DNA from: Alistipes sp.
GTDB lineage: Bacteria; Bacteroidota; Bacteroidia; Bacteroidales; Rikenellaceae
Reading direction: 5' to 3'
Assembly (NCBI GenBank): GCA_017555105.1
Contig: JAFZHB010000019.1
Span: 1-64,000 of the forward strand
DNA: 64,000 nt
How positions within the stretch are numbered: position 1 is the first letter of the stretch; each line of letters opens with the position of its first letter. Shown here in pieces: positions 1 to 64,000 of the stretch. A model generated the notes under the pieces. That model saw only the letters and a program-made list of their open reading frames with translations. It did no database searches and was not told the DNA's origin. Position numbers and translations under genes: made by a program.

Positions 1-18
1 CAAGGCTCTCTTTTTCTG

Positions 19-42
19 TTGAGCGGTAGACGAGGCTCGAAC
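19..42. repeat. Loose copy of the tRNA-Gly 3' end
   Basis: This 24-bp stretch is identical to 180-203, which covers the 3' acceptor arm and most of the T-arm of the adjacent tRNA-Gly gene. The match stops abruptly after the T-loop, so this is a fragment and not a second tRNA. A duplicated tRNA 3' end is the usual footprint of a tyrosine-recombinase element that used the tRNA as its attachment site. Here only 137 bp separate the copies, so any element between them is gone or lies outside the window. Confidence 0.7.
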
Positions 43-150
43 CCACGCTTCGCGTGGATGTTTTTCGCGAACTGTTATTTACACCCCCGACCCCTGGAAG
101 GGGCGATTGAGGGTCGCTCATCGAGCCATTCGACACCCTTATTCAAAGAA

Positions 151-175
151 AAAAGGAGGACATTGTCCTCCTTTT
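151..175 (-). terminator. Terminator of tRNA-Gly
   Basis: This is a perfect 11-bp inverted repeat (151-161 and 165-175) with a 3-nt loop. Its outer pairs are A/T runs, so the minus-strand transcript ends in a U-run. It starts 8 nt past the tRNA 3' end. Confidence 0.85.
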
Positions 176-182
176 CCCTTTG

Positions 183-255
183 AGCGGTAGACGAGGCTCG
201 AACTCGCGACCCTCAGCTTGGGAAGCTAATGCTCTACCGACTGAGCTACTACCGC
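183..255 (-). tRNA. tRNA-Gly (anticodon CCC)
   Basis: On the minus strand the sequence folds as a standard cloverleaf. The acceptor stem is GCGGTAG/CTACCGC, the D-arm GCTC...GAGC, and the anticodon stem TTAGC/GCTGA encloses the loop TTCCCAA. The T-loop is TTCGAGC. The anticodon CCC reads the glycine codon GGG. No CCA is encoded, so it must be added after transcription. It has its own promoter (267-297) and terminator (151-175), so it is an independent unit between the acyl-CoA ligase gene and the window edge. Confidence 0.95.
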
Positions 256-266
256 ATATCGGCCTA

Positions 267-297
267 CAAAGGTAGACCGATTTTTTGAAATCGCAAA
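267..297 (-). promoter_or_regulatory. Bacteroidetes-type promoter of tRNA-Gly
   Basis: On the minus strand TTTG (297-294), a 19-nt spacer and TACCTTTG (274-267) match the Bacteroidetes primary sigma consensus exactly. The predicted start lies a few nucleotides upstream of the tRNA 5' end. The same stretch can form a 10-bp hairpin (about 257-280) that may also end the upstream acyl-CoA ligase transcript. Confidence 0.8.
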
Positions 298-300
298 TCT

Positions 301-2208
301 TTAGCCGAGCAATTTTTTCAGCGAAGCGATATTTTTCTCGCTATCGAGCTTCTTGCCTTCCGGCGTGTAAAGATCATCAATGCGATCCTTGAAGTAGGTC
401 TCAACCTTGTTGCGCACAATCTTCATCGTGCTGTTTACCAGACCATTCTTCTCGGTGAAGGCCTCATCCACGATGGCCAGTGCACCCGGCAACCAGCGGT
501 GCGGGAACTCGTCACCATAGATACCACCCTTGCGGTACTTGTCGATCTCGCCGACGATGAGCTTCGCTGCAGCTGCAGCCTTCTCCTCGTCGGCTACCTC
601 CTTCAGCTCGCGGCGCAATGCATCGCGGTTCGGAACGATCACAGCCGTCGTGTAGGGGCACTGGTTGTTGTAGAGGATGATCTGGTCGATCAGCGGCGAC
701 TTGTCGACAATCGCCTCCTCCATGCCCTCGGGGCTGTACTTCTCACCGTCGCTCGAGATGAGCAGGCTCTTGAAACGGCCCAATACATAGAGGAAGCCGT
801 CCTTGCCCATGTAACCCATATCGCCCGTGTAGAGCCAGCCGTCGCGTACCGTATCGGCACTCGACTCGGGGTTCTTCCAGTAGCCGGCCATCACATTCTC
901 GCCATAGATCACGATCTCACCCTTCTCGCCTACCGGCAGGTCGTTGCCGTCGGCATCCTTGATCTTCAGGTCGATGCCCTTGAGCACCTTACCCGACGAA
1001 CCGAAACGGCAGCACTTGGGCCACGGCGAGTTGGCCGAGATGATCGGCGTAGCCTCCGAGAGGCCATAGCCCTGGAACATCGGAATACCGATGGCGTAGA
1101 AGAAGCGCTGCAGCTCGGCGTCGAGCAGTGCACCACCACCTACGAAGAACTTCAGGCAGCCACCAAAGGCCTCGCGTACCTTCGAGAAGAGGATCTTATC
1201 GAAGAACCATACGGCGGGCTTCAGGATGAAGCGCCAGCCGCGACCCTGCGTATAGGCGTCCTGATTGTAGCAGTAGGCGGTCTTCAACGCGAGCTTGAAG
1301 AGCTTCTCGGTCGTAGCACCCTTGGCGCGGATCGACGACTCGATGTTCTTGCGGAAGTTCTTGGCCAAAGCGGGCACCGAGAGGAGGAAGTGCGGCTTCA
1401 CCTCGCGGATGTTGAGCGGTACATTGCGCAGCGTCTCCATCGGCGTTGCACCCACCTGCGTCGTGGCGACCGTAGCACCGCGCGCGATCATGATATAGAA
1501 ACCTGCAACATGGGCAAAGCAGTGGTCGAGCGGCAGGATGATCAGCGTGCGCCATCCCTCCGGAATCGTGATGCGCGTGAGCGCCTGCTCCACATTCGAG
1601 GTATAGTTGCGGTGGGTCAGCACCACACCCTTCGGGTCAGCGGTCGTACCCGAGGTGTAGGTGATCGTGGCGTAGTCGTCGTTCTGCAGTGCGCGGCTGA
1701 TGGCGAGGAACTCCTCCTTGTGCTCGGGCAACCAGGCACGACCCTGCTCCATGAGCGTCGAGAGCAACATCTCGCCCTCCTGCTCGGGCTGGATCTTATT
1801 GCCGTAGATGATCACCGTCTTCAGCAGCGGCAGACGCTCGCGGATCGAGCGGATCTTGTGGATCTGGGTGGCCGAAACGAAGATGGCTGTTACCTCAGCA
1901 TGCCAGAGGCGGAAGTAGAGGTCGTTGGCCTCCTCCAACTTGATCGAGAGGGGTACGCTGATGCAGCCTGCGTAGAGCAGACCGAGCTCCGAGACAATCC
2001 AATCGTTGCAACCTTCGGCCAGGATCGAGATACGCTCCTTTGGGGCGATACCCATAGCGGCCATACCGGCACCAATCGCCAGTGCCTGCTCATGTGCCTC
2101 CTTGTAGGTCGTAGGCTCAAACTGCGTGGTCTTCTTCTCCAAGAGGAAGGTGTTGTCACCATATTTGGCAACGGACTCCTCAAAGAGATCAATCAAAGTT
2201 TTTTTCAT
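301..2208 (-). CDS. AMP-binding long-chain acyl-CoA ligase
   Basis: This 635-residue protein belongs to the ANL adenylating superfamily. It activates a fatty acid with ATP and loads it onto CoA through an acyl-AMP. The phosphate-binding signature YTSGTTADPKG lies at residues 184-194. Further on are GYGLSEATP and the YTGD motif that contacts the AMP ribose. Length and motifs match the long-chain, FadD/FAA-like branch. It is the last gene of the lepA - ATP-grasp - ligase minus-strand run, 27 nt behind its neighbour. It may feed exogenous fatty acids into lipid synthesis; the exact chain-length preference cannot be read from the sequence. Confidence 0.9.
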   Translation of the reverse strand: MKKTLIDLFEESVAKYGDNTFLLEKKTTQFEPTTYKEAHEQALAIGAGMAAMGIAPKERISILAEGCNDWIVSELGLLYAGCISVPLSIKLEEANDLYFRLWHAEVTAIFVSATQIHKIRSIRERLPLLKTVIIYGNKIQPEQEGEMLLSTLMEQGRAWLPEHKEEFLAISRALQNDDYATITYTSGTTADPKGVVLTHRNYTSNVEQALTRITIPEGWRTLIILPLDHCFAHVAGFYIMIARGATVATTQVGATPMETLRNVPLNIREVKPHFLLSVPALAKNFRKNIESSIRAKGATTEKLFKLALKTAYCYNQDAYTQGRGWRFILKPAVWFFDKILFSKVREAFGGCLKFFVGGGALLDAELQRFFYAIGIPMFQGYGLSEATPIISANSPWPKCCRFGSSGKVLKGIDLKIKDADGNDLPVGEKGEIVIYGENVMAGYWKNPESSADTVRDGWLYTGDMGYMGKDGFLYVLGRFKSLLISSDGEKYSPEGMEEAIVDKSPLIDQIILYNNQCPYTTAVIVPNRDALRRELKEVADEEKAAAAAKLIVGEIDKYRKGGIYGDEFPHRWLPGALAIVDEAFTEKNGLVNSTMKIVRNKVETYFKDRIDDLYTPEGKKLDSEKNIASLKKLLG

Positions 2209-2235
2209 ACGCTTGTTTTAGTGAGTTTTTATAGG

Positions 2236-3147
2236 TTATTTCATCTTTTCAGGAAGTTGTACGCGGTCGCCCAGCTCGCGCAGATACGCCTCCGAGAAGG
2301 AGTCGATGCAGCCGCTGGCGGCCGTGAGGGTCAGCTCGCCGAAATAGGGCTTGCCGCCCACCTCGTAGAGATCGACACGCACCTGCGGAAGCCCTTTCGA
2401 GAGGGCACGCGCCGCCTCCAACATACGGTCGAGCGATGCCGGACGCGGTACAGGCTGCATATCCACCTTGTAGTGGTCGCTAGCAGCAATCCATTCGGGA
2501 TGGGTGTTCCACCCCGTGTCGTAGATGGTCGAATCGACCTTGCGGTGGCCACGGTTGTAATAGACGCGGATGCAGGCGGGCTCACCGTCGAAGCACCAGA
2601 TCTTGTAGTCCACGAGCGTCGAACTCTCGATCGACTGCTGCGTGGCATCGAGCAGCGCCTCGGCAATGACACAGGGTTTGATGGTGGCGTAGTGCGGCTC
2701 GGCCGTGATGTAGCCGTAGCTGCGGCCGTTGCGTAGCAACGAGGCGAAGTGGTGCGTCACCTTGCGGCGGTTGAGTTGCGCCTTGTCGTGGCAGATGACA
2801 ATGTCGCGGCAGCCGTTGTTCGTCTTCATCACGAACTGTTCGGGCAGCGACTCCCAATCGATCATCTCGGCACGCTCCCAACGCCCATAGAGGGGCACGA
2901 GCAGATCGCCGCAGCCGCGCTCCTCGACATAGGAGCGCACAGCCCACTTGTCGGCCAGCTGCGTCCAGAGCGAGGTGTCGGAGTGGAATTTCAGCCACTG
3001 AATCTTCTCGTTCAGATCCTTGGGGTTCTCCCAATCGATCGAACGGCCAAACTTTTTGCGAAAACGGTAGTCGGCAACCTTGCGCGGGTCGTCGCCGTAG
3101 AGCAATTTGTATTTCAGCTTGTGGATCAGTAGGTTCAGCAGGTTCAT
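2236..3147 (-). CDS. TupA-like ATP-grasp protein
   Basis: This 303-residue protein resembles the TupA-like ATP-grasp family, whose members are often found in capsule or teichuronopeptide loci and are presumed to join an amino acid to a sugar acid. The N-terminal KKFGRSIDWENPKDLNEKIQW block and the FVMKTNNGCRD and DYKIWCFDGEP stretches are typical of the family. There is no signal peptide, so it is cytoplasmic. It lies between lepA and the acyl-CoA ligase with gaps of 45 and 27 nt, away from any polysaccharide locus visible here. Its substrate is unknown. Confidence 0.75.
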   Translation of the reverse strand: MNLLNLLIHKLKYKLLYGDDPRKVADYRFRKKFGRSIDWENPKDLNEKIQWLKFHSDTSLWTQLADKWAVRSYVEERGCGDLLVPLYGRWERAEMIDWESLPEQFVMKTNNGCRDIVICHDKAQLNRRKVTHHFASLLRNGRSYGYITAEPHYATIKPCVIAEALLDATQQSIESSTLVDYKIWCFDGEPACIRVYYNRGHRKVDSTIYDTGWNTHPEWIAASDHYKVDMQPVPRPASLDRMLEAARALSKGLPQVRVDLYEVGGKPYFGELTLTAASGCIDSFSEAYLRELGDRVQLPEKMK

Positions 3148-3192
3148 GCGCGCGATGCTTTGGGGTTAGTTTCTTCTCTGGGCTTGCGATGC

Positions 3193-4983
3193 TTAATCCA
3201 TCTTCAGCACGGCAAGGAAGGCCGACTGCGGCACCTCTACATTACCGATCTGGCGCATACGCTTCTTACCCTTCTTCTGCTTCTCCAAGAGCTTACGCTT
3301 ACGCGAGATATCACCACCGTAGCACTTCGCCGTCACATCCTTGCGCACGGCCTTCACCGTCTCGCGGGCAATGATCTTCGCACCAATGGCGGCCTGAATG
3401 GCGATATCGAACTGCTGACGCGGGATCAGCTCCTTGAGCTTCTCGCACATCTTACGGCCAAAGTCATAGGCGTGGTCGGCATAGATGAGCGACGAGAGCG
3501 CATCGACCTGTTCGCCGTTGAGCAGAATATCGAGTTTGACGAGTTTACTGAGCTGGAAGCCCGTGCGGTGGTAGTCGAACGAGGCGTAGCCCTTCGAGAT
3601 CGACTTCAGCTTGTCGTAGAAATCGAAGACGATCTCCGAGAGCGGCATGTCGAAGTTCACCTCCACGCGGTCCTGCGTGATGAAGGTTTGGTTCTGCATC
3701 ACGCCACGCTTGTCGATGCAGAGCTTGATGACATTACCCAGGAAGTCGGCCTTGGTGATGATCTGTGCCTGGATGTAGGGCTCCTCGATCTTGGCGATCT
3801 TTGTCACCTCCGGAAGACCCGAGGGGTTGTGCACCTCGAGCGTCTCGCCCGTGGTGGTGGTGATGCGGTACGACACATTCGGTACGGTCGTGATCACATC
3901 CATGTCGAACTCGCGATAGAGACGCTCCTGGATGATCTCCATATGGAGCAGGCCGAGGAATCCGCAGCGGAAACCGAAGCCAAGTGCCAGCGACGACTCG
4001 GGCTCGAAGGTCAGCGATGCGTCGTTGAGCTGCAGCTTCTCGAGCGAGGCACGCAGGTCCTCATAGCGGTCGGCCTCCACCGGATAGACACCGGCAAACA
4101 CCATCGGTTTCACATCCTCAAAGCCGGCAATACCCTCCTTGCAGGGTTTGGCGATCGAAGTGATCGTATCGCCCACCTTTACATCGGACGAGGTCTTGAT
4201 ACCCGAGCAGATGTAGCCTACATCGCCCGTCTTGATCTCCTGGCGAGGCATCATCTTGAGCTTCAGTACGCCCACCTCGTCGGCGTCGTACTCCGAGCCC
4301 GTGTTGAAGAACTTCACCTGCTCACCCTTGCGGATCGAGCCGTTGAAGACGCGGAAGTAGGCAATGATGCCACGGAAGGGGTTGAATACCGAGTCGAAGA
4401 TCAGCGCCTGCAGCGGTGCCTCAGGATCGCCCTGCGGAGCAGGAATACGCTCGATGATCGCCTCAAGGATCTCCTCCACGCCCAGACCCGTTTTACCCGA
4501 AGCCAACAGGATGTCCTCATCCTTGCAGCCAATCAGGTCGATGATCTGATCCTTCACCTCGTCGATCATGGCCGAATCCATATCGACCTTGTTCAACACG
4601 GGGATAATCTCCAGGTCGTTGCCGACTGCGAGGTAGAGGTTCGAGATTGTCTGCGCCTGAATACCCTGCGAAGCGTCGACTACGAGCAGTGCACCCTCAC
4701 ACGATGCGATGGCGCGAGAAACTTCGTACGAAAAGTCGACATGTCCCGGAGTGTCGATCAGGTTGAGTGTATAGAGCTCGCCGTTGCGAGCCTTGTACTC
4801 CATCTGAATAGCGTGGCTCTTGATGGTGATACCCTTCTCGCGCTCGAGCTCCATGTCGTCGAGTACCTGCGACTGCATTTCGCGCTGGTTCAGCGTATTG
4901 GTCTTCTCGAGCAGGCGATCGGCCAGGGTGCTCTTACCGTGGTCGATGTGGGCGATGATGCAAAAGTTGCGTATGTTTTTCAT
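3193..4983 (-). CDS. lepA: Elongation factor 4 (LepA)
   Basis: This 596-residue translational GTPase is of the usual LepA length. The G1 loop AHIDHGKST is at residues 11-19, followed by the DTPGH G3 motif, NKVD (G4), EF-G-like domains, and the LepA-specific C-terminal domain ending near [19 protein letters not shown]. LepA acts on ribosomes during initiation or under ionic stress. The start chosen is the family-typical [19 protein letters not shown], preceded by a TATATTTG promoter element. It heads the minus-strand run that continues through the ATP-grasp and acyl-CoA ligase genes. Confidence 0.98.
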
Positions 4984-5007
4984 TGAGTTCTCTTATATAT
5001 TCCCGCG

Positions 5008-5015
5008 CAAATATA
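5008..5015 (-). promoter_or_regulatory. -7 element of the lepA promoter
   Basis: TATATTTG on the minus strand lies 25 nt upstream of the lepA start. The upstream box is poor (TTTCG at the expected distance). Confidence 0.5.
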
Positions 5016-5110
5016 CAAAATAAAGTTGAAAAGCGAAATTTCGGGGTGGAGAGTTTTGTGCTGCATGTGTGAAAATTTGGCTTTTTCGGAAGATGCATTC
5101 GAATTTGTTG

Positions 5111-5118
5111 TATCTTTG
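5111..5118 (+). promoter_or_regulatory. -7 element of the lysA promoter
   Basis: TATCTTTG lies 39 nt before the lysA start codon. Only a degenerate TTTCG-like upstream box is visible. Confidence 0.6.
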
Positions 5119-5157
5119 CGCTGTTGTTTCAGCAAAGTTCTAAAAAAACGAATCGAT

Positions 5158-6318
5158 ATGTTAAGCAGACAGGTTGCATCGAAGTTGCGCGGTTATGAAA
5201 CGCCCTTCTACCTCTACGATATGGCACTTTTACGCCAGACGCTCGAGAGTGTGGTCTATGAGTCGAAACGCTACGGCTACCACCTCCACTACGCAATCAA
5301 GGCCAACTACGACGATCGCCTCTTGGAGGTGATCCGCGAGTATGGTCTGGGTATCGACTGCGCCAGCGGCAACGAGCTGCGCAAGGCGATCGAGGCGGGC
5401 TTCGACCCCAAGACGATTGTCTATGCCGGTGTGGGTAAGCGCGATAAGGAGCTGCGCTATGCCATCGAGCAGGAGATTCTGGCCATCAATGTCGAGTCGC
5501 TCGAGGAGCTCTACCTGCTCGATCGTCTCTCGGGTGAGGCGGGCAAGGTGACCGATGTAGCCCTCCGCATCAACCCCGATATCGATCCGAAGACGAACCA
5601 CTGCATCGATACGGGTCAGGCCGACAGTAAGTTCGGTATCTCGTATGAGGAGATCCTCGAAAATGCCGAGGAACTGAAGAAGCTGACGAACCTGAAATTG
5701 ATCGGTATCCACCTCCACATCGGTTCGCAGATCCGTGAGTTGCATGTCTTCGAGAATATGTGCAACAAGGTCAATGTGATCGTAGAGAATATGGAGCGCC
5801 TGGGCTTCAACTTCCGCTTTGTAGATGTTGGCGGTGGTCTGGGTGTGAACTATGATGTGCCTGAGAATGAGCCTATTCCTAACTTTGCTTCGCTCTTCTC
5901 GATCATCCATAACCACCTCTCGGTGGGCGATCGCGAGGTGCACTTCGAGTTCGGTCGAGCCATTGTTGCCGAGTGTGGCGAGCTGATCACCTCGGTGCTC
6001 TTTAATAAGACCACCGCTACGGGTCGCCGTCTGGTGATTGTCGATGCTTCGATGACCGAGCTGATCCGTCCGGCGCTCTATGGCTCGTACCACAACATCG
6101 AGAACATCACCTCCGATGCGGAGCACACCTCGAAGTATACGATCGTGGGCACGGCCTGCGAGTCGACCGATGTCTTCCAGGAGAATGTCAGCCTCAAGAA
6201 GACGAAGCGTGGCGACCTGATCGCCATCAAGTCGGCGGGTGCCTACGGTATGTCGATGGCCTCGCGTTATAACCTGCACGACCTCCCCGGGGCGGTCTAT
6301 AGCGATCAGCTCGAGTAG
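5158..6318 (+). CDS. lysA: Diaminopimelate decarboxylase
   Basis: This 386-residue PLP enzyme decarboxylates meso-diaminopimelate to lysine, the last step of the pathway. The PLP lysine is in YAIKAN (K48). HLHIGSQI, the glycine-rich VDVGGGLGVNYD, and the CESTD substrate motif are all present. An upstream in-frame ATG at 5026 precedes the promoter element, so the start at 5158 is preferred. The EamA-type transporter begins 5 nt after the stop, so the two are probably cotranscribed. This raises the possibility that the transporter handles lysine or a related amino acid. Confidence 0.96.
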   Translation: MLSRQVASKLRGYETPFYLYDMALLRQTLESVVYESKRYGYHLHYAIKANYDDRLLEVIREYGLGIDCASGNELRKAIEAGFDPKTIVYAGVGKRDKELRYAIEQEILAINVESLEELYLLDRLSGEAGKVTDVALRINPDIDPKTNHCIDTGQADSKFGISYEEILENAEELKKLTNLKLIGIHLHIGSQIRELHVFENMCNKVNVIVENMERLGFNFRFVDVGGGLGVNYDVPENEPIPNFASLFSIIHNHLSVGDREVHFEFGRAIVAECGELITSVLFNKTTATGRRLVIVDASMTELIRPALYGSYHNIENITSDAEHTSKYTIVGTACESTDVFQENVSLKKTKRGDLIAIKSAGAYGMSMASRYNLHDLPGAVYSDQLE

Positions 6319-6323
6319 CGCCT

Positions 6324-7223
6324 ATGTGGTTGACTCTAGCATTCGTTTCGGCGGCGCTGCTCGGTCTCTACGATGCAGCCAAAAAGCACTCCTTGACGGG
6401 CAACGCCGTGTTACCCGTCTTGTTGTTGAACACGCTCTTCTCTACCCTGCTTTTCCTGCCGATGATCCTCGTCTCGGAGTGTTCGCTCGGCTGGTTCGAT
6501 GGTACGATTTTGGCCATGCCGCAGGGTGATTTAGCAGCTCACGCTTTGGTTTTGGTAAAGGCTGTTATTGTGCTGACATCGTGGATATTCGGATATTTCG
6601 GAATGAAGCATCTTCCGATCACGATCGTTGGGCCGATCAACGCTACGCGTCCGGTGATGGTGCTGCTTGGAGCGCTGCTTGTTTTTGGTGAGCGACTCAA
6701 TCTCTATCAGTGGATCGGTATCCTTTTGGGTCTCTTTTCGCTCTTCCTCTTGAGCCGTTCGAGTCGCCGCGAAGGGGTCGATTTCAAGCACAATATTTGG
6801 ATCGTGTTGGTCTTTCTCGCCTCGGCCGTAGGTGCGGTGAGCGGACTCTACGACAAGTTTATTATGCAGCAACTCAACCCGCTCTTTGTGCAGAGCTGGT
6901 ATAACCTCTATCAGTTGATCCTGATGACGCTCATCGTCGCCCTGCTGTGGTGGCCGCGTCGTCGCTCGACTACCCCATTCCGATGGAGTTGGGCTATTCC
7001 GCTCATCTCGATCTTTCTTTCTGCGGCCGATTTTGCCTACTTCTATGCGCTCAGTGATGCCGACGCGATGATCTCGGTTGTCTCGATGGTGCGCCGTGGT
7101 TCGGTGGTCATCTCCTTCTTGTGTGGAGCGGTGCTCTTCCACGAACGGAATTTGCGTGCCAAGGCTTTCGACCTGGCACTCATTCTGCTCGGTATGATCT
7201 TCTTGTGGATTGGATCGCACTAA
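6324..7223 (+). CDS. EamA/DMT-family transporter
   Basis: This is a 299-residue, very hydrophobic protein with about ten transmembrane helices in two EamA repeats. The first begins WLTLAFVSAALLGLYDAAKK and the second SAVGAVSGLYDKFIM. Drug/metabolite transporters of this type export amino acids, nucleotides or other small molecules. It follows lysA by 5 nt, which suggests cotranscription and perhaps an amino-acid substrate, but the sequence alone does not decide this. Its stop codon overlaps the stop of the convergent serine hydrolase gene by 4 nt. Confidence 0.88.
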   Translation: MWLTLAFVSAALLGLYDAAKKHSLTGNAVLPVLLLNTLFSTLLFLPMILVSECSLGWFDGTILAMPQGDLAAHALVLVKAVIVLTSWIFGYFGMKHLPITIVGPINATRPVMVLLGALLVFGERLNLYQWIGILLGLFSLFLLSRSSRREGVDFKHNIWIVLVFLASAVGAVSGLYDKFIMQQLNPLFVQSWYNLYQLILMTLIVALLWWPRRRSTTPFRWSWAIPLISIFLSAADFAYFYALSDADAMISVVSMVRRGSVVISFLCGAVLFHERNLRAKAFDLALILLGMIFLWIGSH

Positions 7224-8533
7224 CGCGATGCGGAGAGCGTATCGCTCGGAATGGGCGGTACGCTTGTAAAGAGGTCGCGGTCGGTGGGCCACTCCGCCAC
7301 GCGTGACATCGCCTCGCGGACTGTGTGTCCGATGCGGTTCGTGAAGGAGGAGCCGCGGTAGCTGCTCGTATTGGAAATCAGCACAAAACTCAATCCGTTG
7401 GGACGATATTCGATGTAGGCGCAGGTGCCCGACATGGTACCCGTGCGCGTGAGCGTCACGCCGCCCGAGCGTGCCCATCCATAGGCAAAATCACCCTTGC
7501 GTTTCAGCTCTTTCATCTCGCGAATGCTCTCTGCCGAGAGGATATCGGGCACGCGTGGATGGCCGTCGATCGAGGCCACCAGGCGCATTAATTCAGCCGA
7601 GGAGCAGACCCACGCTCCGGCTCCCTGCAGGCCCGTAATGTTGTTGCCGCCGTACTCGCGCGGACGCATAGCACCTGAGCCGTCGTAGGAGGGAATCACC
7701 TCCCCTGGATCGTGGCCGTAGTACTTCACCTCGCGCGGAAAGCGCTCCTCGTAATAGTTGCGTGCGATGTGCATGTCATAACACCCTGCAGGGCGCAGTA
7801 CATGCGTCTGCAGATACTCCTCATAGCTCATTCCCGAGCGGCGGGCAATGATCTCCGAGAGCACCAGATAGCCGATGTTGGAGTACTGTGCCGACCCACC
7901 CGGATAGTCGCGCAGGCGCAGTCCTAACTGCCACGAGATCAGATCGTAAGGTGTGAGCGTCGACTCTTTGTTGGTCCAGCGAATCAGGTCGGCCGAACGG
8001 AACATCGGGTCGCCCATGCGGCGGCTGAAACCGGAGGTGTGGTTCAGTAGGTGGCGCACGGTGATTTTCTGGGCGCGCTTATCCTTAAATTCGGTGTATT
8101 CGTTGAGGATTCCCTCGGGGCCAAAGACCAGATCTTCGGTGGTGAGTTTCCCCTCGTCGACCAGCTTCATGATGCCGATGGCGGTGATGAGCTTCGAGGC
8201 GGAGGCGATGCGGAAGATGTCGCCCGCCTCAACCGGAATCTCCAACTCTTTGTCTGCCCAACCGAATCCCTTGCTGTAGATGAGCTGCTCGTCGCGCATG
8301 ATCGAGAGCGATACGCCACGCAGGTTGTTGCGTGCCATCCAGTTGCGGATATAGCGCTCCATGCGCTCGTAGGCCTTTGCGTCGGAGTGGGCGTTGCGGA
8401 TCGAGTCGTTGAGGCGATAGGTATAGACGATCTCCTCCTCGCCCACCTGAGTTCGGGGGCGCACACTGCGTATGCAGCAAAAGATGCCCGCAGTGAGCAT
8501 CAGCAAGACGATCAATAGTTTATACTCCTTCAT
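7220..8533 (-). CDS. Beta-lactamase-family serine hydrolase
   Basis: This 437-residue protein has an N-terminal hydrophobic export segment with a possible lipobox at IFC. The beta-lactamase/transpeptidase-like fold follows, with the SxxK nucleophile motif SASK at residues 111-114 and the YxN motif in AQYSNIGYL. The KTG box is replaced by a TRTGTMSG-like stretch. This places it with class C-like esterases and D-aminopeptidases rather than with true resistance enzymes. It probably acts in the periplasm on peptides or cell-wall fragments. It is monocistronic and convergent with the EamA transporter (4-nt tail overlap). Confidence 0.88.
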   Translation of the reverse strand: MKEYKLLIVLLMLTAGIFCCIRSVRPRTQVGEEEIVYTYRLNDSIRNAHSDAKAYERMERYIRNWMARNNLRGVSLSIMRDEQLIYSKGFGWADKELEIPVEAGDIFRIASASKLITAIGIMKLVDEGKLTTEDLVFGPEGILNEYTEFKDKRAQKITVRHLLNHTSGFSRRMGDPMFRSADLIRWTNKESTLTPYDLISWQLGLRLRDYPGGSAQYSNIGYLVLSEIIARRSGMSYEEYLQTHVLRPAGCYDMHIARNYYEERFPREVKYYGHDPGEVIPSYDGSGAMRPREYGGNNITGLQGAGAWVCSSAELMRLVASIDGHPRVPDILSAESIREMKELKRKGDFAYGWARSGGVTLTRTGTMSGTCAYIEYRPNGLSFVLISNTSSYRGSSFTNRIGHTVREAMSRVAEWPTDRDLFTSVPPIPSDTLSASR

Positions 8534-8576
8534 AGGCGCTTCGTTCGACCCGACGCAAGGGGTGTGAAAGGTGAGG

Positions 8577-8613
8577 TAAAAACAAGGGCTCTTCGCAGCG
8601 GAAGAACCCTTGT
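8577..8613 (-). terminator. Terminator of the NigD-like gene
   Basis: This is a 13-bp stem (8582-8594 / 8601-8613) with one mismatch, followed on the minus strand by a U-run. It lies directly after the NigD-like lipoprotein gene. Confidence 0.8.
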
Positions 8614-8634
8614 GTGGATCTGCTTTGGTGGTGT

Positions 8635-9366
8635 TTAGAGCGTAGCGGGCTTCAGCTGATTGCTGTTGAAAACGGTGAAGGTTACCGTCACATAGCTCTG
8701 CGAGCTCTGGAAGTTCTTCATGTCGATGATCAGGCCCCTGTAGCCGTCGAGCTCAAGCTCATCGAGCGGGAACGAAACCCACTCGGCGTAAGCGCGCGAG
8801 GTGTTGTTCTCCGTGTCGCTGTGGCGCAGCTCAACATTCTTGTACTGGTTGGACTTCAGCTCCGGGTTGTAGTTCGGGTCGTTGTTCTCGACGATCGTGA
8901 AGGTGTGCTTCGAGGGATCCAGACCGTAGAAGGTCAGTGCCATATTCAGGATCTCTTTCGTTGAGCTGAACATGTGCTCCTGGTAGAGCGCAACGGGCTC
9001 TGTACCATAGCTCTCTGCCGCCTGGGTGGTCTCCACCGAAGCCTGCTCGCCCCAACGCACTTTGCTGATGGAGTACAGGTCGATCATGTAGTCGAAGTTG
9101 CCCACGAGCGACTCCTGCTCCAGAATGTTGTAGGAGATGATCACGCGATCGCCCTCATTCGGGTTATAGCTGCTGCCGACGCGGTTGTTGGCCGGGTAGA
9201 GCAGCTGGTGATCGTCGCTCTCGAAATAGACGCCGATGCTGCTCTGGTGTGCTACGGCAAAGATCTGGTTGTGGGCGTAGTCATCACCCGACGAGGTGTT
9301 GCACGAGGTCAACGAAGCGGCTGCTACGATGAACGACAGCACCATAAATCCAAATTTTTTCATCAT
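8635..9366 (-). CDS. NigD-like lipoprotein
   Basis: This protein of about 243 residues begins MMKKFGFMVLSFIVAAASL and has an SpII lipobox ending in TSC, so it is an envelope lipoprotein. The mature part fits the NigD-like family of Bacteroidales: an N-terminal OB-like segment around EGDRVIISYNILEQ and a C-terminal beta domain around YAEWVSFPL. NigD was named from a bacteriocin locus, but most relatives have no assigned function. An upstream ATG at 9411 would bury the signal peptide, so a start at 9366 or 9363 is preferred. It is a single gene with its own terminator. Confidence 0.75.
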   Translation of the reverse strand: MMKKFGFMVLSFIVAAASLTSCNTSSGDDYAHNQIFAVAHQSSIGVYFESDDHQLLYPANNRVGSSYNPNEGDRVIISYNILEQESLVGNFDYMIDLYSISKVRWGEQASVETTQAAESYGTEPVALYQEHMFSSTKEILNMALTFYGLDPSKHTFTIVENNDPNYNPELKSNQYKNVELRHSDTENNTSRAYAEWVSFPLDELELDGYRGLIIDMKNFQSSQSYVTVTFTVFNSNQLKPATL

Positions 9367-9430
9367 ACTGTGTTGTTTGTTACAATTATTTCCAACTCCA
9401 TAAACGATCAAGCTCCGCTTAATCGCGTGC

Positions 9431-9438
9431 CAAAGGTA
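9431..9438 (-). promoter_or_regulatory. -7 element of the NigD-like gene
   Basis: TACCTTTG on the minus strand lies 65 nt before the proposed start codon. No convincing upstream box is seen. Confidence 0.5.
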
Positions 9439-9566
9439 CGAAAAAAAAATGAACGAACGGTTTTTTGGTTGCGAAAAGCGGTATTTTAGTCGAAATTCTC
9501 AGCATGCAGGCGCTCTTGCTCGGTTTTTGCACGCATCGGGGGCGAATCATAAAAACACAATTTGCT

Positions 9567-10133
9567 ATGAAGAGATTTTTGATTACGACATCGTGCGCCC
9601 TGCTCCTGTTGGGCGTGGGTGCATTTGTGGCGTGCAACGAGAGCGAGTCGACCAGCACGGCGGGTACTACCTTCGAGAAGATGGTTATGGACTTTGACTA
9701 CGAGGTGAGTGCCGATCTGTTTGAGGTGGCTGATCTGCAACTGATTACCACCGATCCTGAGGGGATCTCGGCGACCGATACACTGACGAAGGTCGACTGG
9801 GATAAGCAGTTTATCTCGACGGAGCTGCCCACCGGTTTTTCGGTGCAGGTGGTGGCTACGCTCAAGGAGAGTGTCGAGCTGACAAAGGATCGCTATCAAC
9901 TCGCCTGCACGGCCATCGACGAGTTTCGCGAGTACCGTAGCGACGGAAAGGTGCATTGGCATCAGAAAGCCGACAAGGAGCATCTGGAGGTAGCTGTCAC
10001 CCGTGGCGACAGTACCCCCGAGGCGCTGCGAAGCGAGATCGTGGAGGCTCTTGTCCTCTTCAACAAGAACTTCACCTACATCGTTACGGCCAACGAGACG
10101 GGCGGCGGATACGATGTCGAGAAGAACGAGTAA
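9567..10133 (+). CDS. Lipoprotein of unknown function
   Basis: This 188-residue protein begins MKRFLITTSCALLLLGVGAF and has the lipobox VAC, so it is probably exported and lipidated. I do not recognise the family. The mature part alternates short beta-prone stretches (FDYEVSADLFEVADLQLITT, VQVVATLKESVELT) and ends with KNFTYIVTANETGGGYDVEKNE. It contains no cysteine after the lipobox. It is monocistronic, lying between two minus-strand genes and followed directly by a terminator. The in-frame ATG at 9465 is rejected because it precedes the signal peptide by 34 residues. Confidence 0.7.
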   Translation: MKRFLITTSCALLLLGVGAFVACNESESTSTAGTTFEKMVMDFDYEVSADLFEVADLQLITTDPEGISATDTLTKVDWDKQFISTELPTGFSVQVVATLKESVELTKDRYQLACTAIDEFREYRSDGKVHWHQKADKEHLEVAVTRGDSTPEALRSEIVEALVLFNKNFTYIVTANETGGGYDVEKNE

Positions 10134-10134
10134 T

Positions 10135-10163
10135 AAAAAAGAGCCAGGCGGCTCTTTTTTTTT
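10135..10163 (+). terminator. Terminator after the orphan lipoprotein
   Basis: A GAGCC/GGCTC stem with a 4-nt loop is flanked by A6 and T9. It overlaps the end of the upstream gene and lies 18 nt before the convergent trpB2 stop, so it could also work on the other strand. Confidence 0.85.
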
Positions 10164-10180
10164 GTGTTTAATGCGTTGGT

Positions 10181-11542
10181 TTACATCAACTTCTCAAGTC
10201 GCTCTACCGTGCGGGCAATCTCCTCGTCGGTCGGGCGATCGTCACGCAGGTTGCCGGCTAGGAGCTGCTCATAGGCGTAGAGATCGATCGTGCCGTGACC
10301 CGAGAGATTGAAGAGGATTGTCTTCTCGCTTCCCTCGCGTTTGGCCTGCTCGGCCTCGCGAATGGCAGCAGCGATGGCGTGGGTCGACTCGGGTGCGGGG
10401 ATGATTCCCTCCGTGCGGGCAAAGAGTATGCCGGCCTGCATTGTCTCGGTCTGCGGTACGGCTACGGCCTCGATCGCCTGATCATGCAGGAGCTGGCTGA
10501 TGATCGCACCTGCGCCGTGGTAGCGCAAACCTCCGGCGTGGATGGCTGAGGGCTGGAACTCGTGACCGAGCGTATACATCGGGATCATAGGCGTGTAGCC
10601 CGACATATCTCCGTAGTCATACTCAAAGTGGCCACGCGTGAGTTTCGGACAACTTTCGGGCTCGACCGCCACGACGCGGATCGCTTTCCCCTCGCAGAAC
10701 TTCTTTCGCAGGAACGGAAAGGCGATGCCGCCGAAGTTGCTGCCGCCTCCAATGCACCCGATCACGACATCGGGTTCGGCGTCGGCCATCTCCATCTGCA
10801 GAATCGCCTCTTCGCCCGTAATGGTTTGATGTAAAAGCACATGGTTCATCACACTGCCTAGGCAATAGCGGGTCGTGTCGGGCTCGCGCAGCGCCATTTC
10901 GACTGCCTCTGAAATGGCTAAGCCGAGGCTGCCCATGCAGTGTGGATCTCGTGCCAGCGCGGCGCGCCCCGCCTCGCTCTTGGTGGTAGGCGACGAGAAG
11001 CATTGCGCACCCCAGGTGTTCATCATCAGGCGGCGATAGGGTTTCTGGTCGTAGCTCACGCGCACCATGTAGACCTCGACATCGAGGCCGAAGTGGCGAC
11101 CTGCAAAGGCGAGCGCCGAGCCCCACTGCCCTGCTCCGGTCTCGGTGGTCAGGCGGCGGATTCCCTGCTTGTGGTTGTAGTATGCCTGCGGTACGGCGCT
11201 ATTGGGTTTGTGTGATCCGACGGGTGAAACGCCCTCGTTCTTGAAGAAGATCTTGGCGGGGGTGTCGAGCGCTTTTTCCAACCCGGTTGCACGCACCAAC
11301 GGAGCGGGTCTCCAGATGCGGTAGATCTGCTGTACCTCTTCGGGAATCTCGATGTAACGCTCGGTCGATAGCTCTTGGCGTGCCAGCTCTTCGGCCAGGA
11401 TGATCGAGAGGTCGGCCATGGTGGTTGGCTTATGAGTACGGGCGTTGAGGTAAGGACGCGGTGCGTGGGGCATATCGGCTACCATGTTGTACCAGCGGGT
11501 CGGCATTTGACCTTCGGGGAGGATAAACTTTTTGCGCTTCAT
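10181..11542 (-). CDS. trpB: Tryptophan synthase beta chain, TrpB2 type
   Basis: This 453-residue PLP enzyme is of the longer TrpB2 class, not the roughly 400-residue TrpB1 of trp operons. The PLP lysine lies in GSHKPNS (K112), ETGAGQWG at 134-141 matches the substrate loop, and the phosphate cup GGGSN is at 265-269. TrpB2 condenses indole (or another nucleophile) with serine. No trpA or other trp gene adjoins it, so it is a solo gene. It is preceded by a full transcription attenuator with a Trp-rich leader peptide (11576-11769). This shows that the cell treats it as a tryptophan-repressed gene and supports a real role in tryptophan supply or indole salvage. Confidence 0.93.
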   Translation of the reverse strand: MKRKKFILPEGQMPTRWYNMVADMPHAPRPYLNARTHKPTTMADLSIILAEELARQELSTERYIEIPEEVQQIYRIWRPAPLVRATGLEKALDTPAKIFFKNEGVSPVGSHKPNSAVPQAYYNHKQGIRRLTTETGAGQWGSALAFAGRHFGLDVEVYMVRVSYDQKPYRRLMMNTWGAQCFSSPTTKSEAGRAALARDPHCMGSLGLAISEAVEMALREPDTTRYCLGSVMNHVLLHQTITGEEAILQMEMADAEPDVVIGCIGGGSNFGGIAFPFLRKKFCEGKAIRVVAVEPESCPKLTRGHFEYDYGDMSGYTPMIPMYTLGHEFQPSAIHAGGLRYHGAGAIISQLLHDQAIEAVAVPQTETMQAGILFARTEGIIPAPESTHAIAAAIREAEQAKREGSEKTILFNLSGHGTIDLYAYEQLLAGNLRDDRPTDEEIARTVERLEKLM

Positions 11543-11575
11543 GACAGTTGTTTGTTTGGTTTGATTGGTGATATG

Positions 11576-11609
11576 AAAAACCCGTTGCTACTTGCGTAAA
11601 CAACGGGTT
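11576..11609 (-). terminator. Attenuator terminator of the trpB2 leader
   Basis: Minus-strand arms AACCCGTTG (11609-11601) and CAACGGGTT (11587-11579) form a 9-bp stem with a 13-nt loop, followed by a U-run. It lies between the leader peptide and trpB2. Its 5' arm overlaps the segment (11605-11595) that can pair instead with the end of the leader peptide gene, so terminator and antiterminator exclude each other. Confidence 0.9.
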
Positions 11610-11662
11610 ATCAGTTCGTAGGTTGATTATTCGATACGGACGAGCGGCCCTCATTGTTTACG
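11595..11662 (-). promoter_or_regulatory. trpB2 antiterminator pairing
   Basis: Segment 11662-11652 covers the last three sense codons and the first two bases of the stop of the leader peptide. It can pair over 11 bp (one G-U) with 11605-11595. The second segment contains half of the terminator 5' arm. A ribosome stalled at the Trp codons (11686-11678) would leave the first segment free and favour the antiterminator. A ribosome that reaches the stop would cover it and let the terminator form. This is the classical trp attenuation logic. It probably corresponds to the 'Bacteroid-trp' leaders known from comparative genomics, but I cannot confirm the family match. Confidence 0.85.
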
Positions 11663-11713
11663 AGAGAAAAGCGGACGCCACCACCAAGTCTGCATCGAAC
11701 GGTTGTTGATCAT
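11651..11713 (-). CDS. trp leader peptide
   Basis: This 20-residue open frame reads MINNRSMQTWWWRPLFSRKQ. Three consecutive Trp codons lie at residues 10-12 (11686-11678). It sits 20-30 nt after the predicted transcription start and ahead of a terminator that precedes trpB2. Its last codons double as the left arm of the antiterminator. The peptide itself is presumably degraded; its role is to report the supply of charged tRNA-Trp to the transcribing polymerase. It is far too short for standard gene finders. Confidence 0.9.
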   Translation of the reverse strand: MINNRSMQTWWWRPLFSRKQ

Positions 11714-11735
11714 CGCGTGTTGATTTTTGTTTAGA

Positions 11736-11769
11736 CAAAGTTACAAATAAATTTGATGAATGCAACAAA
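11736..11769 (-). promoter_or_regulatory. Promoter of the trpB2 leader transcript
   Basis: On the minus strand, TTTTGTTG (11769-11763 region) is followed after 19 nt by TAACTTTG (11743-11736), a close match to the Bacteroidetes consensus. The transcript would start near 11730, about 17 nt before the leader peptide start. Confidence 0.8.
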
Positions 11770-11811
11770 AATCCTCGCGGATGCGCGATTTTTATATTTT
11801 GGCCTTCAATT

Positions 11812-11843
11812 GTTGAATTTTCGGATTAGATTTCGTATCTTTG
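11812..11843 (+). promoter_or_regulatory. pheT promoter
   Basis: GTTG (11812-11815), a 20-nt spacer and TATCTTTG (11836-11843) lie 33 nt before the pheT start. The whole 334-bp divergent gap is therefore filled by two promoters and the trp leader. Confidence 0.7.
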
Positions 11844-11876
11844 TACGATTATTCGAAAATTAATAAATACAACGAT

Positions 11877-14342
11877 ATGAACATCTCTTATAACTGGCTC
11901 AAACGCTATCTGAAAACCGATCTGCCTGCCGAGCAGATTGCGAAAATTCTGACCGATATCGGCTTGGAGGTCGAGGGTTTCGAGAAGATCGAGACCATCA
12001 AGGGCGGCCTTGCAGGTGTCGTGGTGGCCGAGGTGCTGACCTGTGAGGATCATCCCGACTCGGACCACCTCCACATCACGAAGGTCGATGTGGGTAGCGG
12101 CGAGCCCCTGCAGATTGTCTGCGGTGCGCCGAACTGCCGTCAGGGCCTCAAGGTGCTCTGCGCTACGGTGGGCACGACCCTCTATCCCAACGGTGGCGAT
12201 GAGGAGTTTAAGATCAAGCGCTCGAAGATTCGCGGCGTGGAGTCGCTCGGTATGCTTTGTGCCGAGGATGAGCTGGGCATTGGTGAGTCGCACGACGGCA
12301 TTATGGAGCTCCCGGCCGAGGCCCAGGTGGGTATGACGGCCAAGGAGTACCTCCACATCGAGGATGACTACCTGATCGCCATCGGTTTGACGCCGAACCG
12401 TGTGGATGCCGCTTCGCACATCGGTGTGGCACGCGACCTGGCAGCCTACCTGAAGGTGAACAACTACGCTGTGGAGTATGAGCTCCCGTCGGTGGAGGCC
12501 TTTGCGGTTGATAACCACGACCTGCCGATCCGTGTCTCGGTGGAGAATAGCGAGGCTGCGCCGCGCTATGCGGGTGTCTCGGTCAAGGGGTGCAAGATCG
12601 GCCCTTCGCCCGAGTGGATGCAGAACTGCCTGCGTGCTGCGGGCATCAACCCGAAAAACAACCTGGTCGATATCACGAACTTTGTACTCTTCGAGCTGGG
12701 TCAGCCCCTGCACGCTTTCGATGCCGATAAGATCGAGGGCGGCCAGATCGTAGTGCGTACCTGCGAGGAGGGAACTCCCTTCGTGACGCTCGACGGTGTG
12801 GAGCGCAAGCTGACGAAGAACGATCTGATGATCTGCTCGGCCGAGCGTCCGATGTGTATCGCCGGTGTCTTTGGTGGTCTGGACTCGGGTGTGAGCGATA
12901 CGACGACCAATGTCTTCCTCGAGAGCGCCTACTTCAACCCCGTTTGGGTGCGCAAGACGGCCAAGCGTTTTGGCCTGAATACCGACTCGTCGTTCCGCTT
13001 CGAGCGCGGTATCGACCCCAATATGCAGCTCTATGCCGTGAAGCGTGCAGCTCTGCTGATGAAGGAGCTCGCCGGTGGTGAGATCGCCAGCGAGATCATC
13101 GACATCTGCCCCACTCCGGCCGAGGATTTCCGTTTCACGCTCTCGTTCAAGCGCGTGAACCAGCTTATCGGTAAGGAGATTCCCGAGGAGACCGTGCGTG
13201 CCATTTTGGCCGCTCTGGAGGTGAAGATCGAGGCCGAGGAGAACGGCGTGCTGAGCGTGGCTGTTCCCCCCTACCGCGTCGATGTACAGCGCGAGGCCGA
13301 CCTGATTGAGGATATCCTCCGCATCTATGGTTACAACAATGTGGAAATCCCCTCGCGTGTGCGTTCGACGCTCTCCTATGCAGCGCGTCCCGACCGCACG
13401 AAGCTGATGAACCTGGCGGCTGACTTCCTGACTGCCGGCGGCTATACGGAGATCATGTCCAACTCGCTGACGAAGGCTGCCTACTACGAGGGCTTGGAGA
13501 GCTACAAGGCCGAGCACTGCGTGAAGATCATGAATCCGCTGAGTGCCGACCTGAATGTGATGCGTCAGACGCTGCTCTTCAATATGTTGGAGGCGATGAA
13601 TCTGAACATCAACCACAAGAACGGCGACCTGAAACTCTATGAGTTCGGTAACTGCTACTTCTACGACGCCGAGAAGTGCAACGAGGAGAACCACCTGGCT
13701 GCCTACAGCGAGGAGTATCGCCTGGCGATCGGTGTGACGGGTGTCGCTACGCCCCAGTCGTGGGACTCGAAGCCGCAGAAGGCCTCCTTCTTTACGCTGC
13801 GTGCCATGGTCGAGAAGCTGCTGCGCCGCTTTGGCCTGAATATCTACCAGCTGAAGACGGAGTCGGTGAAGAACGATCTCTTTGGCGAGGCACTGGAGCT
13901 GCAGCTCAACGGCAAGCCGCTGGCTACGATCGGCGTGGTGAGCGCCAAGATCCGCAAGCAGTTCGATGTGAAGCAGGATGTCTATTTCCTGGAGATGAAC
14001 TTCGACCTGTTGGTGAAGTCGACCAAGAAGCACCGCATTCAGGTCGAGGAGCTCTCGAAGTTCCCCGAGGTGAAGCGCGACCTGGCACTCTTGGTGGATC
14101 AGTCGGTAAGCTTCTCGGCACTGCGTGAGGTGGCGCTGGCTACCGAGCGTAAGCTGCTGAAGCGTGTTTCGCTCTTCGATGTCTACGAGGGTGATAAGCT
14201 CCCTGCAGGTAAGAAGTCCTACGCCTTGAGCTTCATCCTGGAGGATAAGAGCCGCACGCTCGATGAGAAGACCATCGAGCGCGTGATGCAGAACCTGCAG
14301 CGTCAGTTTGAGCAGAAGTGCGGTGCACAGGTACGCGCATAA
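11877..14342 (+). CDS. pheT: Phenylalanine-tRNA ligase beta subunit
   Basis: This 821-residue subunit of the (alpha-beta)2 PheRS starts at MNISYNWLKRYLKTDL. An upstream ATG at 11841 lies within the promoter and is rejected. It has the OB-fold tRNA-binding domain near residues 40-150, the B3/B4 editing domain, B5, the inactive core-like domain, and the C-terminal anticodon-binding FDX-ACB domain starting near ELSKFPEVKRDLALLVD. The alpha-subunit gene pheS is not adjacent. It is divergent from the attenuated trpB2 gene. A 104-nt imperfect palindrome follows the stop. Confidence 0.97.
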   Translation: MNISYNWLKRYLKTDLPAEQIAKILTDIGLEVEGFEKIETIKGGLAGVVVAEVLTCEDHPDSDHLHITKVDVGSGEPLQIVCGAPNCRQGLKVLCATVGTTLYPNGGDEEFKIKRSKIRGVESLGMLCAEDELGIGESHDGIMELPAEAQVGMTAKEYLHIEDDYLIAIGLTPNRVDAASHIGVARDLAAYLKVNNYAVEYELPSVEAFAVDNHDLPIRVSVENSEAAPRYAGVSVKGCKIGPSPEWMQNCLRAAGINPKNNLVDITNFVLFELGQPLHAFDADKIEGGQIVVRTCEEGTPFVTLDGVERKLTKNDLMICSAERPMCIAGVFGGLDSGVSDTTTNVFLESAYFNPVWVRKTAKRFGLNTDSSFRFERGIDPNMQLYAVKRAALLMKELAGGEIASEIIDICPTPAEDFRFTLSFKRVNQLIGKEIPEETVRAILAALEVKIEAEENGVLSVAVPPYRVDVQREADLIEDILRIYGYNNVEIPSRVRSTLSYAARPDRTKLMNLAADFLTAGGYTEIMSNSLTKAAYYEGLESYKAEHCVKIMNPLSADLNVMRQTLLFNMLEAMNLNINHKNGDLKLYEFGNCYFYDAEKCNEENHLAAYSEEYRLAIGVTGVATPQSWDSKPQKASFFTLRAMVEKLLRRFGLNIYQLKTESVKNDLFGEALELQLNGKPLATIGVVSAKIRKQFDVKQDVYFLEMNFDLLVKSTKKHRIQVEELSKFPEVKRDLALLVDQSVSFSALREVALATERKLLKRVSLFDVYEGDKLPAGKKSYALSFILEDKSRTLDEKTIERVMQNLQRQFEQKCGAQVRA

Positions 14343-14353
14343 CAGAAGCCGCC

Positions 14354-14457
14354 TAAACAAGGTGCTTTCTGCGTTACGCTCGCCCTCGAAATCCTCATTT
14401 ACGCTTAGTAAACTGCGGTTTCTCGGGCTTCACAAGCCTTGAAATCACACTTGTTTA
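14354..14457. repeat. Imperfect palindrome after pheT
   Basis: Three nested inverted repeats share one centre near 14405: TAAACAAGG(T)G with CACTTGTTTA at the ends, GCCCTCGAAATC with GGTTTCTCGGGC inside, and TTTAC/GTAAA at the core. The whole could fold as one interrupted hairpin of about 104 nt. There is no U-run, so it is not a simple terminator. It resembles a dispersed intergenic palindrome or miniature element. Confidence 0.6.
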
Positions 14458-14473
14458 TACGACTTCCCGCAAG

Positions 14474-14509
14474 AAGAGGTTGTTCAACACACCTGTTGGG
14501 CAACCTCTT
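14474..14509. other. Hairpin in the mazG leader
   Basis: AAGAGGTTG (14474-14482) pairs with CAACCTCTT (14501-14509) around an inner CAAC/GTTG stem. It is followed by an A-rich run, not a U-run, 40 nt before mazG. It may stabilise or regulate the mazG message. Confidence 0.55.
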
Positions 14510-14549
14510 AACAAATAAACTTGGTAAAAGTAAAAACCGAACAAACTAT

Positions 14550-15323
14550 ATGGAGAAGAAATTACAAGCCACGGCGCGTCTGCTGGAGGTGATGGATACC
14601 CTCCGCCGTGAGTGTCCGTGGGATCGCGAGCAGACCTTTGACTCGCTGCGCAATAATACAATCGAGGAGACCTATGAGCTGGTCGATGCCATCTCTGACC
14701 ACAACCTGGAGGGAATCAAGGAGGAGCTGGGCGACCTGCTGCTGCATGTGGTCTTCTACTCGAAGCTCGGTGATGAGGAGCAGGCCTTCGACTATGCCGA
14801 TGTGGCCAATGGGGTCTGCGATAAGTTGATCTACCGCCACCCGCATGTCTATGGCGGCATCCACGCCGATACGCCCGAGGAGGTGAAGGCTAACTGGGAG
14901 GCACTCAAGCTGCGCAAGAAGAAGCGCAAGAGCGGCACGCTGGGTGGCGTTCCGCGTTCGCTGCCGGCAATGGTGAAGGCCTTCCGCGTGGGCGAGAAGG
15001 CGGCGAGTGTAGGCTTCGACTGGGAGAAGAAGGAGGATGTTTGGGCCAAGGTACGCGAGGAGATGCAGGAGGTCGAGTGTGAGCTCGAGCGTGGCGATAA
15101 GGAACTCCTTGCGGGCGAGATTGGTGACCTCTTCTTTGCGCTGATCAACGCCTGTCGTCTCTACGGCATCGACCCCGAGGCCGCCTTGGAGCGTACGAAC
15201 AAGAAGTTTATCCGTCGCTTCAATACGATTGAGCAGGCTGCCGAGCAGGCCGGCAAGAGCATGTCGGAGATGACGCTCGAAGAGATGGAGCAGATCTGGC
15301 AGGAGGCCAAGAAGGAGGAGTAA
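14550..15323 (+). CDS. mazG: Nucleoside triphosphate pyrophosphohydrolase MazG
   Basis: This 257-residue protein, close to the usual 260, hydrolyses (d)NTPs to NMP and PPi and removes aberrant nucleotides or lowers ppGpp. It has two MazG domains. The first carries the EEXXE-type metal site in NNTIEETYELVDAI and LKEELGDLL-like helices. The second carries EMQEVECEL and GEIGDLFFALINACR. The start at 14550 (MEKKLQATARLLEVMDTLR) fits the family; the longer frame would run through the hairpins upstream. It opens the plus-strand series that ends at 22699. Confidence 0.95.
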   Translation: MEKKLQATARLLEVMDTLRRECPWDREQTFDSLRNNTIEETYELVDAISDHNLEGIKEELGDLLLHVVFYSKLGDEEQAFDYADVANGVCDKLIYRHPHVYGGIHADTPEEVKANWEALKLRKKKRKSGTLGGVPRSLPAMVKAFRVGEKAASVGFDWEKKEDVWAKVREEMQEVECELERGDKELLAGEIGDLFFALINACRLYGIDPEAALERTNKKFIRRFNTIEQAAEQAGKSMSEMTLEEMEQIWQEAKKEE

Positions 15324-15338
15324 TCGAGTAACGAAGCG

Positions 15339-16352
15339 ATGCAGATGAAAAAAGTGATCATAGCAGCTGTGCTGCTGCTCTGCGTGGGCACGGTGTCGGC
15401 TCAGCAGACGCTCTTGAATCTCTCGTTGGAGACGCGCGTGGATTATCAGCGCGACGAGATCGATGGCAAGCAGGTGCCCGATAACTCGGGTTTCAAGGGG
15501 CGCTACCTGAACATTATGCTCAATGGCGATATCGGTTCGGGCTTTACCTACGCCTACCGCCAGCGCCTGAACAAGCAGAACGCCAGCGAGAGCTTCTTCG
15601 ATGCTACGGACTGGCTCTACCTGACCTATGCCACTCCGAACGACCGCTGGGAGTTCTCGGCCGGTAAGCAGGCTGTGGCGATCGGTGGCTATGAGTATGA
15701 TATCTCGCCCATCGACTGCTACTTCTACTCGGAGTATTGCAACAACATCGCCTGCTTCCAATTTGGAGCGAGCGCAATGTATAAACTCAAGGGGGGCAAC
15801 GACTCCTTCCTGGCGCAGGTGACCGAGAGCCCCTTCCGCACCGAGAAGGAGATGTTTGCCTACAACCTGATGTGGTTGGGGCGCCATGGAGTCTTTCAGT
15901 CGCTCTACTCGCTCAACGCCCTGGAGTGGATGCCCGGCAAGTATGTCTACTACATTGCTCTGGGTAACCGCTTCAACTTTGGCTCGGTGGAGTGTGAGAT
16001 CGACCTGATGAATCGCGCCACGGAGGATCACGCCTTCTTCCTGCGCGACTACTCCGTTATGGGCTTTGTGAAGATCGCCTTGGGCAGCCATGTGAACCTC
16101 TTGGCGAAGGTGACCCACGATGTGAATAAGACCACGGCTGTAGGCGACCTCTGCGTAGTGCCGGGTACGGAGCTGACGCGCGTAGGCAGCGTGGTGGAGT
16201 ACTATCCGATCAAGGGAAAGCGCAATGTGCGCCTCCATGCGGGTTACAACTATACCTTTGGCAAAGCCGATGAGCGCAACACGCTGCGCGATAAGCAGAC
16301 GATGATCGATGTGGGTCTGACCTGGCGTCTGCGTTTTACCCCCCTTTCGTAA
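15339..16352 (+). CDS. Outer-membrane beta-barrel porin-like protein
   Basis: This 337-residue protein has the signal peptide MKKVIIAAVLLLCVGTVSAQ (a second ATG at 15345 is equally possible) and no lipobox. The mature chain is a series of amphipathic strands rich in Tyr, Trp and Gly (RYLNIMLNGDIGSGFTYAYRQR, DRWEFSAGKQAVAIGGYEY) and ends in an aromatic strand, as in OprO/P-type porins of Bacteroidetes. It would form a passive channel in the outer membrane. It starts 15 nt after mazG. The substrate is unknown. Confidence 0.75.
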   Translation: MQMKKVIIAAVLLLCVGTVSAQQTLLNLSLETRVDYQRDEIDGKQVPDNSGFKGRYLNIMLNGDIGSGFTYAYRQRLNKQNASESFFDATDWLYLTYATPNDRWEFSAGKQAVAIGGYEYDISPIDCYFYSEYCNNIACFQFGASAMYKLKGGNDSFLAQVTESPFRTEKEMFAYNLMWLGRHGVFQSLYSLNALEWMPGKYVYYIALGNRFNFGSVECEIDLMNRATEDHAFFLRDYSVMGFVKIALGSHVNLLAKVTHDVNKTTAVGDLCVVPGTELTRVGSVVEYYPIKGKRNVRLHAGYNYTFGKADERNTLRDKQTMIDVGLTWRLRFTPLS

Positions 16353-16381
16353 GCTTTTAATTCAAGAGAAAAAATAGAACT

Positions 16382-16915
16382 ATGGCAGTTATTCGTAAAA
16401 TTCGCGGTCATATGCCGCAGGTGGGTGAAAATACCTTTTTGGCCGAGACGGCGGTCTTGCTGGGCGATGTGACGATCGGTCGCGACTGCTCGATCTGGTA
16501 TGGTGCCGTGCTGCGTGGCGATGTGAATAAGATCGTTGTGGGCGACCGTACGAACATCCAGGATGGAGCGGTGCTCCACACGCTCTATGATAAGTCTCCG
16601 AAGCCTTCGCAGACGATCATTGGCAGCGATGTCTCGATCGGCCACAACGCTACGATCCACGGTGCGCGCATCGACGATGGCGTGTTGATCGGTATGGGTG
16701 CTACGGTGCTCGATAATGCCCATGTCCCCTCGGGTTGCATCATTGCAGCCAATGCCCTCGTGCTCTCGAATGCCGAGCTTGAGCCCAACTCGGTCTATGC
16801 GGGTGTTCCGGCCAAGAAGGTCAAGGAGATCACCCCGGAGCAGAGTGAGCAGATCGTGAAGCGCACGGCACGCGACTATATGCTCTACGCCTCGTGGTAT
16901 AGCGAGGAGGAGTAA
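16382..16915 (+). CDS. Gamma-carbonic anhydrase family protein
   Basis: This 177-residue left-handed beta-helix protein of hexapeptide repeats forms trimers in this family. The three histidines that bind the metal in gamma-carbonic anhydrases appear to be present, in DGAVLH and in VSIGHNATIHG. Relatives (YrdA/PaaY/CaiE) hydrate CO2 or act as thioesterase-like enzymes, so the reaction is not certain. It is cytoplasmic and lies in the plus-strand run between the porin and the LytS-type kinase, 18 nt before the latter. Confidence 0.88.
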   Translation: MAVIRKIRGHMPQVGENTFLAETAVLLGDVTIGRDCSIWYGAVLRGDVNKIVVGDRTNIQDGAVLHTLYDKSPKPSQTIIGSDVSIGHNATIHGARIDDGVLIGMGATVLDNAHVPSGCIIAANALVLSNAELEPNSVYAGVPAKKVKEITPEQSEQIVKRTARDYMLYASWYSEEE

Positions 16916-16933
16916 CCGCACTACCCTATCCAG

Positions 16934-18235
16934 ATGAAACTTCGACGCACCGATATCCTTGCCAATCTGCTGATGGCCACCGCCATCGCATTGATTGTGA
17001 ACTTTTCGTACCTGCTTCTGCTCTTTGGTACGCCGCGCAACGATCGACGCCCCAATATCCCGCAGCCGAACATCGAGTTCCCGGGCGAGGGTGTGCTTTC
17101 GGTGTCGCCCGACGGCCACGGATACCTGATCTTCAACGACTGCGACAGCGTCTATGTGCCGCAGCAGCGTGTGCGTTGGTTCAAGTTGCACGATGGTGAT
17201 GTGATGGAGGTCGATGTCAATCAGGGACGCCACGAGGGAGCAAAGCCGAGTCTGAACCGCATCTATAAACTCAACGGCGAGGATTTCGACTACAACCAGT
17301 TCTTCAACTACCCCTCGGAGCTAACGGAGATGTCGGTGCAGCTCCTCTTCTATCTGCTGCTGTCGTTCCTGCTCATCTCGTTTATGACCCACTCCTCGTT
17401 GCGTCAGAACCGCCACTACTCGACGCGAGCTGTGGTGCGCTTGGTGCTCTTGAGTGGAGTGGTGATTGTGGCGATGTACCTCCTGGCGCCTGTTCCGGAT
17501 TGGTATTCGGGCAACATCCGTCCGAATTTTACCCACCAGCGCTGGTTCGACTCGATGTTGGTCTTGAAGTTTACCTTTGCGGCGACGATCTCGATCTTCT
17601 ACGGCTGGTTGCGTCTTTTGGTGGCGCGTCAGCAGTTTGCCGAGATGGAGATCGAGCACCTGAAGAATGAGTCGCTGACGACCCGCTACAACATGCTGGT
17701 CGGACAGATCAGCCCCCACTTCTTCTTCAACTCGCTCAACTCGCTCTCGATGCTGGTGCGCGAGCAGCAGCGAGACCAGGCGTTGAACTACATCGATTGC
17801 CTCTCGTACAGCTTCCGCTACATCATCCAGAACGGACAAAATATGCTGGTTCCGCTTGATGAGGAGTTGAAGTTTGCCGAGGCGTTCAGCTACCAATATG
17901 GCATCCGCTACGCGGATAAGCTCTTCTTCGAGTTTGAGATCGACGACCATTATCGTTCGTGGCAGCTGCCTGCATTGACGCTTCAGCCGCTGATCGGTAA
18001 TGCGGTGAAACACAATACGATTACGAAGCATAAGCCGTTGCATGTCACGATTCGTGTGGCCGATGGCTGGTTGGAGGTGTCGAATCCCATTGCGCCGAAG
18101 CTCGAGCCCGAACCCTCGACCGGCATCGGGTTGCAGAATTTGCAAAACCGCTGGCGATTGATCGTGGGGGTTGAGATCGAGATTATCAACGATGGCAAGA
18201 CCTTTACGGTGCGCATGCCGCTCCAAAAAAAGTAG
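16934..18235 (+). CDS. LytS-type sensor histidine kinase
   Basis: This 433-residue membrane kinase has one N-terminal transmembrane helix (about residues 10-33), a periplasmic segment of roughly 100 residues, then three further helices (about 135-225). The cytoplasmic His_kinase domain has the phosphoacceptor H262 in QISPHFFFNSLNSL, and an HATPase module follows with GIGLQNLQNR. The stop abuts the ATG of the LytTR regulator (no gap), so the two are translated together as one signalling pair. The input domain gives no clue to the ligand. The downstream Spy-like and barrel genes suggest envelope sensing. Confidence 0.93.
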   Translation: MKLRRTDILANLLMATAIALIVNFSYLLLLFGTPRNDRRPNIPQPNIEFPGEGVLSVSPDGHGYLIFNDCDSVYVPQQRVRWFKLHDGDVMEVDVNQGRHEGAKPSLNRIYKLNGEDFDYNQFFNYPSELTEMSVQLLFYLLLSFLLISFMTHSSLRQNRHYSTRAVVRLVLLSGVVIVAMYLLAPVPDWYSGNIRPNFTHQRWFDSMLVLKFTFAATISIFYGWLRLLVARQQFAEMEIEHLKNESLTTRYNMLVGQISPHFFFNSLNSLSMLVREQQRDQALNYIDCLSYSFRYIIQNGQNMLVPLDEELKFAEAFSYQYGIRYADKLFFEFEIDDHYRSWQLPALTLQPLIGNAVKHNTITKHKPLHVTIRVADGWLEVSNPIAPKLEPEPSTGIGLQNLQNRWRLIVGVEIEIINDGKTFTVRMPLQKK

Positions 18236-19000
18236 ATGAAGATGCGCGTACTGATTATCGAAGACGAAACGGCTGCGGCTCATAACCTGACAGCCATTTT
18301 GAAGCAGGTGGCACCCGAGGCGGAGATCTTGGAGGTGTTGGAGTCGATCGAGGAGGGTGTGGCTTGGTTGGAGAGCAACCCCCAGCCTGATCTGCTCTTT
18401 ATGGATATCCACCTGGCCGATGGGGAGTCGTTTCGCATCTTGGAGCAGGTGGAGGTGACGGCGCCGATCGTCTTCACAACGGCCTATGACCAATATGCGC
18501 TCGAGGCCTTTCGCGTGAACAGCATCGACTACCTGCTCAAACCGATCAAGGTGGACGATATGCAGCGTGCGCTGACCAAGTTGGCGCGTCTGTCGGGTGT
18601 CGAGCGTAAGGAGTACAGCGTGCGTGCGCAGCGCCTCGTGCAGAGTCAGGAGGAGACCTTCCTGATCCATGTGCGCGATAAGTTGATCCCGCTGCACCGC
18701 GATCGCATCGCCTTCTTCTATACGGCCAACGAGCGTGTGACGGCTTACGATTATGATGGCGTGGCCTACCCAATCGACAAGACGCTCGAGGCGTTGCAGG
18801 CGCAGCTGCCCGAGAGCGATTTCTTCCGCGCAAACCGCCAGTTTATTGTGGCGCGTCGTGCGGTGAAGGAGATCTCAGTATGGTTCGGCAGCCGCCTCTC
18901 GCTGACGCTGGCGGTCGATGCTCCCGAGCGCATCGTGATTTCGAAGGCACGCGTGCCCGAGTTTAAGGCGTGGTTGCGTGCCGTGTCGCAGATGTCATAA
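18236..19000 (+). CDS. LytTR-family response regulator
   Basis: This 254-residue protein has a receiver domain (phosphoacceptor D57 in LLFMDIHLADG, switch residues TTA and the conserved Lys in LLKPI). It is followed from about residue 150 by a LytTR DNA-binding domain (FLIHVRDKLIPL, FRANRQFIVA). Phosphorylated LytTR regulators bind paired repeats upstream of their targets. It is the partner of the kinase immediately upstream. Likely targets are the two genes downstream, separated by 51 and 177 nt gaps, but no clear direct-repeat operator was found. Confidence 0.94.
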   Translation: MKMRVLIIEDETAAAHNLTAILKQVAPEAEILEVLESIEEGVAWLESNPQPDLLFMDIHLADGESFRILEQVEVTAPIVFTTAYDQYALEAFRVNSIDYLLKPIKVDDMQRALTKLARLSGVERKEYSVRAQRLVQSQEETFLIHVRDKLIPLHRDRIAFFYTANERVTAYDYDGVAYPIDKTLEALQAQLPESDFFRANRQFIVARRAVKEISVWFGSRLSLTLAVDAPERIVISKARVPEFKAWLRAVSQMS

Positions 19001-19051
19001 AACACACTTTATATATTAAATAATTAGGATAAAGTCTTTGAGTTTGAAACT

Positions 19052-19492
19052 ATGAAACACCTTTTTTATCTGCTGTTTTCGCTCGTATGCCTCACGGCTG
19101 TCGAGGCAACGGCTCAGGAGGGTCATCCGCGTCGTGGCGAGGGTCGCCCCCAGATGGATCCCGAGCAGATTGTCAAACAGCGTACCAGCATGCTTATTCG
19201 CCAGCTCAACCTGAATCAGGAGCAGGCCGTAGCAGTCTATCTCCTGCAGCTCGATCAGATGGAGCAGATGCAGGCCGCCTTCCAGCAGCCGAGCGGTGAT
19301 CGTGCTGCTATGCGTGCCCAGATGCAGGCAATGCAGGCCAACTACCAGCTCAAAATGGAGGAGATCCTGACCGAGGAGCAGTTTAAGAAGTGGCAGGCTG
19401 CCGAGCAGGAGCGTCGTGAGCGTGGTCCGCAGGGTCCTCCCCAGGGTAGACCGCAGGGCCCTCCTCCGGGTGGATTCTTCCCGGAAAACTAA
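19052..19492 (+). CDS. Spy-like periplasmic protein with Pro/Gly tail
   Basis: This 146-residue protein has a signal peptide ending near VEATAQ. The mature part is mostly alpha-helical and rich in Gln, Met and Glu. It has an LNLNQEQA segment like the LTxxQ motif of Spy/CpxP periplasmic chaperones, and ILTEEQFKKW repeats the motif. Bacteroidetes relatives are annotated as DUF4890. The tail is a low-complexity run of GPPQGRPQGPPPGGFF type. The gene follows the LytS/LytTR pair. The next gene, an outer-membrane barrel, ends in a similar GPPPGG tail, which suggests a shared interaction or assembly feature. Confidence 0.75.
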   Translation: MKHLFYLLFSLVCLTAVEATAQEGHPRRGEGRPQMDPEQIVKQRTSMLIRQLNLNQEQAVAVYLLQLDQMEQMQAAFQQPSGDRAAMRAQMQAMQANYQLKMEEILTEEQFKKWQAAEQERRERGPQGPPQGRPQGPPPGGFFPEN

Positions 19493-19534
19493 TCATTGTT
19501 CATAGGAGCGTCGCCTTTGGGCGAAAAAATGTTT

Positions 19535-19558
19535 CAGCCGTCGTTTTTGTGTCGGCTG
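19535..19558. other. Hairpin between the Spy-like and barrel genes
   Basis: CAGCCG/CGGCTG stem with a T-rich 12-nt loop. A smaller TCGCC/GGCGA hairpin followed by A6 lies just upstream at 19511-19524. Together they may act as a weak terminator or processing site in the 177-nt gap. Confidence 0.4.
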
Positions 19559-19669
19559 ACACCCCATTTTGGGCGTTTCACCCCACCGGCGGAATCACCT
19601 TTGAAAAATAGTTGTAAATTCGCATATCACATATCAGTCATAAATTTCAAAAATTAGATAGGTAATAGC

Positions 19670-22600
19670 ATGAAAAAAGCATTCTTTGCATTTTTGTTGC
19701 TCTTTGTCGGTTTCGCAGCTTCGGCCCAAACGGCCACGCTGAAGGGTCAGCTCTTCGACGCGGAGACCAAGGAGGCCGTTGTTGGTGCCGTCATCACGGT
19801 GGCTCCGGCGGCGAAGCCCGAGTCTGCGAAGCACGCCACTTCAGGTTATGGAGGCGCTTTCTCGGTCGCTTCGCTCCCCTATGGCGACTATCAGCTGACG
19901 ATTTCGTTCCTTGGCTACGACGAGTATACGCAATCGGTTAAGCTCACGAAGCGTCTGCACGATCTGGGTCGCATCGAGCTGAAGGCCGGTGTCTCGATCG
20001 AGATGGTCGTGAAGGAGGCCAAGGCGATTCGTGCCTCGCAAAAGGGCGATACGATCAGCTACAACGCCGCGGCTTTTAAGGTGGCAGCCGATGCCGATGT
20101 GGAGGGCCTCTTAAAGAAGATGCCGGGTATCACGGTTGATGGCGGCAAGGTGGAGACACAGGGCGAGGAGGTCAAGAAGATCTTCGTCGACGGTAAGGAG
20201 TTTTTCGGTGAGGATGTCACGACGGCTATCAAGTCGTTGCCGGCCGAGACGGTGGATCGCATCGAGGTCTACAACAAGTTGAGCGATGCGGCCGAGTTCT
20301 CGGGCATGGACGACGGTGATGGCTTCAAGGCGTTGAACATCGTCACCCACCGCCATATGCGTCAGGGACAGTTTGGTAAGATCTACGGTGGCGTAGGCTA
20401 CGATGCCGAGGAGGGCGCGAAGGATCGCCTGAAGTACCTCACGGGTGGTAATGTCAATATCTTCCAGGGCTCGAGCCGTGTGACGATTTTGGCACTCTTC
20501 AACAATGTCAATCAGCAGAACTTCTCGTTCGAGGATATTCTGGGTGTCTCCGGCGGTGGCGGCGGTGGCCGTGGCGGCGTAGGTCAGTATATGATGCGCC
20601 CGCAGAGCGGTGTCGCTTCGGTCAATGCCTTTGGTCTGAACTACTCCGATTCGTGGGGTAAGCGCGATCAGGTGACCATTCAGGGTAGCTACTTCTTCAA
20701 CAACACCGATACGGAGAACCGCTCCACGGTGGAGAAGTGGTATGAGGCTCCGATGCGTCCCGATACGCTGATGACGCGTGGCTGGTCGAACACGGTGGGC
20801 AACAACCACCGCTTCAATGCCCGCCTCGAGTGGAAGATCTCGGAGAACCACAACCTGATGTTGCGCCCGAGCTTCAGCTTCCAGAGCAACGATCCCTGGA
20901 GCCGTACCGAGGGTTGGCAATTTGGTGCGCCGGAGGATGGCGGTAGCGGTTACAGCCGCACGGATAGCTACAGCAACTCGCTCAGCAAGGGTTATAACCT
21001 CGGTACGCGTGCCGTCTACCGCGTGAAACTCGGTAAGGCGGGTCGTACGATCACGCTGAATGGTAATGTGCGCTACTCGGATCGCCAGAACGACGCCAAC
21101 TCCTACTCGAATAAGATGGGTGCTCTGCAGATGCGTCCTACGCTCCTGGGCGAGGATGAGGAGCTGCCCTGGGGTTGGGATCCGACCGACTACACGAACC
21201 TGCGCTATTTGGTGAAGCAGACCCCTTCCTCCTCGTTCGACCTGAATGGTGAGTTTACCTACACTGAGCCGGTGAGCAAATACTCGCAGGTGAGCCTGCA
21301 GTACAATGCGGCCTACGAGCACGACGAGCGCGATCGCGCCTCCTATGTCACGGGCGATAGCTACTCGATCGCCGGTCTGCTGCCCGATCCGTCGCTCTCG
21401 AACAACTACGAGAGCACGAACCGCCGCCACCGCGTTGGTCCGGGCTTCCGCTACTCGAAGGATCGCAATACGGTGGTAGCAAACCTCTACTACCAGGCTG
21501 CCGAGCTGGAGGGTCAGGTATTGAGCGGCCAGAGCGTCGGTGAGCAGAAACCGATTCGTCAGTCGTATGAGAACTTCCTCTACTTCCTGATGACGCAGCT
21601 ACACCTCAACCAGCAGAACTCGATCCGTATGCATGTGCGCTCGAATACGCAGACCCCCTCGATCTCGAATCTGCAGGGTGTCTACGATGTGTCGAATGCA
21701 CAGAATATCTCGCGTGGTAACCCGAACCTCAAACCGAGCTACGGACACAATATCAACTTCCACTACACGCACTCGAACCTCGAGAAGGGTCGTACCTTTA
21801 TGTGGATGTTTGGTTGGAATCGCACGCAGAACTACACCGCGACGCATCTCCTGCAGGCTACGCCCGATCAGCCGATCGAGATCCTGCTGACCGATACGGA
21901 TGGGAAGGAGCAGCGCTATACGCCCAACTACTTCTCGATGCCGGTCAACCTCGATGGTCAGTGGAGCCTGCGTACGATGATGCACATCGGTCTGCCGCTC
22001 GGCTTCCTGAAGAGCAACTTCAATGTGATGATGGGTGTGAACTACTCGAAGACGCCGAGCATGGTGGGCGGTCGCTTCGACTCGGCTACGGGCACGATCC
22101 TCAACGGCGAGCGCAACGACAGCGAGAATATGGGCTATATGCTCCACACGGTGCTGGGTAGCAACATCTCCGAGAAGGTCGATTTTACGCTCTCGTGGGG
22201 CGGTAACTACAACGAGGCAACCAACTCGTTGGCAAGTGGCAGCGATGCGGGCAAGAATCGCTACTTCAGCCACAACGCCAATGCTGCGATGAAGTTTGTC
22301 CTGCCGGCCTACTTCACGCTGACGGCTTCGGCTACCTACTCGCAGTATCTCGGTATCACGAACGACTACAACGAGGATTACACGCTCTGCAACATCTACA
22401 TCGGTAAGAAGATCTTCAAGAATAAGCGTGGCGAGATTCTGGTGGGTGTGAACGACCTCTTCAACCAGAACAATGTAGCCTTCTCGCGTACGACCGGCTC
22501 GGGTTATACGCAGAACTCGACCAACCTCTCGATGGGCCGCTACTACATGGTACAATTTACGCTGAACCTGCGCCGCTTCGGCAAGAAGGGATCGCAGAAT

Positions 22601-22699
22601 ATCAATGACTACGAAAACTCGGGTCAGAATGGCTTCGGACCACACGGCCGAATGATGGGGCCTCCTCCGGGAGGTGGCGGTGTGTTCAGAGCACATTAA
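19670..22699 (+). CDS. Outer-membrane beta-barrel protein with carboxypeptidase-like domain
   Basis: This 1009-residue exported protein starts MKKAFFAFLLLFVGFAASAQ. Residues of about 22-105 form a carboxypeptidase-regulatory-like beta sandwich (TATLKGQLFDAETKEAVVGA). Next comes a plug-like stretch (KKMPGITVDGGKVETQGEEVKKIFVDGKEFF) and then a large TonB-receptor-like barrel (the outer membrane protein beta-barrel family). The tail is GPPPGGGG-rich and ends in FRAH. Receptors of this type move large substrates with TonB energy, but no SusD partner is adjacent. It follows the LytS/LytTR/Spy-like genes and may be regulated by them. A strong terminator follows. Confidence 0.85.
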   Translation: MKKAFFAFLLLFVGFAASAQTATLKGQLFDAETKEAVVGAVITVAPAAKPESAKHATSGYGGAFSVASLPYGDYQLTISFLGYDEYTQSVKLTKRLHDLGRIELKAGVSIEMVVKEAKAIRASQKGDTISYNAAAFKVAADADVEGLLKKMPGITVDGGKVETQGEEVKKIFVDGKEFFGEDVTTAIKSLPAETVDRIEVYNKLSDAAEFSGMDDGDGFKALNIVTHRHMRQGQFGKIYGGVGYDAEEGAKDRLKYLTGGNVNIFQGSSRVTILALFNNVNQQNFSFEDILGVSGGGGGGRGGVGQYMMRPQSGVASVNAFGLNYSDSWGKRDQVTIQGSYFFNNTDTENRSTVEKWYEAPMRPDTLMTRGWSNTVGNNHRFNARLEWKISENHNLMLRPSFSFQSNDPWSRTEGWQFGAPEDGGSGYSRTDSYSNSLSKGYNLGTRAVYRVKLGKAGRTITLNGNVRYSDRQNDANSYSNKMGALQMRPTLLGEDEELPWGWDPTDYTNLRYLVKQTPSSSFDLNGEFTYTEPVSKYSQVSLQYNAAYEHDERDRASYVTGDSYSIAGLLPDPSLSNNYESTNRRHRVGPGFRYSKDRNTVVANLYYQAAELEGQVLSGQSVGEQKPIRQSYENFLYFLMTQLHLNQQNSIRMHVRSNTQTPSISNLQGVYDVSNAQNISRGNPNLKPSYGHNINFHYTHSNLEKGRTFMWMFGWNRTQNYTATHLLQATPDQPIEILLTDTDGKEQRYTPNYFSMPVNLDGQWSLRTMMHIGLPLGFLKSNFNVMMGVNYSKTPSMVGGRFDSATGTILNGERNDSENMGYMLHTVLGSNISEKVDFTLSWGGNYNEATNSLASGSDAGKNRYFSHNANAAMKFVLPAYFTLTASATYSQYLGITNDYNEDYTLCNIYIGKKIFKNKRGEILVGVNDLFNQNNVAFSRTTGSGYTQNSTNLSMGRYYMVQFTLNLRRFGKKGSQNINDYENSGQNGFGPHGRMMGPPPGGGGVFRAH

Positions 22700-22714
22700 G
22701 TTCTGATACACGAG

Positions 22715-22743
22715 GGGAGGTCGGGCGTGCTGCTCGACCTCCC
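22715..22743. other. Hairpin downstream of the barrel gene
   Basis: GGGAGGTCG/CGACCTCCC stem with an 11-nt loop and no U-run. It is followed 12 nt later by a true terminator. Confidence 0.6.
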
Positions 22744-22754
22744 ACCTTCCAAGC

Positions 22755-22796
22755 ATCAGGGGAGACCTCTTTGAGGCCTCCCCTGATCTTTTTTTG
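22755..22796 (+). terminator. Terminator of the 14.5-22.7 kb run
   Basis: A 10-bp perfect stem (22755-22764 / 22778-22787) encloses an inner CCTC/GAGG hairpin and is followed by a T-run of seven. It ends the plus-strand barrel gene and faces the ribD gene on the other strand. Confidence 0.9.
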
Positions 22797-22811
22797 TCGC
22801 CGTGTTGTGTG

Positions 22812-23840
22812 CTAAAAGAGGTGCTTGTTGATCTGCAATACCTTCTCGCTGAGGGCAGGATACACCGCTACCTCGACTCCCGCACGACGCAGCGTGTAAG
22901 CCCCCTCGCAGCAGACAAAGCAGGCGGGCTCGTAGCAGGCGAAGACCACGCGGGCAAAGCCGTGGCGCAGGATCAGCTGCGTGCAGCTTTCGGGCTCGCT
23001 GGCGCGCTTCGAGCAGGGCTCCATCGAGGTGTAGATCGTAGCACCGCGCAGCGATACACCGGCCGCTTCGGCCTTGATAACGGCCTCCTGCTCGGCATGG
23101 TGTGTGGCGGAACTTTCGTGTGTGTACCCCGTAAATCGCTCGCCCGAGGGGGTGATGATCAGCGCACCCACGCGGTAACAACTCTGCGAGATCGGGCAGT
23201 TGCGGCTCACGGCAATCGCCTCGCTGAGGGCAGCGCAATCCTCCGTGCTGCGGTCCGGTTTTAGACGATAGGTGCGCACCTCCATACCGTCGAGCAGCTC
23301 CTCCTCGGGGTCGATGCCGTTCGAGGGGGTGAAGCAGTAGTGTGCTCCGCCCAAGGCCTCGCCGACGGTGATGGTGGGGTTGATCGCTTCGCGTACCACA
23401 TCAGCCAGCCCCTCCTCGACAAAGAGTGCGAGGATCTCCGCTCCACCCTCGACCATCAGACGCGTGATGCCGCGGCGCTCGAGCTCGGTCACGATGCGAG
23501 CCGCCGTGATAGGCACCGGAGAGAGAATCACCTCGGCTAACCCATCGAGCCGCGGCAGAGGCTGCGTGGAGAAGACGATGCGACGGGCGTCTCCGACGGT
23601 GAAGAAACGCGATTCGGGCGAGAGATCTCCCGAGCGTGTCACGGTGACGCGCACCGGCACCCCCTTGAGCGAGGGGTTGTCGCGGCGGACGGTTTCAGCA
23701 CCCACCAAGATTGCCTCCTGCTCGCTGCGCAGGCGGTGTACGGCAGCCCAATCGGCCTCGGTGGAGAGGATCAGGCGTTCGGGGGTTTGGTCGTCGAGGT
23801 AGCCGTCGGCGGAACGGGCAAAGGAGAGGGTTACTTGCAT
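22812..23840 (-). CDS. ribD: Riboflavin deaminase/reductase with swapped domains
   Basis: This 342-residue protein carries both activities of RibD but in reverse order. Residues 1 to about 205 are the NADPH reductase (GAETVRRDNPSL at 47-58, VEGGAE at 130-135). Residues from about 215 are the zinc deaminase (HAE at 248-250, PC at 275-276, C286). Standard RibD has the deaminase first. The enzyme makes 5-amino-6-ribitylamino-uracil phosphate for riboflavin. All zinc and catalytic residues are present, so both halves could be active. Its start overlaps the end of the metallophosphoesterase gene by 10 nt, so the pair is an operon. A function on a related pyrimidine is an alternative. Confidence 0.85.
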   Translation of the reverse strand: MQVTLSFARSADGYLDDQTPERLILSTEADWAAVHRLRSEQEAILVGAETVRRDNPSLKGVPVRVTVTRSGDLSPESRFFTVGDARRIVFSTQPLPRLDGLAEVILSPVPITAARIVTELERRGITRLMVEGGAEILALFVEEGLADVVREAINPTITVGEALGGAHYCFTPSNGIDPEEELLDGMEVRTYRLKPDRSTEDCAALSEAIAVSRNCPISQSCYRVGALIITPSGERFTGYTHESSATHHAEQEAVIKAEAAGVSLRGATIYTSMEPCSKRASEPESCTQLILRHGFARVVFACYEPACFVCCEGAYTLRRAGVEVAVYPALSEKVLQINKHLF

Positions 23841-24982
23841 GATTTGAGTGTTATCAGGGTGAGTTCAGGTGCAGCACCGATGCGCATGGGATAGCCCACA
23901 TAGCCGATGCCGTCGTTGACATAGAGCGTGCGATCGTTGAGGTCATAGCGACCGCTCCAATGCTCATAAAGCCACGCTGCGGGTGACCACGAACGACCTT
24001 CGCCGAGTGGGATCTTGAGCTGCATGGCGTGGGTGTGCCCCGAGAGGGTCAGGTCGCCAAAGCCACGGGCGAGCACCTCCTTCCAAAGTTGCGGCACATG
24101 CACCAGGGTCAGGTTGTAGAGTCGGTTATCTACCCCACTGTAAGCCTCCTCGCCTCCCATAAAGGGGAGATCGGCCTTGTGGCGTTGCTTCCAATGGGTG
24201 GGATCGTAGGCCAATCCCGTGAGCGAGATCGAATCCGAGCCGCGTACCAGATAGTTGGTGCTATTCTCGATCACTTGCCACCCCATCGCCTTTTGGCGGG
24301 CGACGAGCTGTCGAGTGCTCTCCTCGGGGGAGAGGCGTCTCTGCTTGCGAATGTAGGGGCCCACATCGTGGTTGCCCAGGACTGAATAGACGGGAGCCTC
24401 GATCTGCTGCAGGAGCTGCATAGCGCTGCTGTCGAGCTCCGAGTAACGGATGCTGACCAGGTCGCCCGTGAAGCAGACCAGGTCGGGCTTGGCGGCGTTG
24501 ATCTGCTCGATCAGTGCTCCCACCTCACCCTCGAGATCGACCAGCGTGCCGAGGTGCAGGTCCGAAATGTGTGCAATCCGCAATCCGTCAAAGGCGGCAG
24601 GCAGACGATCCGAACAGATCTCTACCTCCGTTACGCGCAGTGCCTTGCGGCCTACGAATGCCCCCCATAGGAAGAGCCCGGCAACGGCTGCCGTAGCGAT
24701 GATTCCCAGAAGGCGCACGCCGAGTGCGGAGGCGGTAAGCAGGATCAGGCGTGTGGCGATGTAGAGCAACCACCCCCAGGTGCTCCACATGAAGAGGTGC
24801 ATCGTGGCGGGGGTGTTGTCGATCAGCAGGCCGAGCAGTGTAGTGAGCAGCGGCCACACATCGAGCAGCAACAGCACGATGATCCGCAGGGTCATGCGGC
24901 GACCCTGCAGCTGCCAACGACGGAGATCGTAGGCGGCACAGATCGAGATCAGAAACAGAAAGAGTAGTAAAAACATACGCAT
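23831..24982 (-). CDS. Membrane-anchored metallophosphoesterase
   Basis: This protein of about 384 residues has an N-terminal group of about four transmembrane helices. A calcineurin-like phosphoesterase domain follows with the canonical metal motifs ISDLHLG, FTGDLV, GNHD and GHTHA. It resembles the YkuE/YaeI group (UDP-2,3-diacylglucosamine or other phosphodiester hydrolysis at the membrane). The start at 24982 (MRMFLLLFLF) is chosen because a longer frame from 25144 would run through the promoter element. It is cotranscribed with ribD, whose start it overlaps. Confidence 0.9.
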   Translation of the reverse strand: MRMFLLLFLFLISICAAYDLRRWQLQGRRMTLRIIVLLLLDVWPLLTTLLGLLIDNTPATMHLFMWSTWGWLLYIATRLILLTASALGVRLLGIIATAAVAGLFLWGAFVGRKALRVTEVEICSDRLPAAFDGLRIAHISDLHLGTLVDLEGEVGALIEQINAAKPDLVCFTGDLVSIRYSELDSSAMQLLQQIEAPVYSVLGNHDVGPYIRKQRRLSPEESTRQLVARQKAMGWQVIENSTNYLVRGSDSISLTGLAYDPTHWKQRHKADLPFMGGEEAYSGVDNRLYNLTLVHVPQLWKEVLARGFGDLTLSGHTHAMQLKIPLGEGRSWSPAAWLYEHWSGRYDLNDRTLYVNDGIGYVGYPMRIGAAPELTLITLKSCK

Positions 24983-24999
24983 CGTGCGATTTGCATCTA

Positions 25000-25007
25000 C
25001 AAATATA
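25000..25007 (-). promoter_or_regulatory. -7 element of the phosphoesterase-ribD promoter
   Basis: TATATTTG on the minus strand, 17 nt before the proposed start codon. No clear upstream box. Confidence 0.5.
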
Positions 25008-25177
25008 GTACTTTTTGTGGAAAAAAGTGTTGCGATGCGATCTGTTGCCTCGCAAAGCGTGGCAGGCGTAGATCGGTGGTGTTGGTTTTGGCATATATCT
25101 TGCAAAAAATCCGACGAAACATGCCGCAAGGCGAAAACAAACAAAACAAGCGAAACAACACCAATTCAATTCAACTT

Positions 25178-26503
25178 ATGAAACGATTTAGACTTTTATT
25201 AATGGCTTTGTTGCCCGCCCTGACGGCTTCGGCACAAAACACGGCTGACGGACAAGGCGAGAACTACTCGCCGACGGTCTATCTGATTGCGGTCGAGGAG
25301 ATGATCGATGCGGGGAACTCCTGCGACCAGCTCGAAACGATGCAGCTGGCCACACAGGACTACCATGAGACCCATCGTGTCGGTTTCCAGCAGCCGCAGA
25401 AACCGCAGTTCCTCTTCAGCACGCCGAACAACAAATACTCGTTGGCGCTCGGCGGTTTTATCGCCCTGCGTGGTACTTATGACTTCGACGGCATCTCCGA
25501 CAATCGCGACTTTGTCCCCTACAACATCCCGCTGACGGCTACCTACAACAATCGCCAACAGCTGCTGATGGATGCCTCGACCTCGCGCCTCTATTTTAAG
25601 GGTATAGCCAACACCTCCCTGCTGGGTCGCGTGGTGGTCTACCTCGATGCCGACTTCCGCGGTAGCGGTCAGACGAACAGCTACAATCCGCGTCTGCGCT
25701 CGGCCTACCTCGCCTTTAAGGGCTTCACCTTCGGACGCGATGTGACGACCTTCTGCGACCTGACGGCTGCGCCGACGACGATCGACTTCCAGGGTCCGAA
25801 TGCCTACAACTTCAACTTTGCGACGATGATCCGCTACGAGCTCTCGTTGGACGATGCACACTGGATGATGGGTGTGGCAGCCGAGATGCCCTCCGTGTCG
25901 GGAACCTATAACGCGAACTTCCTCGAGATGCGCCAACGCGTGCCCGACTTCCCGCTCTATGTGCAGTATGCCTGGGGTGCATCGCGCGACAGCCACCTGC
26001 GTGCTTCGGCCGTGCTGCGTAATATGTATGTGCGCAATGTGGTCGATGCTCGCAATAAGAGCCTCTTCGGCTGGGGCGTGCAGTTTAGCGGTACGATCGG
26101 CGCTACGCCGTGGTTGCGCTTCTTTATGAATGGCGTCTATGGTAAGGGTATTACTCCCTACATCCAGGATCTGACCGGCTCGGGGCTCGACTTCCTGCCC
26201 GACCAGGCCGGCACGGAGATCAAGGTGATGCCGATGTGGGGCTGGCAGGCTGCAGCGCAGATCAACCTCTCGGAGCGGATGTTCCTCTCGGGTGGCTATT
26301 CGATGGTGAGCGTCGATCGTGAGAAGGGCTACTCGTTTGCCGATGAGTATAAGCAGGGTCGCTACGCCTTCGGAAATATCTTCTATTCGCTCACGCCGCG
26401 TTGTGCGATCGGAGCCGAGTTCCTCTACGGCGCGCGTAAGAATATGGATAGCGTCAAGAGCAACGCCCACCGCATCAACCTGCAGATTCAGTATCACTTC
26501 TAA
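25178..26503 (+). CDS. DcaP-like porin
   Basis: This 441-residue protein has the signal peptide MKRFRLLLMALLPALTASAQ. After a short linker with helix-prone residues (VEEMIDAGNSCDQLETMQL), the chain becomes a barrel. Strands include YSLALGGFIALRGTYDFDG, RLYFKGIANTSLLGRVVVYLDADF and a C-terminal strand ending in QIQYHF. The pattern fits the trimeric DcaP-type porins that take up anionic or aromatic solutes, but the substrate is unknown. An upstream ATG at 25076 is rejected because it lies before the signal peptide. It is a single gene with a hairpin after the stop. Confidence 0.75.
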   Translation: MKRFRLLLMALLPALTASAQNTADGQGENYSPTVYLIAVEEMIDAGNSCDQLETMQLATQDYHETHRVGFQQPQKPQFLFSTPNNKYSLALGGFIALRGTYDFDGISDNRDFVPYNIPLTATYNNRQQLLMDASTSRLYFKGIANTSLLGRVVVYLDADFRGSGQTNSYNPRLRSAYLAFKGFTFGRDVTTFCDLTAAPTTIDFQGPNAYNFNFATMIRYELSLDDAHWMMGVAAEMPSVSGTYNANFLEMRQRVPDFPLYVQYAWGASRDSHLRASAVLRNMYVRNVVDARNKSLFGWGVQFSGTIGATPWLRFFMNGVYGKGITPYIQDLTGSGLDFLPDQAGTEIKVMPMWGWQAAAQINLSERMFLSGGYSMVSVDREKGYSFADEYKQGRYAFGNIFYSLTPRCAIGAEFLYGARKNMDSVKSNAHRINLQIQYHF

Positions 26504-26513
26504 CAAACCGACG

Positions 26514-26545
26514 GGGAAGATCGAAAAAGGTCTTCCCTGTTGTTT
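26514..26545 (+). terminator. Hairpin terminator after the DcaP-like porin
   Basis: GGGAAGA (26514-26520) pairs with TCTTCCC (26531-26537), followed by a modest T-rich tail. Confidence 0.6.
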
Positions 26546-26611
26546 GAATAGCATTTTCGTGCGGCTATAAGTCTTGCTTATATGCCTATCGAAATGTTTG
26601 ATCGTTTTTTG

Positions 26612-26642
26612 TTTGTTTAATAAAATTTTAATTCTATTTTTG
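26612..26642 (+). promoter_or_regulatory. Rubrerythrin promoter
   Basis: TTTG (26612-26615), a 19-nt spacer and TATTTTTG (26635-26642) match the Bacteroidetes consensus 46 nt before the start codon. Confidence 0.8.
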
Positions 26643-26688
26643 TCCTCGGAAAACAAAATAAACACAACCAATAACAGAACACAAGATT

Positions 26689-27267
26689 ATGGAAAAGAGC
26701 TTAAAAGGTACCCGTACCGAGCAGAATTTGTTGAAGTCGTTTGCTGGTGAGAGCCAGGCACGCACGCGCTACACCTTCTTTTCGAGCGTAGCCAAGAAGG
26801 AGGGTTACGAGCAGATCGCCGCCCTCTTTATGGAGACGGCCGAGCAGGAGAAGGAGCACGCAAAGCGTTTCTTTAAGTTCCTCGAGGGTGGTGACCTGGA
26901 GATCACGGCAACCTACCCCGCAGGTAAGATCGGCACGACGGCCGAGAACCTCCTCGCTGCCGCTATGGGCGAGAAGGAGGAGTGGTCGGAGATGTATCCC
27001 GAGTTCGCTAAGGTAGCCGAGGAGGAGGGCTTCCCCGCTGTGGCTGCTGCTTTCAAGAATATCGCAAAGGTTGAGGCCGAGCACGAGCGTCGCTACCTGA
27101 AGCTGCTGAGCCGCATCACCGACGGTGATTTCTTCCACCGCGATGGTAAGATCTGGTGGCAGTGCCGCAACTGCGGTTTCATCATCGAGGCTGAGGATGC
27201 TCCGAAGGCTTGCCCCGCTTGCCTCCACCCGCAGGCCTACTTCGAGCCGATGAAGGAGAACTACTAG
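26689..27267 (+). CDS. Rubrerythrin
   Basis: This 192-residue non-haem iron protein reduces hydrogen peroxide in anaerobes. The N-terminal ferritin-like domain carries the di-iron ligands in ESQARTRYTFF, EKEHAKRFF and EAEHERRYL. The C-terminal rubredoxin domain has the two CxxC knuckles (CRNCGF and CPACLH) for a single iron. Length and order match classical rubrerythrin. It is monocistronic, with its own strong promoter and terminator. This fits an anaerobe that meets intermittent oxygen. Confidence 0.97.
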   Translation: MEKSLKGTRTEQNLLKSFAGESQARTRYTFFSSVAKKEGYEQIAALFMETAEQEKEHAKRFFKFLEGGDLEITATYPAGKIGTTAENLLAAAMGEKEEWSEMYPEFAKVAEEEGFPAVAAAFKNIAKVEAEHERRYLKLLSRITDGDFFHRDGKIWWQCRNCGFIIEAEDAPKACPACLHPQAYFEPMKENY

Positions 27268-27286
27268 TAGAAGAGATCATTTAAGG

Positions 27287-27334
27287 AGATTAGGGAAGTT
27301 AGGGAGAAAGTCCTTGACTTCCCTAAATCTTTTC
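27287..27334 (+). terminator. Rubrerythrin terminator
   Basis: Stem 27287-27299 / 27317-27330 has a single bulge and is followed by TTTTC. Confidence 0.75.
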
Positions 27335-27482
27335 AGGGACTCTAAACGGCGTAATTTTGAATTTTAAATTTTGAATTTGCCCTCTTTCACTATCTTTACC
27401 TTCGCTTTGTAAGCACTACTTCCTTTTGTAACAAGAGCGTATCTGACCATTAGATACGCTTTTTTTTGTGCAATATCCCCGC
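27335..27482 (+). other. AT-rich gap with terminator and repeat
   Basis: No gene is visible here. The stretch holds runs of TTTGAATT type, the 23-bp direct repeat at 27385-27407, and a strong terminator (AGCGTATCT/AGATACGCT followed by T8, about 27433-27468). The terminator may insulate the rubrerythrin gene from the accessory segment that follows. Confidence 0.6.
27385..27407. repeat. 23-bp direct repeat, copy 1
   Basis: Identical to 30653-30675. Both copies follow similar AT-rich TTTGAATT/AAATTTTG runs. The two copies bracket the structured RNA, the Gly-rich peptide gene and the LRR lipoprotein gene. A 13-bp core recurs at 31055-31067 inside the ettA promoter. Confidence 0.8.
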
Positions 27483-27489
27483 GTGAGTG

Positions 27490-27520
27490 TTTGTTCGTTC
27501 CGAAAAAGTTTGTAATTTTG
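27490..27520 (+). promoter_or_regulatory. Promoter of the structured RNA / LRR operon
   Basis: TTTG (27490-27493), 19-nt spacer, TAATTTTG (27513-27520). The predicted start near 27527 leaves about 305 nt before the first open frame. Confidence 0.8.
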
Positions 27521-27525
27521 TCTTA

Positions 27526-27780
27526 CCGAGTGGTTAAATCCCCTCGGAGACATATTACGAAAGTGTTTTTCGCTTTTGTCCTAAGTAGGAAATGTGGAAG
27601 TTTTCAAAAACTGAAGGGCGAACGAACAGCACTCATTTCTTGTATATGTATGGCATGTGGCGTATTCTATGCCCATACCCTGCATTACAGGTGTGGGGTA
27701 TTGCATCGTTTGTTTCAGTTTAGGTCTTTCCACAACCTCCTACTTGATAAACGAAAATCAGCTCCACACTTTCTGTTTAT
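27526..27780 (+). ncRNA. Large structured RNA, 6S-like rod or long leader
   Basis: The region after the promoter encodes no protein I can support but is rich in base pairing. It has a 5' hairpin at 27526-27547 and a small CGAAA/TTTCG hairpin at 27558-27572. A 32-33 nt inverted repeat (27583-27615 with 27714-27745, few mismatches) closes a loop of about 98 nt. Exactly at the centre is the hairpin TATGGCAT/ATGCCCATA (27649-27656 / 27669-27677), with partly unpaired flanks. A long closing stem, an open middle and an apical hairpin are the layout of 6S RNA, known in Bacteroidetes as 6S-Flavo. The absence of a clear terminator before the next open frame equally allows a structured 5' leader of the LRR operon. 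Confidence 0.5.
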
Positions 27781-27832
27781 ATAAAAAATCACCGTTCGAG
27801 GAGTTGGCGCGGTAACCTAAACTTTTTTAACC

Positions 27833-27964
27833 ATGAAAAAGAGTTATGTTGTACCCGAAGCAGAGATTTTAGAGGTACTAGTTGAGCAGGGTTTTGCAGG
27901 CACGACCGGTGGCTCAGGTGGTGGCGAAGATCTTGGTGGCGGCACGGAAGGTGACGAGTGGTAA
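27833..27964 (+). CDS. 43-residue Gly-rich peptide
   Basis: The frame encodes a 43-residue peptide with an MKKSYVVPEAEILEVLVEQ head and a tail of SGGGEDLGGG type ending DEW. It has no signal peptide. Very similar short peptides (charged start, PEAE/PEIE, Gly-rich tail, terminal Trp) are common in Bacteroidales ahead of surface lipoprotein genes, from memory and without an assigned function. The next gene starts 12 nt after its stop, so both are on one transcript. It is below the usual gene-finding limit. A leader peptide, a secreted peptide or a RiPP-like precursor are all possible. Confidence 0.7.
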   Translation: MKKSYVVPEAEILEVLVEQGFAGTTGGSGGGEDLGGGTEGDEW

Positions 27965-27976
27965 AACGAGAGAACT

Positions 27977-30466
27977 ATGAAACGCTTATGGCTATGGGCA
28001 ATGCTGTGCGTGTGCATGGCAGCTTGCTCGAAGTCGGCTATAGAGGAGACGAGTATCCCGGTCGTGGATGCTCCGACACTCTATGCCGAGATTGCAGACG
28101 AATCCGCATCGCGCACCTATCTCGAACAGGCCAAATACATGCGTTGGCATGCTGACGACGAGATTTCGGCCTTCTTGGGTAATACGCTCAACCAACGCTA
28201 CGGGTTTGATGGTAAGACGGGTGCTAATAGTGGCACTTTCTCGCAGGTGAGCTATCAACTCGGCACGGGTAACCCGATCGAGGAGATTCGCGCCTTCTAT
28301 CCCTATGCTGCATCGACCTCGTTCGATGATATTTCGGGCAAGGTGAACTACATCTTCCCCAAACTGCAAAAGTATGGCGAGGGTGATACCTATGGTCAGG
28401 GCGCAAATCCGATGGTGGCAACATCGTCGAGCACCTCGGATACCTTCCTCTATTTCAGAAATATCTGCGGCTTCCTCAAGTTGCAACTCTACGGTGACGA
28501 TGTCACGGTCAAGGCCATTTTGGTCAAGGGTAACCAAGCGGAGAAGTTGTCAGGAGCGGCAGTGATCACTGCCGAGTACAATGCCAATCCGAGTGTTGCG
28601 ATGGCAGACGAAGCGACCGAGGGCGTCGTGCTCGATTGTGGCGAAGGTGTCGCGTTGAGCGAGGACGCAAACAACCCCACGCTCTTCTGGATTGCAATCC
28701 CGCCCACGACCTTCAAGGGTGGCTTTACCATTACGATCAAGGGCGACAACGGCAAGGGACATATCCAATCGACCACCAAGCAGCGCATCATCACGCGCAA
28801 CGAGTATCTGCAGATGCCCGCCTTTGCCGTGGTCTGCAATAAAGAGATTAACGAGGAGGATTTCCAAGAGAATGCCCAAACCGAACAGCAGGTGGTAATC
28901 CCGAATAATCAGATCTGGTATACAACAATGAGTGGCTTGCCGTATGACATTACGGATAATGGCCAATACAACCCCTATGATATGTTCGGCGCAAACATTG
29001 TTTCACATGCGTCGCAAGGTGATAAGATTGTAATTGTGTTTGACGGAGATGTGACAAAAATCAGCGGTCACTTTGAGACGGGTGCTTTTGGTAAGCCTTT
29101 GAAAACTATCACACTCCCTAATAGTATAACAGAGATTGGCCGTGCGGCTTTTGCGGGGAATAGTCAAATGGAGAAAATCTCAATTCCGAGTAGCGTTACC
29201 AGAATCCTGGGGAATGCATTTAGGAATTGCACATCCCTTACCTCAATCACCATTCCGGACGGTGTGACCAATATAAATCCGAGCGCGTTCTCAGGTTGTA
29301 GTGCATTGTCCACCTTTAAGGGGAAGTTTGCATCGGCCGATTGTCGTTATTTGATCGATGATGGGCGTCTCCTTGCCTTTGCCCCTGCTGAATTAAGTTC
29401 ATATACGATTCCGAATGAAGTAACAAAAATTGGCGTATATGCTTTCATTAATTGCACTTTGTTGCGAGAAATTAGCATACCGTCGAGTGTGACCGAGGTT
29501 CAGAGCAATGCATTTGAGGGGTGCGCTTCGCTTGCATCTGTCACATTCCCGAACAGTGTTACGCACATTGGCGGAAAAGTCTTTAAGAATTGCACGGCAT
29601 TACGATCGGTAACATGGCCCGAGAACATTGAGCAACTAGGCCCGAATTTGTTTATTGGTTGCTCGATGCTTACCAGCATAGAGATTCCGCCAATAGTTTC
29701 TCAGGTTGCGGGCGAACAATTTCTCGACTGCGTATCCTTAATGTCGATTACGGTTCTCGAGCGTGTAACCGCAGCGAGCTTCCCGCCTCTATTCAGAGGT
29801 TGCGTCTCAATGCGATGTGTGAACTACGAATCAACCACTCCACATGCATATATTCATGAGCTGCCAGACGGCTGTAAGATTTATGTACCCGCAACTGCGG
29901 TCGAAAGCTATAAGAGTGCTTGGCCGGAGTATGCCGATCGCATTGTGGCAAATACGGAAAATCCGCCAATTAGTATCCTTGCATACACTGCATCCGAGAA
30001 GGTAGCGCCCTATGCCCCCACGGCTATTGATGCAACGCTCCTTAACAATGTGTTCAACGAAGTCACGCATGAGGGGCTTATCACTTTCGATGGAGCGATT
30101 ACCACGATTGGGGAACTGAGTTTTTATAGCTTATATTCCTTAAATAGCATTGATCTTCCGGCATCGGTTGTCGAGATTGGGCGGAGTGCCTTTGATGGCT
30201 GTAAGCAATTGCAGCAGATCAGCCTGCCAGAGCGTCTTGCAACAATTGGATATGGCGCTTTCGATCGTTGTAGAGCACTCCAAACGATATATAGTTTATC
30301 GGAGACTCCACCGCTGCTCGGCAGGCATTCATTTGATTCCAGTGTTAGCAATCGTAAAATCTATGTGCCAGCGTCTGATGATGACAGCATAATAACCGCT
30401 TACAAAAATGCATGGAGCGATTATGCTGATGAGATCGAAGAGTACGACTTCTCGGCAGAGAAGTAG
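27977..30466 (+). CDS. Fimbrillin-like / BspA-type LRR lipoprotein
   Basis: This 829-residue lipoprotein has a signal with lipobox MAAC at residues 14-17. Residues up to about 290 resemble the fimbrillin-like N-terminal fold (YFRNICGFLKLQL, FWIAIPPTTFKGGFTITI). From about residue 350 it consists of BspA/LRR_5 leucine-rich repeats (ITEIGRAAFAGNSQMEKISIPSSV type) in two blocks. Each block ends in the same cap, IYVPA...Y..AW..YAD.I. BspA proteins bind host matrix and other bacteria at the cell surface. The DNA of the LRR half is visibly more AT-rich than the N-terminal half and the neighbouring genes, so the gene looks mosaic. Confidence 0.85.
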   Translation: MKRLWLWAMLCVCMAACSKSAIEETSIPVVDAPTLYAEIADESASRTYLEQAKYMRWHADDEISAFLGNTLNQRYGFDGKTGANSGTFSQVSYQLGTGNPIEEIRAFYPYAASTSFDDISGKVNYIFPKLQKYGEGDTYGQGANPMVATSSSTSDTFLYFRNICGFLKLQLYGDDVTVKAILVKGNQAEKLSGAAVITAEYNANPSVAMADEATEGVVLDCGEGVALSEDANNPTLFWIAIPPTTFKGGFTITIKGDNGKGHIQSTTKQRIITRNEYLQMPAFAVVCNKEINEEDFQENAQTEQQVVIPNNQIWYTTMSGLPYDITDNGQYNPYDMFGANIVSHASQGDKIVIVFDGDVTKISGHFETGAFGKPLKTITLPNSITEIGRAAFAGNSQMEKISIPSSVTRILGNAFRNCTSLTSITIPDGVTNINPSAFSGCSALSTFKGKFASADCRYLIDDGRLLAFAPAELSSYTIPNEVTKIGVYAFINCTLLREISIPSSVTEVQSNAFEGCASLASVTFPNSVTHIGGKVFKNCTALRSVTWPENIEQLGPNLFIGCSMLTSIEIPPIVSQVAGEQFLDCVSLMSITVLERVTAASFPPLFRGCVSMRCVNYESTTPHAYIHELPDGCKIYVPATAVESYKSAWPEYADRIVANTENPPISILAYTASEKVAPYAPTAIDATLLNNVFNEVTHEGLITFDGAITTIGELSFYSLYSLNSIDLPASVVEIGRSAFDGCKQLQQISLPERLATIGYGAFDRCRALQTIYSLSETPPLLGRHSFDSSVSNRKIYVPASDDDSIITAYKNAWSDYADEIEEYDFSAEK

Positions 30467-30486
30467 ATTCTGCTTGTAGTACACAC

Positions 30487-30525
30487 CAGCGCGGGTATTG
30501 TTTTTAATACCCGCGCTGATGTTTT
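30487..30525 (+). terminator. Terminator of the LRR lipoprotein gene
   Basis: Perfect 13-bp stem (30487-30499 / 30506-30518) with a T-rich loop, followed by ATGTTTTT. Confidence 0.9.
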
Positions 30526-30652
30526 TAAGGAGGATAGTGGGTGCACTAGGAGTAATAGGTCGAATGGGTGTTCTTATTGAACCGATCAAACCTATTACAT
30601 CTACCCTACTTATTCAATTTTGAATTTTGAATTCTAAATTTTGATTTTGGTT

Positions 30653-30675
30653 TTTCACTATCTTTACCTTCGCTT
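30653..30675. repeat. 23-bp direct repeat, copy 2
   Basis: Identical to 27385-27407, in the same orientation and in the same AT-rich context. It contains TATCTTTA, close to the promoter -7 consensus, so the repeat may be a decayed promoter region copied with a gene cassette. Confidence 0.8.
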
Positions 30676-30779
30676 CGCATAGCCTTCCGGCATGCTCCGC
30701 TCGGTTTAGATAGGAGGCGGCTCGGCACTGCCCTGTAAATCGGAACAAAAGCGCGACAAAAGGAGCGTAGCGACCAAGT

Positions 30780-30807
30780 CCCCCTTATCAAAGGGGGATT
30801 TAGGGGG
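30780..30807. repeat. C5/G5 intergenic palindrome
   Basis: CCCCCTT (30780-30786) pairs with AAGGGGG (30791-30797), and a second GGGGG follows at 30803-30807, giving two alternative partners for the C-run. Confidence 0.6.
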
Positions 30808-30855
30808 ATTGTCTATATCATTTCTATTTAAGTTAAGAGATCTGTTTTACCGTCT

Positions 30856-30980
30856 GTTTTAGCCTTTCGATTGCCGTAGGCAATGAGCAATAAGTAATAG
30901 TAACTCGTGTACAAGCGAGCTTGATGCAGCGAGTTACTATTACTTATTGCCCCTCCTTTGGAGGGTCGAAAGGCTAAAAC
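30856..30980. repeat. 125-nt palindrome forming a four-way junction
   Basis: A perfect 15-bp outer stem (30856-30870 / 30966-30980) encloses three separate hairpins. These are TTGCC/GGCAA (30871-30883), a perfect 21-bp stem (30887-30907 / 30930-30950) whose 22-nt loop has its own CAAG/CTTG pairing, and CCCTCC/GGAGGG (30951-30965). Nearly every base is paired, and the result is a cruciform-like cloverleaf in either strand. It encodes no protein. It may be a mobile palindromic element or a structured RNA. Confidence 0.85.
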
Positions 30981-31036
30981 CGCAAAACGGCCTTTGGGTG
31001 GGTCGCGGCGGCAGTCGCGCTTTTTACCCGATTTTT

Positions 31037-31068
31037 TTTGGCAGTGCGCTCGGCTTTCACTATCTTTG
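31037..31068 (+). promoter_or_regulatory. ettA promoter
   Basis: TTTG (31037-31040), a 20-nt spacer and TATCTTTG (31061-31068), 31 nt before the start codon. Confidence 0.8.
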
Positions 31069-31099
31069 CCCATTAAGACAATAACAAACAACAACAGAT

Positions 31100-32773
31100 A
31101 TGGCAGACGAAAAAATTATCTTTTCGATGGTGGGTGTCTCGAAGACCTTCACCAACCAAAAGAAGGTATTGAACAACATCTACCTCTCGTTCTTCTACGG
31201 TGCAAAGATCGGTATCGTGGGTATGAACGGTTCGGGTAAATCGACCCTGATGAAGATCATCGCCGGCATCGACAAGAACTTCGATGGCGAGGTGGTATTC
31301 TCGCCCGGTTACTCGGTCGGCTACCTCGAGCAGGAGCCGCAGCTCGATGACAATAAGACCGTACGCGAGGTAGTTGAGGAGGGCTGTGCCGCAACGGTAG
31401 CCCTGATGAAGGAGTACGAGGAGATCAACATGAAGCTCTGCGAGCCGATGTCGGACGACGAGATGGCTGCGCTGATCGAGCGTCAGGGTGAGCTCTACGA
31501 GAAGATCGATCAGGTGAACGGCTGGGAGCTCGACACGGTGCTCAACCGTGCGATGGATGCCCTGCGTTGTCCCGATCCGGATCAGTCGGTGAAGGTGCTC
31601 TCGGGTGGTGAGCGTCGACGCGTGGCGCTGTGCCGCCTCCTCTTGCAGCAGCCCGATGTGTTGCTCTTGGATGAGCCGACCAACCACCTCGATGCCGAGT
31701 CGATCGACTGGCTCGAGCAGCACCTGCAGCAGTATAAGGGTACGGTGATCGCCGTGACGCACGACCGTTACTTTCTGGACAATGTAGCCGGTTGGATCCT
31801 GGAGCTCGACCGCGGTGAGGGTATTCCCTGGAAGGGTAACTACTCGGGCTGGTTGGAGCAGAAGACCACGCGTATGGCCATGGAGGAGAAGCAGGAGTCG
31901 AAGCGTCGTAAGACCCTCGAGCGCGAGTTGGAGTGGGTGCGTATGTCGCCTGCCGGTCGTCATGCCAAGTCGAAGGCGCGTCTGTCGGCCTACGACAAGA
32001 TGCTCAACGAGGATACGAAGCAGAAGGAGGAGCGCCTGGAGATCTTCATCCCGAATGGTCCGCGTCTGGGCGACATCGTGATCGAGGCTCACGGCGTGAC
32101 GAAGGCCTTTGGCGATCGCGTGCTCTACGAGGATTTGACCTTCTCGCTGCCCCCAGCAGGTATCGTGGGTGTGATCGGTGCGAATGGTACGGGTAAGACT
32201 ACCCTCTTCCGCATGATCATGGGCCTGGATGAGCCTACCGCAGGATCGTTCCGCGTGGGCCCGACTGTGAAGCTCGCCTATGTGGATCAGCAGCACAAGT
32301 CGATCGATCCCGAGAAGTCGGTTTATGAGGTGATCTCGGGTGGTACGGACCTGATCACGCTGGGCAACCGTCAGGTCAATGCCCGTGCTTATGTGGGTCG
32401 TTTCAACTTCTCGGGTGCCGATCAGGAGAAGAAGTGCGGTATGCTCTCGGGTGGTGAGCGCAACCGTCTGCACCTGGCCTTGGCACTCAAGGAGGAGGGC
32501 AATGTGCTGCTCCTGGACGAGCCGACCAACGACATCGATGTGAACACGCTGCGCGCCTTGGAGGAGGGTCTGGAGAACTTCGCCGGTTGCGCCGTGGTGA
32601 TCTCGCACGACCGTTGGTTCCTCGACCGTATCGCTACGCACATCCTCTCGTTCGAGGGCGACTCGAAGGTGGTTTACTACGAGGGTTCGTACTCGGAGTA
32701 TGAGGCTTGGAAGAAGGCTCAGGGCGAGGATACCACCCCGAAGCGTGTGAAGTATAAGAAACTGATGGAGTAA
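31100..32773 (+). CDS. ettA: Energy-dependent translational throttle EttA
   Basis: This 557-residue ABC-F protein, the family length, has two ATPase domains and no membrane part. The first has [18 protein letters not shown] and [10 protein letters not shown]. The second has [18 protein letters not shown] and [10 protein letters not shown]. The linker between them (around [33 protein letters not shown], about 245-280) is the P-site tRNA-interaction motif. EttA binds the ribosomal E site and gates entry into elongation according to the ATP/ADP ratio. It starts a run of close genes (hisS follows after 17 nt). Confidence 0.95.
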
Positions 32774-32790
32774 GAATAAACCATAGGACT

Positions 32791-34134
32791 ATGGCACAGA
32801 AACCTTCGATTCCAAAGGGTACGCGCGACTTCTCGCCCATCGAGATGATGCGCCGTCAATATATTTTCGATACGATTAAGTCGGTCTTCCGCCTCTACGG
32901 TTTTGCCCCGCTCGAGACCCCCTCGATGGAGAACCTCTCTACCCTGCTGGGTAAGTATGGCGACGAGGGCGATAAGCTCCTCTTCAAGATCCTCAACTCG
33001 GGCGACTATGCGGCTAACCTCTCTGATGAAGAGGTGCGCAACGCCTCGAAAATCTCGGAGAAGGGCCTGCGTTACGACCTCACGGTGCCCTTTGCCCGCT
33101 ATGTCGTGCAGCACCAGAACGAGCTCTCGTTCCCCTTCAAGCGCTACCAGGTGCAGCCTGTGTGGCGTGCCGACCGTCCGCAGAAGGGTCGCTACCGTGA
33201 GTTCTACCAGTGCGATGTCGATGTGATCGGCACCAAGTCGCTCCTCTGCGAGGTGGAGCTGATCGAGATCGTGGAGCGCGTCTTCAAGGCGCTGGGTATC
33301 CGCGTGGCACTGAAGATGAACAACCGCAAGATCCTCTACGGTATTGCCGAGGTGATCGGTCACGCCGACAAGATGATGGATATCACGGTGGCCATCGACA
33401 AACTCGATAAGATCGGTTTGGAGAATGTGAAGGCCGAGTTGGCGGCTCGCGGACTCGAGGCAGAGGCGATTGAGCGTCTGCAACCGATTCTTGAGCTTGA
33501 TGGCACGAACGATCAGAAGCTGAACACCTTGCGTACGGTGCTCGCTGGCTCGGAGACGGGCTTGAAGGGCATCGAGGAGGTTGCTACGGTACTCGGTCAT
33601 ATCGAGCAGCTGGGCGTTTCGTTGCAGGTCGATGTTGACCTCTCGCTGGCGCGTGGTTTGAACTACTATACGGGCGCTATCTTCGAGGTAAAGGCGCTCG
33701 ATTATCAGATCGGCTCGATCTCGGGCGGTGGTCGTTACGACGACCTGACGGGTATCTTCGGTATGCCTAATATGTCGGGTGTCGGCATCTCGTTTGGTGC
33801 TGACCGCATCTACGATGTGATGTTGGGTTGCGACCTCTTCCCCGCCGAGCTCAACTGCTCGACGCGTGTGATCTTTATGAACCTGGGCGATCAGGAGCAG
33901 GCTGCAGCCTTGGGGCTGCTGCGTAAGCTGCGCGATGCGGGTGTGCCGGCCGAGATCTATCCCGAGCAGGCGAAGATGAAGAAGCAGATGGAGTACGCGA
34001 ACCGTCGCGGTATCCCCTGCGTGGTGATCATCGGCTCGCAGGAGCTGGAGGAGCAGGCTGCCACGGTGAAAAACATGGTGACGGGCGAGCAGCAGAAGGT
34101 CGCCTTCGCCGAGTTGGTAGCTGCTTTGCAGTAG
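32791..34134 (+). CDS. hisS: Histidine-tRNA ligase
   Basis: This 447-residue class II synthetase starts [16 protein letters not shown]. Motif 1 surrounds the N-terminal helix, motif 2 is in [26 protein letters not shown], the His-specific loops are around [15 protein letters not shown] and SGGGRYDDL, and motif 3 is in [15 protein letters not shown]-terminal anticodon-binding domain begins near [13 protein letters not shown]. It charges tRNA-His in the cytoplasm. It is 17 nt behind ettA, so the two translation genes are probably cotranscribed. Confidence 0.97.
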
Positions 34135-34178
34135 CGATTTTGGAGTAAATTATTGATAATAAACACGGTTTAAACTCG

Positions 34179-35717
34179 ATGAAACACCTTCGCTGGCTTT
34201 TGGCTTTGTGGCTGATTGTGCTCGTGTGCCCGCTCTGGGCGCAGGAGTCGGAGTCGGTGCGCCAGCTGCAGAAGTTTGTCCGCACCTACCGTTACCTGGA
34301 TCGATTCTATGTCGATACGGTGGCGATGGAGCCGATTGTGGAGGGTGCGATTCGGGGTATGCTTGAGCAGTTAGATCCCCACTCCACCTACCTCTCGGTG
34401 GCGGAGATGAAGCAGGCCAAGGCCTCGCTCGACGGCTCGTTTAGCGGCATCGGTATCGAGTTCTCGGTGATGCGCGACACGATCTGCGTGGCTCGCACGA
34501 TTGCCGGAGGACCGGCCGAGCGGGTTGGTGTGATGGCCAACGACCGTATTGTGCGGATCGACTCGCTCTCGGCCGTGGGGATGAAGCAGAACGATGTGCC
34601 GAATCACCTGCGTGGCAAGCGCGGTACACGGGTCGAGATCGAGGTGGTGCGCCGAGGAGAGCCTCAGCCGCTGCACTTCACGATTAAACGCGACGATATC
34701 CCCCTCCATACGGTGGATGCAGCCTACATGGCTACGCCGAGCGTGGGCTACATCAAGGTGGGACGCTTCGGGCGCACGACCATGGATGAGTTCATCGCGG
34801 CCTACAGCCGTTTGGGCGAGCCGCAGCGACTCATTCTCGATCTGCGCGGTAATAGCGGTGGATTGATGGATCAGGCGATCGAGATGGCGGGTTTCTTCCT
34901 GCCGAAGGGGTCGTTGATTCTCTCGACCGAGGGTCGCGCGGTGGAGCGAACCACCTACGAGGCGTCGGCCGATGGGGCGAACCTCCACGGTCGTGTGGCG
35001 GTGCTGATCGACGAGGTGTCGGCCTCGGCGTCGGAGATCGTCTCCGGAGCCCTGCAAGATTGGGATCGTGCGACGATCATCGGCCAGCCGAGTTTTGGTA
35101 AAGGTCTGGTGCAGCGTCAGATACCGCTGGGTGACGGCTCGGCCATTCGCCTGACGATTGCCCGCTATCACACCCCCTCGGGGCGTGTGATCCAGCGCCC
35201 CTACGAGGAGGGTAAGCGTGCGGAGTACTACCGCGATGCCTATCGTCAGCGTGCCGACTCGGTGGCGGACGGAGCACCGCTCTTCCGCACCTTGAAGGAG
35301 GGTCGCATCGTCTATGGTGGCGGTGGCATTCGTCCCGATTGCGTGGTGGAGGAGGATACGACCTACTACACGCCGGGATATGCCCGTATGGTGCGCCGTG
35401 GCTTGGTGCAGCAGAGCGTAGCGGATTACCTGACCGCCAACCAACCGCAGTTGACCGCCTCCTACCCCGATTTCGAGGAGTTTGATGCGGCGTATGAAGT
35501 GCCGCAGGAGCTGCTCGAGGAGCTGAAACAACAAGCGCAGACGAAGGATGTGGCCTGCTCGGAGGAGGATTACCAGCGCTCCGAGCCCCTCTTGCGTGTG
35601 CAACTCAAAGCGCTCGTGGCGCAGCGACTCTATGGGCCCGAGGGCTTCTACCGTGTGATGAATCCGGCACAGGTGGCAGCCTATGCCGAGGCGGTGCGTC
35701 TGCTCGAGCAGGAGTAA
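34179..35717 (+). CDS. S41-family C-terminal processing protease
   Basis: This 512-residue protein has a signal peptide (MKHLRWLLALWLIVLVCPLWAQ). A short N-terminal helical part is followed by a PDZ domain (around FSGIGIEFSV...VMANDRIVRIDSLSA) and the S41 peptidase domain. The catalytic Ser lies in DEVSASASEI and the Lys in QPSFGKGLVQ. CtpA/Prc proteases cut periplasmic proteins near their C-termini. It lies 44 nt after hisS and 24 nt before the DedA gene. Confidence 0.92.
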   Translation: MKHLRWLLALWLIVLVCPLWAQESESVRQLQKFVRTYRYLDRFYVDTVAMEPIVEGAIRGMLEQLDPHSTYLSVAEMKQAKASLDGSFSGIGIEFSVMRDTICVARTIAGGPAERVGVMANDRIVRIDSLSAVGMKQNDVPNHLRGKRGTRVEIEVVRRGEPQPLHFTIKRDDIPLHTVDAAYMATPSVGYIKVGRFGRTTMDEFIAAYSRLGEPQRLILDLRGNSGGLMDQAIEMAGFFLPKGSLILSTEGRAVERTTYEASADGANLHGRVAVLIDEVSASASEIVSGALQDWDRATIIGQPSFGKGLVQRQIPLGDGSAIRLTIARYHTPSGRVIQRPYEEGKRAEYYRDAYRQRADSVADGAPLFRTLKEGRIVYGGGGIRPDCVVEEDTTYYTPGYARMVRRGLVQQSVADYLTANQPQLTASYPDFEEFDAAYEVPQELLEELKQQAQTKDVACSEEDYQRSEPLLRVQLKALVAQRLYGPEGFYRVMNPAQVAAYAEAVRLLEQE

Positions 35718-35741
35718 ACGGCCTAAAAAAAGATCAGAACG

Positions 35742-36350
35742 ATGAAATGGATTAAAAAACTCTATGATTGGATGCTCTCGTGGGGCGATTCGCGTTGGGG
35801 CGCATTGGCGCTCTTCTGCTTCGCTTTTGCCGAGTCGAGCTTCTTTCCGATACCCCCCGATGTGCTCTTGATCGCGCTTTGCCTGGGTGCGGTGGCGCGC
35901 TCGTTCCGCTTTGCGGCAATCTGTACGCTCGGTTCGATTGCGGGCGCTATGGTGGGCTATTCGATTGGTTATTTCGCTTGGCAGAGTGCTGCGGGTGAGT
36001 ATACCGCCTTGGCGCACTTCTTCTTCAATCATGTCTTCTCGGTGGAGGCCTTTGAGAAGGTGGGCTCGCTCTACGACCAATACAACTTCTGGATTGTCTT
36101 CACGGCGGGCTTCACTCCCCTGCCCTACAAGATCTTCACGATCAGCGGTGGTCTTTTCCACATCAACTTTGTGATGTTCCTTGTCGCGTCGATCATTTCG
36201 CGCGGCCTGCGTTTCTTCCTGATTGCGGGACTGATTTGGAAGTTTGGCGCCCCGATTAAGGGATTTATTGATAAGTATTTCAACCTGTTAGCCATCGCCT
36301 TCACGGTGCTCCTTATCGGATCGTTCCTGCTGGTGGGCTACCTGCTTTAA
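35742..36350 (+). CDS. DedA/VTT-family membrane protein
   Basis: This 202-residue integral membrane protein is of the YqaA/DedA type. It has several hydrophobic segments and the conserved loop ESSFFPIPPDVLLIA, followed by GSIAGAMVGYSIGYF and AGFTPLPYKIFTISGG. The two Pro-containing re-entrant stretches are typical of the VTT domain. Relatives flip phospholipids or undecaprenyl phosphate and support envelope homeostasis. It is probably cotranscribed with the S41 protease and aroE. Confidence 0.9.
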   Translation: MKWIKKLYDWMLSWGDSRWGALALFCFAFAESSFFPIPPDVLLIALCLGAVARSFRFAAICTLGSIAGAMVGYSIGYFAWQSAAGEYTALAHFFFNHVFSVEAFEKVGSLYDQYNFWIVFTAGFTPLPYKIFTISGGLFHINFVMFLVASIISRGLRFFLIAGLIWKFGAPIKGFIDKYFNLLAIAFTVLLIGSFLLVGYLL

Positions 36351-36368
36351 TCGGAAACATTTACTCCT

Positions 36369-37103
36369 ATGCGACGCTTTGGATTGATCGGTTATCCGCT
36401 TGGACACTCGATTTCGGCACGCCACTTCACGGCGAAGTTTGAACAGGAGCAGCTGGCTTGTTGTTACGACCAGTATGCAATTCCCTCGATCGAGGCGCTC
36501 CCCGAACTCTTGGAGACGACGCCCGAATTGGAGGGTTTCAATGTGACGATTCCCTACAAGCAGCAGGTGATGCGCTACCTCGACGGCATCTCGCCCGAGG
36601 CGGAGCGTATCGGTGCGGTGAACTGTGTGCGTCGCACGAAGGAGGGAAAATTGATCGGCTACAATACGGATATCGTCGGCCTGCGCACGGCGCTCGATGA
36701 GTTGCTGGGTGCTACGGAGGTTGAGCACGCGTTGGTGTTGGGCACGGGTGGCGCTTCGCAGGCGGTGCAGTATGCCCTCTCGGAGCGTGGTATCGCCTAC
36801 GACCTGATCTCGCGCGACGAGGCGAAGGGTAACTACACCTACGACAACCTTCCAACGGAGGTGGTCGAGTCGTCGAAGCTGATCATCAACGCTACACCCG
36901 TCGGCACTTGGCCGAATGTGGAGGAGGCTCCGCGTCTTCCGTATGCCTATATCACCCCCGAGCACCATCTGCTCGACCTGGTCTATAATCCGCCTTTGAC
37001 GCAATTCCTGGCCTATGGTCAGCAGCGTGGCGCCAAAATTATGAATGGCGAGCGGATGTTTCTGGGTCAGGCATTAGCGGCTTGGACGATCTGGAATGAT
37101 TAA
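36369..37103 (+). CDS. aroE: Shikimate dehydrogenase
   Basis: This 244-residue enzyme is slightly short for AroE. It reduces 3-dehydroshikimate with NADPH in the aromatic amino acid pathway. The substrate serines are in GHSISARHF, the catalytic Lys in TIPYKQQV, the Asp in YNTDIVGL, and the dinucleotide loop is LGTGGASQAV. The C-terminal helix containing ERMFLGQALAAW is complete. It ends the run that began at ettA, closed by a terminator. Confidence 0.95.
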   Translation: MRRFGLIGYPLGHSISARHFTAKFEQEQLACCYDQYAIPSIEALPELLETTPELEGFNVTIPYKQQVMRYLDGISPEAERIGAVNCVRRTKEGKLIGYNTDIVGLRTALDELLGATEVEHALVLGTGGASQAVQYALSERGIAYDLISRDEAKGNYTYDNLPTEVVESSKLIINATPVGTWPNVEEAPRLPYAYITPEHHLLDLVYNPPLTQFLAYGQQRGAKIMNGERMFLGQALAAWTIWND

Positions 37104-37117
37104 CAAAACTAAAACAA

Positions 37118-37148
37118 TGAGCACCCAGCAATGGGTGCTCATCTTTTA
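37118..37148. terminator. Bidirectional terminator between aroE and the DUF2007 gene
   Basis: Perfect 10-bp stem (37118-37127 / 37132-37141) with a 4-nt loop, T-rich on the plus side and A-rich upstream, so it can stop both convergent genes. Confidence 0.85.
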
Positions 37149-37355
37149 TTCCAGGATCATTAACTCTTTTTGAGCACGCTCCAACTCTTCGGGGCGCACG
37201 ACGAGCTGAACAGCTCCTCCAATCGGGTTCAGCGTGGACATATATTCGTTGCGGATGTCCACCCAGATTTCAGCGCTTTGCAGGCGCGATTTTGCGATCT
37301 CGGCTTCGGCCAAGGAGTTGTACTCCGCCAATACAACAAAGGTCTGGTTCTGCAT
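37146..37355 (-). CDS. DUF2007 small protein
   Basis: This 69-residue cytoplasmic protein matches the DUF2007 (putative signal-transducing protein) pattern: an N-terminal strand FVVLAEYNSLAEAEIAKSRL, the INVXIRNEY-like stretch IWVDIRNEYMSTLNPIGG, and a C-terminal VQLVVRPEELERAQKEL. Members have a ferredoxin-like fold with no proven role. It overlaps the 3' flank of the shared terminator and is divergent from dnaE. Confidence 0.8.
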   Translation of the reverse strand: MQNQTFVVLAEYNSLAEAEIAKSRLQSAEIWVDIRNEYMSTLNPIGGAVQLVVRPEELERAQKELMILE

Positions 37356-37460
37356 AAAACAAACAGCTTTTGAGAAAGGTGCGCTATCGCTCTATAAAGT
37401 TATAGCATTTTATTGGAAAAATACAACTCCCTTGCCACGATTTTTCACAGAAATAATGTG

Positions 37461-37468
37461 TATCTTTG
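37461..37468 (+). promoter_or_regulatory. -7 element of the dnaE promoter
   Basis: TATCTTTG lies 59 nt before the dnaE start. The upstream box is not recognisable (T-run only). Confidence 0.55.
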
Positions 37469-37527
37469 TAAGGTAAATCGACCTCAAGAAACGAAACTCG
37501 AAAAGTAACCTACAGACCCCGATCACT

Positions 37528-40500
37528 ATGGCGCAATTTGTCCATCTGCATGTCCATTCGCAATACTCGATTCTCGACGGCCAGGCCTCCATTTCGCGCT
37601 TGGTCGATAAGGCGATGGCCGATGGTCAGCCGGGCATTGCACTGACCGATCACGGCAATATGTTTGGCGTGAAGGAGTTCTTCAACTATGTGAAGAAGGC
37701 CAAGGGTAAGTGCAAGGATGGCATCAAGAGCTGCGAGGCGCGCCTTGCGGGGCTGCGCGACGGCTCGATCGAGGTGGATGATCCGGTGGCCGAGGTGGCT
37801 CGCTGCGAAGCCGAGTTGGCTGTCTGGCAGCGCAAGGCGGCCTTCAAGCCGATCATCGGTTGCGAGGTCTATGTGGCGCGTCGTGGCGATTTGACCCTGA
37901 AGGATAAGGCGCACAAGGAGGACCAAGGCGGTTGGCACTTGATCCTGCTGGCGAAAAACGAGCAGGGTTACCACAACCTGGTCAAGATCGTCTCGAAGGC
38001 GTGGACGGAGGGTTTTTATATGCGTCCGCGTACCGACCGAAAGGAGTTGGCGAAATACCACGAGGGACTCATCTGCTGCTCGGCGTGTCTGGGTGGTGAG
38101 GTGCCGAAGCACATCACCGAGGGCAATATGGAGGCGGCCGAGGAGACCGTACAGTGGTACAAGAACCTCTTCGGCGAGGACTACTACCTCGAGCTGCAGC
38201 TCCACAAGGCAACGGTCGAGCGTGCCAACCATGAGGCCTACCCGTTGCAGTTGGAGGTCAATCGCCACCTGCGTGAGCTGGGTGCCAAGTTCGGTGTACG
38301 CACGATTTGCACGAACGATGTGCACTTTGTCGATGAGGCCAATGCCGAGGCGCACGACCGCCTGATCTGCCTCTCGACGGGTAAGGACCTCGACGATCCG
38401 AAGCGTATGCTCTACTCGAAGCAGGAGTGGATGAAGACTACGGCCGAGATGGCATCGATCTTTGGGGACACGGATCCCGAGGCGATGCAGACGACGGTCG
38501 ATATCTGCAACTCGGTGGAGACCTACTCGATCGACCATGCGCCGATCATGCCCGAGTTCGACATTCCAGCCTCGTTTGGCACGGAGGCTGAGTATCGTGC
38601 GCGCTTGACGGAGGAGGATCTCTTCAACGAGTTCACGCGCGATGAGAATGGCAACGAGGTGATGAGCCGCGAGGAGGGCGAGAAGAAGATCAAGAACCTC
38701 GGCGGATACGATAAACTCTACCGCATCAAATTCGAGGCCGACTACCTGGCCCATCTGACCCGCATCGGTGCCAAGAAGCTCTACGGCGACCCCTTCTCGG
38801 AGGAGGTCGAGGAGCGTCTGAAGTTCGAGCTGCACATCATGAAGACGATGGGTTTCCCGGGCTACTTCCTCATCGTGCAGGACTTTATCCGTGCTGCGCG
38901 CGAGGAGCTCGATGTCTCGGTAGGTCCGGGTCGTGGTTCGGCCGCAGGTTCGGCCGTGGCCTACTGTCTGGGTATTACGCAGATCGACCCGATTCGCTAC
39001 GACCTGCTGTTTGAGCGATTCCTGAATCCCGACCGTATCTCACTTCCCGATATCGATGTCGACTTCGATGATGATGGTCGAGGTCGCGTCTTGAACTGGG
39101 TGACGCAGAAGTATGGCAAGGAGAAGGTGGCGCACATCATCACCTACGGTACGATGGCCACGAAGCTCGCCATCAAGGATGTGGCGCGTGTGCAGAAGCT
39201 GCCCCTCTCCGAGTCGGATCGCCTTTGCAAGCTCGTGCCGGAGAAGACCCCCGAGGGAAAACGCGTGAAGGACTTGGGTCACGCCATCTCGCTCGTCCCC
39301 GATTTGAAGGCGGCCGAGGAGTCGGAGGATCCGATCATGCACGATACGATCCGCTACGCCAAGATGCTCGAGGGCAATGTGCGCAATACGGGTGTTCACG
39401 CCTGTGGTACGATCATCTGCCGCGATGACATCACGGATTGGGTGCCGGTATCTACGGCCGACGATAAGGATACGGGCGAGAAGATGCTCGTGACGCAGTA
39501 TGAGGGTTCGGTGATCGAGGATACGGGTCTGATCAAGATGGACTTCCTCGGTCTGAAGACGCTCTCGATTCTGCGCGACGCCGTGGCCAATGTGCGCCAG
39601 ACGAAGGGCATCGAGGTGGATATCGACGACTTCTCGATCATCGAAGATAGAAAAACCTATAAACTCTACTGCGAAGGCCGCACGGTCGGCACTTTCCAGT
39701 TCGAGTCCCCGGGTATGCAGAAGTACTTGCGCGAGTTGCAGCCCTCGACCTTCGAGGACCTGATCGCCATGAACGCCCTCTACCGCCCGGGCCCGATGGA
39801 TAACATCCCCGACTTCATTGCCCGTAAACATGGCCGCAGCCCGATCGTCTATGACATCCCCGTCATGGAGCGTTATCTGAAGGATACCTACGGCATTACG
39901 GTTTACCAGGAGCAGGTGATGTTGCTCTCGCGTCTGTTGGCTAACTTCACGCGCGGCGAGTCCGATACGCTGCGTAAGGCCATGGGTAAGAAGCTCAAGG
40001 ATAAGCTGGATGCCCTGAAGCCGAAGTTCATTGCCGGTGGTCAGTCCAATGGCCACGATCCGGAGGTGCTCGAAAAGATCTGGGGCGAGTGGGAGAAGTT
40101 CGCTTCGTACGCCTTCAACAAGTCGCACGCCACCTGCTACTCGTGGGTTGCTTTCCAGACGGCTTACCTCAAGGCGCACTACCCCTCGGAGTTTATGGCG
40201 GCGGTGTTGAGCCGAAACCTGGCCAATGTAGGTCAGTTGACGATCTACATGAACGAGTGTAAGCGCATGGGTATCAATGTGCTTGGTTCGGATGTGAACG
40301 AGTCTATGAAGACCTTCTCGGCTACGCGTAAGGGCGACATTCGCTTTGGTCTGGCCGCCATCAAGGGTGTTGGCGAGGCTGCTGCCGAGAGCATCATCGC
40401 CGAGCGTGAGCAGCACGGCCCCTACAAGGATATCTACGACTTCTTCGAGCGTGTGAACTACTCGGTGGTGAACCGTAAGTGTATTGAGAATATGGCCTAT

Positions 40501-41367
40501 GCGGGCTCCTTCTCGGGCTTGATCGACTTCCACCGCAGCAAGTTCTTTGCTGCCGATCAGCGCGATACGCAGGGGATGACCTTCCTCGAGCAGTTGATTC
40601 GCTATGGCCAGCGCTACCAGGCCGAGAAGAGCAATGCCCAGCAGAGCCTCTTTGGTGGTGGCGGCGTGGTCGATATTCAGCGACCGACGACCCCCGTGGC
40701 CTTCGATTGGACGCAGCTCGAGACGCTGAACAAGGAGCGTGAGATGATGGGTCTCTACCTGACGGCACACCCGCTCGACGAGTTCAAGCTCGTGATCGAC
40801 AACTTCTGCAAGACGCAGCTCTCGGAGCTGGAGAACCTCGAGCCGCTGCGTGGCCAGGATATTGCTGTGGCGGGTTTGGTGGTCAGCGTGCAGAACCTGA
40901 CGACGAAGACGGGTAAGAACTTCGGTCGCTTTAAGCTCGAGGATTACAACTCGACCCACGAATTCAGCCTCTTTGGCAAGGAGTATGAGAACTTCCGCAA
41001 ATACCTCTTCGAGGGCTACTACCTGATGGTGCGTGGTAAGGTGCAACCCCGCCCCTACCGTAAGGAGGGTGAACCCGAGCAGTTGGAGTTCCGCATCGGC
41101 TCGATGATGCAGCTGCAGGAGGTGCGTGATACGATGATCCGCGAGCTGCAGATCTGGTTGCCGATCCACGAACTCACGGAGCAGTTTATCAAGGAGTTTG
41201 TCCCGGTGGTCAAGCGCTCGAAGGGTAAAACGCAGCTGCGTGTGCAGCTCTACGATCCGCAGGAGCAGGTGCAGTTGCGCCTCTTCTCGAAGAAGTATCG
41301 CGTGGAGCTGACGCAGGAGTTGATCGACTACCTCAATGAGAACGAACTGAAATATACAATATCATAA
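37528..41367 (+). CDS. dnaE: DNA polymerase III alpha subunit
   Basis: This 1279-residue replicative polymerase has an N-terminal PHP domain (HLHVHSQYSILDG at 6-18 and ALTDHGNMFG) with metal-binding residues intact. The palm holds GPGRGSAAGS and the catalytic Asp motif PDIDVDFDDDGR. A helix-hairpin-helix region surrounds AIKGVGEAAAESI, and an OB fold (IAVAGLVVSVQNLTTKTGK) lies near the C-terminus. It has about 80 extra residues between the first PHP motifs and IIGCEVYV (KCKDGIKSCEARLAG...), a common Bacteroidetes insertion. trxA follows after 23 nt. Confidence 0.97.
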   Translation: MAQFVHLHVHSQYSILDGQASISRLVDKAMADGQPGIALTDHGNMFGVKEFFNYVKKAKGKCKDGIKSCEARLAGLRDGSIEVDDPVAEVARCEAELAVWQRKAAFKPIIGCEVYVARRGDLTLKDKAHKEDQGGWHLILLAKNEQGYHNLVKIVSKAWTEGFYMRPRTDRKELAKYHEGLICCSACLGGEVPKHITEGNMEAAEETVQWYKNLFGEDYYLELQLHKATVERANHEAYPLQLEVNRHLRELGAKFGVRTICTNDVHFVDEANAEAHDRLICLSTGKDLDDPKRMLYSKQEWMKTTAEMASIFGDTDPEAMQTTVDICNSVETYSIDHAPIMPEFDIPASFGTEAEYRARLTEEDLFNEFTRDENGNEVMSREEGEKKIKNLGGYDKLYRIKFEADYLAHLTRIGAKKLYGDPFSEEVEERLKFELHIMKTMGFPGYFLIVQDFIRAAREELDVSVGPGRGSAAGSAVAYCLGITQIDPIRYDLLFERFLNPDRISLPDIDVDFDDDGRGRVLNWVTQKYGKEKVAHIITYGTMATKLAIKDVARVQKLPLSESDRLCKLVPEKTPEGKRVKDLGHAISLVPDLKAAEESEDPIMHDTIRYAKMLEGNVRNTGVHACGTIICRDDITDWVPVSTADDKDTGEKMLVTQYEGSVIEDTGLIKMDFLGLKTLSILRDAVANVRQTKGIEVDIDDFSIIEDRKTYKLYCEGRTVGTFQFESPGMQKYLRELQPSTFEDLIAMNALYRPGPMDNIPDFIARKHGRSPIVYDIPVMERYLKDTYGITVYQEQVMLLSRLLANFTRGESDTLRKAMGKKLKDKLDALKPKFIAGGQSNGHDPEVLEKIWGEWEKFASYAFNKSHATCYSWVAFQTAYLKAHYPSEFMAAVLSRNLANVGQLTIYMNECKRMGINVLGSDVNESMKTFSATRKGDIRFGLAAIKGVGEAAAESIIAEREQHGPYKDIYDFFERVNYSVVNRKCIENMAYAGSFSGLIDFHRSKFFAADQRDTQGMTFLEQLIRYGQRYQAEKSNAQQSLFGGGGVVDIQRPTTPVAFDWTQLETLNKEREMMGLYLTAHPLDEFKLVIDNFCKTQLSELENLEPLRGQDIAVAGLVVSVQNLTTKTGKNFGRFKLEDYNSTHEFSLFGKEYENFRKYLFEGYYLMVRGKVQPRPYRKEGEPEQLEFRIGSMMQLQEVRDTMIRELQIWLPIHELTEQFIKEFVPVVKRSKGKTQLRVQLYDPQEQVQLRLFSKKYRVELTQELIDYLNENELKYTIS

Positions 41368-41390
41368 ACCAATTAAAAAACAACACAACT

Positions 41391-41699
41391 ATGGAGATTA
41401 ACAAGACTAACATCGACGCGTTGCTGGCAGGTGATCAGCCCGTTGTAATCGATTTCTGGGCAGAGTGGTGCGGTCCTTGCCGCGCAATCGCTCCCTATGT
41501 AGAGGAGTTGGCTGCCGAGTATGAGGGCAAGGTTGTTATCGGCAAGTGCGATGTCGAGGAGAACGACGAGATCACGATGAAGTATGGCGTGCGCAACATC
41601 CCGACGATCCTCTTCATCAAGAACGGTGAGGTGGTTGACAAGCAGGTCGGCGGTTGCTCGAAGAGCGCTCTGGAGGAGAAAATCGCAAAATTGCTCTAA
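41391..41699 (+). CDS. trxA: Thioredoxin
   Basis: This 102-residue cytoplasmic thioredoxin carries the WCGPC redox site at residues 26-30 and the cis-proline in RNIPTILF. It has no signal peptide. It reduces protein disulfides such as those of ribonucleotide reductase or peroxiredoxins. It lies 23 nt after dnaE and 3 nt before the epimerase gene, so all three are probably cotranscribed. Confidence 0.96.
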   Translation: MEINKTNIDALLAGDQPVVIDFWAEWCGPCRAIAPYVEELAAEYEGKVVIGKCDVEENDEITMKYGVRNIPTILFIKNGEVVDKQVGGCSKSALEEKIAKLL

Positions 41700-41702
41700 G
41701 CC

Positions 41703-42695
41703 ATGATTCGCTGCATTGATTGGAACGGCATGCAGGCTGTCGAGTTCTCGAAGGGGGACTATGTGGCGCTGTTGATCCCGTCGGTGGGTGCCAACCTGGT
41801 GCGCCTGGCCAACACGAAGCTGGGTGTGGAGATCCTCCGCACGCCTACGGCTGAGGAGGTGGAGACCTTCAAGACGCGTCCGCAGATCTTCGGTCTGCCG
41901 CTCTTGTTCCCGCCCAACCGCATCGAGGATGGTCGTTACACCTTCGAGGGTCGTACCTACCAGTACCCCATCACGATCGAGAAGGAGCAGAACTACCACC
42001 ACGGCATCATCAAGGGCGAGCCCTTCGTGGTGTCGAAGGCCAAGGAGGATGACAAGTCGGTGACGATCGAGTGCCGCTACTATTCGAATGCGGCGAACGA
42101 TGCCATCTACCGCGACTTCCCGCACGAGTTTAAGTGCAAGATCGTCTACAAGCTCTCGCAGGAGGGTTTGGAGCAGGAGGTGATCTTCGGCAACAAGAGC
42201 AAGGAGAATATGCCCGTTGGCGTAGGTTTCCATACGCCGATGCTGATCCCCTTTGCCGGTGGCGAGGGTAAGGAGTACCTGATGCGTGTTGCTGTGGGTG
42301 AGCAGGTGGAGCTGAGCCCCCGCAACCTCCCCACGGGTAAGACGCTGCCGCTGACGGAGCAGTTTGCCAAGCTGCGCGAGGGCGGTCTGCAGACGACCGA
42401 TTGCGAGGCGATCGAGGCCGGTTTCACGCTGCGTGAGATCGAGGTCGACGGCAAGCCCTACCGCGGTGCTGTCGTAGAGCATACGCCGAGCGGTGTGCGC
42501 ACCTTCTACGAGGTGGATGAGCAGACGACCTACTGGACGATCTGGAACAACGGAGGTCAGGTCAACTACTGCTGCCCCGAGCCGCAGTCGTGGATCACGA
42601 ATGCCCCCAACGCTGCTGATCCGAAGGCCGCAGGCTTCGTCTTCGTAGCCCCGGGTGAGAAGTGGCGTGCTGTCTATAAGATGTATGCCAAATAA
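41703..42695 (+). CDS. Aldose 1-epimerase family protein
   Basis: This 330-residue beta-sandwich protein of the GalM superfamily has GLPLLFPPNRIEDGRYTFEGRTYQYP, which corresponds to the sugar-binding region, then NYHHGIIKGEPF with the catalytic-type His, and a later acid-bearing GVGFHTPMLIPF. Classical GalM interconverts alpha and beta anomers. This subgroup may act on other hexoses or on hexose-6-phosphates. It has no signal peptide. It ends the dnaE-trxA run. Confidence 0.85.
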   Translation: MIRCIDWNGMQAVEFSKGDYVALLIPSVGANLVRLANTKLGVEILRTPTAEEVETFKTRPQIFGLPLLFPPNRIEDGRYTFEGRTYQYPITIEKEQNYHHGIIKGEPFVVSKAKEDDKSVTIECRYYSNAANDAIYRDFPHEFKCKIVYKLSQEGLEQEVIFGNKSKENMPVGVGFHTPMLIPFAGGEGKEYLMRVAVGEQVELSPRNLPTGKTLPLTEQFAKLREGGLQTTDCEAIEAGFTLREIEVDGKPYRGAVVEHTPSGVRTFYEVDEQTTYWTIWNNGGQVNYCCPEPQSWITNAPNAADPKAAGFVFVAPGEKWRAVYKMYAK

Positions 42696-42731
42696 TTGGT
42701 CGACCGATCGAACCAATCGCATTTGATGGTC

Positions 42732-42772
42732 GAGGGAGTGTACAAAATTGCACACTCCCTCTGCTTTTTTTT
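42732..42772 (+). terminator. Terminator of the dnaE run
   Basis: Perfect 10-bp stem (42732-42741 / 42752-42761) with a 10-nt loop, then TGC and T8. Confidence 0.9.
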
Positions 42773-42784
42773 GAAAATTATTTC

Positions 42785-42792
42785 TAATTTTG
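42785..42792 (+). promoter_or_regulatory. -7 element before the small secreted-protein cluster
   Basis: TAATTTTG lies 35 nt before the first gene of the cluster and directly after the terminator. No good upstream box. Confidence 0.5.
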
Positions 42793-42827
42793 TAAAAGAA
42801 TGTTCCCTAAATAAACTATTGACAACA

Positions 42828-43235
42828 ATGAAGCGACTTCTTTTACTCTGTTTTGCGTGCGCAATTGCCTGCGTAGCTTCGGCACAAAACATCATCACCT
42901 ACACAAATACGAAACAAGTCGTAAATGGCGTAGAACACGAAGGCAACTACAGCCAACTGCAGATCGTTTTTGACGGCAACAAGCTCAAACTCCCGCAATA
43001 TTCAAGTCTGACCTATCTCTACGACCATCAAGAGAACGGATGGTCGATCTACTACTACGCTGTGTGGAACAATTGGGGTGGTCAATGGCAACTGTTTAAA
43101 AACGACTGGTATGCTGTATCTCCGGATAGACAAACACTCAACAAGGGTGGACGGGCTGTAAATGGCGGTGCCCTCATAGTGAATGTATATAAGGAAGGCG
43201 TACAGCACAAGAGCATCGGTCCGATGTATGAGTAA
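42828..43235 (+). CDS. Small secreted protein A, unknown family
   Basis: This 135-residue protein has the signal peptide MKRLLLLCFACAIACVASAQ and no lipobox after the cut. I do not recognise the family. The mature part starts ITYTNTKQVVNGVEHEG and is beta-rich, with aromatic pairs (YLYDHQENGWSIYYYAVW, WYAVSPDRQTLNKGG), and ends HKSIGPMYE. The next gene is a close paralogue. Its mature sequence is exported and small, so a surface or periplasmic adhesin-like or inhibitor-like role is possible, but none is shown. Confidence 0.75.
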   Translation: MKRLLLLCFACAIACVASAQNIITYTNTKQVVNGVEHEGNYSQLQIVFDGNKLKLPQYSSLTYLYDHQENGWSIYYYAVWNNWGGQWQLFKNDWYAVSPDRQTLNKGGRAVNGGALIVNVYKEGVQHKSIGPMYE

Positions 43236-43264
43236 AACAAAATAGTTCTGACCAAATTGATCTT

Positions 43265-43684
43265 ATGAAACGATTTCTTTTATCCCTCTTTGCGTGCGCA
43301 ATTGCCTGCGTAGCTTCGGCACAAAACATCCTCACCTACACGAATACCAAGGATATCAAGTACGGTGCGGAGTATGAGGGTAACTACAAGCAGATGCAAG
43401 TCTCTTTCAATGGGAACCAAATGTTGTATTATCCTATTGGGACACAGCTACCCCCAAGTACCTATCTTTACGACCATCAAGAGAATGGTTGGTCGGTCTA
43501 TTACTATGCTATATGGATTCAGGATAACTACAACAGAGGGTGGCGCGTCATGAAAGGTAGTTGGTATGCAGTCTCTCCGGATCGGCAAACAATCAATCAA
43601 GGTGTTCAGTATTCGGATGTGTATGTCGTTCATGTCTACAAACTAGGCACGCAGCACAAGAGCATCGGCCCAATGTATGAATAA
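43265..43684 (+). CDS. Small secreted protein B, paralogue of A
   Basis: This 139-residue protein has almost the same signal peptide as A (FACAIACVASAQNI) and the same mature pattern. It shares ILTYTNTKDIKYGAEYEG, TYLYDHQENGWSVYYYAIW, WYAVSPDRQTINQG and the ending HKSIGPMYE. The DNA around the signal-peptide junction is nearly identical in the two genes, so the duplication is recent or kept homogeneous by conversion. It is 29 nt after A and 12 nt before C. Confidence 0.75.
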   Translation: MKRFLLSLFACAIACVASAQNILTYTNTKDIKYGAEYEGNYKQMQVSFNGNQMLYYPIGTQLPPSTYLYDHQENGWSVYYYAIWIQDNYNRGWRVMKGSWYAVSPDRQTINQGVQYSDVYVVHVYKLGTQHKSIGPMYE

Positions 43685-43696
43685 AACCGGAAAATT

Positions 43697-44323
43697 ATGG
43701 TTTGGCGAGTTTTAATCATCGTATTGTTGGCGTTGTGCCAAACATCGTTCGCGTATGCGCAAAAGCGCGTAGAGTATTATGTGCACACTAAGACCTACTA
43801 TAAGAACGGAACGGTCGCAACCGAACCGGGTACCAGCGGCCAATTCATTACACGCAATGGACAGGTGTGCTACGACTCGAATCGGGATGGGTTCAGTGTC
43901 GATAACGGCAGTTTGCAACTGAAGATCCAACAAGGAAGCACCTCCAAATATGTGGGCAGTTGCTACTACAAAGGGGAGTGCTCGTACACCTTCTACGACG
44001 ACCGAGGCGTGCTCAACATCGAAGATATTTTGGGCAATGTCTATGTCTATAAGCGCCAAACGCCCGCGGCGCATATCACCACCAGTTCGTTGATCAAGGA
44101 GCGCCCCAAGAGCGAGGTGGTCATCGTCAATCCGACGACAACTACGCCCTCCCAAAAGATTGTTTCTTGCGGTGTATGCCACGAAACGGGCAAGTGTAGC
44201 TCTTGTTACGGCAAGGGCATCTCACCCCACCACGCCCCGGGTATCATTGTCCAATGTGGCGCGTGCGGAGGCACCGGCAAATGCACTACTTGTAAAGGAA
44301 CGGGACACTACCAACTCTATTAA
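43697..44323 (+). CDS. Secreted protein C with two zinc-knuckle repeats
   Basis: This 208-residue protein has a signal peptide ending near TSFAYAQ. Residues to about 125 are a divergent relative of A and B (YYVHTKTYYKNG, YTFYDDRGVL, VYVYK). The C-terminal part has two DnaJ-like repeats of the form CxxCx5CxxCxGxG: CGVCHETGKCSSCYGKG and CGACGGTGKCTTCKGTG. Eight cysteines would bind two zincs, or form disulfides outside the cell. An exported protein with DnaJ-type knuckles is unusual. It ends the cluster and is followed by a terminator. Confidence 0.75.
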   Translation: MVWRVLIIVLLALCQTSFAYAQKRVEYYVHTKTYYKNGTVATEPGTSGQFITRNGQVCYDSNRDGFSVDNGSLQLKIQQGSTSKYVGSCYYKGECSYTFYDDRGVLNIEDILGNVYVYKRQTPAAHITTSSLIKERPKSEVVIVNPTTTTPSQKIVSCGVCHETGKCSSCYGKGISPHHAPGIIVQCGACGGTGKCTTCKGTGHYQLY

Positions 44324-44331
44324 CGAAAAAA

Positions 44332-44360
44332 CCTGTCCGACAATTCGGGCAGGCTTTTTG
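44332..44360 (+). terminator. Terminator of the secreted-protein cluster
   Basis: Eight-bp stem with one G-U pair (44332-44339 / 44346-44353), A6 before and T5 after. Confidence 0.8.
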
Positions 44361-44407
44361 CTGCTTAGGGCGGTTTGGGCACTTTTTAATTCCCCTAATT
44401 TTGAATG

Positions 44408-44926
44408 CTAAAAGTGCTCTACAAACACCGTCTCGCCGAGGGGCTTGCGCATCGTGTCGTGGCGTTCGGGCGAAGCGGGCTCACCTGCGCCGTGGCCTAC
44501 GAGCAGGATATTTACCGGCTCAAGGTGATCGGGCAGACCGAACTCACTGCGTACCACCTCGGGCTTGAACATACAGATCCAGAGCGTATCCAGACCCAGC
44601 GCCGTGGCAGCCAGCATCATATGGTCGGTGACGATCGAAGTGTCGATGTCGCCGATCTGCTTGCCGTCGTATTTGCGCGTCCAGGCGGTGTTGGTATCGG
44701 CGCATACGATGATGGCCAACGGAGCACCGAAGTCGCGGGTGCAACGCGCCAGGCGCGCCATACCCTCCTCCGACTCCACGACCAGGAGTCGCTGTGGCTG
44801 GAAATTGCACCCCGTGGGGGCTACTCTACCCGCCTCCAAGATCTGCTCCAGCTCTTCGCGGGTCACTTTCTCTGCCGTGTAGCTGCGGCAGGCGTATCGT
44901 TTCTTTACCAGACTCAAAAAATCCAT
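44408..44926 (-). CDS. Nitroreductase family protein
   Basis: This 172-residue FMN enzyme has the family start FLSLVKKRYACRSYTAEKV, in which the RxS residues contact FMN. APTGCNFQPQRLLVV follows (flavin-binding), then TDHMMLAATALGLDTLWICMF, and the C-terminal HDTMRKPLGETVF. Such enzymes reduce nitro groups, quinones or enones with NAD(P)H. It is a single gene, convergent with the secreted cluster and divergent from htpG. Confidence 0.92.
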   Translation of the reverse strand: MDFLSLVKKRYACRSYTAEKVTREELEQILEAGRVAPTGCNFQPQRLLVVESEEGMARLARCTRDFGAPLAIIVCADTNTAWTRKYDGKQIGDIDTSIVTDHMMLAATALGLDTLWICMFKPEVVRSEFGLPDHLEPVNILLVGHGAGEPASPERHDTMRKPLGETVFVEHF

Positions 44927-44953
44927 CGTCTTCTAATTTTCAGTTAACAAGAA

Positions 44954-44961
44954 CAAATATA
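44954..44961 (-). promoter_or_regulatory. -7 element of the nitroreductase gene
   Basis: TATATTTG on the minus strand, 27 nt before the start codon. Confidence 0.5.
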
Positions 44962-45017
44962 GTGCAAATTTGTGACTTTGTCATACTCCGACCGACAGAA
45001 TGGCAGAAAATTCGTGC

Positions 45018-45033
45018 TGGCACACCGTTTGAT
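45018..45033 (+). promoter_or_regulatory. Sigma-54-like promoter of htpG
   Basis: TGGCAC, then five bases and TTGAT, matches the sigma-54 consensus (TGGCAC-N5-TTGCW) except for one base. It lies 49 nt before htpG. No TAnnTTTG element is seen in the leader. The site overlaps the inverted repeat GTTTGATA/TATCAAAC (45027-45051), which could be an operator or the first hairpin of the transcript. Confidence 0.4.
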
Positions 45034-45051
45034 ATAGATAGCGTATCAAAC
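45027..45051. promoter_or_regulatory. Inverted repeat in the htpG leader
   Basis: Perfect 8-bp inverted repeat GTTTGATA (45027-45034) / TATCAAAC (45044-45051) with a 9-nt spacer. It is a candidate binding site for a heat-shock regulator. Confidence 0.5.
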
Positions 45052-45081
45052 AGCAAACAACAAAAAAACAAGATAAGCACT

Positions 45082-47142
45082 ATGAGAAACGGAACAATCG
45101 GGGTGACGACTGAGAACATCTTCCCCGTAATCAAGAAATTCCTCTATTCGGACCACGAGATCTTCCTGCGCGAGTTGATCTCCAATGCGGTGGACGCCTC
45201 GCAGAAGATGCGCACGCTCTCCTCGAAGGGTGAGTTTAAGGGCGAGCTCGGCGAGCTGAAGGTCGAGGTGTCGGCCGATCCGGACAAGCGTCTGCTCTTT
45301 ATCAAGGACCACGGTATCGGCATGACGGCCGAGGAGGTGGATCGCTACATCAACCAGATCGCCTTCTCGGGTGCCGAGGAGTTTATGGCCAAGTATCAGG
45401 ATCAGGCCATCATCGGCCACTTCGGTCTCGGTTTCTACTCCTCGTTTATGGTCTCGGACAAGGTGGAGATCTACACCCACTCCTACCGCGAGGGGGCCAA
45501 GACGGTGCATTGGAGCTGCACGGGCACGCCCGAGTTTGAGATGGAGGAGCTCGACGATAGCCGTGAGCGTGGCACAACGATCGTGCTGCACCTCTCGGAG
45601 GAGATGAAGGAGTATGCCGAGCCGACGAAGATCGAGGAGCTCTTGAAGAAGTATTGCCGCTTCCTCCCCGTGCCCGTACTCTTTGGTAAGGTGAAGGAGT
45701 GGAAGGACGGTAAGTATGTCGATACGGAGAAGGAGAATGTTATCAACAACATCGACCCGCTCTGGACGCGCAACCCGAGCGAGATCACCGAGGCGCAGTA
45801 CAAGGAGTTCTACAGCGAGCTCTACCCGATGAGCGAGGAGCCCCTCTTCTCGATCCATCTGAATATCGACTACCCCTTCAACCTGACGGGTATCCTCTAC
45901 TTCCCGAAGATCCGCAACAACTTCGAGATTCAGAAGAACAAGATCCAGCTCTACTGCAACCAGGTCTATGTGACGGATCAGGTGGAGGGCATCGTTCCCG
46001 AGTATCTGACGCTGCTGCACGGTGTGATCGACTCGCCGGATATCCCGCTCAATGTATCGCGCAGCTACCTGCAGAGCGACCCGAATGTGAAGAAGATCTC
46101 GGGTTACATCACGCGCAAGGTGGCTGATCGCCTGCAGGAACTCTTCAAGACGATGCGCACGGACTACGAGCAGAAGTGGGACGACCTGAAGGTCTTCATC
46201 CAGTATGGCCTCTTGACCGATGAGAAGTTCGCCGAGAAGGCGTGCGATATCATGCTCTGGAAGAGCGTCTCGGGCAGCTACTACACGCCGAAGGAGTACA
46301 CCGAGCTGGTGAAGGAGCAGCAGACCGACAAGAATAAGGATCTCGTATTCCTCTATGTCGACGACGCCGTGGCGAAGCACGCCTTTGTAGAGGCGGCCAA
46401 GAACAAGGGCTATGATGTCTTGGAGCTCAATGGTCAGCTCGATAACCACTACATCAACTGGTATGAGCAGAAGAACGAGCATACGCGCTTCGTGCGTGTG
46501 GACAGCGATGTGGTCGAGAAACTGATTCAGAAGGCCGAGCCGCAGACGATGACCCTCACGACGGCACAGCAGGAGCTGCTGACGCCCGTCTTCGAGAGCC
46601 AGATGCCGCAGGACGAGCAGATCAACTACCACATTTCGTTCGAGCCGATGTCGGCTGACGATGCCCCCGTAGTGATCACGCAGAATGAGTTCATGCGCCG
46701 CATGAAGGAGATGGCTGCGATGGGTGGCGGCGGTATGAGCCAGTTCTATGGCCAGATGCCCGACCACTTCACGATTGCCGTCAATGGCAACCACCCCATC
46801 GTGATCAACATCCTGGGCGAGGTGGAGCACTCCTACGGCGATAAGCTCCGCACGATGACCAAGAAGATCGATGCTGCCGTAGCTGAGGAGCAGCGCTTCG
46901 AGGAGGTTGTGAAGGGCAAGAAAGAGGAGGAGCTTACGAGCGAGGAGAAATCGACGCGCGAGGAGCTCTCGAAGAAGATCATCACGCTGCGTGAGGAGCG
47001 CGACGAGCGCCTGAAGGAGATCGGCACGGAGAACAAACTCGTGAAGCAGATTATCGACCTGGCACTCCTCTCGAACGGACTCTTGAAGGGTAAGTCGCTC
47101 ACCGACTTTATCCAGCGTTCGATCTCGCTCATCGAGAAGTAG
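45082..47142 (+). CDS. htpG: Chaperone HtpG (Hsp90)
   Basis: This 686-residue Hsp90 starts MRNGTIGVTTENIFPVIKK. A longer in-frame ATG at 44794 lies inside the nitroreductase gene and is rejected. The N-terminal GHKL ATPase has NAVDAS, KDHGIGMT and GHFGLGFYSSFMV. A middle domain with DIPLNVSRSYLQSD and a charged C-terminal dimerisation domain follow. HtpG remodels client proteins with DnaK. The gene is monocistronic with its own leader and terminator. Confidence 0.97.
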   Translation: MRNGTIGVTTENIFPVIKKFLYSDHEIFLRELISNAVDASQKMRTLSSKGEFKGELGELKVEVSADPDKRLLFIKDHGIGMTAEEVDRYINQIAFSGAEEFMAKYQDQAIIGHFGLGFYSSFMVSDKVEIYTHSYREGAKTVHWSCTGTPEFEMEELDDSRERGTTIVLHLSEEMKEYAEPTKIEELLKKYCRFLPVPVLFGKVKEWKDGKYVDTEKENVINNIDPLWTRNPSEITEAQYKEFYSELYPMSEEPLFSIHLNIDYPFNLTGILYFPKIRNNFEIQKNKIQLYCNQVYVTDQVEGIVPEYLTLLHGVIDSPDIPLNVSRSYLQSDPNVKKISGYITRKVADRLQELFKTMRTDYEQKWDDLKVFIQYGLLTDEKFAEKACDIMLWKSVSGSYYTPKEYTELVKEQQTDKNKDLVFLYVDDAVAKHAFVEAAKNKGYDVLELNGQLDNHYINWYEQKNEHTRFVRVDSDVVEKLIQKAEPQTMTLTTAQQELLTPVFESQMPQDEQINYHISFEPMSADDAPVVITQNEFMRRMKEMAAMGGGGMSQFYGQMPDHFTIAVNGNHPIVINILGEVEHSYGDKLRTMTKKIDAAVAEEQRFEEVVKGKKEEELTSEEKSTREELSKKIITLREERDERLKEIGTENKLVKQIIDLALLSNGLLKGKSLTDFIQRSISLIEK

Positions 47143-47167
47143 GCGATCTGCCGGATAGGAAAAAGAG

Positions 47168-47212
47168 ACGAGGTTGTCCAACCATATGTTGCGACAACCT
47201 CGTTTTGTTTTT
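47168..47212 (+). terminator. htpG terminator
   Basis: Perfect 11-bp stem (47168-47178 / 47193-47203) followed by TTTTGTTTTT. It abuts the convergent FAD synthetase gene. Confidence 0.9.
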
Positions 47213-47214
47213 GT

Positions 47215-47778
47215 TTAGCGTTGAAGGAGTTCGATCGGATGTCCCAAGAGGCGTTCGGCCGATTGATGATCTCCTGCGGCAATGTGCTCCCGGATCAGCG
47301 TGGAGCTGACGCGCTCGCCCTCGATCTCGCACGCCTCGACCTCACTGACGGCAAGTGTTGCGATCTGGAGTTCGTGTGCCGAGAGACGATCGTGACCAAA
47401 GCGGTGGTTGTAGCCGGCCACCAGGACGCGGGCGTTGAGCTTTCCGATCAGGAAATCGCGGGCAAAGGCCTCGCCGCTCTGTGCGGCAGTTGCCTGGTTG
47501 AAGGGCAGGATGACCAGCGTGTCGACTCCGTAGGCGGCCAGAAGCGCAGCCTTCTCCTCATCGGAGGTGAGCAGCTGCAATCCCTCGCTCCGTCCCAGCG
47601 CGATGCGCGGATGGGGATCGAAGGTGACCACTACGCGTCGCAGCCCATCGCGCTTGGCGACCTCATTGAGCCGCTTGAGCAGCGCCTGATGTCCCAGGTG
47701 TACACCGTCAAACGAGCCCACCGTAACGACTGTGGGCTGCTCGAAGCGTGTGATTTGATCGGCTCGAAGCTGCTGCAT
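47215..47778 (-). CDS. FAD synthetase domain protein (no flavokinase)
   Basis: This 187-residue protein matches only the N-terminal nucleotidyltransferase half of bifunctional RibF. It has GSFDGVHLGHQAL (HxGH motif), FDPHPR, NARVLVAGYNHRFGHDR, and the family end SSTLIREHIAAGDHQSAERLLGHP. Bifunctional RibF continues here with a riboflavin kinase domain to about 310 residues; this one stops after nine more positions. It would adenylate FMN to FAD or another substrate. It is last in the operon from 53110, 3 nt after rex, and no kinase frame is seen downstream. Confidence 0.85.
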   Translation of the reverse strand: MQQLRADQITRFEQPTVVTVGSFDGVHLGHQALLKRLNEVAKRDGLRRVVVTFDPHPRIALGRSEGLQLLTSDEEKAALLAAYGVDTLVILPFNQATAAQSGEAFARDFLIGKLNARVLVAGYNHRFGHDRLSAHELQIATLAVSEVEACEIEGERVSSTLIREHIAAGDHQSAERLLGHPIELLQR

Positions 47779-47781
47779 GGA

Positions 47782-48426
47782 TTAGGCGTTGAGGTCGGCC
47801 TCCTTGACAAAGTAGGCCACTTTCTCGAGCAGGGTCGTGATGTCGTAGTTCTCCACGACAATGCCCTGCGGGAAGTTCAAAGGTGTAGAGGTGAAGTTCA
47901 GCACCCCCTTGATGCCGGCGTTGATGATCGGCACGACCAGCTGCGGGGCTACGGTTGTCGGGAGCGAGAGCACGACCATCGAGAGGTTCAGCTCCTCGAC
48001 CATCTGCTCGAACGACTGCATGTGGTAGCACGGAATGCCATCGATCACCGTGCCGACCTTTGCGGGGTCGATGTCAAATGCGGCGGTGATCTTCAGCTTC
48101 AGACGACGGCCGTTGAAGTAGCGCGTGATCGCCTGTCCGAGGTGACCCATGCCCAATACGGCGATGTTCATCGGCTCCTCGCTGTCGAGGATCGAGGAGA
48201 TGTAGTCGATCAGCACCTCCACATCGTAGCCCTTCTTCGTGTCGCTCGAGAAACCGATCAGCATCAGGTCGCGGCGCACCTGCACCGCCGTGATGCCGTG
48301 CATGCCGGCCAGGATGTGCGAGTAGATGTGCGTGATCCCCTGCTTCTTGCACGAAAGCAGGGTGCGACGGTATTCGCTGAGGCGTTCGATCGTCTTTTCG
48401 GGAATCGGGTTCGGAAGTGTGGCCAT
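47782..48426 (-). CDS. rex: Redox-sensing repressor Rex
   Basis: This 214-residue repressor has an N-terminal winged helix (IPEKTIERLSEYRRTLLSCKKQG, VQVRRDLMLIGFSS). A Rossmann domain with the dinucleotide loop AVLGMGHLGQAI follows, plus a C-terminal swap helix (VENYDITTLLEKVAYFV). Rex binds NADH and leaves DNA when NADH/NAD+ rises, so it controls fermentative and respiratory genes. It lies inside the minus-strand operon between the LysM protein and the FAD synthetase. No Rex operator was identified in this window. Confidence 0.96.
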   Translation of the reverse strand: MATLPNPIPEKTIERLSEYRRTLLSCKKQGITHIYSHILAGMHGITAVQVRRDLMLIGFSSDTKKGYDVEVLIDYISSILDSEEPMNIAVLGMGHLGQAITRYFNGRRLKLKITAAFDIDPAKVGTVIDGIPCYHMQSFEQMVEELNLSMVVLSLPTTVAPQLVVPIINAGIKGVLNFTSTPLNFPQGIVVENYDITTLLEKVAYFVKEADLNA

Positions 48427-48439
48427 CGTATGCGGTGGG

Positions 48440-50275
48440 TTACTCGATGCTGATGGTGAAGTTGCTGTGGTAGTTTACACGCATCCAGCTCGTGTTGTTG
48501 TGGTTCGAGGTGGGTTCCTCCTGCTCGAAGCGGTAACGCGTCTGCAACGGCTCATAGCGGCGATCCTCCAGGTCGTACTCGATGTCGTTGAACATCGCCG
48601 GGCAGAAGATCATCGCAGCGTCGTAGCCACGATAAGCATAGAGCGACGGCAACAACGAGAAGGCGCGGATGTAGGCGCGATCGAAGTCGAGGATCACCTG
48701 GCTGTCACGCTTGGCGTGGTAGGTCGTGAAGAAGACAACACGGTTCTTGAAGAAGATCGTGCGGTCGATGTTGTTGTAACGATTCCAACGCGTATTGCCG
48801 ATGACGCGGTAGTTGGGGTTGCCCAGCGCGCGTGCGCGGATGTTCGTGTCGGCCGAGGCCAATGCCGCCAAGATGCGGTCTACCTCGATCTCGTTGTCGG
48901 CCATCACGACGAAGAGGTGCTCGTCGTCGTTCTGCAGCAGCGGCGAGAGGTCCGAGGGGTTGATCTCATCCTCCTTCAGCTTCACCGACGGGTGTACATA
49001 TTCGTATTGGTAGGTCTCGTAGGTGCGATCGCCCAGCAGTGCCAGGATCTCCTGCTCGAAGGCCTTGTCCGTGCGCTCGGTGTAGATGAGCGTGATGCGC
49101 GTACCGGCGGCCAACAGATCCTTCGCTTTGGCATACTTCTGCTGCGGGTTGGGAGCCATCTGGAAGAGCGCATCGCTCTGGATGCGGGTCATGTGAGCCA
49201 GGGGCGAGACCACGGGGATCTGCTTCTCCTCGGCCAGACGCACCACGGGCTCCATCTGATCCTCGTAGATCGGGCCTACGATGAGCTTGGCGGTGCGAAC
49301 GGCCTCCTCCTGCGTCAGCTCCTCAATGCGGGCGGTCGAACGCTGCGTGTCGAAGAGACTGAGATCCACCGAGTGGCCATAGCGCGTGCGCACACTGTCC
49401 AGACCGAGTAGGAAGCCGCGGTAGAAGCTGATGTAGTTCTCGTTCGGCGTTCCCTCCTGCGTCAGTGGCAGCAGCAGGGCTACACGCAGCGGGTCGCAGG
49501 TGCAGTGGGCACGGAAGTCGATGCTCGTGTGGTTGCCGATCGTAGTCGGTGCAGACTCCTCCTCGGCTTGCACGCTCGGTGCAGCGCTCTCCGGGTTGCG
49601 AAGTTTGATGATCGCACCGGCCTTCAGGTCGCTTGGCTGCAAGCCGTCGTTGAGTGCCGTCAGCTCCTCGGTGGTGATACCTGCACGGCGCGAGAGCGAG
49701 TAGAAGGTATCCCCCGCTTGCACCACATAGTACTCCTCGCCCACCGTGGCTACGCTGTTGAGCTGCTCGGTGTAGGCCTCCCACTGTGCCATCATCTCCT
49801 GCTCGTCGCTCTTGCCGATCTCCTTCTTGCGAATCAGGATCTCCTGTCCGAGGCTGAGGTGTGCCGGGTCGATCGAGGGGTTGTCCTCGATGATCGTCTG
49901 CACGGGAACCTCATAGAGTCGCGCAATGGCGTAGAGCGTTTCGCCCTTCGCTACATAGTGCATCGCAAAGGTCTTTTTCAGACGCTTCTCGTCGCTCTTC
50001 GTGCGGGCAGTATTCGGCGTGCTCTCAGGCTCAATAGTGGGAATACGCAACTTTGCACCCGCCTTCAAACCCTCACTGAGCGTCGGGTTGTGTTGGAGAA
50101 TCAGGCTCTCGCTCACGGCGTACTCCTGCGAGAGCGCGTAGAGCGTCTCACCCGCAGCAACGGTATGCACATAGTACTTCGTGCCGTTGATATAGACCTT
50201 CGTGGTCGATTTCTCGATGGCTGGCACGGAGAGTGCCGAAAGCATCAGCAGCAGCGCTGCACAACATCTCTTCAT
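48440..50275 (-). CDS. LysM and periplasmic-binding-fold protein
   Basis: This 611-residue exported protein has a signal peptide ending near VPAIE. Three LysM domains (about 27-75, 100-150 and 175-225) bind peptidoglycan: YYVHTVAAGETLYALS, HYVAKGETLYAIA and YYVVQAGDTFYSLS. From about 255 a type-1 periplasmic-binding-protein fold follows (RVALLLPLT, LIVGPIYEDQMEPVV, GYDAAMIFCPAMF). The combination anchors a ligand-binding module to the wall. No ABC transporter adjoins it, so it may be a sensor or structural protein, like LpoA/YraM-type factors. Confidence 0.85.
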   Translation of the reverse strand: MKRCCAALLLMLSALSVPAIEKSTTKVYINGTKYYVHTVAAGETLYALSQEYAVSESLILQHNPTLSEGLKAGAKLRIPTIEPESTPNTARTKSDEKRLKKTFAMHYVAKGETLYAIARLYEVPVQTIIEDNPSIDPAHLSLGQEILIRKKEIGKSDEQEMMAQWEAYTEQLNSVATVGEEYYVVQAGDTFYSLSRRAGITTEELTALNDGLQPSDLKAGAIIKLRNPESAAPSVQAEEESAPTTIGNHTSIDFRAHCTCDPLRVALLLPLTQEGTPNENYISFYRGFLLGLDSVRTRYGHSVDLSLFDTQRSTARIEELTQEEAVRTAKLIVGPIYEDQMEPVVRLAEEKQIPVVSPLAHMTRIQSDALFQMAPNPQQKYAKAKDLLAAGTRITLIYTERTDKAFEQEILALLGDRTYETYQYEYVHPSVKLKEDEINPSDLSPLLQNDDEHLFVVMADNEIEVDRILAALASADTNIRARALGNPNYRVIGNTRWNRYNNIDRTIFFKNRVVFFTTYHAKRDSQVILDFDRAYIRAFSLLPSLYAYRGYDAAMIFCPAMFNDIEYDLEDRRYEPLQTRYRFEQEEPTSNHNNTSWMRVNYHSNFTISIE

Positions 50276-50288
50276 TGTTTCTGTTTTG

Positions 50289-51053
50289 CTATTTTTTGTC
50301 GCGCATGCGAATCTCGGTGATCACCTTCTTGGTGTAGAGCGGGAAATCACCGTTCATCATCCATGCATAGTAACTCGGTTCGTTGCGGAAGACCTCAGCC
50401 ACCGAACGGCCGCGGTGCTTACCAAAACCGAAGACCTCCTCCTGCTGCTCGTTGTAGAGCACATAGCCGGCATAGTCGGCAGCCTTGCCGCGCTCGGAGA
50501 ACTCGGCCAGGAAGTCGATGTCGTTCTCCAGATCGTCGTAACGCTCGAGCTGGGCCTTCAACACCTCGTAGGTGGCACGCGTATCGGCCTCGGCCGAGTG
50601 GGCGTCCTCCAGGTCGCGGTCGCAGTAGAACTTATAGGCGGCGACCAGGGTGCGCTGCTCCTTCTTGTGGAAGATGTTCTGCACATCGATAAACCTGCGC
50701 TGCTTGAGGTCTACATCGACCCCCGCACGCAGAAACTCCTCGACCAGCAGCGGTAGGTCGAATCGGTTGGAGTTGAAGCCACCGAAGTCGCACCCCTGGA
50801 TGAACTGTGCCAACGATTTGGCCAGCTGCTGGAAGGTGGGCTCGTTGCGCACATCCTCATCCGTGATGCCGTGTACGGCCGTAGCCTCGGGCGGAATGGG
50901 GATCGTAGGATTCACCTTGCGGGTCTTGGGGATCTCCGTTCCGTCGGGCATGATCTTGATCATCGAGATCTCGACGATGCGATCCTTGGAGGTATCGACG
51001 CCCGTCGTCTCCAGGTCAAAGAAGACGATCGGGCGTTTCAGATTGAGCTTCAT
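50289..51053 (-). CDS. 3'-5' exonuclease, DnaQ-like
   Basis: This 254-residue DEDD exonuclease has exo I FFDLETTGVD (Asp and Glu at 12-14), HGITDEDVRNEP and FGGFNSNRFDLPLLV for exo II, and the exo III region AHSAEADTRATYEV. The extra C-terminal EVFGFGKHRGRSVAEV stretch is an additional small domain often found in bacterial exonucleases of this type. It may act as the proofreading subunit for DnaE or in RNA/DNA repair. It is 5 nt after dnaN, which fits a replication role. Confidence 0.9.
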   Translation of the reverse strand: MKLNLKRPIVFFDLETTGVDTSKDRIVEISMIKIMPDGTEIPKTRKVNPTIPIPPEATAVHGITDEDVRNEPTFQQLAKSLAQFIQGCDFGGFNSNRFDLPLLVEEFLRAGVDVDLKQRRFIDVQNIFHKKEQRTLVAAYKFYCDRDLEDAHSAEADTRATYEVLKAQLERYDDLENDIDFLAEFSERGKAADYAGYVLYNEQQEEVFGFGKHRGRSVAEVFRNEPSYYAWMMNGDFPLYTKKVITEIRMRDKK

Positions 51054-51058
51054 TGCCT

Positions 51059-52183
51059 CTATGCGTTGATCATCATCGGCATGAGCAGCATGAGCGTTGC
51101 CGAGCTCTGCTTGTCGTCGTAGACGGGCTTGAAGACACCGGCACGGGTCGAATCAGCCAGCTCGATCAGCACGGTCGGCGTGGCGATGTTCGAGAGGATC
51201 TCCACCAGGAAGGTTGACTTGAAACCGATCGAGATCGGCTCACCGTCGTAGCTGCACGAGAGGGTCTCGTTGGCCGACATCGAGAAGTTGATGTCCTGTG
51301 CCGTCAGCGTGATCTTGTTGTTGGCGATATCCATGCGGATGAGGTTCGTCGTCGGATTCGAGCAGACAGCTACGCGCTTGATGCCGTTCAGCAACTCGAT
51401 GCGATCGACGAGCAGCTTGTTCGGGTTGGCCGTCGGAATCACAGCGTTGTAGTTCGGGAAGGTGCCCTCGATCAGGCGGCACGAGAGCGTGTGGCTCTTG
51501 AGCTCGAAGCAGGCGTTGTTCGAGTCGTACGACACCTTGATGTCGTCCTCCTCCTTCAGCAGGATGTTCTTCAGCAGGTTGGCGGGCTTCTTGTGCAGGA
51601 TGAAGGCTGCCGAGGTCTCGTTCTCGATCTCAGCCTCGTACTTCACGAGCTTGTGAGCATCCGTACCTACGCAGGTGAGCGAGCCGGGCTGCAGGTTCAT
51701 GTATACACCATTCATCACGGGACGCAACTCGTCGTCGGCCGTGGCGAAGATCGTCTTGTTGATACCGTTTACCAGCAGGTCTACATTGAGCATGAACTCC
51801 TTCTTCTCGTTGTTGAGCTGCTGCATGGCGGGATAGCTTACGGCGTTGGCACCCGGAATCGAGAGCGAACCGCTCTTCCAGCTGATGGTGATCTCCCAGT
51901 TCTTCTCGTTGACCTCAATCGTGAGCGGCAGTTCGGGGAACTCCTTGAGCGAGTCGAGGATCTGCTTCGAGGGGGCAGCAACCATGCCGGCGCTCTCTAC
52001 GCTCTCAACCTCCAAACGGCCAATCAGACGCGTCTCCAGATCCGAAGCAGTTACCTTCAGCGTGTTGCCCTCGAGCTCCATGAGGAAGTAGTCGAGGATG
52101 GGAAGCGTGTTCTTGTTGCTGATCACTTTGCCGGTGGTAGCCAGCAGCGAAAGCAGGGCCGAGCTTGATACAGTGAATTTCAT
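51059..52183 (-). CDS. dnaN: DNA polymerase III sliding clamp
   Basis: This 374-residue clamp subunit starts MKFTVSSSALLSLLATTGKVI and has three clamp folds. The typical blocks LPILDYFLMELEGNTLKVTASDLE and LVDRIELLNGIKRVAVCSN are present, and the C-terminus ends with LMLLMPMMINA, the usual MP/L-rich tail. It encircles DNA as a dimer and tethers polymerase. It lies between the nucleoside phosphorylase and the exonuclease, in the same minus-strand operon. Confidence 0.96.
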   Translation of the reverse strand: MKFTVSSSALLSLLATTGKVISNKNTLPILDYFLMELEGNTLKVTASDLETRLIGRLEVESVESAGMVAAPSKQILDSLKEFPELPLTIEVNEKNWEITISWKSGSLSIPGANAVSYPAMQQLNNEKKEFMLNVDLLVNGINKTIFATADDELRPVMNGVYMNLQPGSLTCVGTDAHKLVKYEAEIENETSAAFILHKKPANLLKNILLKEEDDIKVSYDSNNACFELKSHTLSCRLIEGTFPNYNAVIPTANPNKLLVDRIELLNGIKRVAVCSNPTTNLIRMDIANNKITLTAQDINFSMSANETLSCSYDGEPISIGFKSTFLVEILSNIATPTVLIELADSTRAGVFKPVYDDKQSSATLMLLMPMMINA

Positions 52184-52231
52184 TGTTGTGTTAGATTTTT
52201 TATTGTTTGATTATTTTTTTCGTTGGAGTTC

Positions 52232-53110
52232 TTAGTCAAGGGTGGCGAGTTTGTCCAGCGCCATCTGGATCATCTGCTTCACGAAGGGTTTGTAGTCCGT
52301 GCAAGCATCGAGGGCGATGCGCTGGGCGATGATCGTGCAGATCGTCGCAGCGCGGTGTCCCATCAGTGCAGCCAGACCGGCCAGCGCCGATCCCTCCATC
52401 TCGAAGTTGGTGATGCGGCGACCGGCATACTCGAAGTTCTCGATCTTCTGGTTCAGGGTCGGATCCTGCGGCTGCAGGCGTACCCAGCGACCCTGCGGGG
52501 CGTAGAAGCCCGGGGCAGCGATCGTGATACCCTCGCGGGTCGAGTCCTTGAAGAGCTCAAAGAGCTCCTTGTCTGCGTCGACAAAGTAGGGAGCGGGCAG
52601 TTTCGGATTCCAATTCGTATGCTCCGAGAAGGCCTTTTCGAGCTCCAGGTCACACACTTCGTCGCGGCCGGCGTAGTAGGTCAGCAGGCCGTCGAAGCCG
52701 AGCGAGGTGCGTGAGAAGACCACTTCGCCCACCTTGATGTCGGGCTGAATGGCGCCCGAGGTGCCGAGGCGTACGAGCGTCAGGCGACGCTTCTCGGCGC
52801 GCTCCTGGCGAGTTGCAAAGTCGATGTTGGCCAAGGCGTCGAGCTCGGTCACCGAGATGTCGATGTTGCCGATGCCGATACCGGTCGAAAGCACGGTCAT
52901 GCGCTTGCCTTTATAGCTGCCCGTTACGGTGTTGAATTCGCGGTTGGAGACGCGGCACTCGATCTGGTCGAAGTGCTCGGCAATCAGGGCTACACGACCC
53001 GGATCACCCACCAGTAGAACGATGTCTGCCAGCTGCTCGGGGTGCAGGTGCAGGTGGAAAATTGAACCGTCATCGTTGATAATCAACTCGGAAGAGGGTA
53101 TCGTTCTCAT
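52232..53110 (-). CDS. udp: Nucleoside phosphorylase (uridine phosphorylase-like)
   Basis: This 292-residue protein of the PNP/UDP family has the phosphate loop LVGDPGRVALIAEHF, the ribose/phosphate block VLSTGIGIGNIDISVTELDALA, RLGTSGAIQPDIKVGEVV, and the family C-terminal substrate Glu/Met stretch NFEMEGSALAGLAALMGHRA. Such enzymes cleave nucleosides to base and ribose-1-phosphate for salvage. The longer length fits the Bacteroidetes uridine-phosphorylase-like group, but the base is not certain. It opens the minus-strand operon with dnaN. Confidence 0.88.
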   Translation of the reverse strand: MRTIPSSELIINDDGSIFHLHLHPEQLADIVLLVGDPGRVALIAEHFDQIECRVSNREFNTVTGSYKGKRMTVLSTGIGIGNIDISVTELDALANIDFATRQERAEKRRLTLVRLGTSGAIQPDIKVGEVVFSRTSLGFDGLLTYYAGRDEVCDLELEKAFSEHTNWNPKLPAPYFVDADKELFELFKDSTREGITIAAPGFYAPQGRWVRLQPQDPTLNQKIENFEYAGRRITNFEMEGSALAGLAALMGHRAATICTIIAQRIALDACTDYKPFVKQMIQMALDKLATLD

Positions 53111-53234
53111 TTTTTGTCGTTTTTTAATTGTATATTTGGCATAAAAGTAATAATTTTACAACGAATAACAAAGCAAATAAGCGAAATTTTTTATTTAATA
53201 TAGGTATTGACCCTATCAAAAATCAATCCGACAA

Positions 53235-54620
53235 ATGACACTTATCAAATCCATTTCGGGTATCCGTGGTACGATCGGCGGTGCTGCGGGTGAGAATCTC
53301 ACGCCGATTGATGTGGTGAAGTTCACCACGGCCTATGCTCGTCTGATCAAGTCGCGCAATCCGCAGCGCAGAATCCGCATCGTGGTGGGTCGCGATGCTC
53401 GCCTCTCGGGTGAGTTGGTGGCCGACCTGGTGGAGGGTACGCTGCTGGCAGCCGGTGCTGATGTGATCGACCTGGGTATGTGCACCACACCCGGTACGGA
53501 GATGGCGGTCATTACCAAGCGCGCCGATGGCGGTATCATCATCACCGCATCGCACAACCCGCGCCAATGGAACGCCTTGAAACTGCTCAATGCCGAGGGT
53601 GAGTTCCTCTCCGACGAGGAGGGCAAGCAGGTCTTGGCGATGGCCGAGGAGGCCTACGACTACCCCGCTATCGACGAGATTGGCAAGGTGCTCTCGCGTG
53701 AGGATTTCAACGAGGAGCACATCCGTCAGGTGCTGGCGCTGCCGCTGGTTGATGTAGAGGCGGTGCGCAGCCGCAAGTTCCGCGTGGTGGTCGATGCGGT
53801 GAATTCGATCGGTGGCGTGGTGATCCCCCGACTGCTCGAGGAGCTGGGTTGCGAGGTGATTCGCCTGAACTGCGACCCGACGGGCGAGTTTGCCCACAAT
53901 CCCGAGCCGCTGCCCGAAAACCTGACCGAGATCTCGGAGGTGATCGTGCGTGAGGGTGCTGACCTGGGTATCGTGGTCGATCCCGATGTGGATCGTCTGG
54001 CCTTTGTGAACGAGGATGGTTCGATGTTTGTTGAGGAGTACACGCTGGTGGCGGTGGCTGACTATATCCTCTCGCGCAAGGTGGGCAATACGGTCTCGAA
54101 CCTCTCCTCGTCGCGTGCCCTGCGCGATGTGACGGAGCGTCACGGCGGATGCTATGCTGCGGCTGCCGTGGGCGAGGTGAATGTGGTGACCAAGATGAAG
54201 GAGACGGGCGCTGTGATCGGCGGCGAGGGCAATGGCGGTGTGATCTACCCCGAGTTGCACTACGGTCGTGATGCGCTGGTCGGTACGGCACTCTTCCTCA
54301 CCTACCTGGCCGAGAAGGGCATGAAGATGACCGAGCTGCGCAAAACCTACCCCGCTTACTTCGCCTCGAAGAACAAGATTCAGCTCACGCCGGCGATCGA
54401 TGTGGATAAGGTGCTCGTCGAGATGAAGGGTCGCTATGCCCACGAGCAGGTGACCGATATCGATGGTGTGAAGATCGATTTTGCGGAGAATTGGGTGCAC
54501 CTCAGAAAGTCCAATACCGAGCCGATCATCCGTGTCTATACGGAGGCCAAATCGATGGAGGAGGCCGAGGCGCTGGCGCAAAAGTTTATGGCCGAAATCA
54601 AGTCAATCTGCAACCTGTAA
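53235..54620 (+). CDS. glmM: Phosphoglucosamine mutase-like phosphohexomutase
   Basis: This 461-residue phosphohexomutase has the phosphoserine loop ITASHNPRQWN, the metal loop VDPDVDRLAF, the sugar loop GEGNGGVIYPELHYGRD, and the C-terminal phosphate-binding SNTEPIIRVYTEA. GlmM converts glucosamine-6-P to glucosamine-1-P for peptidoglycan and LPS. Bacteroidetes homologues of this length are usually called GlmM, but phosphoglucomutase or phosphomannomutase activity is possible. The start follows a short AT-rich leader. The dipeptidase gene follows after 12 nt. Confidence 0.9.
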   Translation: MTLIKSISGIRGTIGGAAGENLTPIDVVKFTTAYARLIKSRNPQRRIRIVVGRDARLSGELVADLVEGTLLAAGADVIDLGMCTTPGTEMAVITKRADGGIIITASHNPRQWNALKLLNAEGEFLSDEEGKQVLAMAEEAYDYPAIDEIGKVLSREDFNEEHIRQVLALPLVDVEAVRSRKFRVVVDAVNSIGGVVIPRLLEELGCEVIRLNCDPTGEFAHNPEPLPENLTEISEVIVREGADLGIVVDPDVDRLAFVNEDGSMFVEEYTLVAVADYILSRKVGNTVSNLSSSRALRDVTERHGGCYAAAAVGEVNVVTKMKETGAVIGGEGNGGVIYPELHYGRDALVGTALFLTYLAEKGMKMTELRKTYPAYFASKNKIQLTPAIDVDKVLVEMKGRYAHEQVTDIDGVKIDFAENWVHLRKSNTEPIIRVYTEAKSMEEAEALAQKFMAEIKSICNL

Positions 54621-54632
54621 ACAACTGTAAAT

Positions 54633-55994
54633 ATGGATCAAGTAAAGAATTATATCGAAGCGAATAAAGATCGATATCTGAGCGAGTTATTCGACCTGCT
54701 GCGTATCCCGTCGATCAGTGCCGTTTCGGCGCACAAACCCGACATGGTGCGCACGGCCGAGTGGCTGGCTGCGGCGCTCGTGAAGGCGGGTGCCGACCGT
54801 GCCGATGTGATGCCCACGGAGGGCAATCCGGTGGTCTATGGTGAGAAGATCATCGACCCGAAGGCGAAGACCGTATTGGTCTATGGTCACTACGATGTCA
54901 TGCCGGTCGATCCGCGCGAGGAGTGGCACACGGAGCCCTTCGAGCCGGTGGTGAAGGAGGGTCGCATCTGGGGTCGCGGTGCAGACGATGATAAGGGTCA
55001 GCTCTTCATGCACATTGCTGCTTTTGAGGCGATGTGTGCAACCGATTCGCTGCCCTGCAATGTGAAGTTTATGCTCGAGGGTGAGGAGGAGATCGGCTCG
55101 CCGAGTCTCTATGGCTTCTGCGCCAAGAATAAGAAGCTGCTGAAGGCGGATATCATCCTCGTGTCGGATACCTCGATGCTCTCGATGGATCAGCCCTCGA
55201 TCACCTGCGGTCTGCGTGGCCTGGCCTATATGGAGGTGGAGGTTACGGGTCCGAATAAGGACCTGCACTCGGGCCTCTTTGGCGGTGCAGTGGCCAATCC
55301 GGCCAATGTGCTGACGCGACTCGTCTCGCAGCTTGTTGACGACGAGGGTCGCATCACGATTCCGGGATTCTATGATAAGGTGCGCGAGCTGACTCCGGCG
55401 GAGCGCAAGGCCTTCAACAAGGCGCCCTTCTGCCTGCGCAAATACAAGCAGGCGTTGGAGATTGGTGCTGTCGAGGGCGAGGCCGGCTATACGACCCTGG
55501 AGCGTACGGGTGTGCGTCCTTCGCTCGATGTGAACGGCATCTGGGGCGGCTACATCGGCGAGGGTACGAAGACGGTGATTCCGTCGAAGGCCTCGGCGAA
55601 GATCTCGATGCGTCTGGTGCCCGATCAGGACCACACGGAGATTGCCAAGCTCTTTGAGAAGCACTTCAAGGCGATTGCTCCGAAGAGCGTGAAGGTGAAG
55701 GTCAAGGCACTGCACGGCGGTCAGCCCTATGTGGCTCCGACCGATATGCCCGCCTACAAGGCTGCCGAGAAGGCCATCGTGAAGACCTTCGGCAAGAAGC
55801 CCCTCCCCTTCTATTCGGGCGGTTCGATCCCCATCATCAGTGGGTTTGAATCGATTCTGGGTATCAAATCGCTCCTCATCGGCTTCGGTCTCTCGCAGGA
55901 TGCGATCCACTCGCCCAACGAGAGCTACGGCTTGGATCAGTTCTATAAGGGAATTGATACCATTCCTTACTTCTACAAGTACTTCGCCGAGTAG
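54633..55994 (+). CDS. M20-family dipeptidase
   Basis: This 453-residue metallopeptidase has VYGHYDVMPVD (first metal His/Asp), RGADDDKGQ (bridging Asp), EGEEEIGSPS (catalytic and metal Glu), and the later His in ALHGGQPYV and the C-terminal HSPNESYGLDQFYKG. A dimerisation (lid) domain lies between. It resembles the CNDP/DapE-like dipeptidase group and acts in the cytoplasm on dipeptides. It is cotranscribed with the mutase and ended by a terminator. Confidence 0.93.
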   Translation: MDQVKNYIEANKDRYLSELFDLLRIPSISAVSAHKPDMVRTAEWLAAALVKAGADRADVMPTEGNPVVYGEKIIDPKAKTVLVYGHYDVMPVDPREEWHTEPFEPVVKEGRIWGRGADDDKGQLFMHIAAFEAMCATDSLPCNVKFMLEGEEEIGSPSLYGFCAKNKKLLKADIILVSDTSMLSMDQPSITCGLRGLAYMEVEVTGPNKDLHSGLFGGAVANPANVLTRLVSQLVDDEGRITIPGFYDKVRELTPAERKAFNKAPFCLRKYKQALEIGAVEGEAGYTTLERTGVRPSLDVNGIWGGYIGEGTKTVIPSKASAKISMRLVPDQDHTEIAKLFEKHFKAIAPKSVKVKVKALHGGQPYVAPTDMPAYKAAEKAIVKTFGKKPLPFYSGGSIPIISGFESILGIKSLLIGFGLSQDAIHSPNESYGLDQFYKGIDTIPYFYKYFAE

Positions 55995-56017
55995 CACTGC
56001 GACCGAAGATAAGAAAA

Positions 56018-56048
56018 GGCTGCCCCAATTGGGACAGCCCTTTTTTTT
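56018..56048 (+). terminator. Terminator after the dipeptidase
   Basis: Nine-bp stem (56018-56026 / 56031-56039) with one mismatch, AATT loop and a T-run. It separates the dipeptidase from the convergent glyA. Confidence 0.85.
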
Positions 56049-56063
56049 GTTGGCAGTGGAGGC

Positions 56064-57344
56064 TTACCAAGCGTAGAGCGGGTAGTTTGCCATCAGCGCA
56101 TTCACATCCTTGCGTACGGCTGCAATGTTCTCCTCGTTCTCGGGGTCGTGCAGCACACGGTCGATCAGCGATACGATGTAGTCCATATCCTGCTCTTTCA
56201 GACCGCGCGTCGTGATGGCGGGCGTACCGAAGCGCAGACCCGAGGTCAGGAAGGCCGAACGCGAATCGAACGGCACCATGTTCTTGTTTGTCGTGATGTC
56301 GGCTGCTACGAGGCACTTCTCGGCCAATTTACCGGTCAGCTCGGGGAACTTCGTGCGCAGGTCGATCAGCATCAGGTGGTTGTCCGTACCGCCCGATACG
56401 ATCTTGTAGCCACGCTTCGTGAAGGCCTCGGCCATCGCCTGGGCGTTCTTCTGCACCTGTGTCTGGTACTCCTTGTAGGCGGGCTCGAGCGCCTCACCAA
56501 AGGCTACCGCCTTGGCGGCGATGACATGCTCCAGCGGACCGCCCTGGATGCCCGGGAAGACCGCCGAATTGAGGATCTGCGACATCTTCTTTACGACACC
56601 CTTCGGCGTGGTCAGACCCCACGGGTTGTCGAAGTCCTGACCCATCAGGATGATACCGCCACGCGGACCGCGCAGGGTCTTGTGGGTCGTCGAGGTGACG
56701 AAGTGAGCATACTTCACGGGGTTCTCCAAGAGGCCTGCAGCGATCAGACCGGCCGTGTGAGCCATATCGATCATCAGCAGCGCACCTACCTTATCCGCAA
56801 TATCGCGCATACGCTTGTAGTCCCACTCGCGCGAGTAGGCCGAAGCACCACCCACGATCAGCTTCGGACGGCACTCCTCGGCCAACTGCTCCATCTTCTC
56901 GTAGTCGATCGTACCGGTGGCCTCGTCGAGCTGGTAGCTGACAGCCTTGAAGTACTTACCCGAGAAGTTCACGAGCGAGCCGTGCGAGAGGTGACCACCG
57001 TGAGCCAGGTCGAGACCCATGAAGGTGTCGCCGGGCTGCAACACGGCAAAGAAGACAGCCATATTGGCCTGCGCACCCGAGTGGGGCTGCACATTGGCAT
57101 ACTCGGCACCGTAGAGGCGGCAGATGCGCTCGATGGCGATCTTCTCGACCTCATCGACCACCTCGCAACCACCATAGTAGCGCGCTGCGGGATAACCCTC
57201 GGCATATTTGTTCGTGAGAACCGATCCCATGGCGGCCATCACCTGGTCGCTGACGAAGTTCTCCGATGCGATGAGCTCGATGCCGTGCATCTGGCGGCTG
57301 CGCTCACGATCGATCAAATCGAAAATTGCGGTATCTTTTTTCAT
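56064..57344 (-). CDS. glyA: Serine hydroxymethyltransferase
   Basis: This 426-residue PLP enzyme interconverts serine and glycine with transfer of a one-carbon unit to tetrahydrofolate. The start [18 protein letters not shown] (57344) is chosen over an upstream ATG at 57377, which overlaps the promoter element. Conserved blocks include [42 protein letters not shown], and the PLP lysine region [15 protein letters not shown]. It is divergent from fhs across a 114-bp gap, so the folate one-carbon genes share one control region. Confidence 0.96.
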
Positions 57345-57374
57345 ATTTCGTGGTTTGTTTTTGATCTTCTTTGG

Positions 57375-57382
57375 CAAAGGTA
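57375..57382 (-). promoter_or_regulatory. -7 element of the glyA promoter
   Basis: TACCTTTG on the minus strand, 30 nt before glyA. The facing fhs gene has only a degenerate TACCTTCG (57406-57413) at a comparable place. Confidence 0.5.
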
Positions 57383-57458
57383 CGCTTTCTTTTCAAGAAA
57401 AATGTTTACCTTCGTAGCAAATTATCGACAAAATATCAGAAGAAATAACTTTCAATCT

Positions 57459-59126
57459 ATGAAATCAGATATCGAAATTGCTCGCAGCATCGAGCTTGTG
57501 AAGATCAAGGAGCTGGCAAAATCGTTCAATATGCCAGAGGATTATGTGACCCACTACGGCCGCCACATGGCCAAGGTGGATATTTCGCTCATCGACGAGG
57601 AGAGGGTGAAGAACGGTAACCTGATTCTGGTGACGGCCATCACCCCGACCAAGGCCGGTATCGGCAAGACGACCGTGTCGGTAGGTCTGGCGCTGGGTAT
57701 GAACAAGATCGGCAAGAAGGCTTTTTTGGCGCTTCGTGAGCCCTCGCTGGGCCCCTGCTTCGGCATGAAGGGCGGTGCGGCAGGTGGCGGTTATGCCCAG
57801 GTGCTGCCGATGGAGAAGATCAACCTGCACTTTACGGGTGACTTCCACGCCATCACCTCGGCCAACAACATGATCTCGGCCCTGCTCGACAACTACATCT
57901 ACCAGAACCGCGACAACGGCTTTGGCCTGAAGGAGATCCTCTGGCGTCGCGTGCTGGATGTCAACGACCGCTCGCTCCGCTACATCGTGACGGGTCTGGG
58001 TCCGAAGACCAACGGCGTCACGCAGGAGGCAGGCTTCGACATTACGCCCGCTTCGGAGATTATGGCGATCCTCTGCCTGGCGAAGGATGAGGATGACCTG
58101 CGTCGTCGCATCGAGAACATCCTCCTGGGCTACACCTACGACAACAAGCCCTTCACGGTGAAGGATCTGGGCGTGGCCGGTGCGATTGTGGTGCTGCTGA
58201 AGGATGCCCTCTCGCCCAACCTGGTGCAGACGACCGAGCATACGCCTGCCTTTGTGCACGGCGGTCCGTTTGCCAACATTGCCCACGGATGTAACTCGGT
58301 GCTGGCCACGAAGCTGGCGATGACCTATGGCGAGTATGCCATCACGGAGGCGGGCTTTGGCGCTGATCTGGGTGCAGAGAAGTTCTACGACATCAAGTGC
58401 CGCAAGGCGGGCTTGAACCCGAAGCTCACGGTGCTGGTCGTAACGGCGCGTGCCCTGAAGATGCACGGCGGTGTGGCGCAGGATATGGTGGGTCAGCCCA
58501 ACCTGGAGGCTCTGAAGGTGGGTATTGCGAATATGGAGAAGCACCTCGAGAACCTGGCCAAGTTCGGTCAGACGGCTGTGGTGGCCTTCAACCGCTATGG
58601 CGACGATGTGCAGGAGGAGATCGACTATGTACGCGAGCACTGCGCCAAGATGGGCATCGGTTTTGCAGTCAACAACGCCTTCGTGGAGGGCGGTGCAGGT
58701 GCTGTGGAGTTGGCCGAGCTGGTCGTGAAGACGATCGAGGAGAAGCCCTCTGCGGAGCTGAACTTCGCCTATGCCGACGAGGACGATGTGCCGACGAAGA
58801 TCGGCAAGGTGGCTGCCGACATCTACGGTGCTAAGCAGGTGACCTTCAGCGCTACGGCCAAGAAGAAGTTGGCCATGATCGAGGAGCTGGGCTATGCGCA
58901 CTTCCCGATCTGTATTGCCAAGACGCAGTACAGCTTCTCGACCAACCCGAAGCTGATCAATGCGCCGAAGGGGTTCGATTTCCAGGTGCAGGACATCGTG
59001 ATCAATGCCGGTGCGGAGATGCTGGTGGTCATCTCGGGCGAGATTATGCGTATGCCGGGCTTGCCCAAGCAGCCGCAGGCGCTGCATATCGACATCGTGA
59101 ATGGCGAGATCGAGGGCTTGTCGTAG
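57459..59126 (+). CDS. fhs: Formate-tetrahydrofolate ligase
   Basis: This 555-residue enzyme, the family length, starts [20 protein letters not shown]. An in-frame longer reading through the glyA gene is rejected. The P-loop lies in [11 protein letters not shown], followed by [23 protein letters not shown] and [14 protein letters not shown]. It makes 10-formyl-THF from formate, ATP and THF. Paired with glyA across a shared gap, it supplies one-carbon units for purine synthesis in a fermentative anaerobe. Confidence 0.97.
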
Positions 59127-59162
59127 GCCATTGATCGACCCACTCAATAACAACTAAACGCT

Positions 59163-60062
59163 ATGAAACGACTCTTTACGCTCCTGCTCTCCGTCGTGGC
59201 GCTGTATGCGGCGCAGGCACAGGAGATCGTGCTCCCCTCCGAGCCCGTTGCACTTCCGGCCATTGATGCCCGCGCGTTGGGTATGGGCGGCGTGGCGATG
59301 GCCTCGGCGTCGGGTGCGCATACGCTCTATGACAATGCGGCGATGACCGCCTTTGCGACCTATCCGGCCAAGTTCTCGACCTCCTACTACGGGCAGACCG
59401 ACTTCGACTACTATGCCCTCTCGGGCTATCTGCGCCTGGGTAGAGGCCATGTGGTGCAGGCGGGTTGGCGACAGTACCTGCGCGAAAAGGGAAACCACGA
59501 TTCGGCCATCGACCTGGGCTACTCGCTCCGCTTGGGCGAGCAGTGGTCGGTAGGTGTGGTGGGTCGCTACCTCGATCTGAAGCGCTACGACGAGCGTGCC
59601 TCGGCCCTGGCCTTCGATCTCTCGGCCGCTTGGCAGCGGGGGTTGGAGTCGCTGGGTGAGTATGCGCTCCTGCGCGTGGGTGCGAAGGTGGAGAATCTGG
59701 GCGGCTTCTTCGAGGATGCCCCCTATACCCTGCCGGTGAGCCTCAAGGCGGGTGCGGCACTCGAGACCTACTTCTCGGAGTTGCATCAGCTAACCGTGGG
59801 TGTGGATGCGGGTTACTGCTTCAACCCCTCGGCCGTGCGTGGCTTTCAGGCCGCAGTGGGTGCAGAATATACCCTGATGCAGTTGATTCGTCTGCGTGCG
59901 GGTTACCACCTGGGCGAAAAGGGGGGCTACAACCCCTCCTACGGCTCGGTCGGTGCAGGCGTCACGCTGCTCCATCTGCGCGTGGACTTCGCCTATCTCT
60001 TGGCCGAAAAGAACTCGTGGCTCAGAAACACCTACAGCATCAGTTTTGGGTTGGATTTTTAG
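59163..60062 (+). CDS. PorV/PorQ-like outer-membrane protein
   Basis: This 299-residue protein has the signal peptide MKRLFTLLLSVVALYAAQAQ. The mature N-terminus has ALPAIDARALGMGGVAMASASGAHTLYDNAA, which is the hallmark of the PorV/PorQ (FadL-like) family with its SARA/LGMG region. The rest is a beta-barrel ending with an aromatic strand YSISFGLDF. PorV and PorQ assist the type IX secretion system in some Bacteroidetes; no other Por genes are nearby. It is monocistronic with a terminator. Confidence 0.8.
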   Translation: MKRLFTLLLSVVALYAAQAQEIVLPSEPVALPAIDARALGMGGVAMASASGAHTLYDNAAMTAFATYPAKFSTSYYGQTDFDYYALSGYLRLGRGHVVQAGWRQYLREKGNHDSAIDLGYSLRLGEQWSVGVVGRYLDLKRYDERASALAFDLSAAWQRGLESLGEYALLRVGAKVENLGGFFEDAPYTLPVSLKAGAALETYFSELHQLTVGVDAGYCFNPSAVRGFQAAVGAEYTLMQLIRLRAGYHLGEKGGYNPSYGSVGAGVTLLHLRVDFAYLLAEKNSWLRNTYSISFGLDF

Positions 60063-60083
60063 GAAGAGCGATTAGAGACAACG

Positions 60084-60121
60084 AAGGGCGATTAAGGTTT
60101 TTACTCCTTAGTCGCCCTTAG
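60084..60121. terminator. Hairpin terminator between the PorV-like and phosphatase genes
   Basis: Fourteen-bp stem with one G-U pair (60084-60097 / 60106-60119) and an 8-nt T-rich loop. It lies between two convergent genes and could serve both. Confidence 0.75.
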
Positions 60122-60143
60122 CGTTTCTGAATGGCTATCTCTT

Positions 60144-60617
60144 CTACGCCTGCTCGGTCAGCTCCTCCAGCAGTCGTTCGCAGGCCTCCTCCAAGAGGTC
60201 GAGCACAATCTCAAAACCCTCGTGCCCCTCGTAGTAGGGATCGGGTACATAGCTGTAGTGGGTCTGGCCGAAGAACTCGCGCATGCGGTAGATCTTCTCG
60301 CCGTCGGCACGCGAAGGAGCCAGGCGGTGCACCGTCTCGTAGTTGTAGTCGTCCATCACGATGATGCGGTCGAAGCGCTCGAAGTCGGCGCTGCGGATCG
60401 GTCGGGCGTGGTGGGTCAGCTCGTAGCCACGCGCAGCAGCGGCACGACGCATACGCGGATCGGCCAGTTCGCCGGCGTGACCCGAATAGGTGCCGGCCGA
60501 GTCGGTCGTGATCCGATCAGTAAGCCCTCTGCGGGCAACCAGGGTGCGGAAGATCTCCTCGGCTGCCGGGGAGCGACAGATGTTACCGAGGCATACGAAA
60601 AGGATGCGCTGTTTCAT
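60144..60617 (-). CDS. Low-molecular-weight protein-tyrosine phosphatase
   Basis: This 157-residue phosphatase has the P-loop CLGNICRS at residues 9-16 (C9 nucleophile, R15) and the general acid Asp in DPYYEG. It removes phosphate from tyrosines in proteins, often autokinases of polysaccharide export. No such kinase is in this window. It is divergent from the YtfJ-like gene. Confidence 0.95.
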   Translation of the reverse strand: MKQRILFVCLGNICRSPAAEEIFRTLVARRGLTDRITTDSAGTYSGHAGELADPRMRRAAAARGYELTHHARPIRSADFERFDRIIVMDDYNYETVHRLAPSRADGEKIYRMREFFGQTHYSYVPDPYYEGHEGFEIVLDLLEEACERLLEELTEQA

Positions 60618-60736
60618 AGGGACAAAGGTAGTGAAAAAGCCTCAAATCGGCAAATTCGCCTCGTTTGGTCGCTCTTTGTGCCGATTTGGGAGAAAACAAA
60701 TCCCCTCGACACTACCCCATTTCCCGAAAAAAAGGC

Positions 60737-60744
60737 TATCTTTG
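60737..60744 (+). promoter_or_regulatory. -7 element of the YtfJ-like operon
   Basis: TATCTTTG, 26 nt before the start codon. Confidence 0.55.
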
Positions 60745-60770
60745 CACCGTTATTTATACAAATAAAAGCG

Positions 60771-61283
60771 ATGATGAAACAGTGGAGTTTGCTGGCTGCA
60801 CTCCTGCTCGTTTGCGGGGTGGCCACGGCGCAAGAGCAGATGCATAAGGTGGAGAATGTGGTTCTGAAGGGGCTCGACGGGTCGCAGTGCTCGTTGCCGA
60901 TGTTTGGCGAGAAGAACCTGATCATCTTCTATGTCGATCCCGACCGCCACAAGCAGAACGAGGCCTTCACCTACGAGATGGAGGAGCACCATCTGGCCGA
61001 GGGCGAGGAGATCGTCGGCTTTGGTGTGCTGAACCTCAAGGACTCGATGCTGCCGAATGTGCTGGTGCGCACGATTGCCCGTAAACGCACCGAGAAGAAC
61101 GGTGCTACGGTGCTGGTCGATGACAATCGCACGCTCTCGACGGCGTGGGGCTTGGGCGACTGCAACAACCTCTTTACGCTGATCCTCGTCTCGAAGGAGG
61201 GTGAGATCTCCTTCCTCGGGAAGGGCGAACTGACCGAGGAGCAGCAGAAGGCCTTCTACAAGGCGCTGGATCAATACCGATAA
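60771..61283 (+). CDS. YtfJ-like thioredoxin-fold periplasmic protein
   Basis: This 170-residue protein has the signal peptide MMKQWSLLAALLLVCGVATAQ. The mature part starts with KVENVVLKGLDGSQCSLPMFGEKNLIIFYVDPDRHKQN, which matches the YtfJ/thioredoxin-like layout: a nucleotide-like loop YVDPD, but no CxxC redox pair. It includes LVDDNRTLSTAWGLGDCNNLFTLILVSKEGEISFLGKG. The role in the envelope is unknown. It is followed after 3 nt by the BamA-type barrel gene, suggesting a joint role at the outer membrane. Confidence 0.7.
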   Translation: MMKQWSLLAALLLVCGVATAQEQMHKVENVVLKGLDGSQCSLPMFGEKNLIIFYVDPDRHKQNEAFTYEMEEHHLAEGEEIVGFGVLNLKDSMLPNVLVRTIARKRTEKNGATVLVDDNRTLSTAWGLGDCNNLFTLILVSKEGEISFLGKGELTEEQQKAFYKALDQYR

Positions 61284-61286
61284 GCG

Positions 61287-62441
61287 ATGCGCTGCAGGCG
61301 GTGGCTGTTGGTGGCCGGATTGCTCCTCGTGGTGGGCGCAGGACGAGCCGAGGGGCTCGATTCGTTGTCGCAGAGTCCGCGTAAGGGGCTCGTGAGGCGT
61401 GTGGTCGATTACTTCGGTCAGTCGACCGTGGATCGCACGGCAGAGCGTGCTATCGACTTCACCTTTGCCGGCGGACCCAGCTACTCGAAGACAACCGAGC
61501 TGGGCTTGGGTCTTCTCGGGTCGGGGCTCTACCGCCTCGATCGGCAGGACAGCGTGACCCCTCCCTCCGATATCTCCTTCTACGGTACGATCTCCACGAC
61601 GGGCTTCTACTCGTTGGGAGCTACCGGAAACACCATCTTCCGCGACCGCAACCGTCGCCTCTCCTACGAGCTCTCGTTCACCTCTTCGCCGCGTGACCTC
61701 TGGGGCATAGGCTATCAGGCGGGGCGCACGAACCCTCCGACCAAGATCCTCGAGCAGCGATATGCCCTCGAGGTGCAGTTCCGTCAGCGCATCGTGGCCG
61801 ACGCCTACCTGGGTGCGCTCATCGACCTGGATTACCGCCGAGGACGCGACTTTGACGCAACGGCCGACGCCTACATCCACCACCAACGCCGCGAGTACCT
61901 CGCTACGGGCGTGGGTCTGCTGGCCGAGTACGATACGCGCGACTTTATTCCGAACCCCTCGCGGGGCGTTTACCTCGCCCTGCAACAGATCCTCTACGCA
62001 CGGGGGCTGGGCAACTGCTCGGACTCCTTCTGGCGTACGATCTTTACGGCCGACTACTACCGGCAGGTGTGGCGCGGAGGCGTGTTGGCCTTCGATCTCT
62101 ACGGAGAGTTGAACACGAAGGGCACGCCCTGGACCATGCTGGCACGCCTCGGTGGCAGTGCCCGTATGCGCGGCTACTACGAGGGGCAATATGCCGACCG
62201 CAACCTGGTGGTGGGTCAGGTCGAGCTGCGCCAACACCTCTGGCGACGCTTTGGTGGCGTCGTGTGGGGCGGTGCGGGTAATGTCTTTCCGCGCATGAGT
62301 AGCTTCCGCTGGGCGGAGACGCTCCCCAACTACGGTTTGGGTCTGCGCTGGGAGCTGAAAAAGCGGGTGAATGTCCGCATGGATTACGGCTTCGGTCGGG
62401 CGACGAGCGGTTTCCTGCTCTCGATCAACGAGGCCTTTTAA
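61287..62441 (+). CDS. BamA/TamA-type surface antigen barrel
   Basis: This 384-residue protein has an N-terminal signal (MRCRRWLLVAGLLLVVGAGRAE) and a beta-barrel of the bacterial surface antigen (D15/Omp85) type. Strands such as YGTISTTGFYSLGATGNTIF, ALEVQFRQRIVADAYLGALI and the loop RLGGSARMRGYYEGQYADRN (the conserved VRGF/Y lock region) support this. There are no POTRA domains, so it is a short Omp85-like barrel. It is part of the three-gene run from 60771, 3 nt after the YtfJ-like gene. Confidence 0.8.
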   Translation: MRCRRWLLVAGLLLVVGAGRAEGLDSLSQSPRKGLVRRVVDYFGQSTVDRTAERAIDFTFAGGPSYSKTTELGLGLLGSGLYRLDRQDSVTPPSDISFYGTISTTGFYSLGATGNTIFRDRNRRLSYELSFTSSPRDLWGIGYQAGRTNPPTKILEQRYALEVQFRQRIVADAYLGALIDLDYRRGRDFDATADAYIHHQRREYLATGVGLLAEYDTRDFIPNPSRGVYLALQQILYARGLGNCSDSFWRTIFTADYYRQVWRGGVLAFDLYGELNTKGTPWTMLARLGGSARMRGYYEGQYADRNLVVGQVELRQHLWRRFGGVVWGGAGNVFPRMSSFRWAETLPNYGLGLRWELKKRVNVRMDYGFGRATSGFLLSINEAF

Positions 62442-62452
62442 CGACGAAAACA

Positions 62453-64000
62453 ATGAAGCATCAACTTCGTAACCTCCGACAACGCTTGTGGAGAAGCCGC
62501 AGCCGCCTCACGCCGCTGCTGGCGCTCTATTTCGTGCTGTCGCTCATCCTGCCGAACTGTGTGCTGACGATCACCGAGAGCTACTCCCTCTGGTCGAAGG
62601 AGGCGGGGATCCTCCTGCCGCTGGGCTTCTACCTGATGTGGAGCGTGGCGCTGCGGCGCTCGGGTGTGATGATCTGGCTCGGCTTCCCGTTCATCTTCTT
62701 TGCCGCCTTCCAGCTCGTGCTGCTTTACCTCTTTGGCGACTCGATCATTGCGCCCGATATGTTCACGAATGTCGTCACGACCAACCCGAACGAGGCAGGC
62801 GAACTCCTGGCCAACATCTACCCCGCCGTGGTGGGGGTCGGGGTGGTCTACCTGCCGATGCTCTGGCTCGCCTGGCGTGAGATTGCCCATCGTCACCTCC
62901 TCTCGTCGAAGGCGCGTGCCACGATTGGATTGACGGGTGCAGCGCTCTTTCTCTTGGGCTTGCTGCTGCTGTGGCCTGCCTCGCGGGTGCGCGAGGAGCG
63001 GCACATCCTGCGCGACGAGATCTTCCCGATCAATGTCGCCTACAATGTCTATCTGAGTGCTACGGAGCTGCGCAAGACGCTCCACTACGAGGAGCTGACG
63101 GCCGACTTCCGATTCGATGCCCACCGCACGGCTCAGAGCGCGGGACGCGAGCTCTATGTCTATGTCATTGGCGAGGCTTCGCGTGCGATGAGCTGGTCGC
63201 TCTACGGCTATGAGCGGGAGACTACGCCCCGCCTGGCGGAGGTGGAGGAGCTGGTGCTCTACCGCAATGTGCTCACGCAGAGCAACACCACGCATAAGAG
63301 TGTGCCGATGATGCTCTCGTCGGTTCATCCCGCACACCACGAGGCGATCTACCACCGCAAGGGGTTGCTGGCGCTCTTCTCGGAGGCGGGATTTGAGAGT
63401 TGGTTCATCTCGAACCAGCTGCCCCAGGGGGCGATGATCGACAACCTGGCCTCGGAGGCCGACCACCTGCGCTACCTCGATGCGCCGCGTCACGACGAAC
63501 AGCTTGTGGAGGCTCTGAAGGCGGTGGTGGCCGAGAGCACGGCCGAGAAGCTGATGGTGGTGCTCCACTGCTACGGCTCGCACTTCAGCTACTTCCAGCG
63601 CTACCCGCGCGACTACGCCCACTACCTCCCCGAGGGGGATGTGGCGATCCACCCGCAGCACTACGAGGAGCTGCGCAACACCTACGACAACTCGATCCGC
63701 TACACGGACAGCGTGTTGGCCGACCTGATTGATTACCTCCGTAGCCAAGCGGAGATCACCTCGGCGCTGCTCTACTGCTCGGATCACGGCGAGGACCTCT
63801 TCGACGACGAGCGAGGTCGCTTCCTCCACGCCTCCCCCACCACGACGGCCTATCAGCTCCATGTGGCCTCGCTGGCCTGGTTCTCGGAGCGCTATCGGGA
63901 GGCTTTCCCGGCGAAGGTGGAGGCTGCCGCAAACAACGCCCAAAAGCCCGCTACGACGCGTGCAATGTACCACACGATGGCCGACCTGGCCTCGATCGAG
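62453..64000 (+). CDS. Phosphoethanolamine transferase (partial)
   Basis: The frame runs from an ATG 11 nt after the barrel gene to the window edge (516 codons, no stop), so the 3' end is missing. The N-terminus has several transmembrane helices (LLALYFVLSLILPN, FPFIFFAAFQLVLLYLFG, LTGAALFLLGLLLLWPASRV). A sulfatase-fold domain then begins near LYVYVIGEASRAMSWSLYGY, with the nucleophile-bearing SNTTHKSVPMMLS and the metal site SDHGEDL. EptA-type enzymes add phosphoethanolamine to lipid A and lower its charge, which gives resistance to cationic peptides. The barrel and YtfJ-like genes share the run. Confidence 0.88.
   Translation, partial: MKHQLRNLRQRLWRSRSRLTPLLALYFVLSLILPNCVLTITESYSLWSKEAGILLPLGFYLMWSVALRRSGVMIWLGFPFIFFAAFQLVLLYLFGDSIIAPDMFTNVVTTNPNEAGELLANIYPAVVGVGVVYLPMLWLAWREIAHRHLLSSKARATIGLTGAALFLLGLLLLWPASRVREERHILRDEIFPINVAYNVYLSATELRKTLHYEELTADFRFDAHRTAQSAGRELYVYVIGEASRAMSWSLYGYERETTPRLAEVEELVLYRNVLTQSNTTHKSVPMMLSSVHPAHHEAIYHRKGLLALFSEAGFESWFISNQLPQGAMIDNLASEADHLRYLDAPRHDEQLVEALKAVVAESTAEKLMVVLHCYGSHFSYFQRYPRDYAHYLPEGDVAIHPQHYEELRNTYDNSIRYTDSVLADLIDYLRSQAEITSALLYCSDHGEDLFDDERGRFLHASPTTTAYQLHVASLAWFSERYREAFPAKVEAAANNAQKPATTRAMYHTMADLASIE

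What the first reader, a model, noticed from the sequence alone, without database searches (positions are those of the whole stretch)
1..64000. ACGT appears to be absent from the whole window
Seen: checking the base before each CGT across the window, I found no ACGT (nor GACGTC, CACGTG or similar). With about 57% G+C a few hundred would be expected by chance. The avoidance works at the codon level. Asp-Val is always GAT-GTN, Asn-Val AAT-GTN and Tyr-Val TAT-GTN, and Thr ACG is common but gives way to ACC or ACT before T. Other palindromes such as GATC, TCGA, GTAC and AGCT are frequent. Known: long-term selection by restriction enzymes or DNA-cutting systems depletes short palindromes, but seldom to zero. 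Inference: the lineage lives with a nuclease, modification or mutational process aimed at ACGT, encoded outside this window and possibly not described. The AT-richer LRR segment also lacks ACGT, so it has been exposed for long.
Basis: partly seen in the sequence, partly recalled or inferred. Interest (0 to 1): 0.9.

Follow-up and report, generated by a model that had tools for sequence, protein, structure and literature searches.

The report
ACGT purged from gut bacterium's genome
A bacterium related to the gut genus Alistipes has lost nearly every copy of the four-letter DNA word ACGT, and comparison with its relatives and with large phages points to restriction enzymes (DNA-cutting defences) that make such words costly, a known effect seen here in an unusually strong and fast-changing form.

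Summary
It holds genome-wide: 159 against 5,319 in 1.77 Mb, in all codon frames and in intergenic gaps. Of 294 ACGT in aligned genes of the nearest relative held, 10 survive; control words survive at 31-64%. Lost sites leave by synonymous routes, and ACG|T never became ACA|T (0 of 75), so selection against the site fits better than deamination. The trait is patchy: 23 of 60 chosen genomes are nearly ACGT-free. Relatives lack other palindromes, such as GATC, CATG, CCGG, GGCC and AGCT. One C5 methyltransferase group, beside varying nuclease-like genes, was found in 4 of 180 genomes of the genus, all ACGT-poor. A phage carrying that methyltransferase keeps about half its ACGT but lacks GATC and CCGG; a related phage, without it in the 21 kb read, lacks ACGT too. 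Best explanation: avoidance of an ACGT-specific Type II restriction-modification system. None was found in the window's own, 86% complete genome. The kind is known; strength, stacking of words and speed of loss stand out.

The parts
1..64000 (.). ACGT-free stretch (a property of the whole window; part of an 86,560-base contig with no ACGT)
11877..14342 (+). pheT (phenylalanyl-tRNA synthetase beta chain, named by reading the translation), used as marker to fetch 80 named relatives and to place 41 of them on a tree

Best explanation
The missing ACGT is restriction-site avoidance. A Type II restriction-modification system that cuts unmethylated ACGT acts, or acted recently, on this lineage. Each ACGT left in the genome is a liability whenever methylation is incomplete, the system is lost, or the DNA enters a cell that carries the system, so variants without the site win. 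In coding DNA the site is removed by whichever synonymous change suits codon usage. Nearly the whole chromosome has been cleared, apart from likely recent imports and some highly expressed genes. The candidate system, seen in four other species of the genus, is a C5 cytosine methyltransferase (here 'cluster A') with an adjacent nuclease-like gene. Shown: depletion, its pattern, its patchiness, the association with cluster A, and the contrast between two phages. Inferred: that cluster A methylates ACGT, that its neighbour cuts there, and that this or a like system acted on the window's own lineage.
For: Genome-wide 159 of 5,319. All codon frames and intergenic gaps under 600 bp (11 of 175). Codon alignment to 277 kb of the nearest relative G049 (132 genes, 141 kb aligned): 10 of 294 ACGT kept, nine control words kept at 31-64%; exits ACG|T (75) to ACC|T 26, ACG|C 16, ACA|T 0; NNA|CGT (101) to GCGC 22, ACGC 22, GCGT 16. 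In 72 of 80 relatives' loci (8 kb or more; expectation at least 12), words under a quarter of expectation are palindromes, with one exception (CTAA, one locus), in species-specific sets: GATC 21 loci, CATG 15, CCGG 10, ACGT 7, GGCC 7, AGCT 5. At least 5 changes of the ACGT state on a tree of 42 rows. In the clearest of 11 pairs compared, L157 and L167 (90.6% identical), GCGC is 0 against 20 with none shared, while ACGT is 28 against 27 with 16 shared. Cluster A methyltransferase in 4 of 180 genomes of the genus, all four nearly ACGT-free; the neighbouring HNH-like gene in 3 of 180, among the same genomes. Phage A with cluster A methyltransferase: ACGT 22 of 50, GATC 0 of 59, CCGG 0 of 31; related phage B without it in the 21 kb read: ACGT 1 of 85, CCGG 2 of 89, and AGCT, CATG, GATC, GGCC all 0. 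Only 2 of 44 phage loci of this search, phage B included, avoid ACGT.
Against: No cluster A methyltransferase (best 34-39% identity) and no cluster A nuclease in the own genome; its only DNA methyltransferases found are a tandem C5 pair on contig C1 with a different target-recognition region. The genome is 86% complete and not all methyltransferase families were searched by model, so absence is weak evidence. Of the 23 ACGT-poor genomes, 19 (the own one included) show no cluster A. In 26 relatives I count 57 avoided palindromes against 42 match rows in three methyltransferase families, and four genomes with three or four avoided words have no match. tuf keeps 11 sites, as many as expected. In blastn alignments to five relatives, 53 of 133 lost ACGT (40%) were C>T/G>A, against 61 of 195 changed ACGA (31%) and 54 of 260 changed TCGT (21%), which leaves room for a deamination contribution. 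The two phages' hosts are unknown; phage A is itself at about half of expectation (its TCGA likewise, 34 of 68), and of two phages with a 50% identical methyltransferase one is low in ACGT (1 of 10, L318) and one less so (9 of 15, L319).
Confidence: 0.82

Rival explanations
1. Mutational loss: ACGT is methylated to A-m5C-GT and deaminates to ATGT or ACAT, as proposed for Helicobacter pylori.
For: H. pylori precedent (PMC10423294, passages). In the codon alignment 28.5% of changed sites are C>T/G>A, at the top of the range of nine control words (3% in CCGG, 10-29% in the others); in blastn alignments to five relatives 53 of 133, against 31% for ACGA and 21% for TCGT. NAC|GTN sites go mostly to NAT|GTN (79 of 118), which is, however, the only synonymous exit at that codon.
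Against: Where the product ACA|T is synonymous it was reached in 0 of 75 cases and is not enriched (0.53 of expectation in own, 0.55 in G049). The frame where deamination would change the protein (NNA|CGT) is almost as empty as the others (23 of 599). Relatives avoid GATC, CATG and AGCT in the same way, and these contain no CG.
Confidence: 0.06
2. The selecting agent is not in the cell: site-bearing DNA is cut when it passes to community members with ACGT restriction, so transfer and recombination favour site-free alleles, and the population is cleared by biased exchange.
For: The own genome and most ACGT-poor genomes show no cluster A system; avoided words outnumber methyltransferase matches; loss can outrun neutral turnover; phage B lacks the six words most often avoided by the bacteria apart from CTAG, and CTAG too.
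Against: Draft genomes lose accessory islands; recombination was not measured; gain and loss of resident systems explains the same data and is documented elsewhere (PMC4687349, passages).
Confidence: 0.2
3. RNA-level selection, for example an ACGU-cutting toxin (mRNA interferase).
For: The word is missing from genes.
Against: Intergenic gaps are depleted too (11 of 175), though part of them is transcribed; the depleted words in relatives are almost all DNA palindromes, several per genome.
Confidence: 0.02
4. Artefact of assembly, library or binning.
For: The genome is a draft in 22 contigs and most relatives are metagenome-assembled.
Against: Other metagenome-assembled relatives keep ACGT; depletion follows codon synonymy; some genes and an island within the same contigs keep ACGT.
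Confidence: 0.01

Closest known systems
Avoidance of orthodox Type II restriction sites in prokaryotic genomes (Rusinov et al. 2015, PMC4687349; passages seen, start of the abstract)
   Same: Short palindromes depleted, lineage by lineage, also in genomes without the cognate system (argued there to be traces of lost systems).
   Different: There under-representation is called at Kr below 0.78; here the ratio is 0.03 (a different statistic), several palindromes are near zero in one genome, and loss is visible between relatives 91% identical.
ACGT under-representation in Helicobacter pylori with M.Hpy99XI (PMC10423294; passages seen)
   Same: Same word, similar density (around 53 ACGT per Mb in hpEastAsia; 90 per Mb here), C5 methyltransferase as agent or candidate.
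   Different: There change is heavily skewed to ATGT/ACAT; here exits follow the synonymous options and ACA|T is not used.
Type II restriction enzymes for ACGT (MaeII, HpyCH4IV, TaiI; recalled, not from a call)
   Same: Same recognition word.
   Different: No sequence of theirs was compared; the nuclease-like gene beside cluster A matches no Pfam or NCBIfam family above cut-off and no solved structure by sequence.

Membership tests
Type II restriction-site avoidance | A palindrome depleted far below what composition and codon usage predict | tested here: met
   0 of 190 in window; 159 of 5,319 in genome; synonymous shuffles, all frames
Type II restriction-site avoidance | Acts on DNA, coding and non-coding | tested here: met
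   Intergenic gaps under 600 bp: 11 of 175
Type II restriction-site avoidance | Lineage-specific and recently changed | tested here: met
Type II restriction-site avoidance | Cognate methyltransferase and nuclease in the same genome | tested here: inconclusive
   No fitting pair in the 86% complete own genome; families such as PF02384 and PF07669 were not searched
Type II restriction-site avoidance | Methylation and cutting at ACGT | not testable with these tools
   Needs long-read kinetics, bisulphite sequencing or an enzyme assay
Deamination-driven motif loss (H. pylori ACGT) | Lost sites become mainly ATGT or ACAT | tested here: not met
   28.5% of 284 changed sites; 0 of 75 ACG|T became ACA|T; 53 of 133 in blastn alignments to five relatives
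Cluster A as an ACGT-specific Type II system | C5 cytosine methyltransferase | tested here: met
   PF00145 3.2e-72 and PADLOC MTase_II for the G100 member; members 71-93% identical
Cluster A as an ACGT-specific Type II system | Adjacent restriction nuclease | tested here: inconclusive
   205-240 aa gene with HNH/zinc-like residues read by eye; Pfam HNH only E 0.14 in one member; the G092 copy is cut short by a stop; unrelated neighbours in G100 and G430
Cluster A as an ACGT-specific Type II system | Carriers avoid ACGT | tested here: met
   4 of 4 carriers in the genus (ratio 0.006-0.011); order-mate G430 0.045, but its family-mate G033 is also low (0.096)

The most novel reading that the evidence does not exclude
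In Rikenellaceae of ruminant hindguts, restriction acts as a community-wide drive: a small shared set of four-base palindromes (GATC, CATG, CCGG, ACGT, GGCC, AGCT) is policed by fast-moving Type II systems, and genomes, not only phages, are cleared of these words faster than neutral change because only site-free DNA survives exchange. Jumbo phages of the same community answer either by avoiding the whole set or by carrying a matching methyltransferase.
Probability: 0.2. Interest if true: 0.75.

Novelty: new member of a known kind. Interest (0 to 1): 0.55.

Why it matters
Restriction avoidance is usually a mild statistical bias. Here it is nearly complete, changes between close relatives and stacks up word by word. 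That makes this clade a natural laboratory for two open questions: why cells that are supposedly protected by methylation still purge their own sites, and whether restriction drives genome evolution through DNA exchange. The missing words may also predict which enzymes protect or bar DNA in these mostly uncultured bacteria, useful for transformation and for phage-host matching.

Tried and rejected
Tandem C5 methyltransferases and 500-aa nuclease (PADLOC REase_II 1e-109) on contig C1 as the agent: their target-recognition region differs from cluster A, the nuclease occurs in 1 of 180 genomes, and the island is AT-rich and still holds ACGT (6 of 22), so it looks recently acquired. Its specificity is unknown, so it is made unlikely, not excluded.

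CGACGT as proxy for ACGT: misleading in some genomes (G139, G108, G161 are low in CGACGT but not in ACGT), so a neutral pattern was used for the census.

C5 methyltransferase cluster B (G003, G171, G139, G016, G089): shared with genomes that keep ACGT, so unlikely to be the ACGT enzyme. The clustering covered the proteins of loci that had been cut out (34 tried; 3 gave no protein, and the row meant for the own first methyltransferase repeated the second); a fragment in ACGT-poor G109 was checked later and is not cluster A (35%).

Codon selection in highly expressed genes as the reason for residual sites: the top 4% by codon adaptation keep 38 of 305, the rest 91 of 4,891, but tuf lies at a contig end and may be chimeric; left open.

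More jumbo phages through a guanylyltransferase-like gene: apart from phage A itself at most about 56% identical, so not used to test carriage of the methyltransferase, only as control.

Paper searches: searches returned no papers; one search listed 10 of 13 and 6 of 6, none of which is about site avoidance in this clade or in rumen phages by title and abstract start. Searches gave the papers cited and unrelated ones.
Full report
Observation. ACGT occurs 0 times in the window (expected 190 by Markov model; 220 by shuffles). I took stretches covering 1,768,506 of 1,769,299 bases of the own draft genome (22 contigs, 86.17% complete; stretches). ACGT: 159 observed, 5,319 expected, the lowest ratio of 256 tetramers; next is CTAG, 207 of 2,935. 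The window's contig C17 (86,560 bases) has none; at the genome's own residual rate about five or six were expected in the window, so it is a fortunate stretch of a genome-wide trait.

Where the remaining sites are. They cluster: tuf at the end of contig C21 (11 in 1,029 bases, as many as expected), the ribosomal protein/fusA region of C16 (11 of 75), outer-membrane carbohydrate-uptake genes on C16 (9 of 58) and C20 (6 of 22), and an AT-rich defence island on C1 (6 of 22). The names of the tuf, ribosomal and uptake genes are my reading of their translations. The top 4% of genes by codon adaptation (reference: the ribosomal region) hold 38 of 305 expected, the rest 91 of 4,891. Imports and strongly codon-selected genes are the likely reasons (inference); assembly chimerism at conserved genes such as tuf is not excluded.

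Selection rather than mutation. In 1,247 genes with synonymous codons shuffled, the frames ACG|T, NAC|GTN and NNA|CGT stand at 27 of 2,178, 76 of 2,422 and 23 of 599. Intergenic gaps under 600 bp stand at 11 of 175. I aligned 132 genes (141 kb, 79% identity) by codon to 277 kb of the nearest relative held (G049, the genome of L104, about 2.2 Mb): of 294 aligned ACGT, 10 are kept in the own genome (3.4%), while nine control words with CG are kept at 31-64%. ACG|T sites (75) became ACC|T 26, ACG|C 16, ACT|T 4 and ACA|T 0. NNA|CGT sites (101) became GCGC 22, ACGC 22 and GCGT 16. NAC|GTN sites (118) became ATGT 79, the only synonymous exit at that codon. ACA|T stands at 0.53 of expectation in the own genome and 0.55 in G049, so it is not enriched. 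Deamination of A-m5C-GT, the explanation given for H. pylori (PMC10423294, passages), predicts ACA|T and should spare NNA|CGT; neither is seen. Against this: in blastn alignments to five relatives without codon frames, 53 of 133 lost sites were C>T/G>A, more than for ACGA (61 of 195) or TCGT (54 of 260); the forced exit NAC|GTN to NAT|GTN accounts for at least part of that, and a minor deamination share is not excluded.

A family-wide pattern. From 80 named relatives fetched through pheT, 72 loci of 8 kb or more were scored. Words under a quarter of expectation (expectation at least 12) are palindromes, with one exception (CTAA in one locus). CTAG is low in 58 loci; GATC in 21, CATG 15, CCGG 10, ACGT 7, GGCC 7, AGCT 5, CGCG 2, GCGC 1. 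Several words can be missing at once (L148: ACGT 0 of 29, CCGG 1 of 29, GATC 3 of 68, CATG 5 of 53, AGCT 10 of 44). On a tree of the own pheT and 41 relatives that I picked from the 80 (a 42nd was dropped for a stop in the frame taken) the ACGT state needs at least 5 changes, GATC 9, CATG 9 (quick method, three long end branches flagged). In the clearest of 11 pairs compared, L157 and L167, 90.6% identical over 9,966 aligned bases, have GCGC 0 against 20, CATG 0 against 10 and GGCC 2 against 11, none shared, while ACGT is 28 against 27 with 16 shared and AGCT 50 against 43 with 29 shared. In that pair avoided words vanished faster than other words turned over.

Census. CGACGT counts in 180 genomes of the genus gave candidates. 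A neutral pattern (ACGT plus four spaced purines, control read backwards) was then counted in 60 genomes, chosen and not random: 23 of 60 have a ratio of 0.041 or less (own 17 against 1,193), all in the genus. Five that were low in CGACGT were not that low in ACGT (G099 0.07, G165 0.28, G108 0.41, G139 0.41, G161 0.58).

Looking for the enzyme. The own genome has, by family search and motif scan, one tandem pair of C5 methyltransferases and no match to PF01555 or PF02086; other methyltransferase families were not searched by model. The pair sits in the C1 island with a 500-aa PADLOC REase_II protein, a TIR-domain gene, a DGQHR/DndB-like gene, an HNH gene and a Fic gene. PF00145 rings in 58 of 180 genomes. 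One group, cluster A (G091, G092, G147, G100; 71-93% identical), was found only in genomes nearly free of ACGT. Taking 23 such genomes among 180, four of four has a chance of about 2 in 10,000 (my arithmetic; relatedness ignored). The four genes lie in different surroundings. Three have a divergent neighbour of 205-240 aa with HNH-like cysteine and histidine residues, read by eye, found in 3 of 180 genomes, the G092 copy cut short by a stop; G100 has another neighbour of 282 aa. An order-mate of another family, G430, has the methyltransferase at 67% identity (1 of 393 genomes at E 1e-80), a third kind of neighbour (264 aa, PD-(D/E)XK-like by eye) and a low ACGT ratio (0.045; its family-mate G033 0.096). 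The own genome has neither gene.

The phage contrast. A 339-kb viral contig (phage A) carries a cluster A methyltransferase (63-66% identical) and no relative of the two neighbouring gene types in the pieces read. It keeps ACGT at 22 of 50 and 33 of 61 in overlapping 21-kb pieces (TCGA is also at about half: 34 of 68, 43 of 80), but has GATC 0 of 59 and 0 of 60, CCGG 0 of 31 and 0 of 34, AGCT 4 of 35 and 2 of 40. A related 388-kb contig (phage B; query protein 75% identical), with a different C5 methyltransferase in the piece read, has ACGT 1 of 85, AGCT 0 of 55, CATG 0 of 96, CCGG 2 of 89, CTAG 0 of 21, GATC 0 of 50, GGCC 0 of 73, and TCGA, GTAC, GCGC and TGCA at 0.8 or more. In 44 phage loci, which include pieces of both, ACGT is avoided in 2 (phage B and L406). 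Phage B lacks the six words most often avoided by the bacteria apart from CTAG; phage A spares the one word that its methyltransferase would cover. That is the best independent hint at the specificity of cluster A. It rests on about 21 kb of phage B and 33 kb of phage A; hosts are unknown. Two phages with a 50% identical enzyme give no clear answer (ACGT 1 of 10 in L318, 9 of 15 in L319).

What is not explained. Of the 23 ACGT-poor genomes 19, the own one included, show no cluster A. In 26 relatives I count 57 avoided palindromes (CTAG left out) against 42 match rows in three methyltransferase families (16, 11, 15; fragments and double hits counted). G041, G047, G063 and G065 avoid three or four words and show none. 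Incomplete drafts, other enzyme families, lost systems, or restriction outside the cell could each account for this. Rusinov et al. found avoidance without the system in many genomes and argue that it is mostly a trace of lost systems (PMC4687349, passages).

Verdict. Restriction-site avoidance, with an ACGT-specific Type II system as agent, is well supported. The identity of that system in this lineage is open. The kind is known. The strength, the stacking of words and the speed of loss are unusual, and the paper searches made here found no report of it in this clade.

Noticed in passing
window 1-64000; genome contigs: CTAG is also almost missing (9 of 103 in window, 207 of 2,935 in genome), as in most relatives (58 of 72 loci); no cause was sought.
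   Followed up: no
own genome contig C1 (L032), contig positions 85282-96272: AT-rich defence island: tandem C5 methyltransferases, 500-aa REase_II found in 1 of 180 genomes, TIR-domain gene beside a PADLOC candidate (PDC-S42), DGQHR/DndB-like gene, HNH gene, Fic gene, HTH regulator.
   Followed up: partly
own genome contig C21:1-1029 (L028): tuf (named by reading) keeps 11 ACGT, the full expectation, in a genome that has otherwise lost 97%; it lies at a contig end.
   Followed up: partly
own genome and G049: GGNCC is low after synonymous shuffling (0.33 in own genes, 0.47 in aligned genes of G049), perhaps another avoided word shared by the pair.
   Followed up: no
L398 (IMGVR_UViG_3300031998_000001, 388 kb): Jumbo phage piece lacking seven four-base palindromes at once (ACGT, AGCT, CATG, CCGG, CTAG, GATC, GGCC).
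   Followed up: partly
L127 (Alistipes sp. Marseille-P5061), L107, L402, L403, L407: Near-total GATC loss in an Alistipes strain (1 of 103) and a relative (9 of 121), and in several phage loci (0 of 42, 0 of 68, 0 of 71).
   Followed up: no
L154 (genome G139), G108, G161: CGACGT nearly absent although ACGT is not; perhaps avoidance of CGWCG (my inference, not counted).
   Followed up: no
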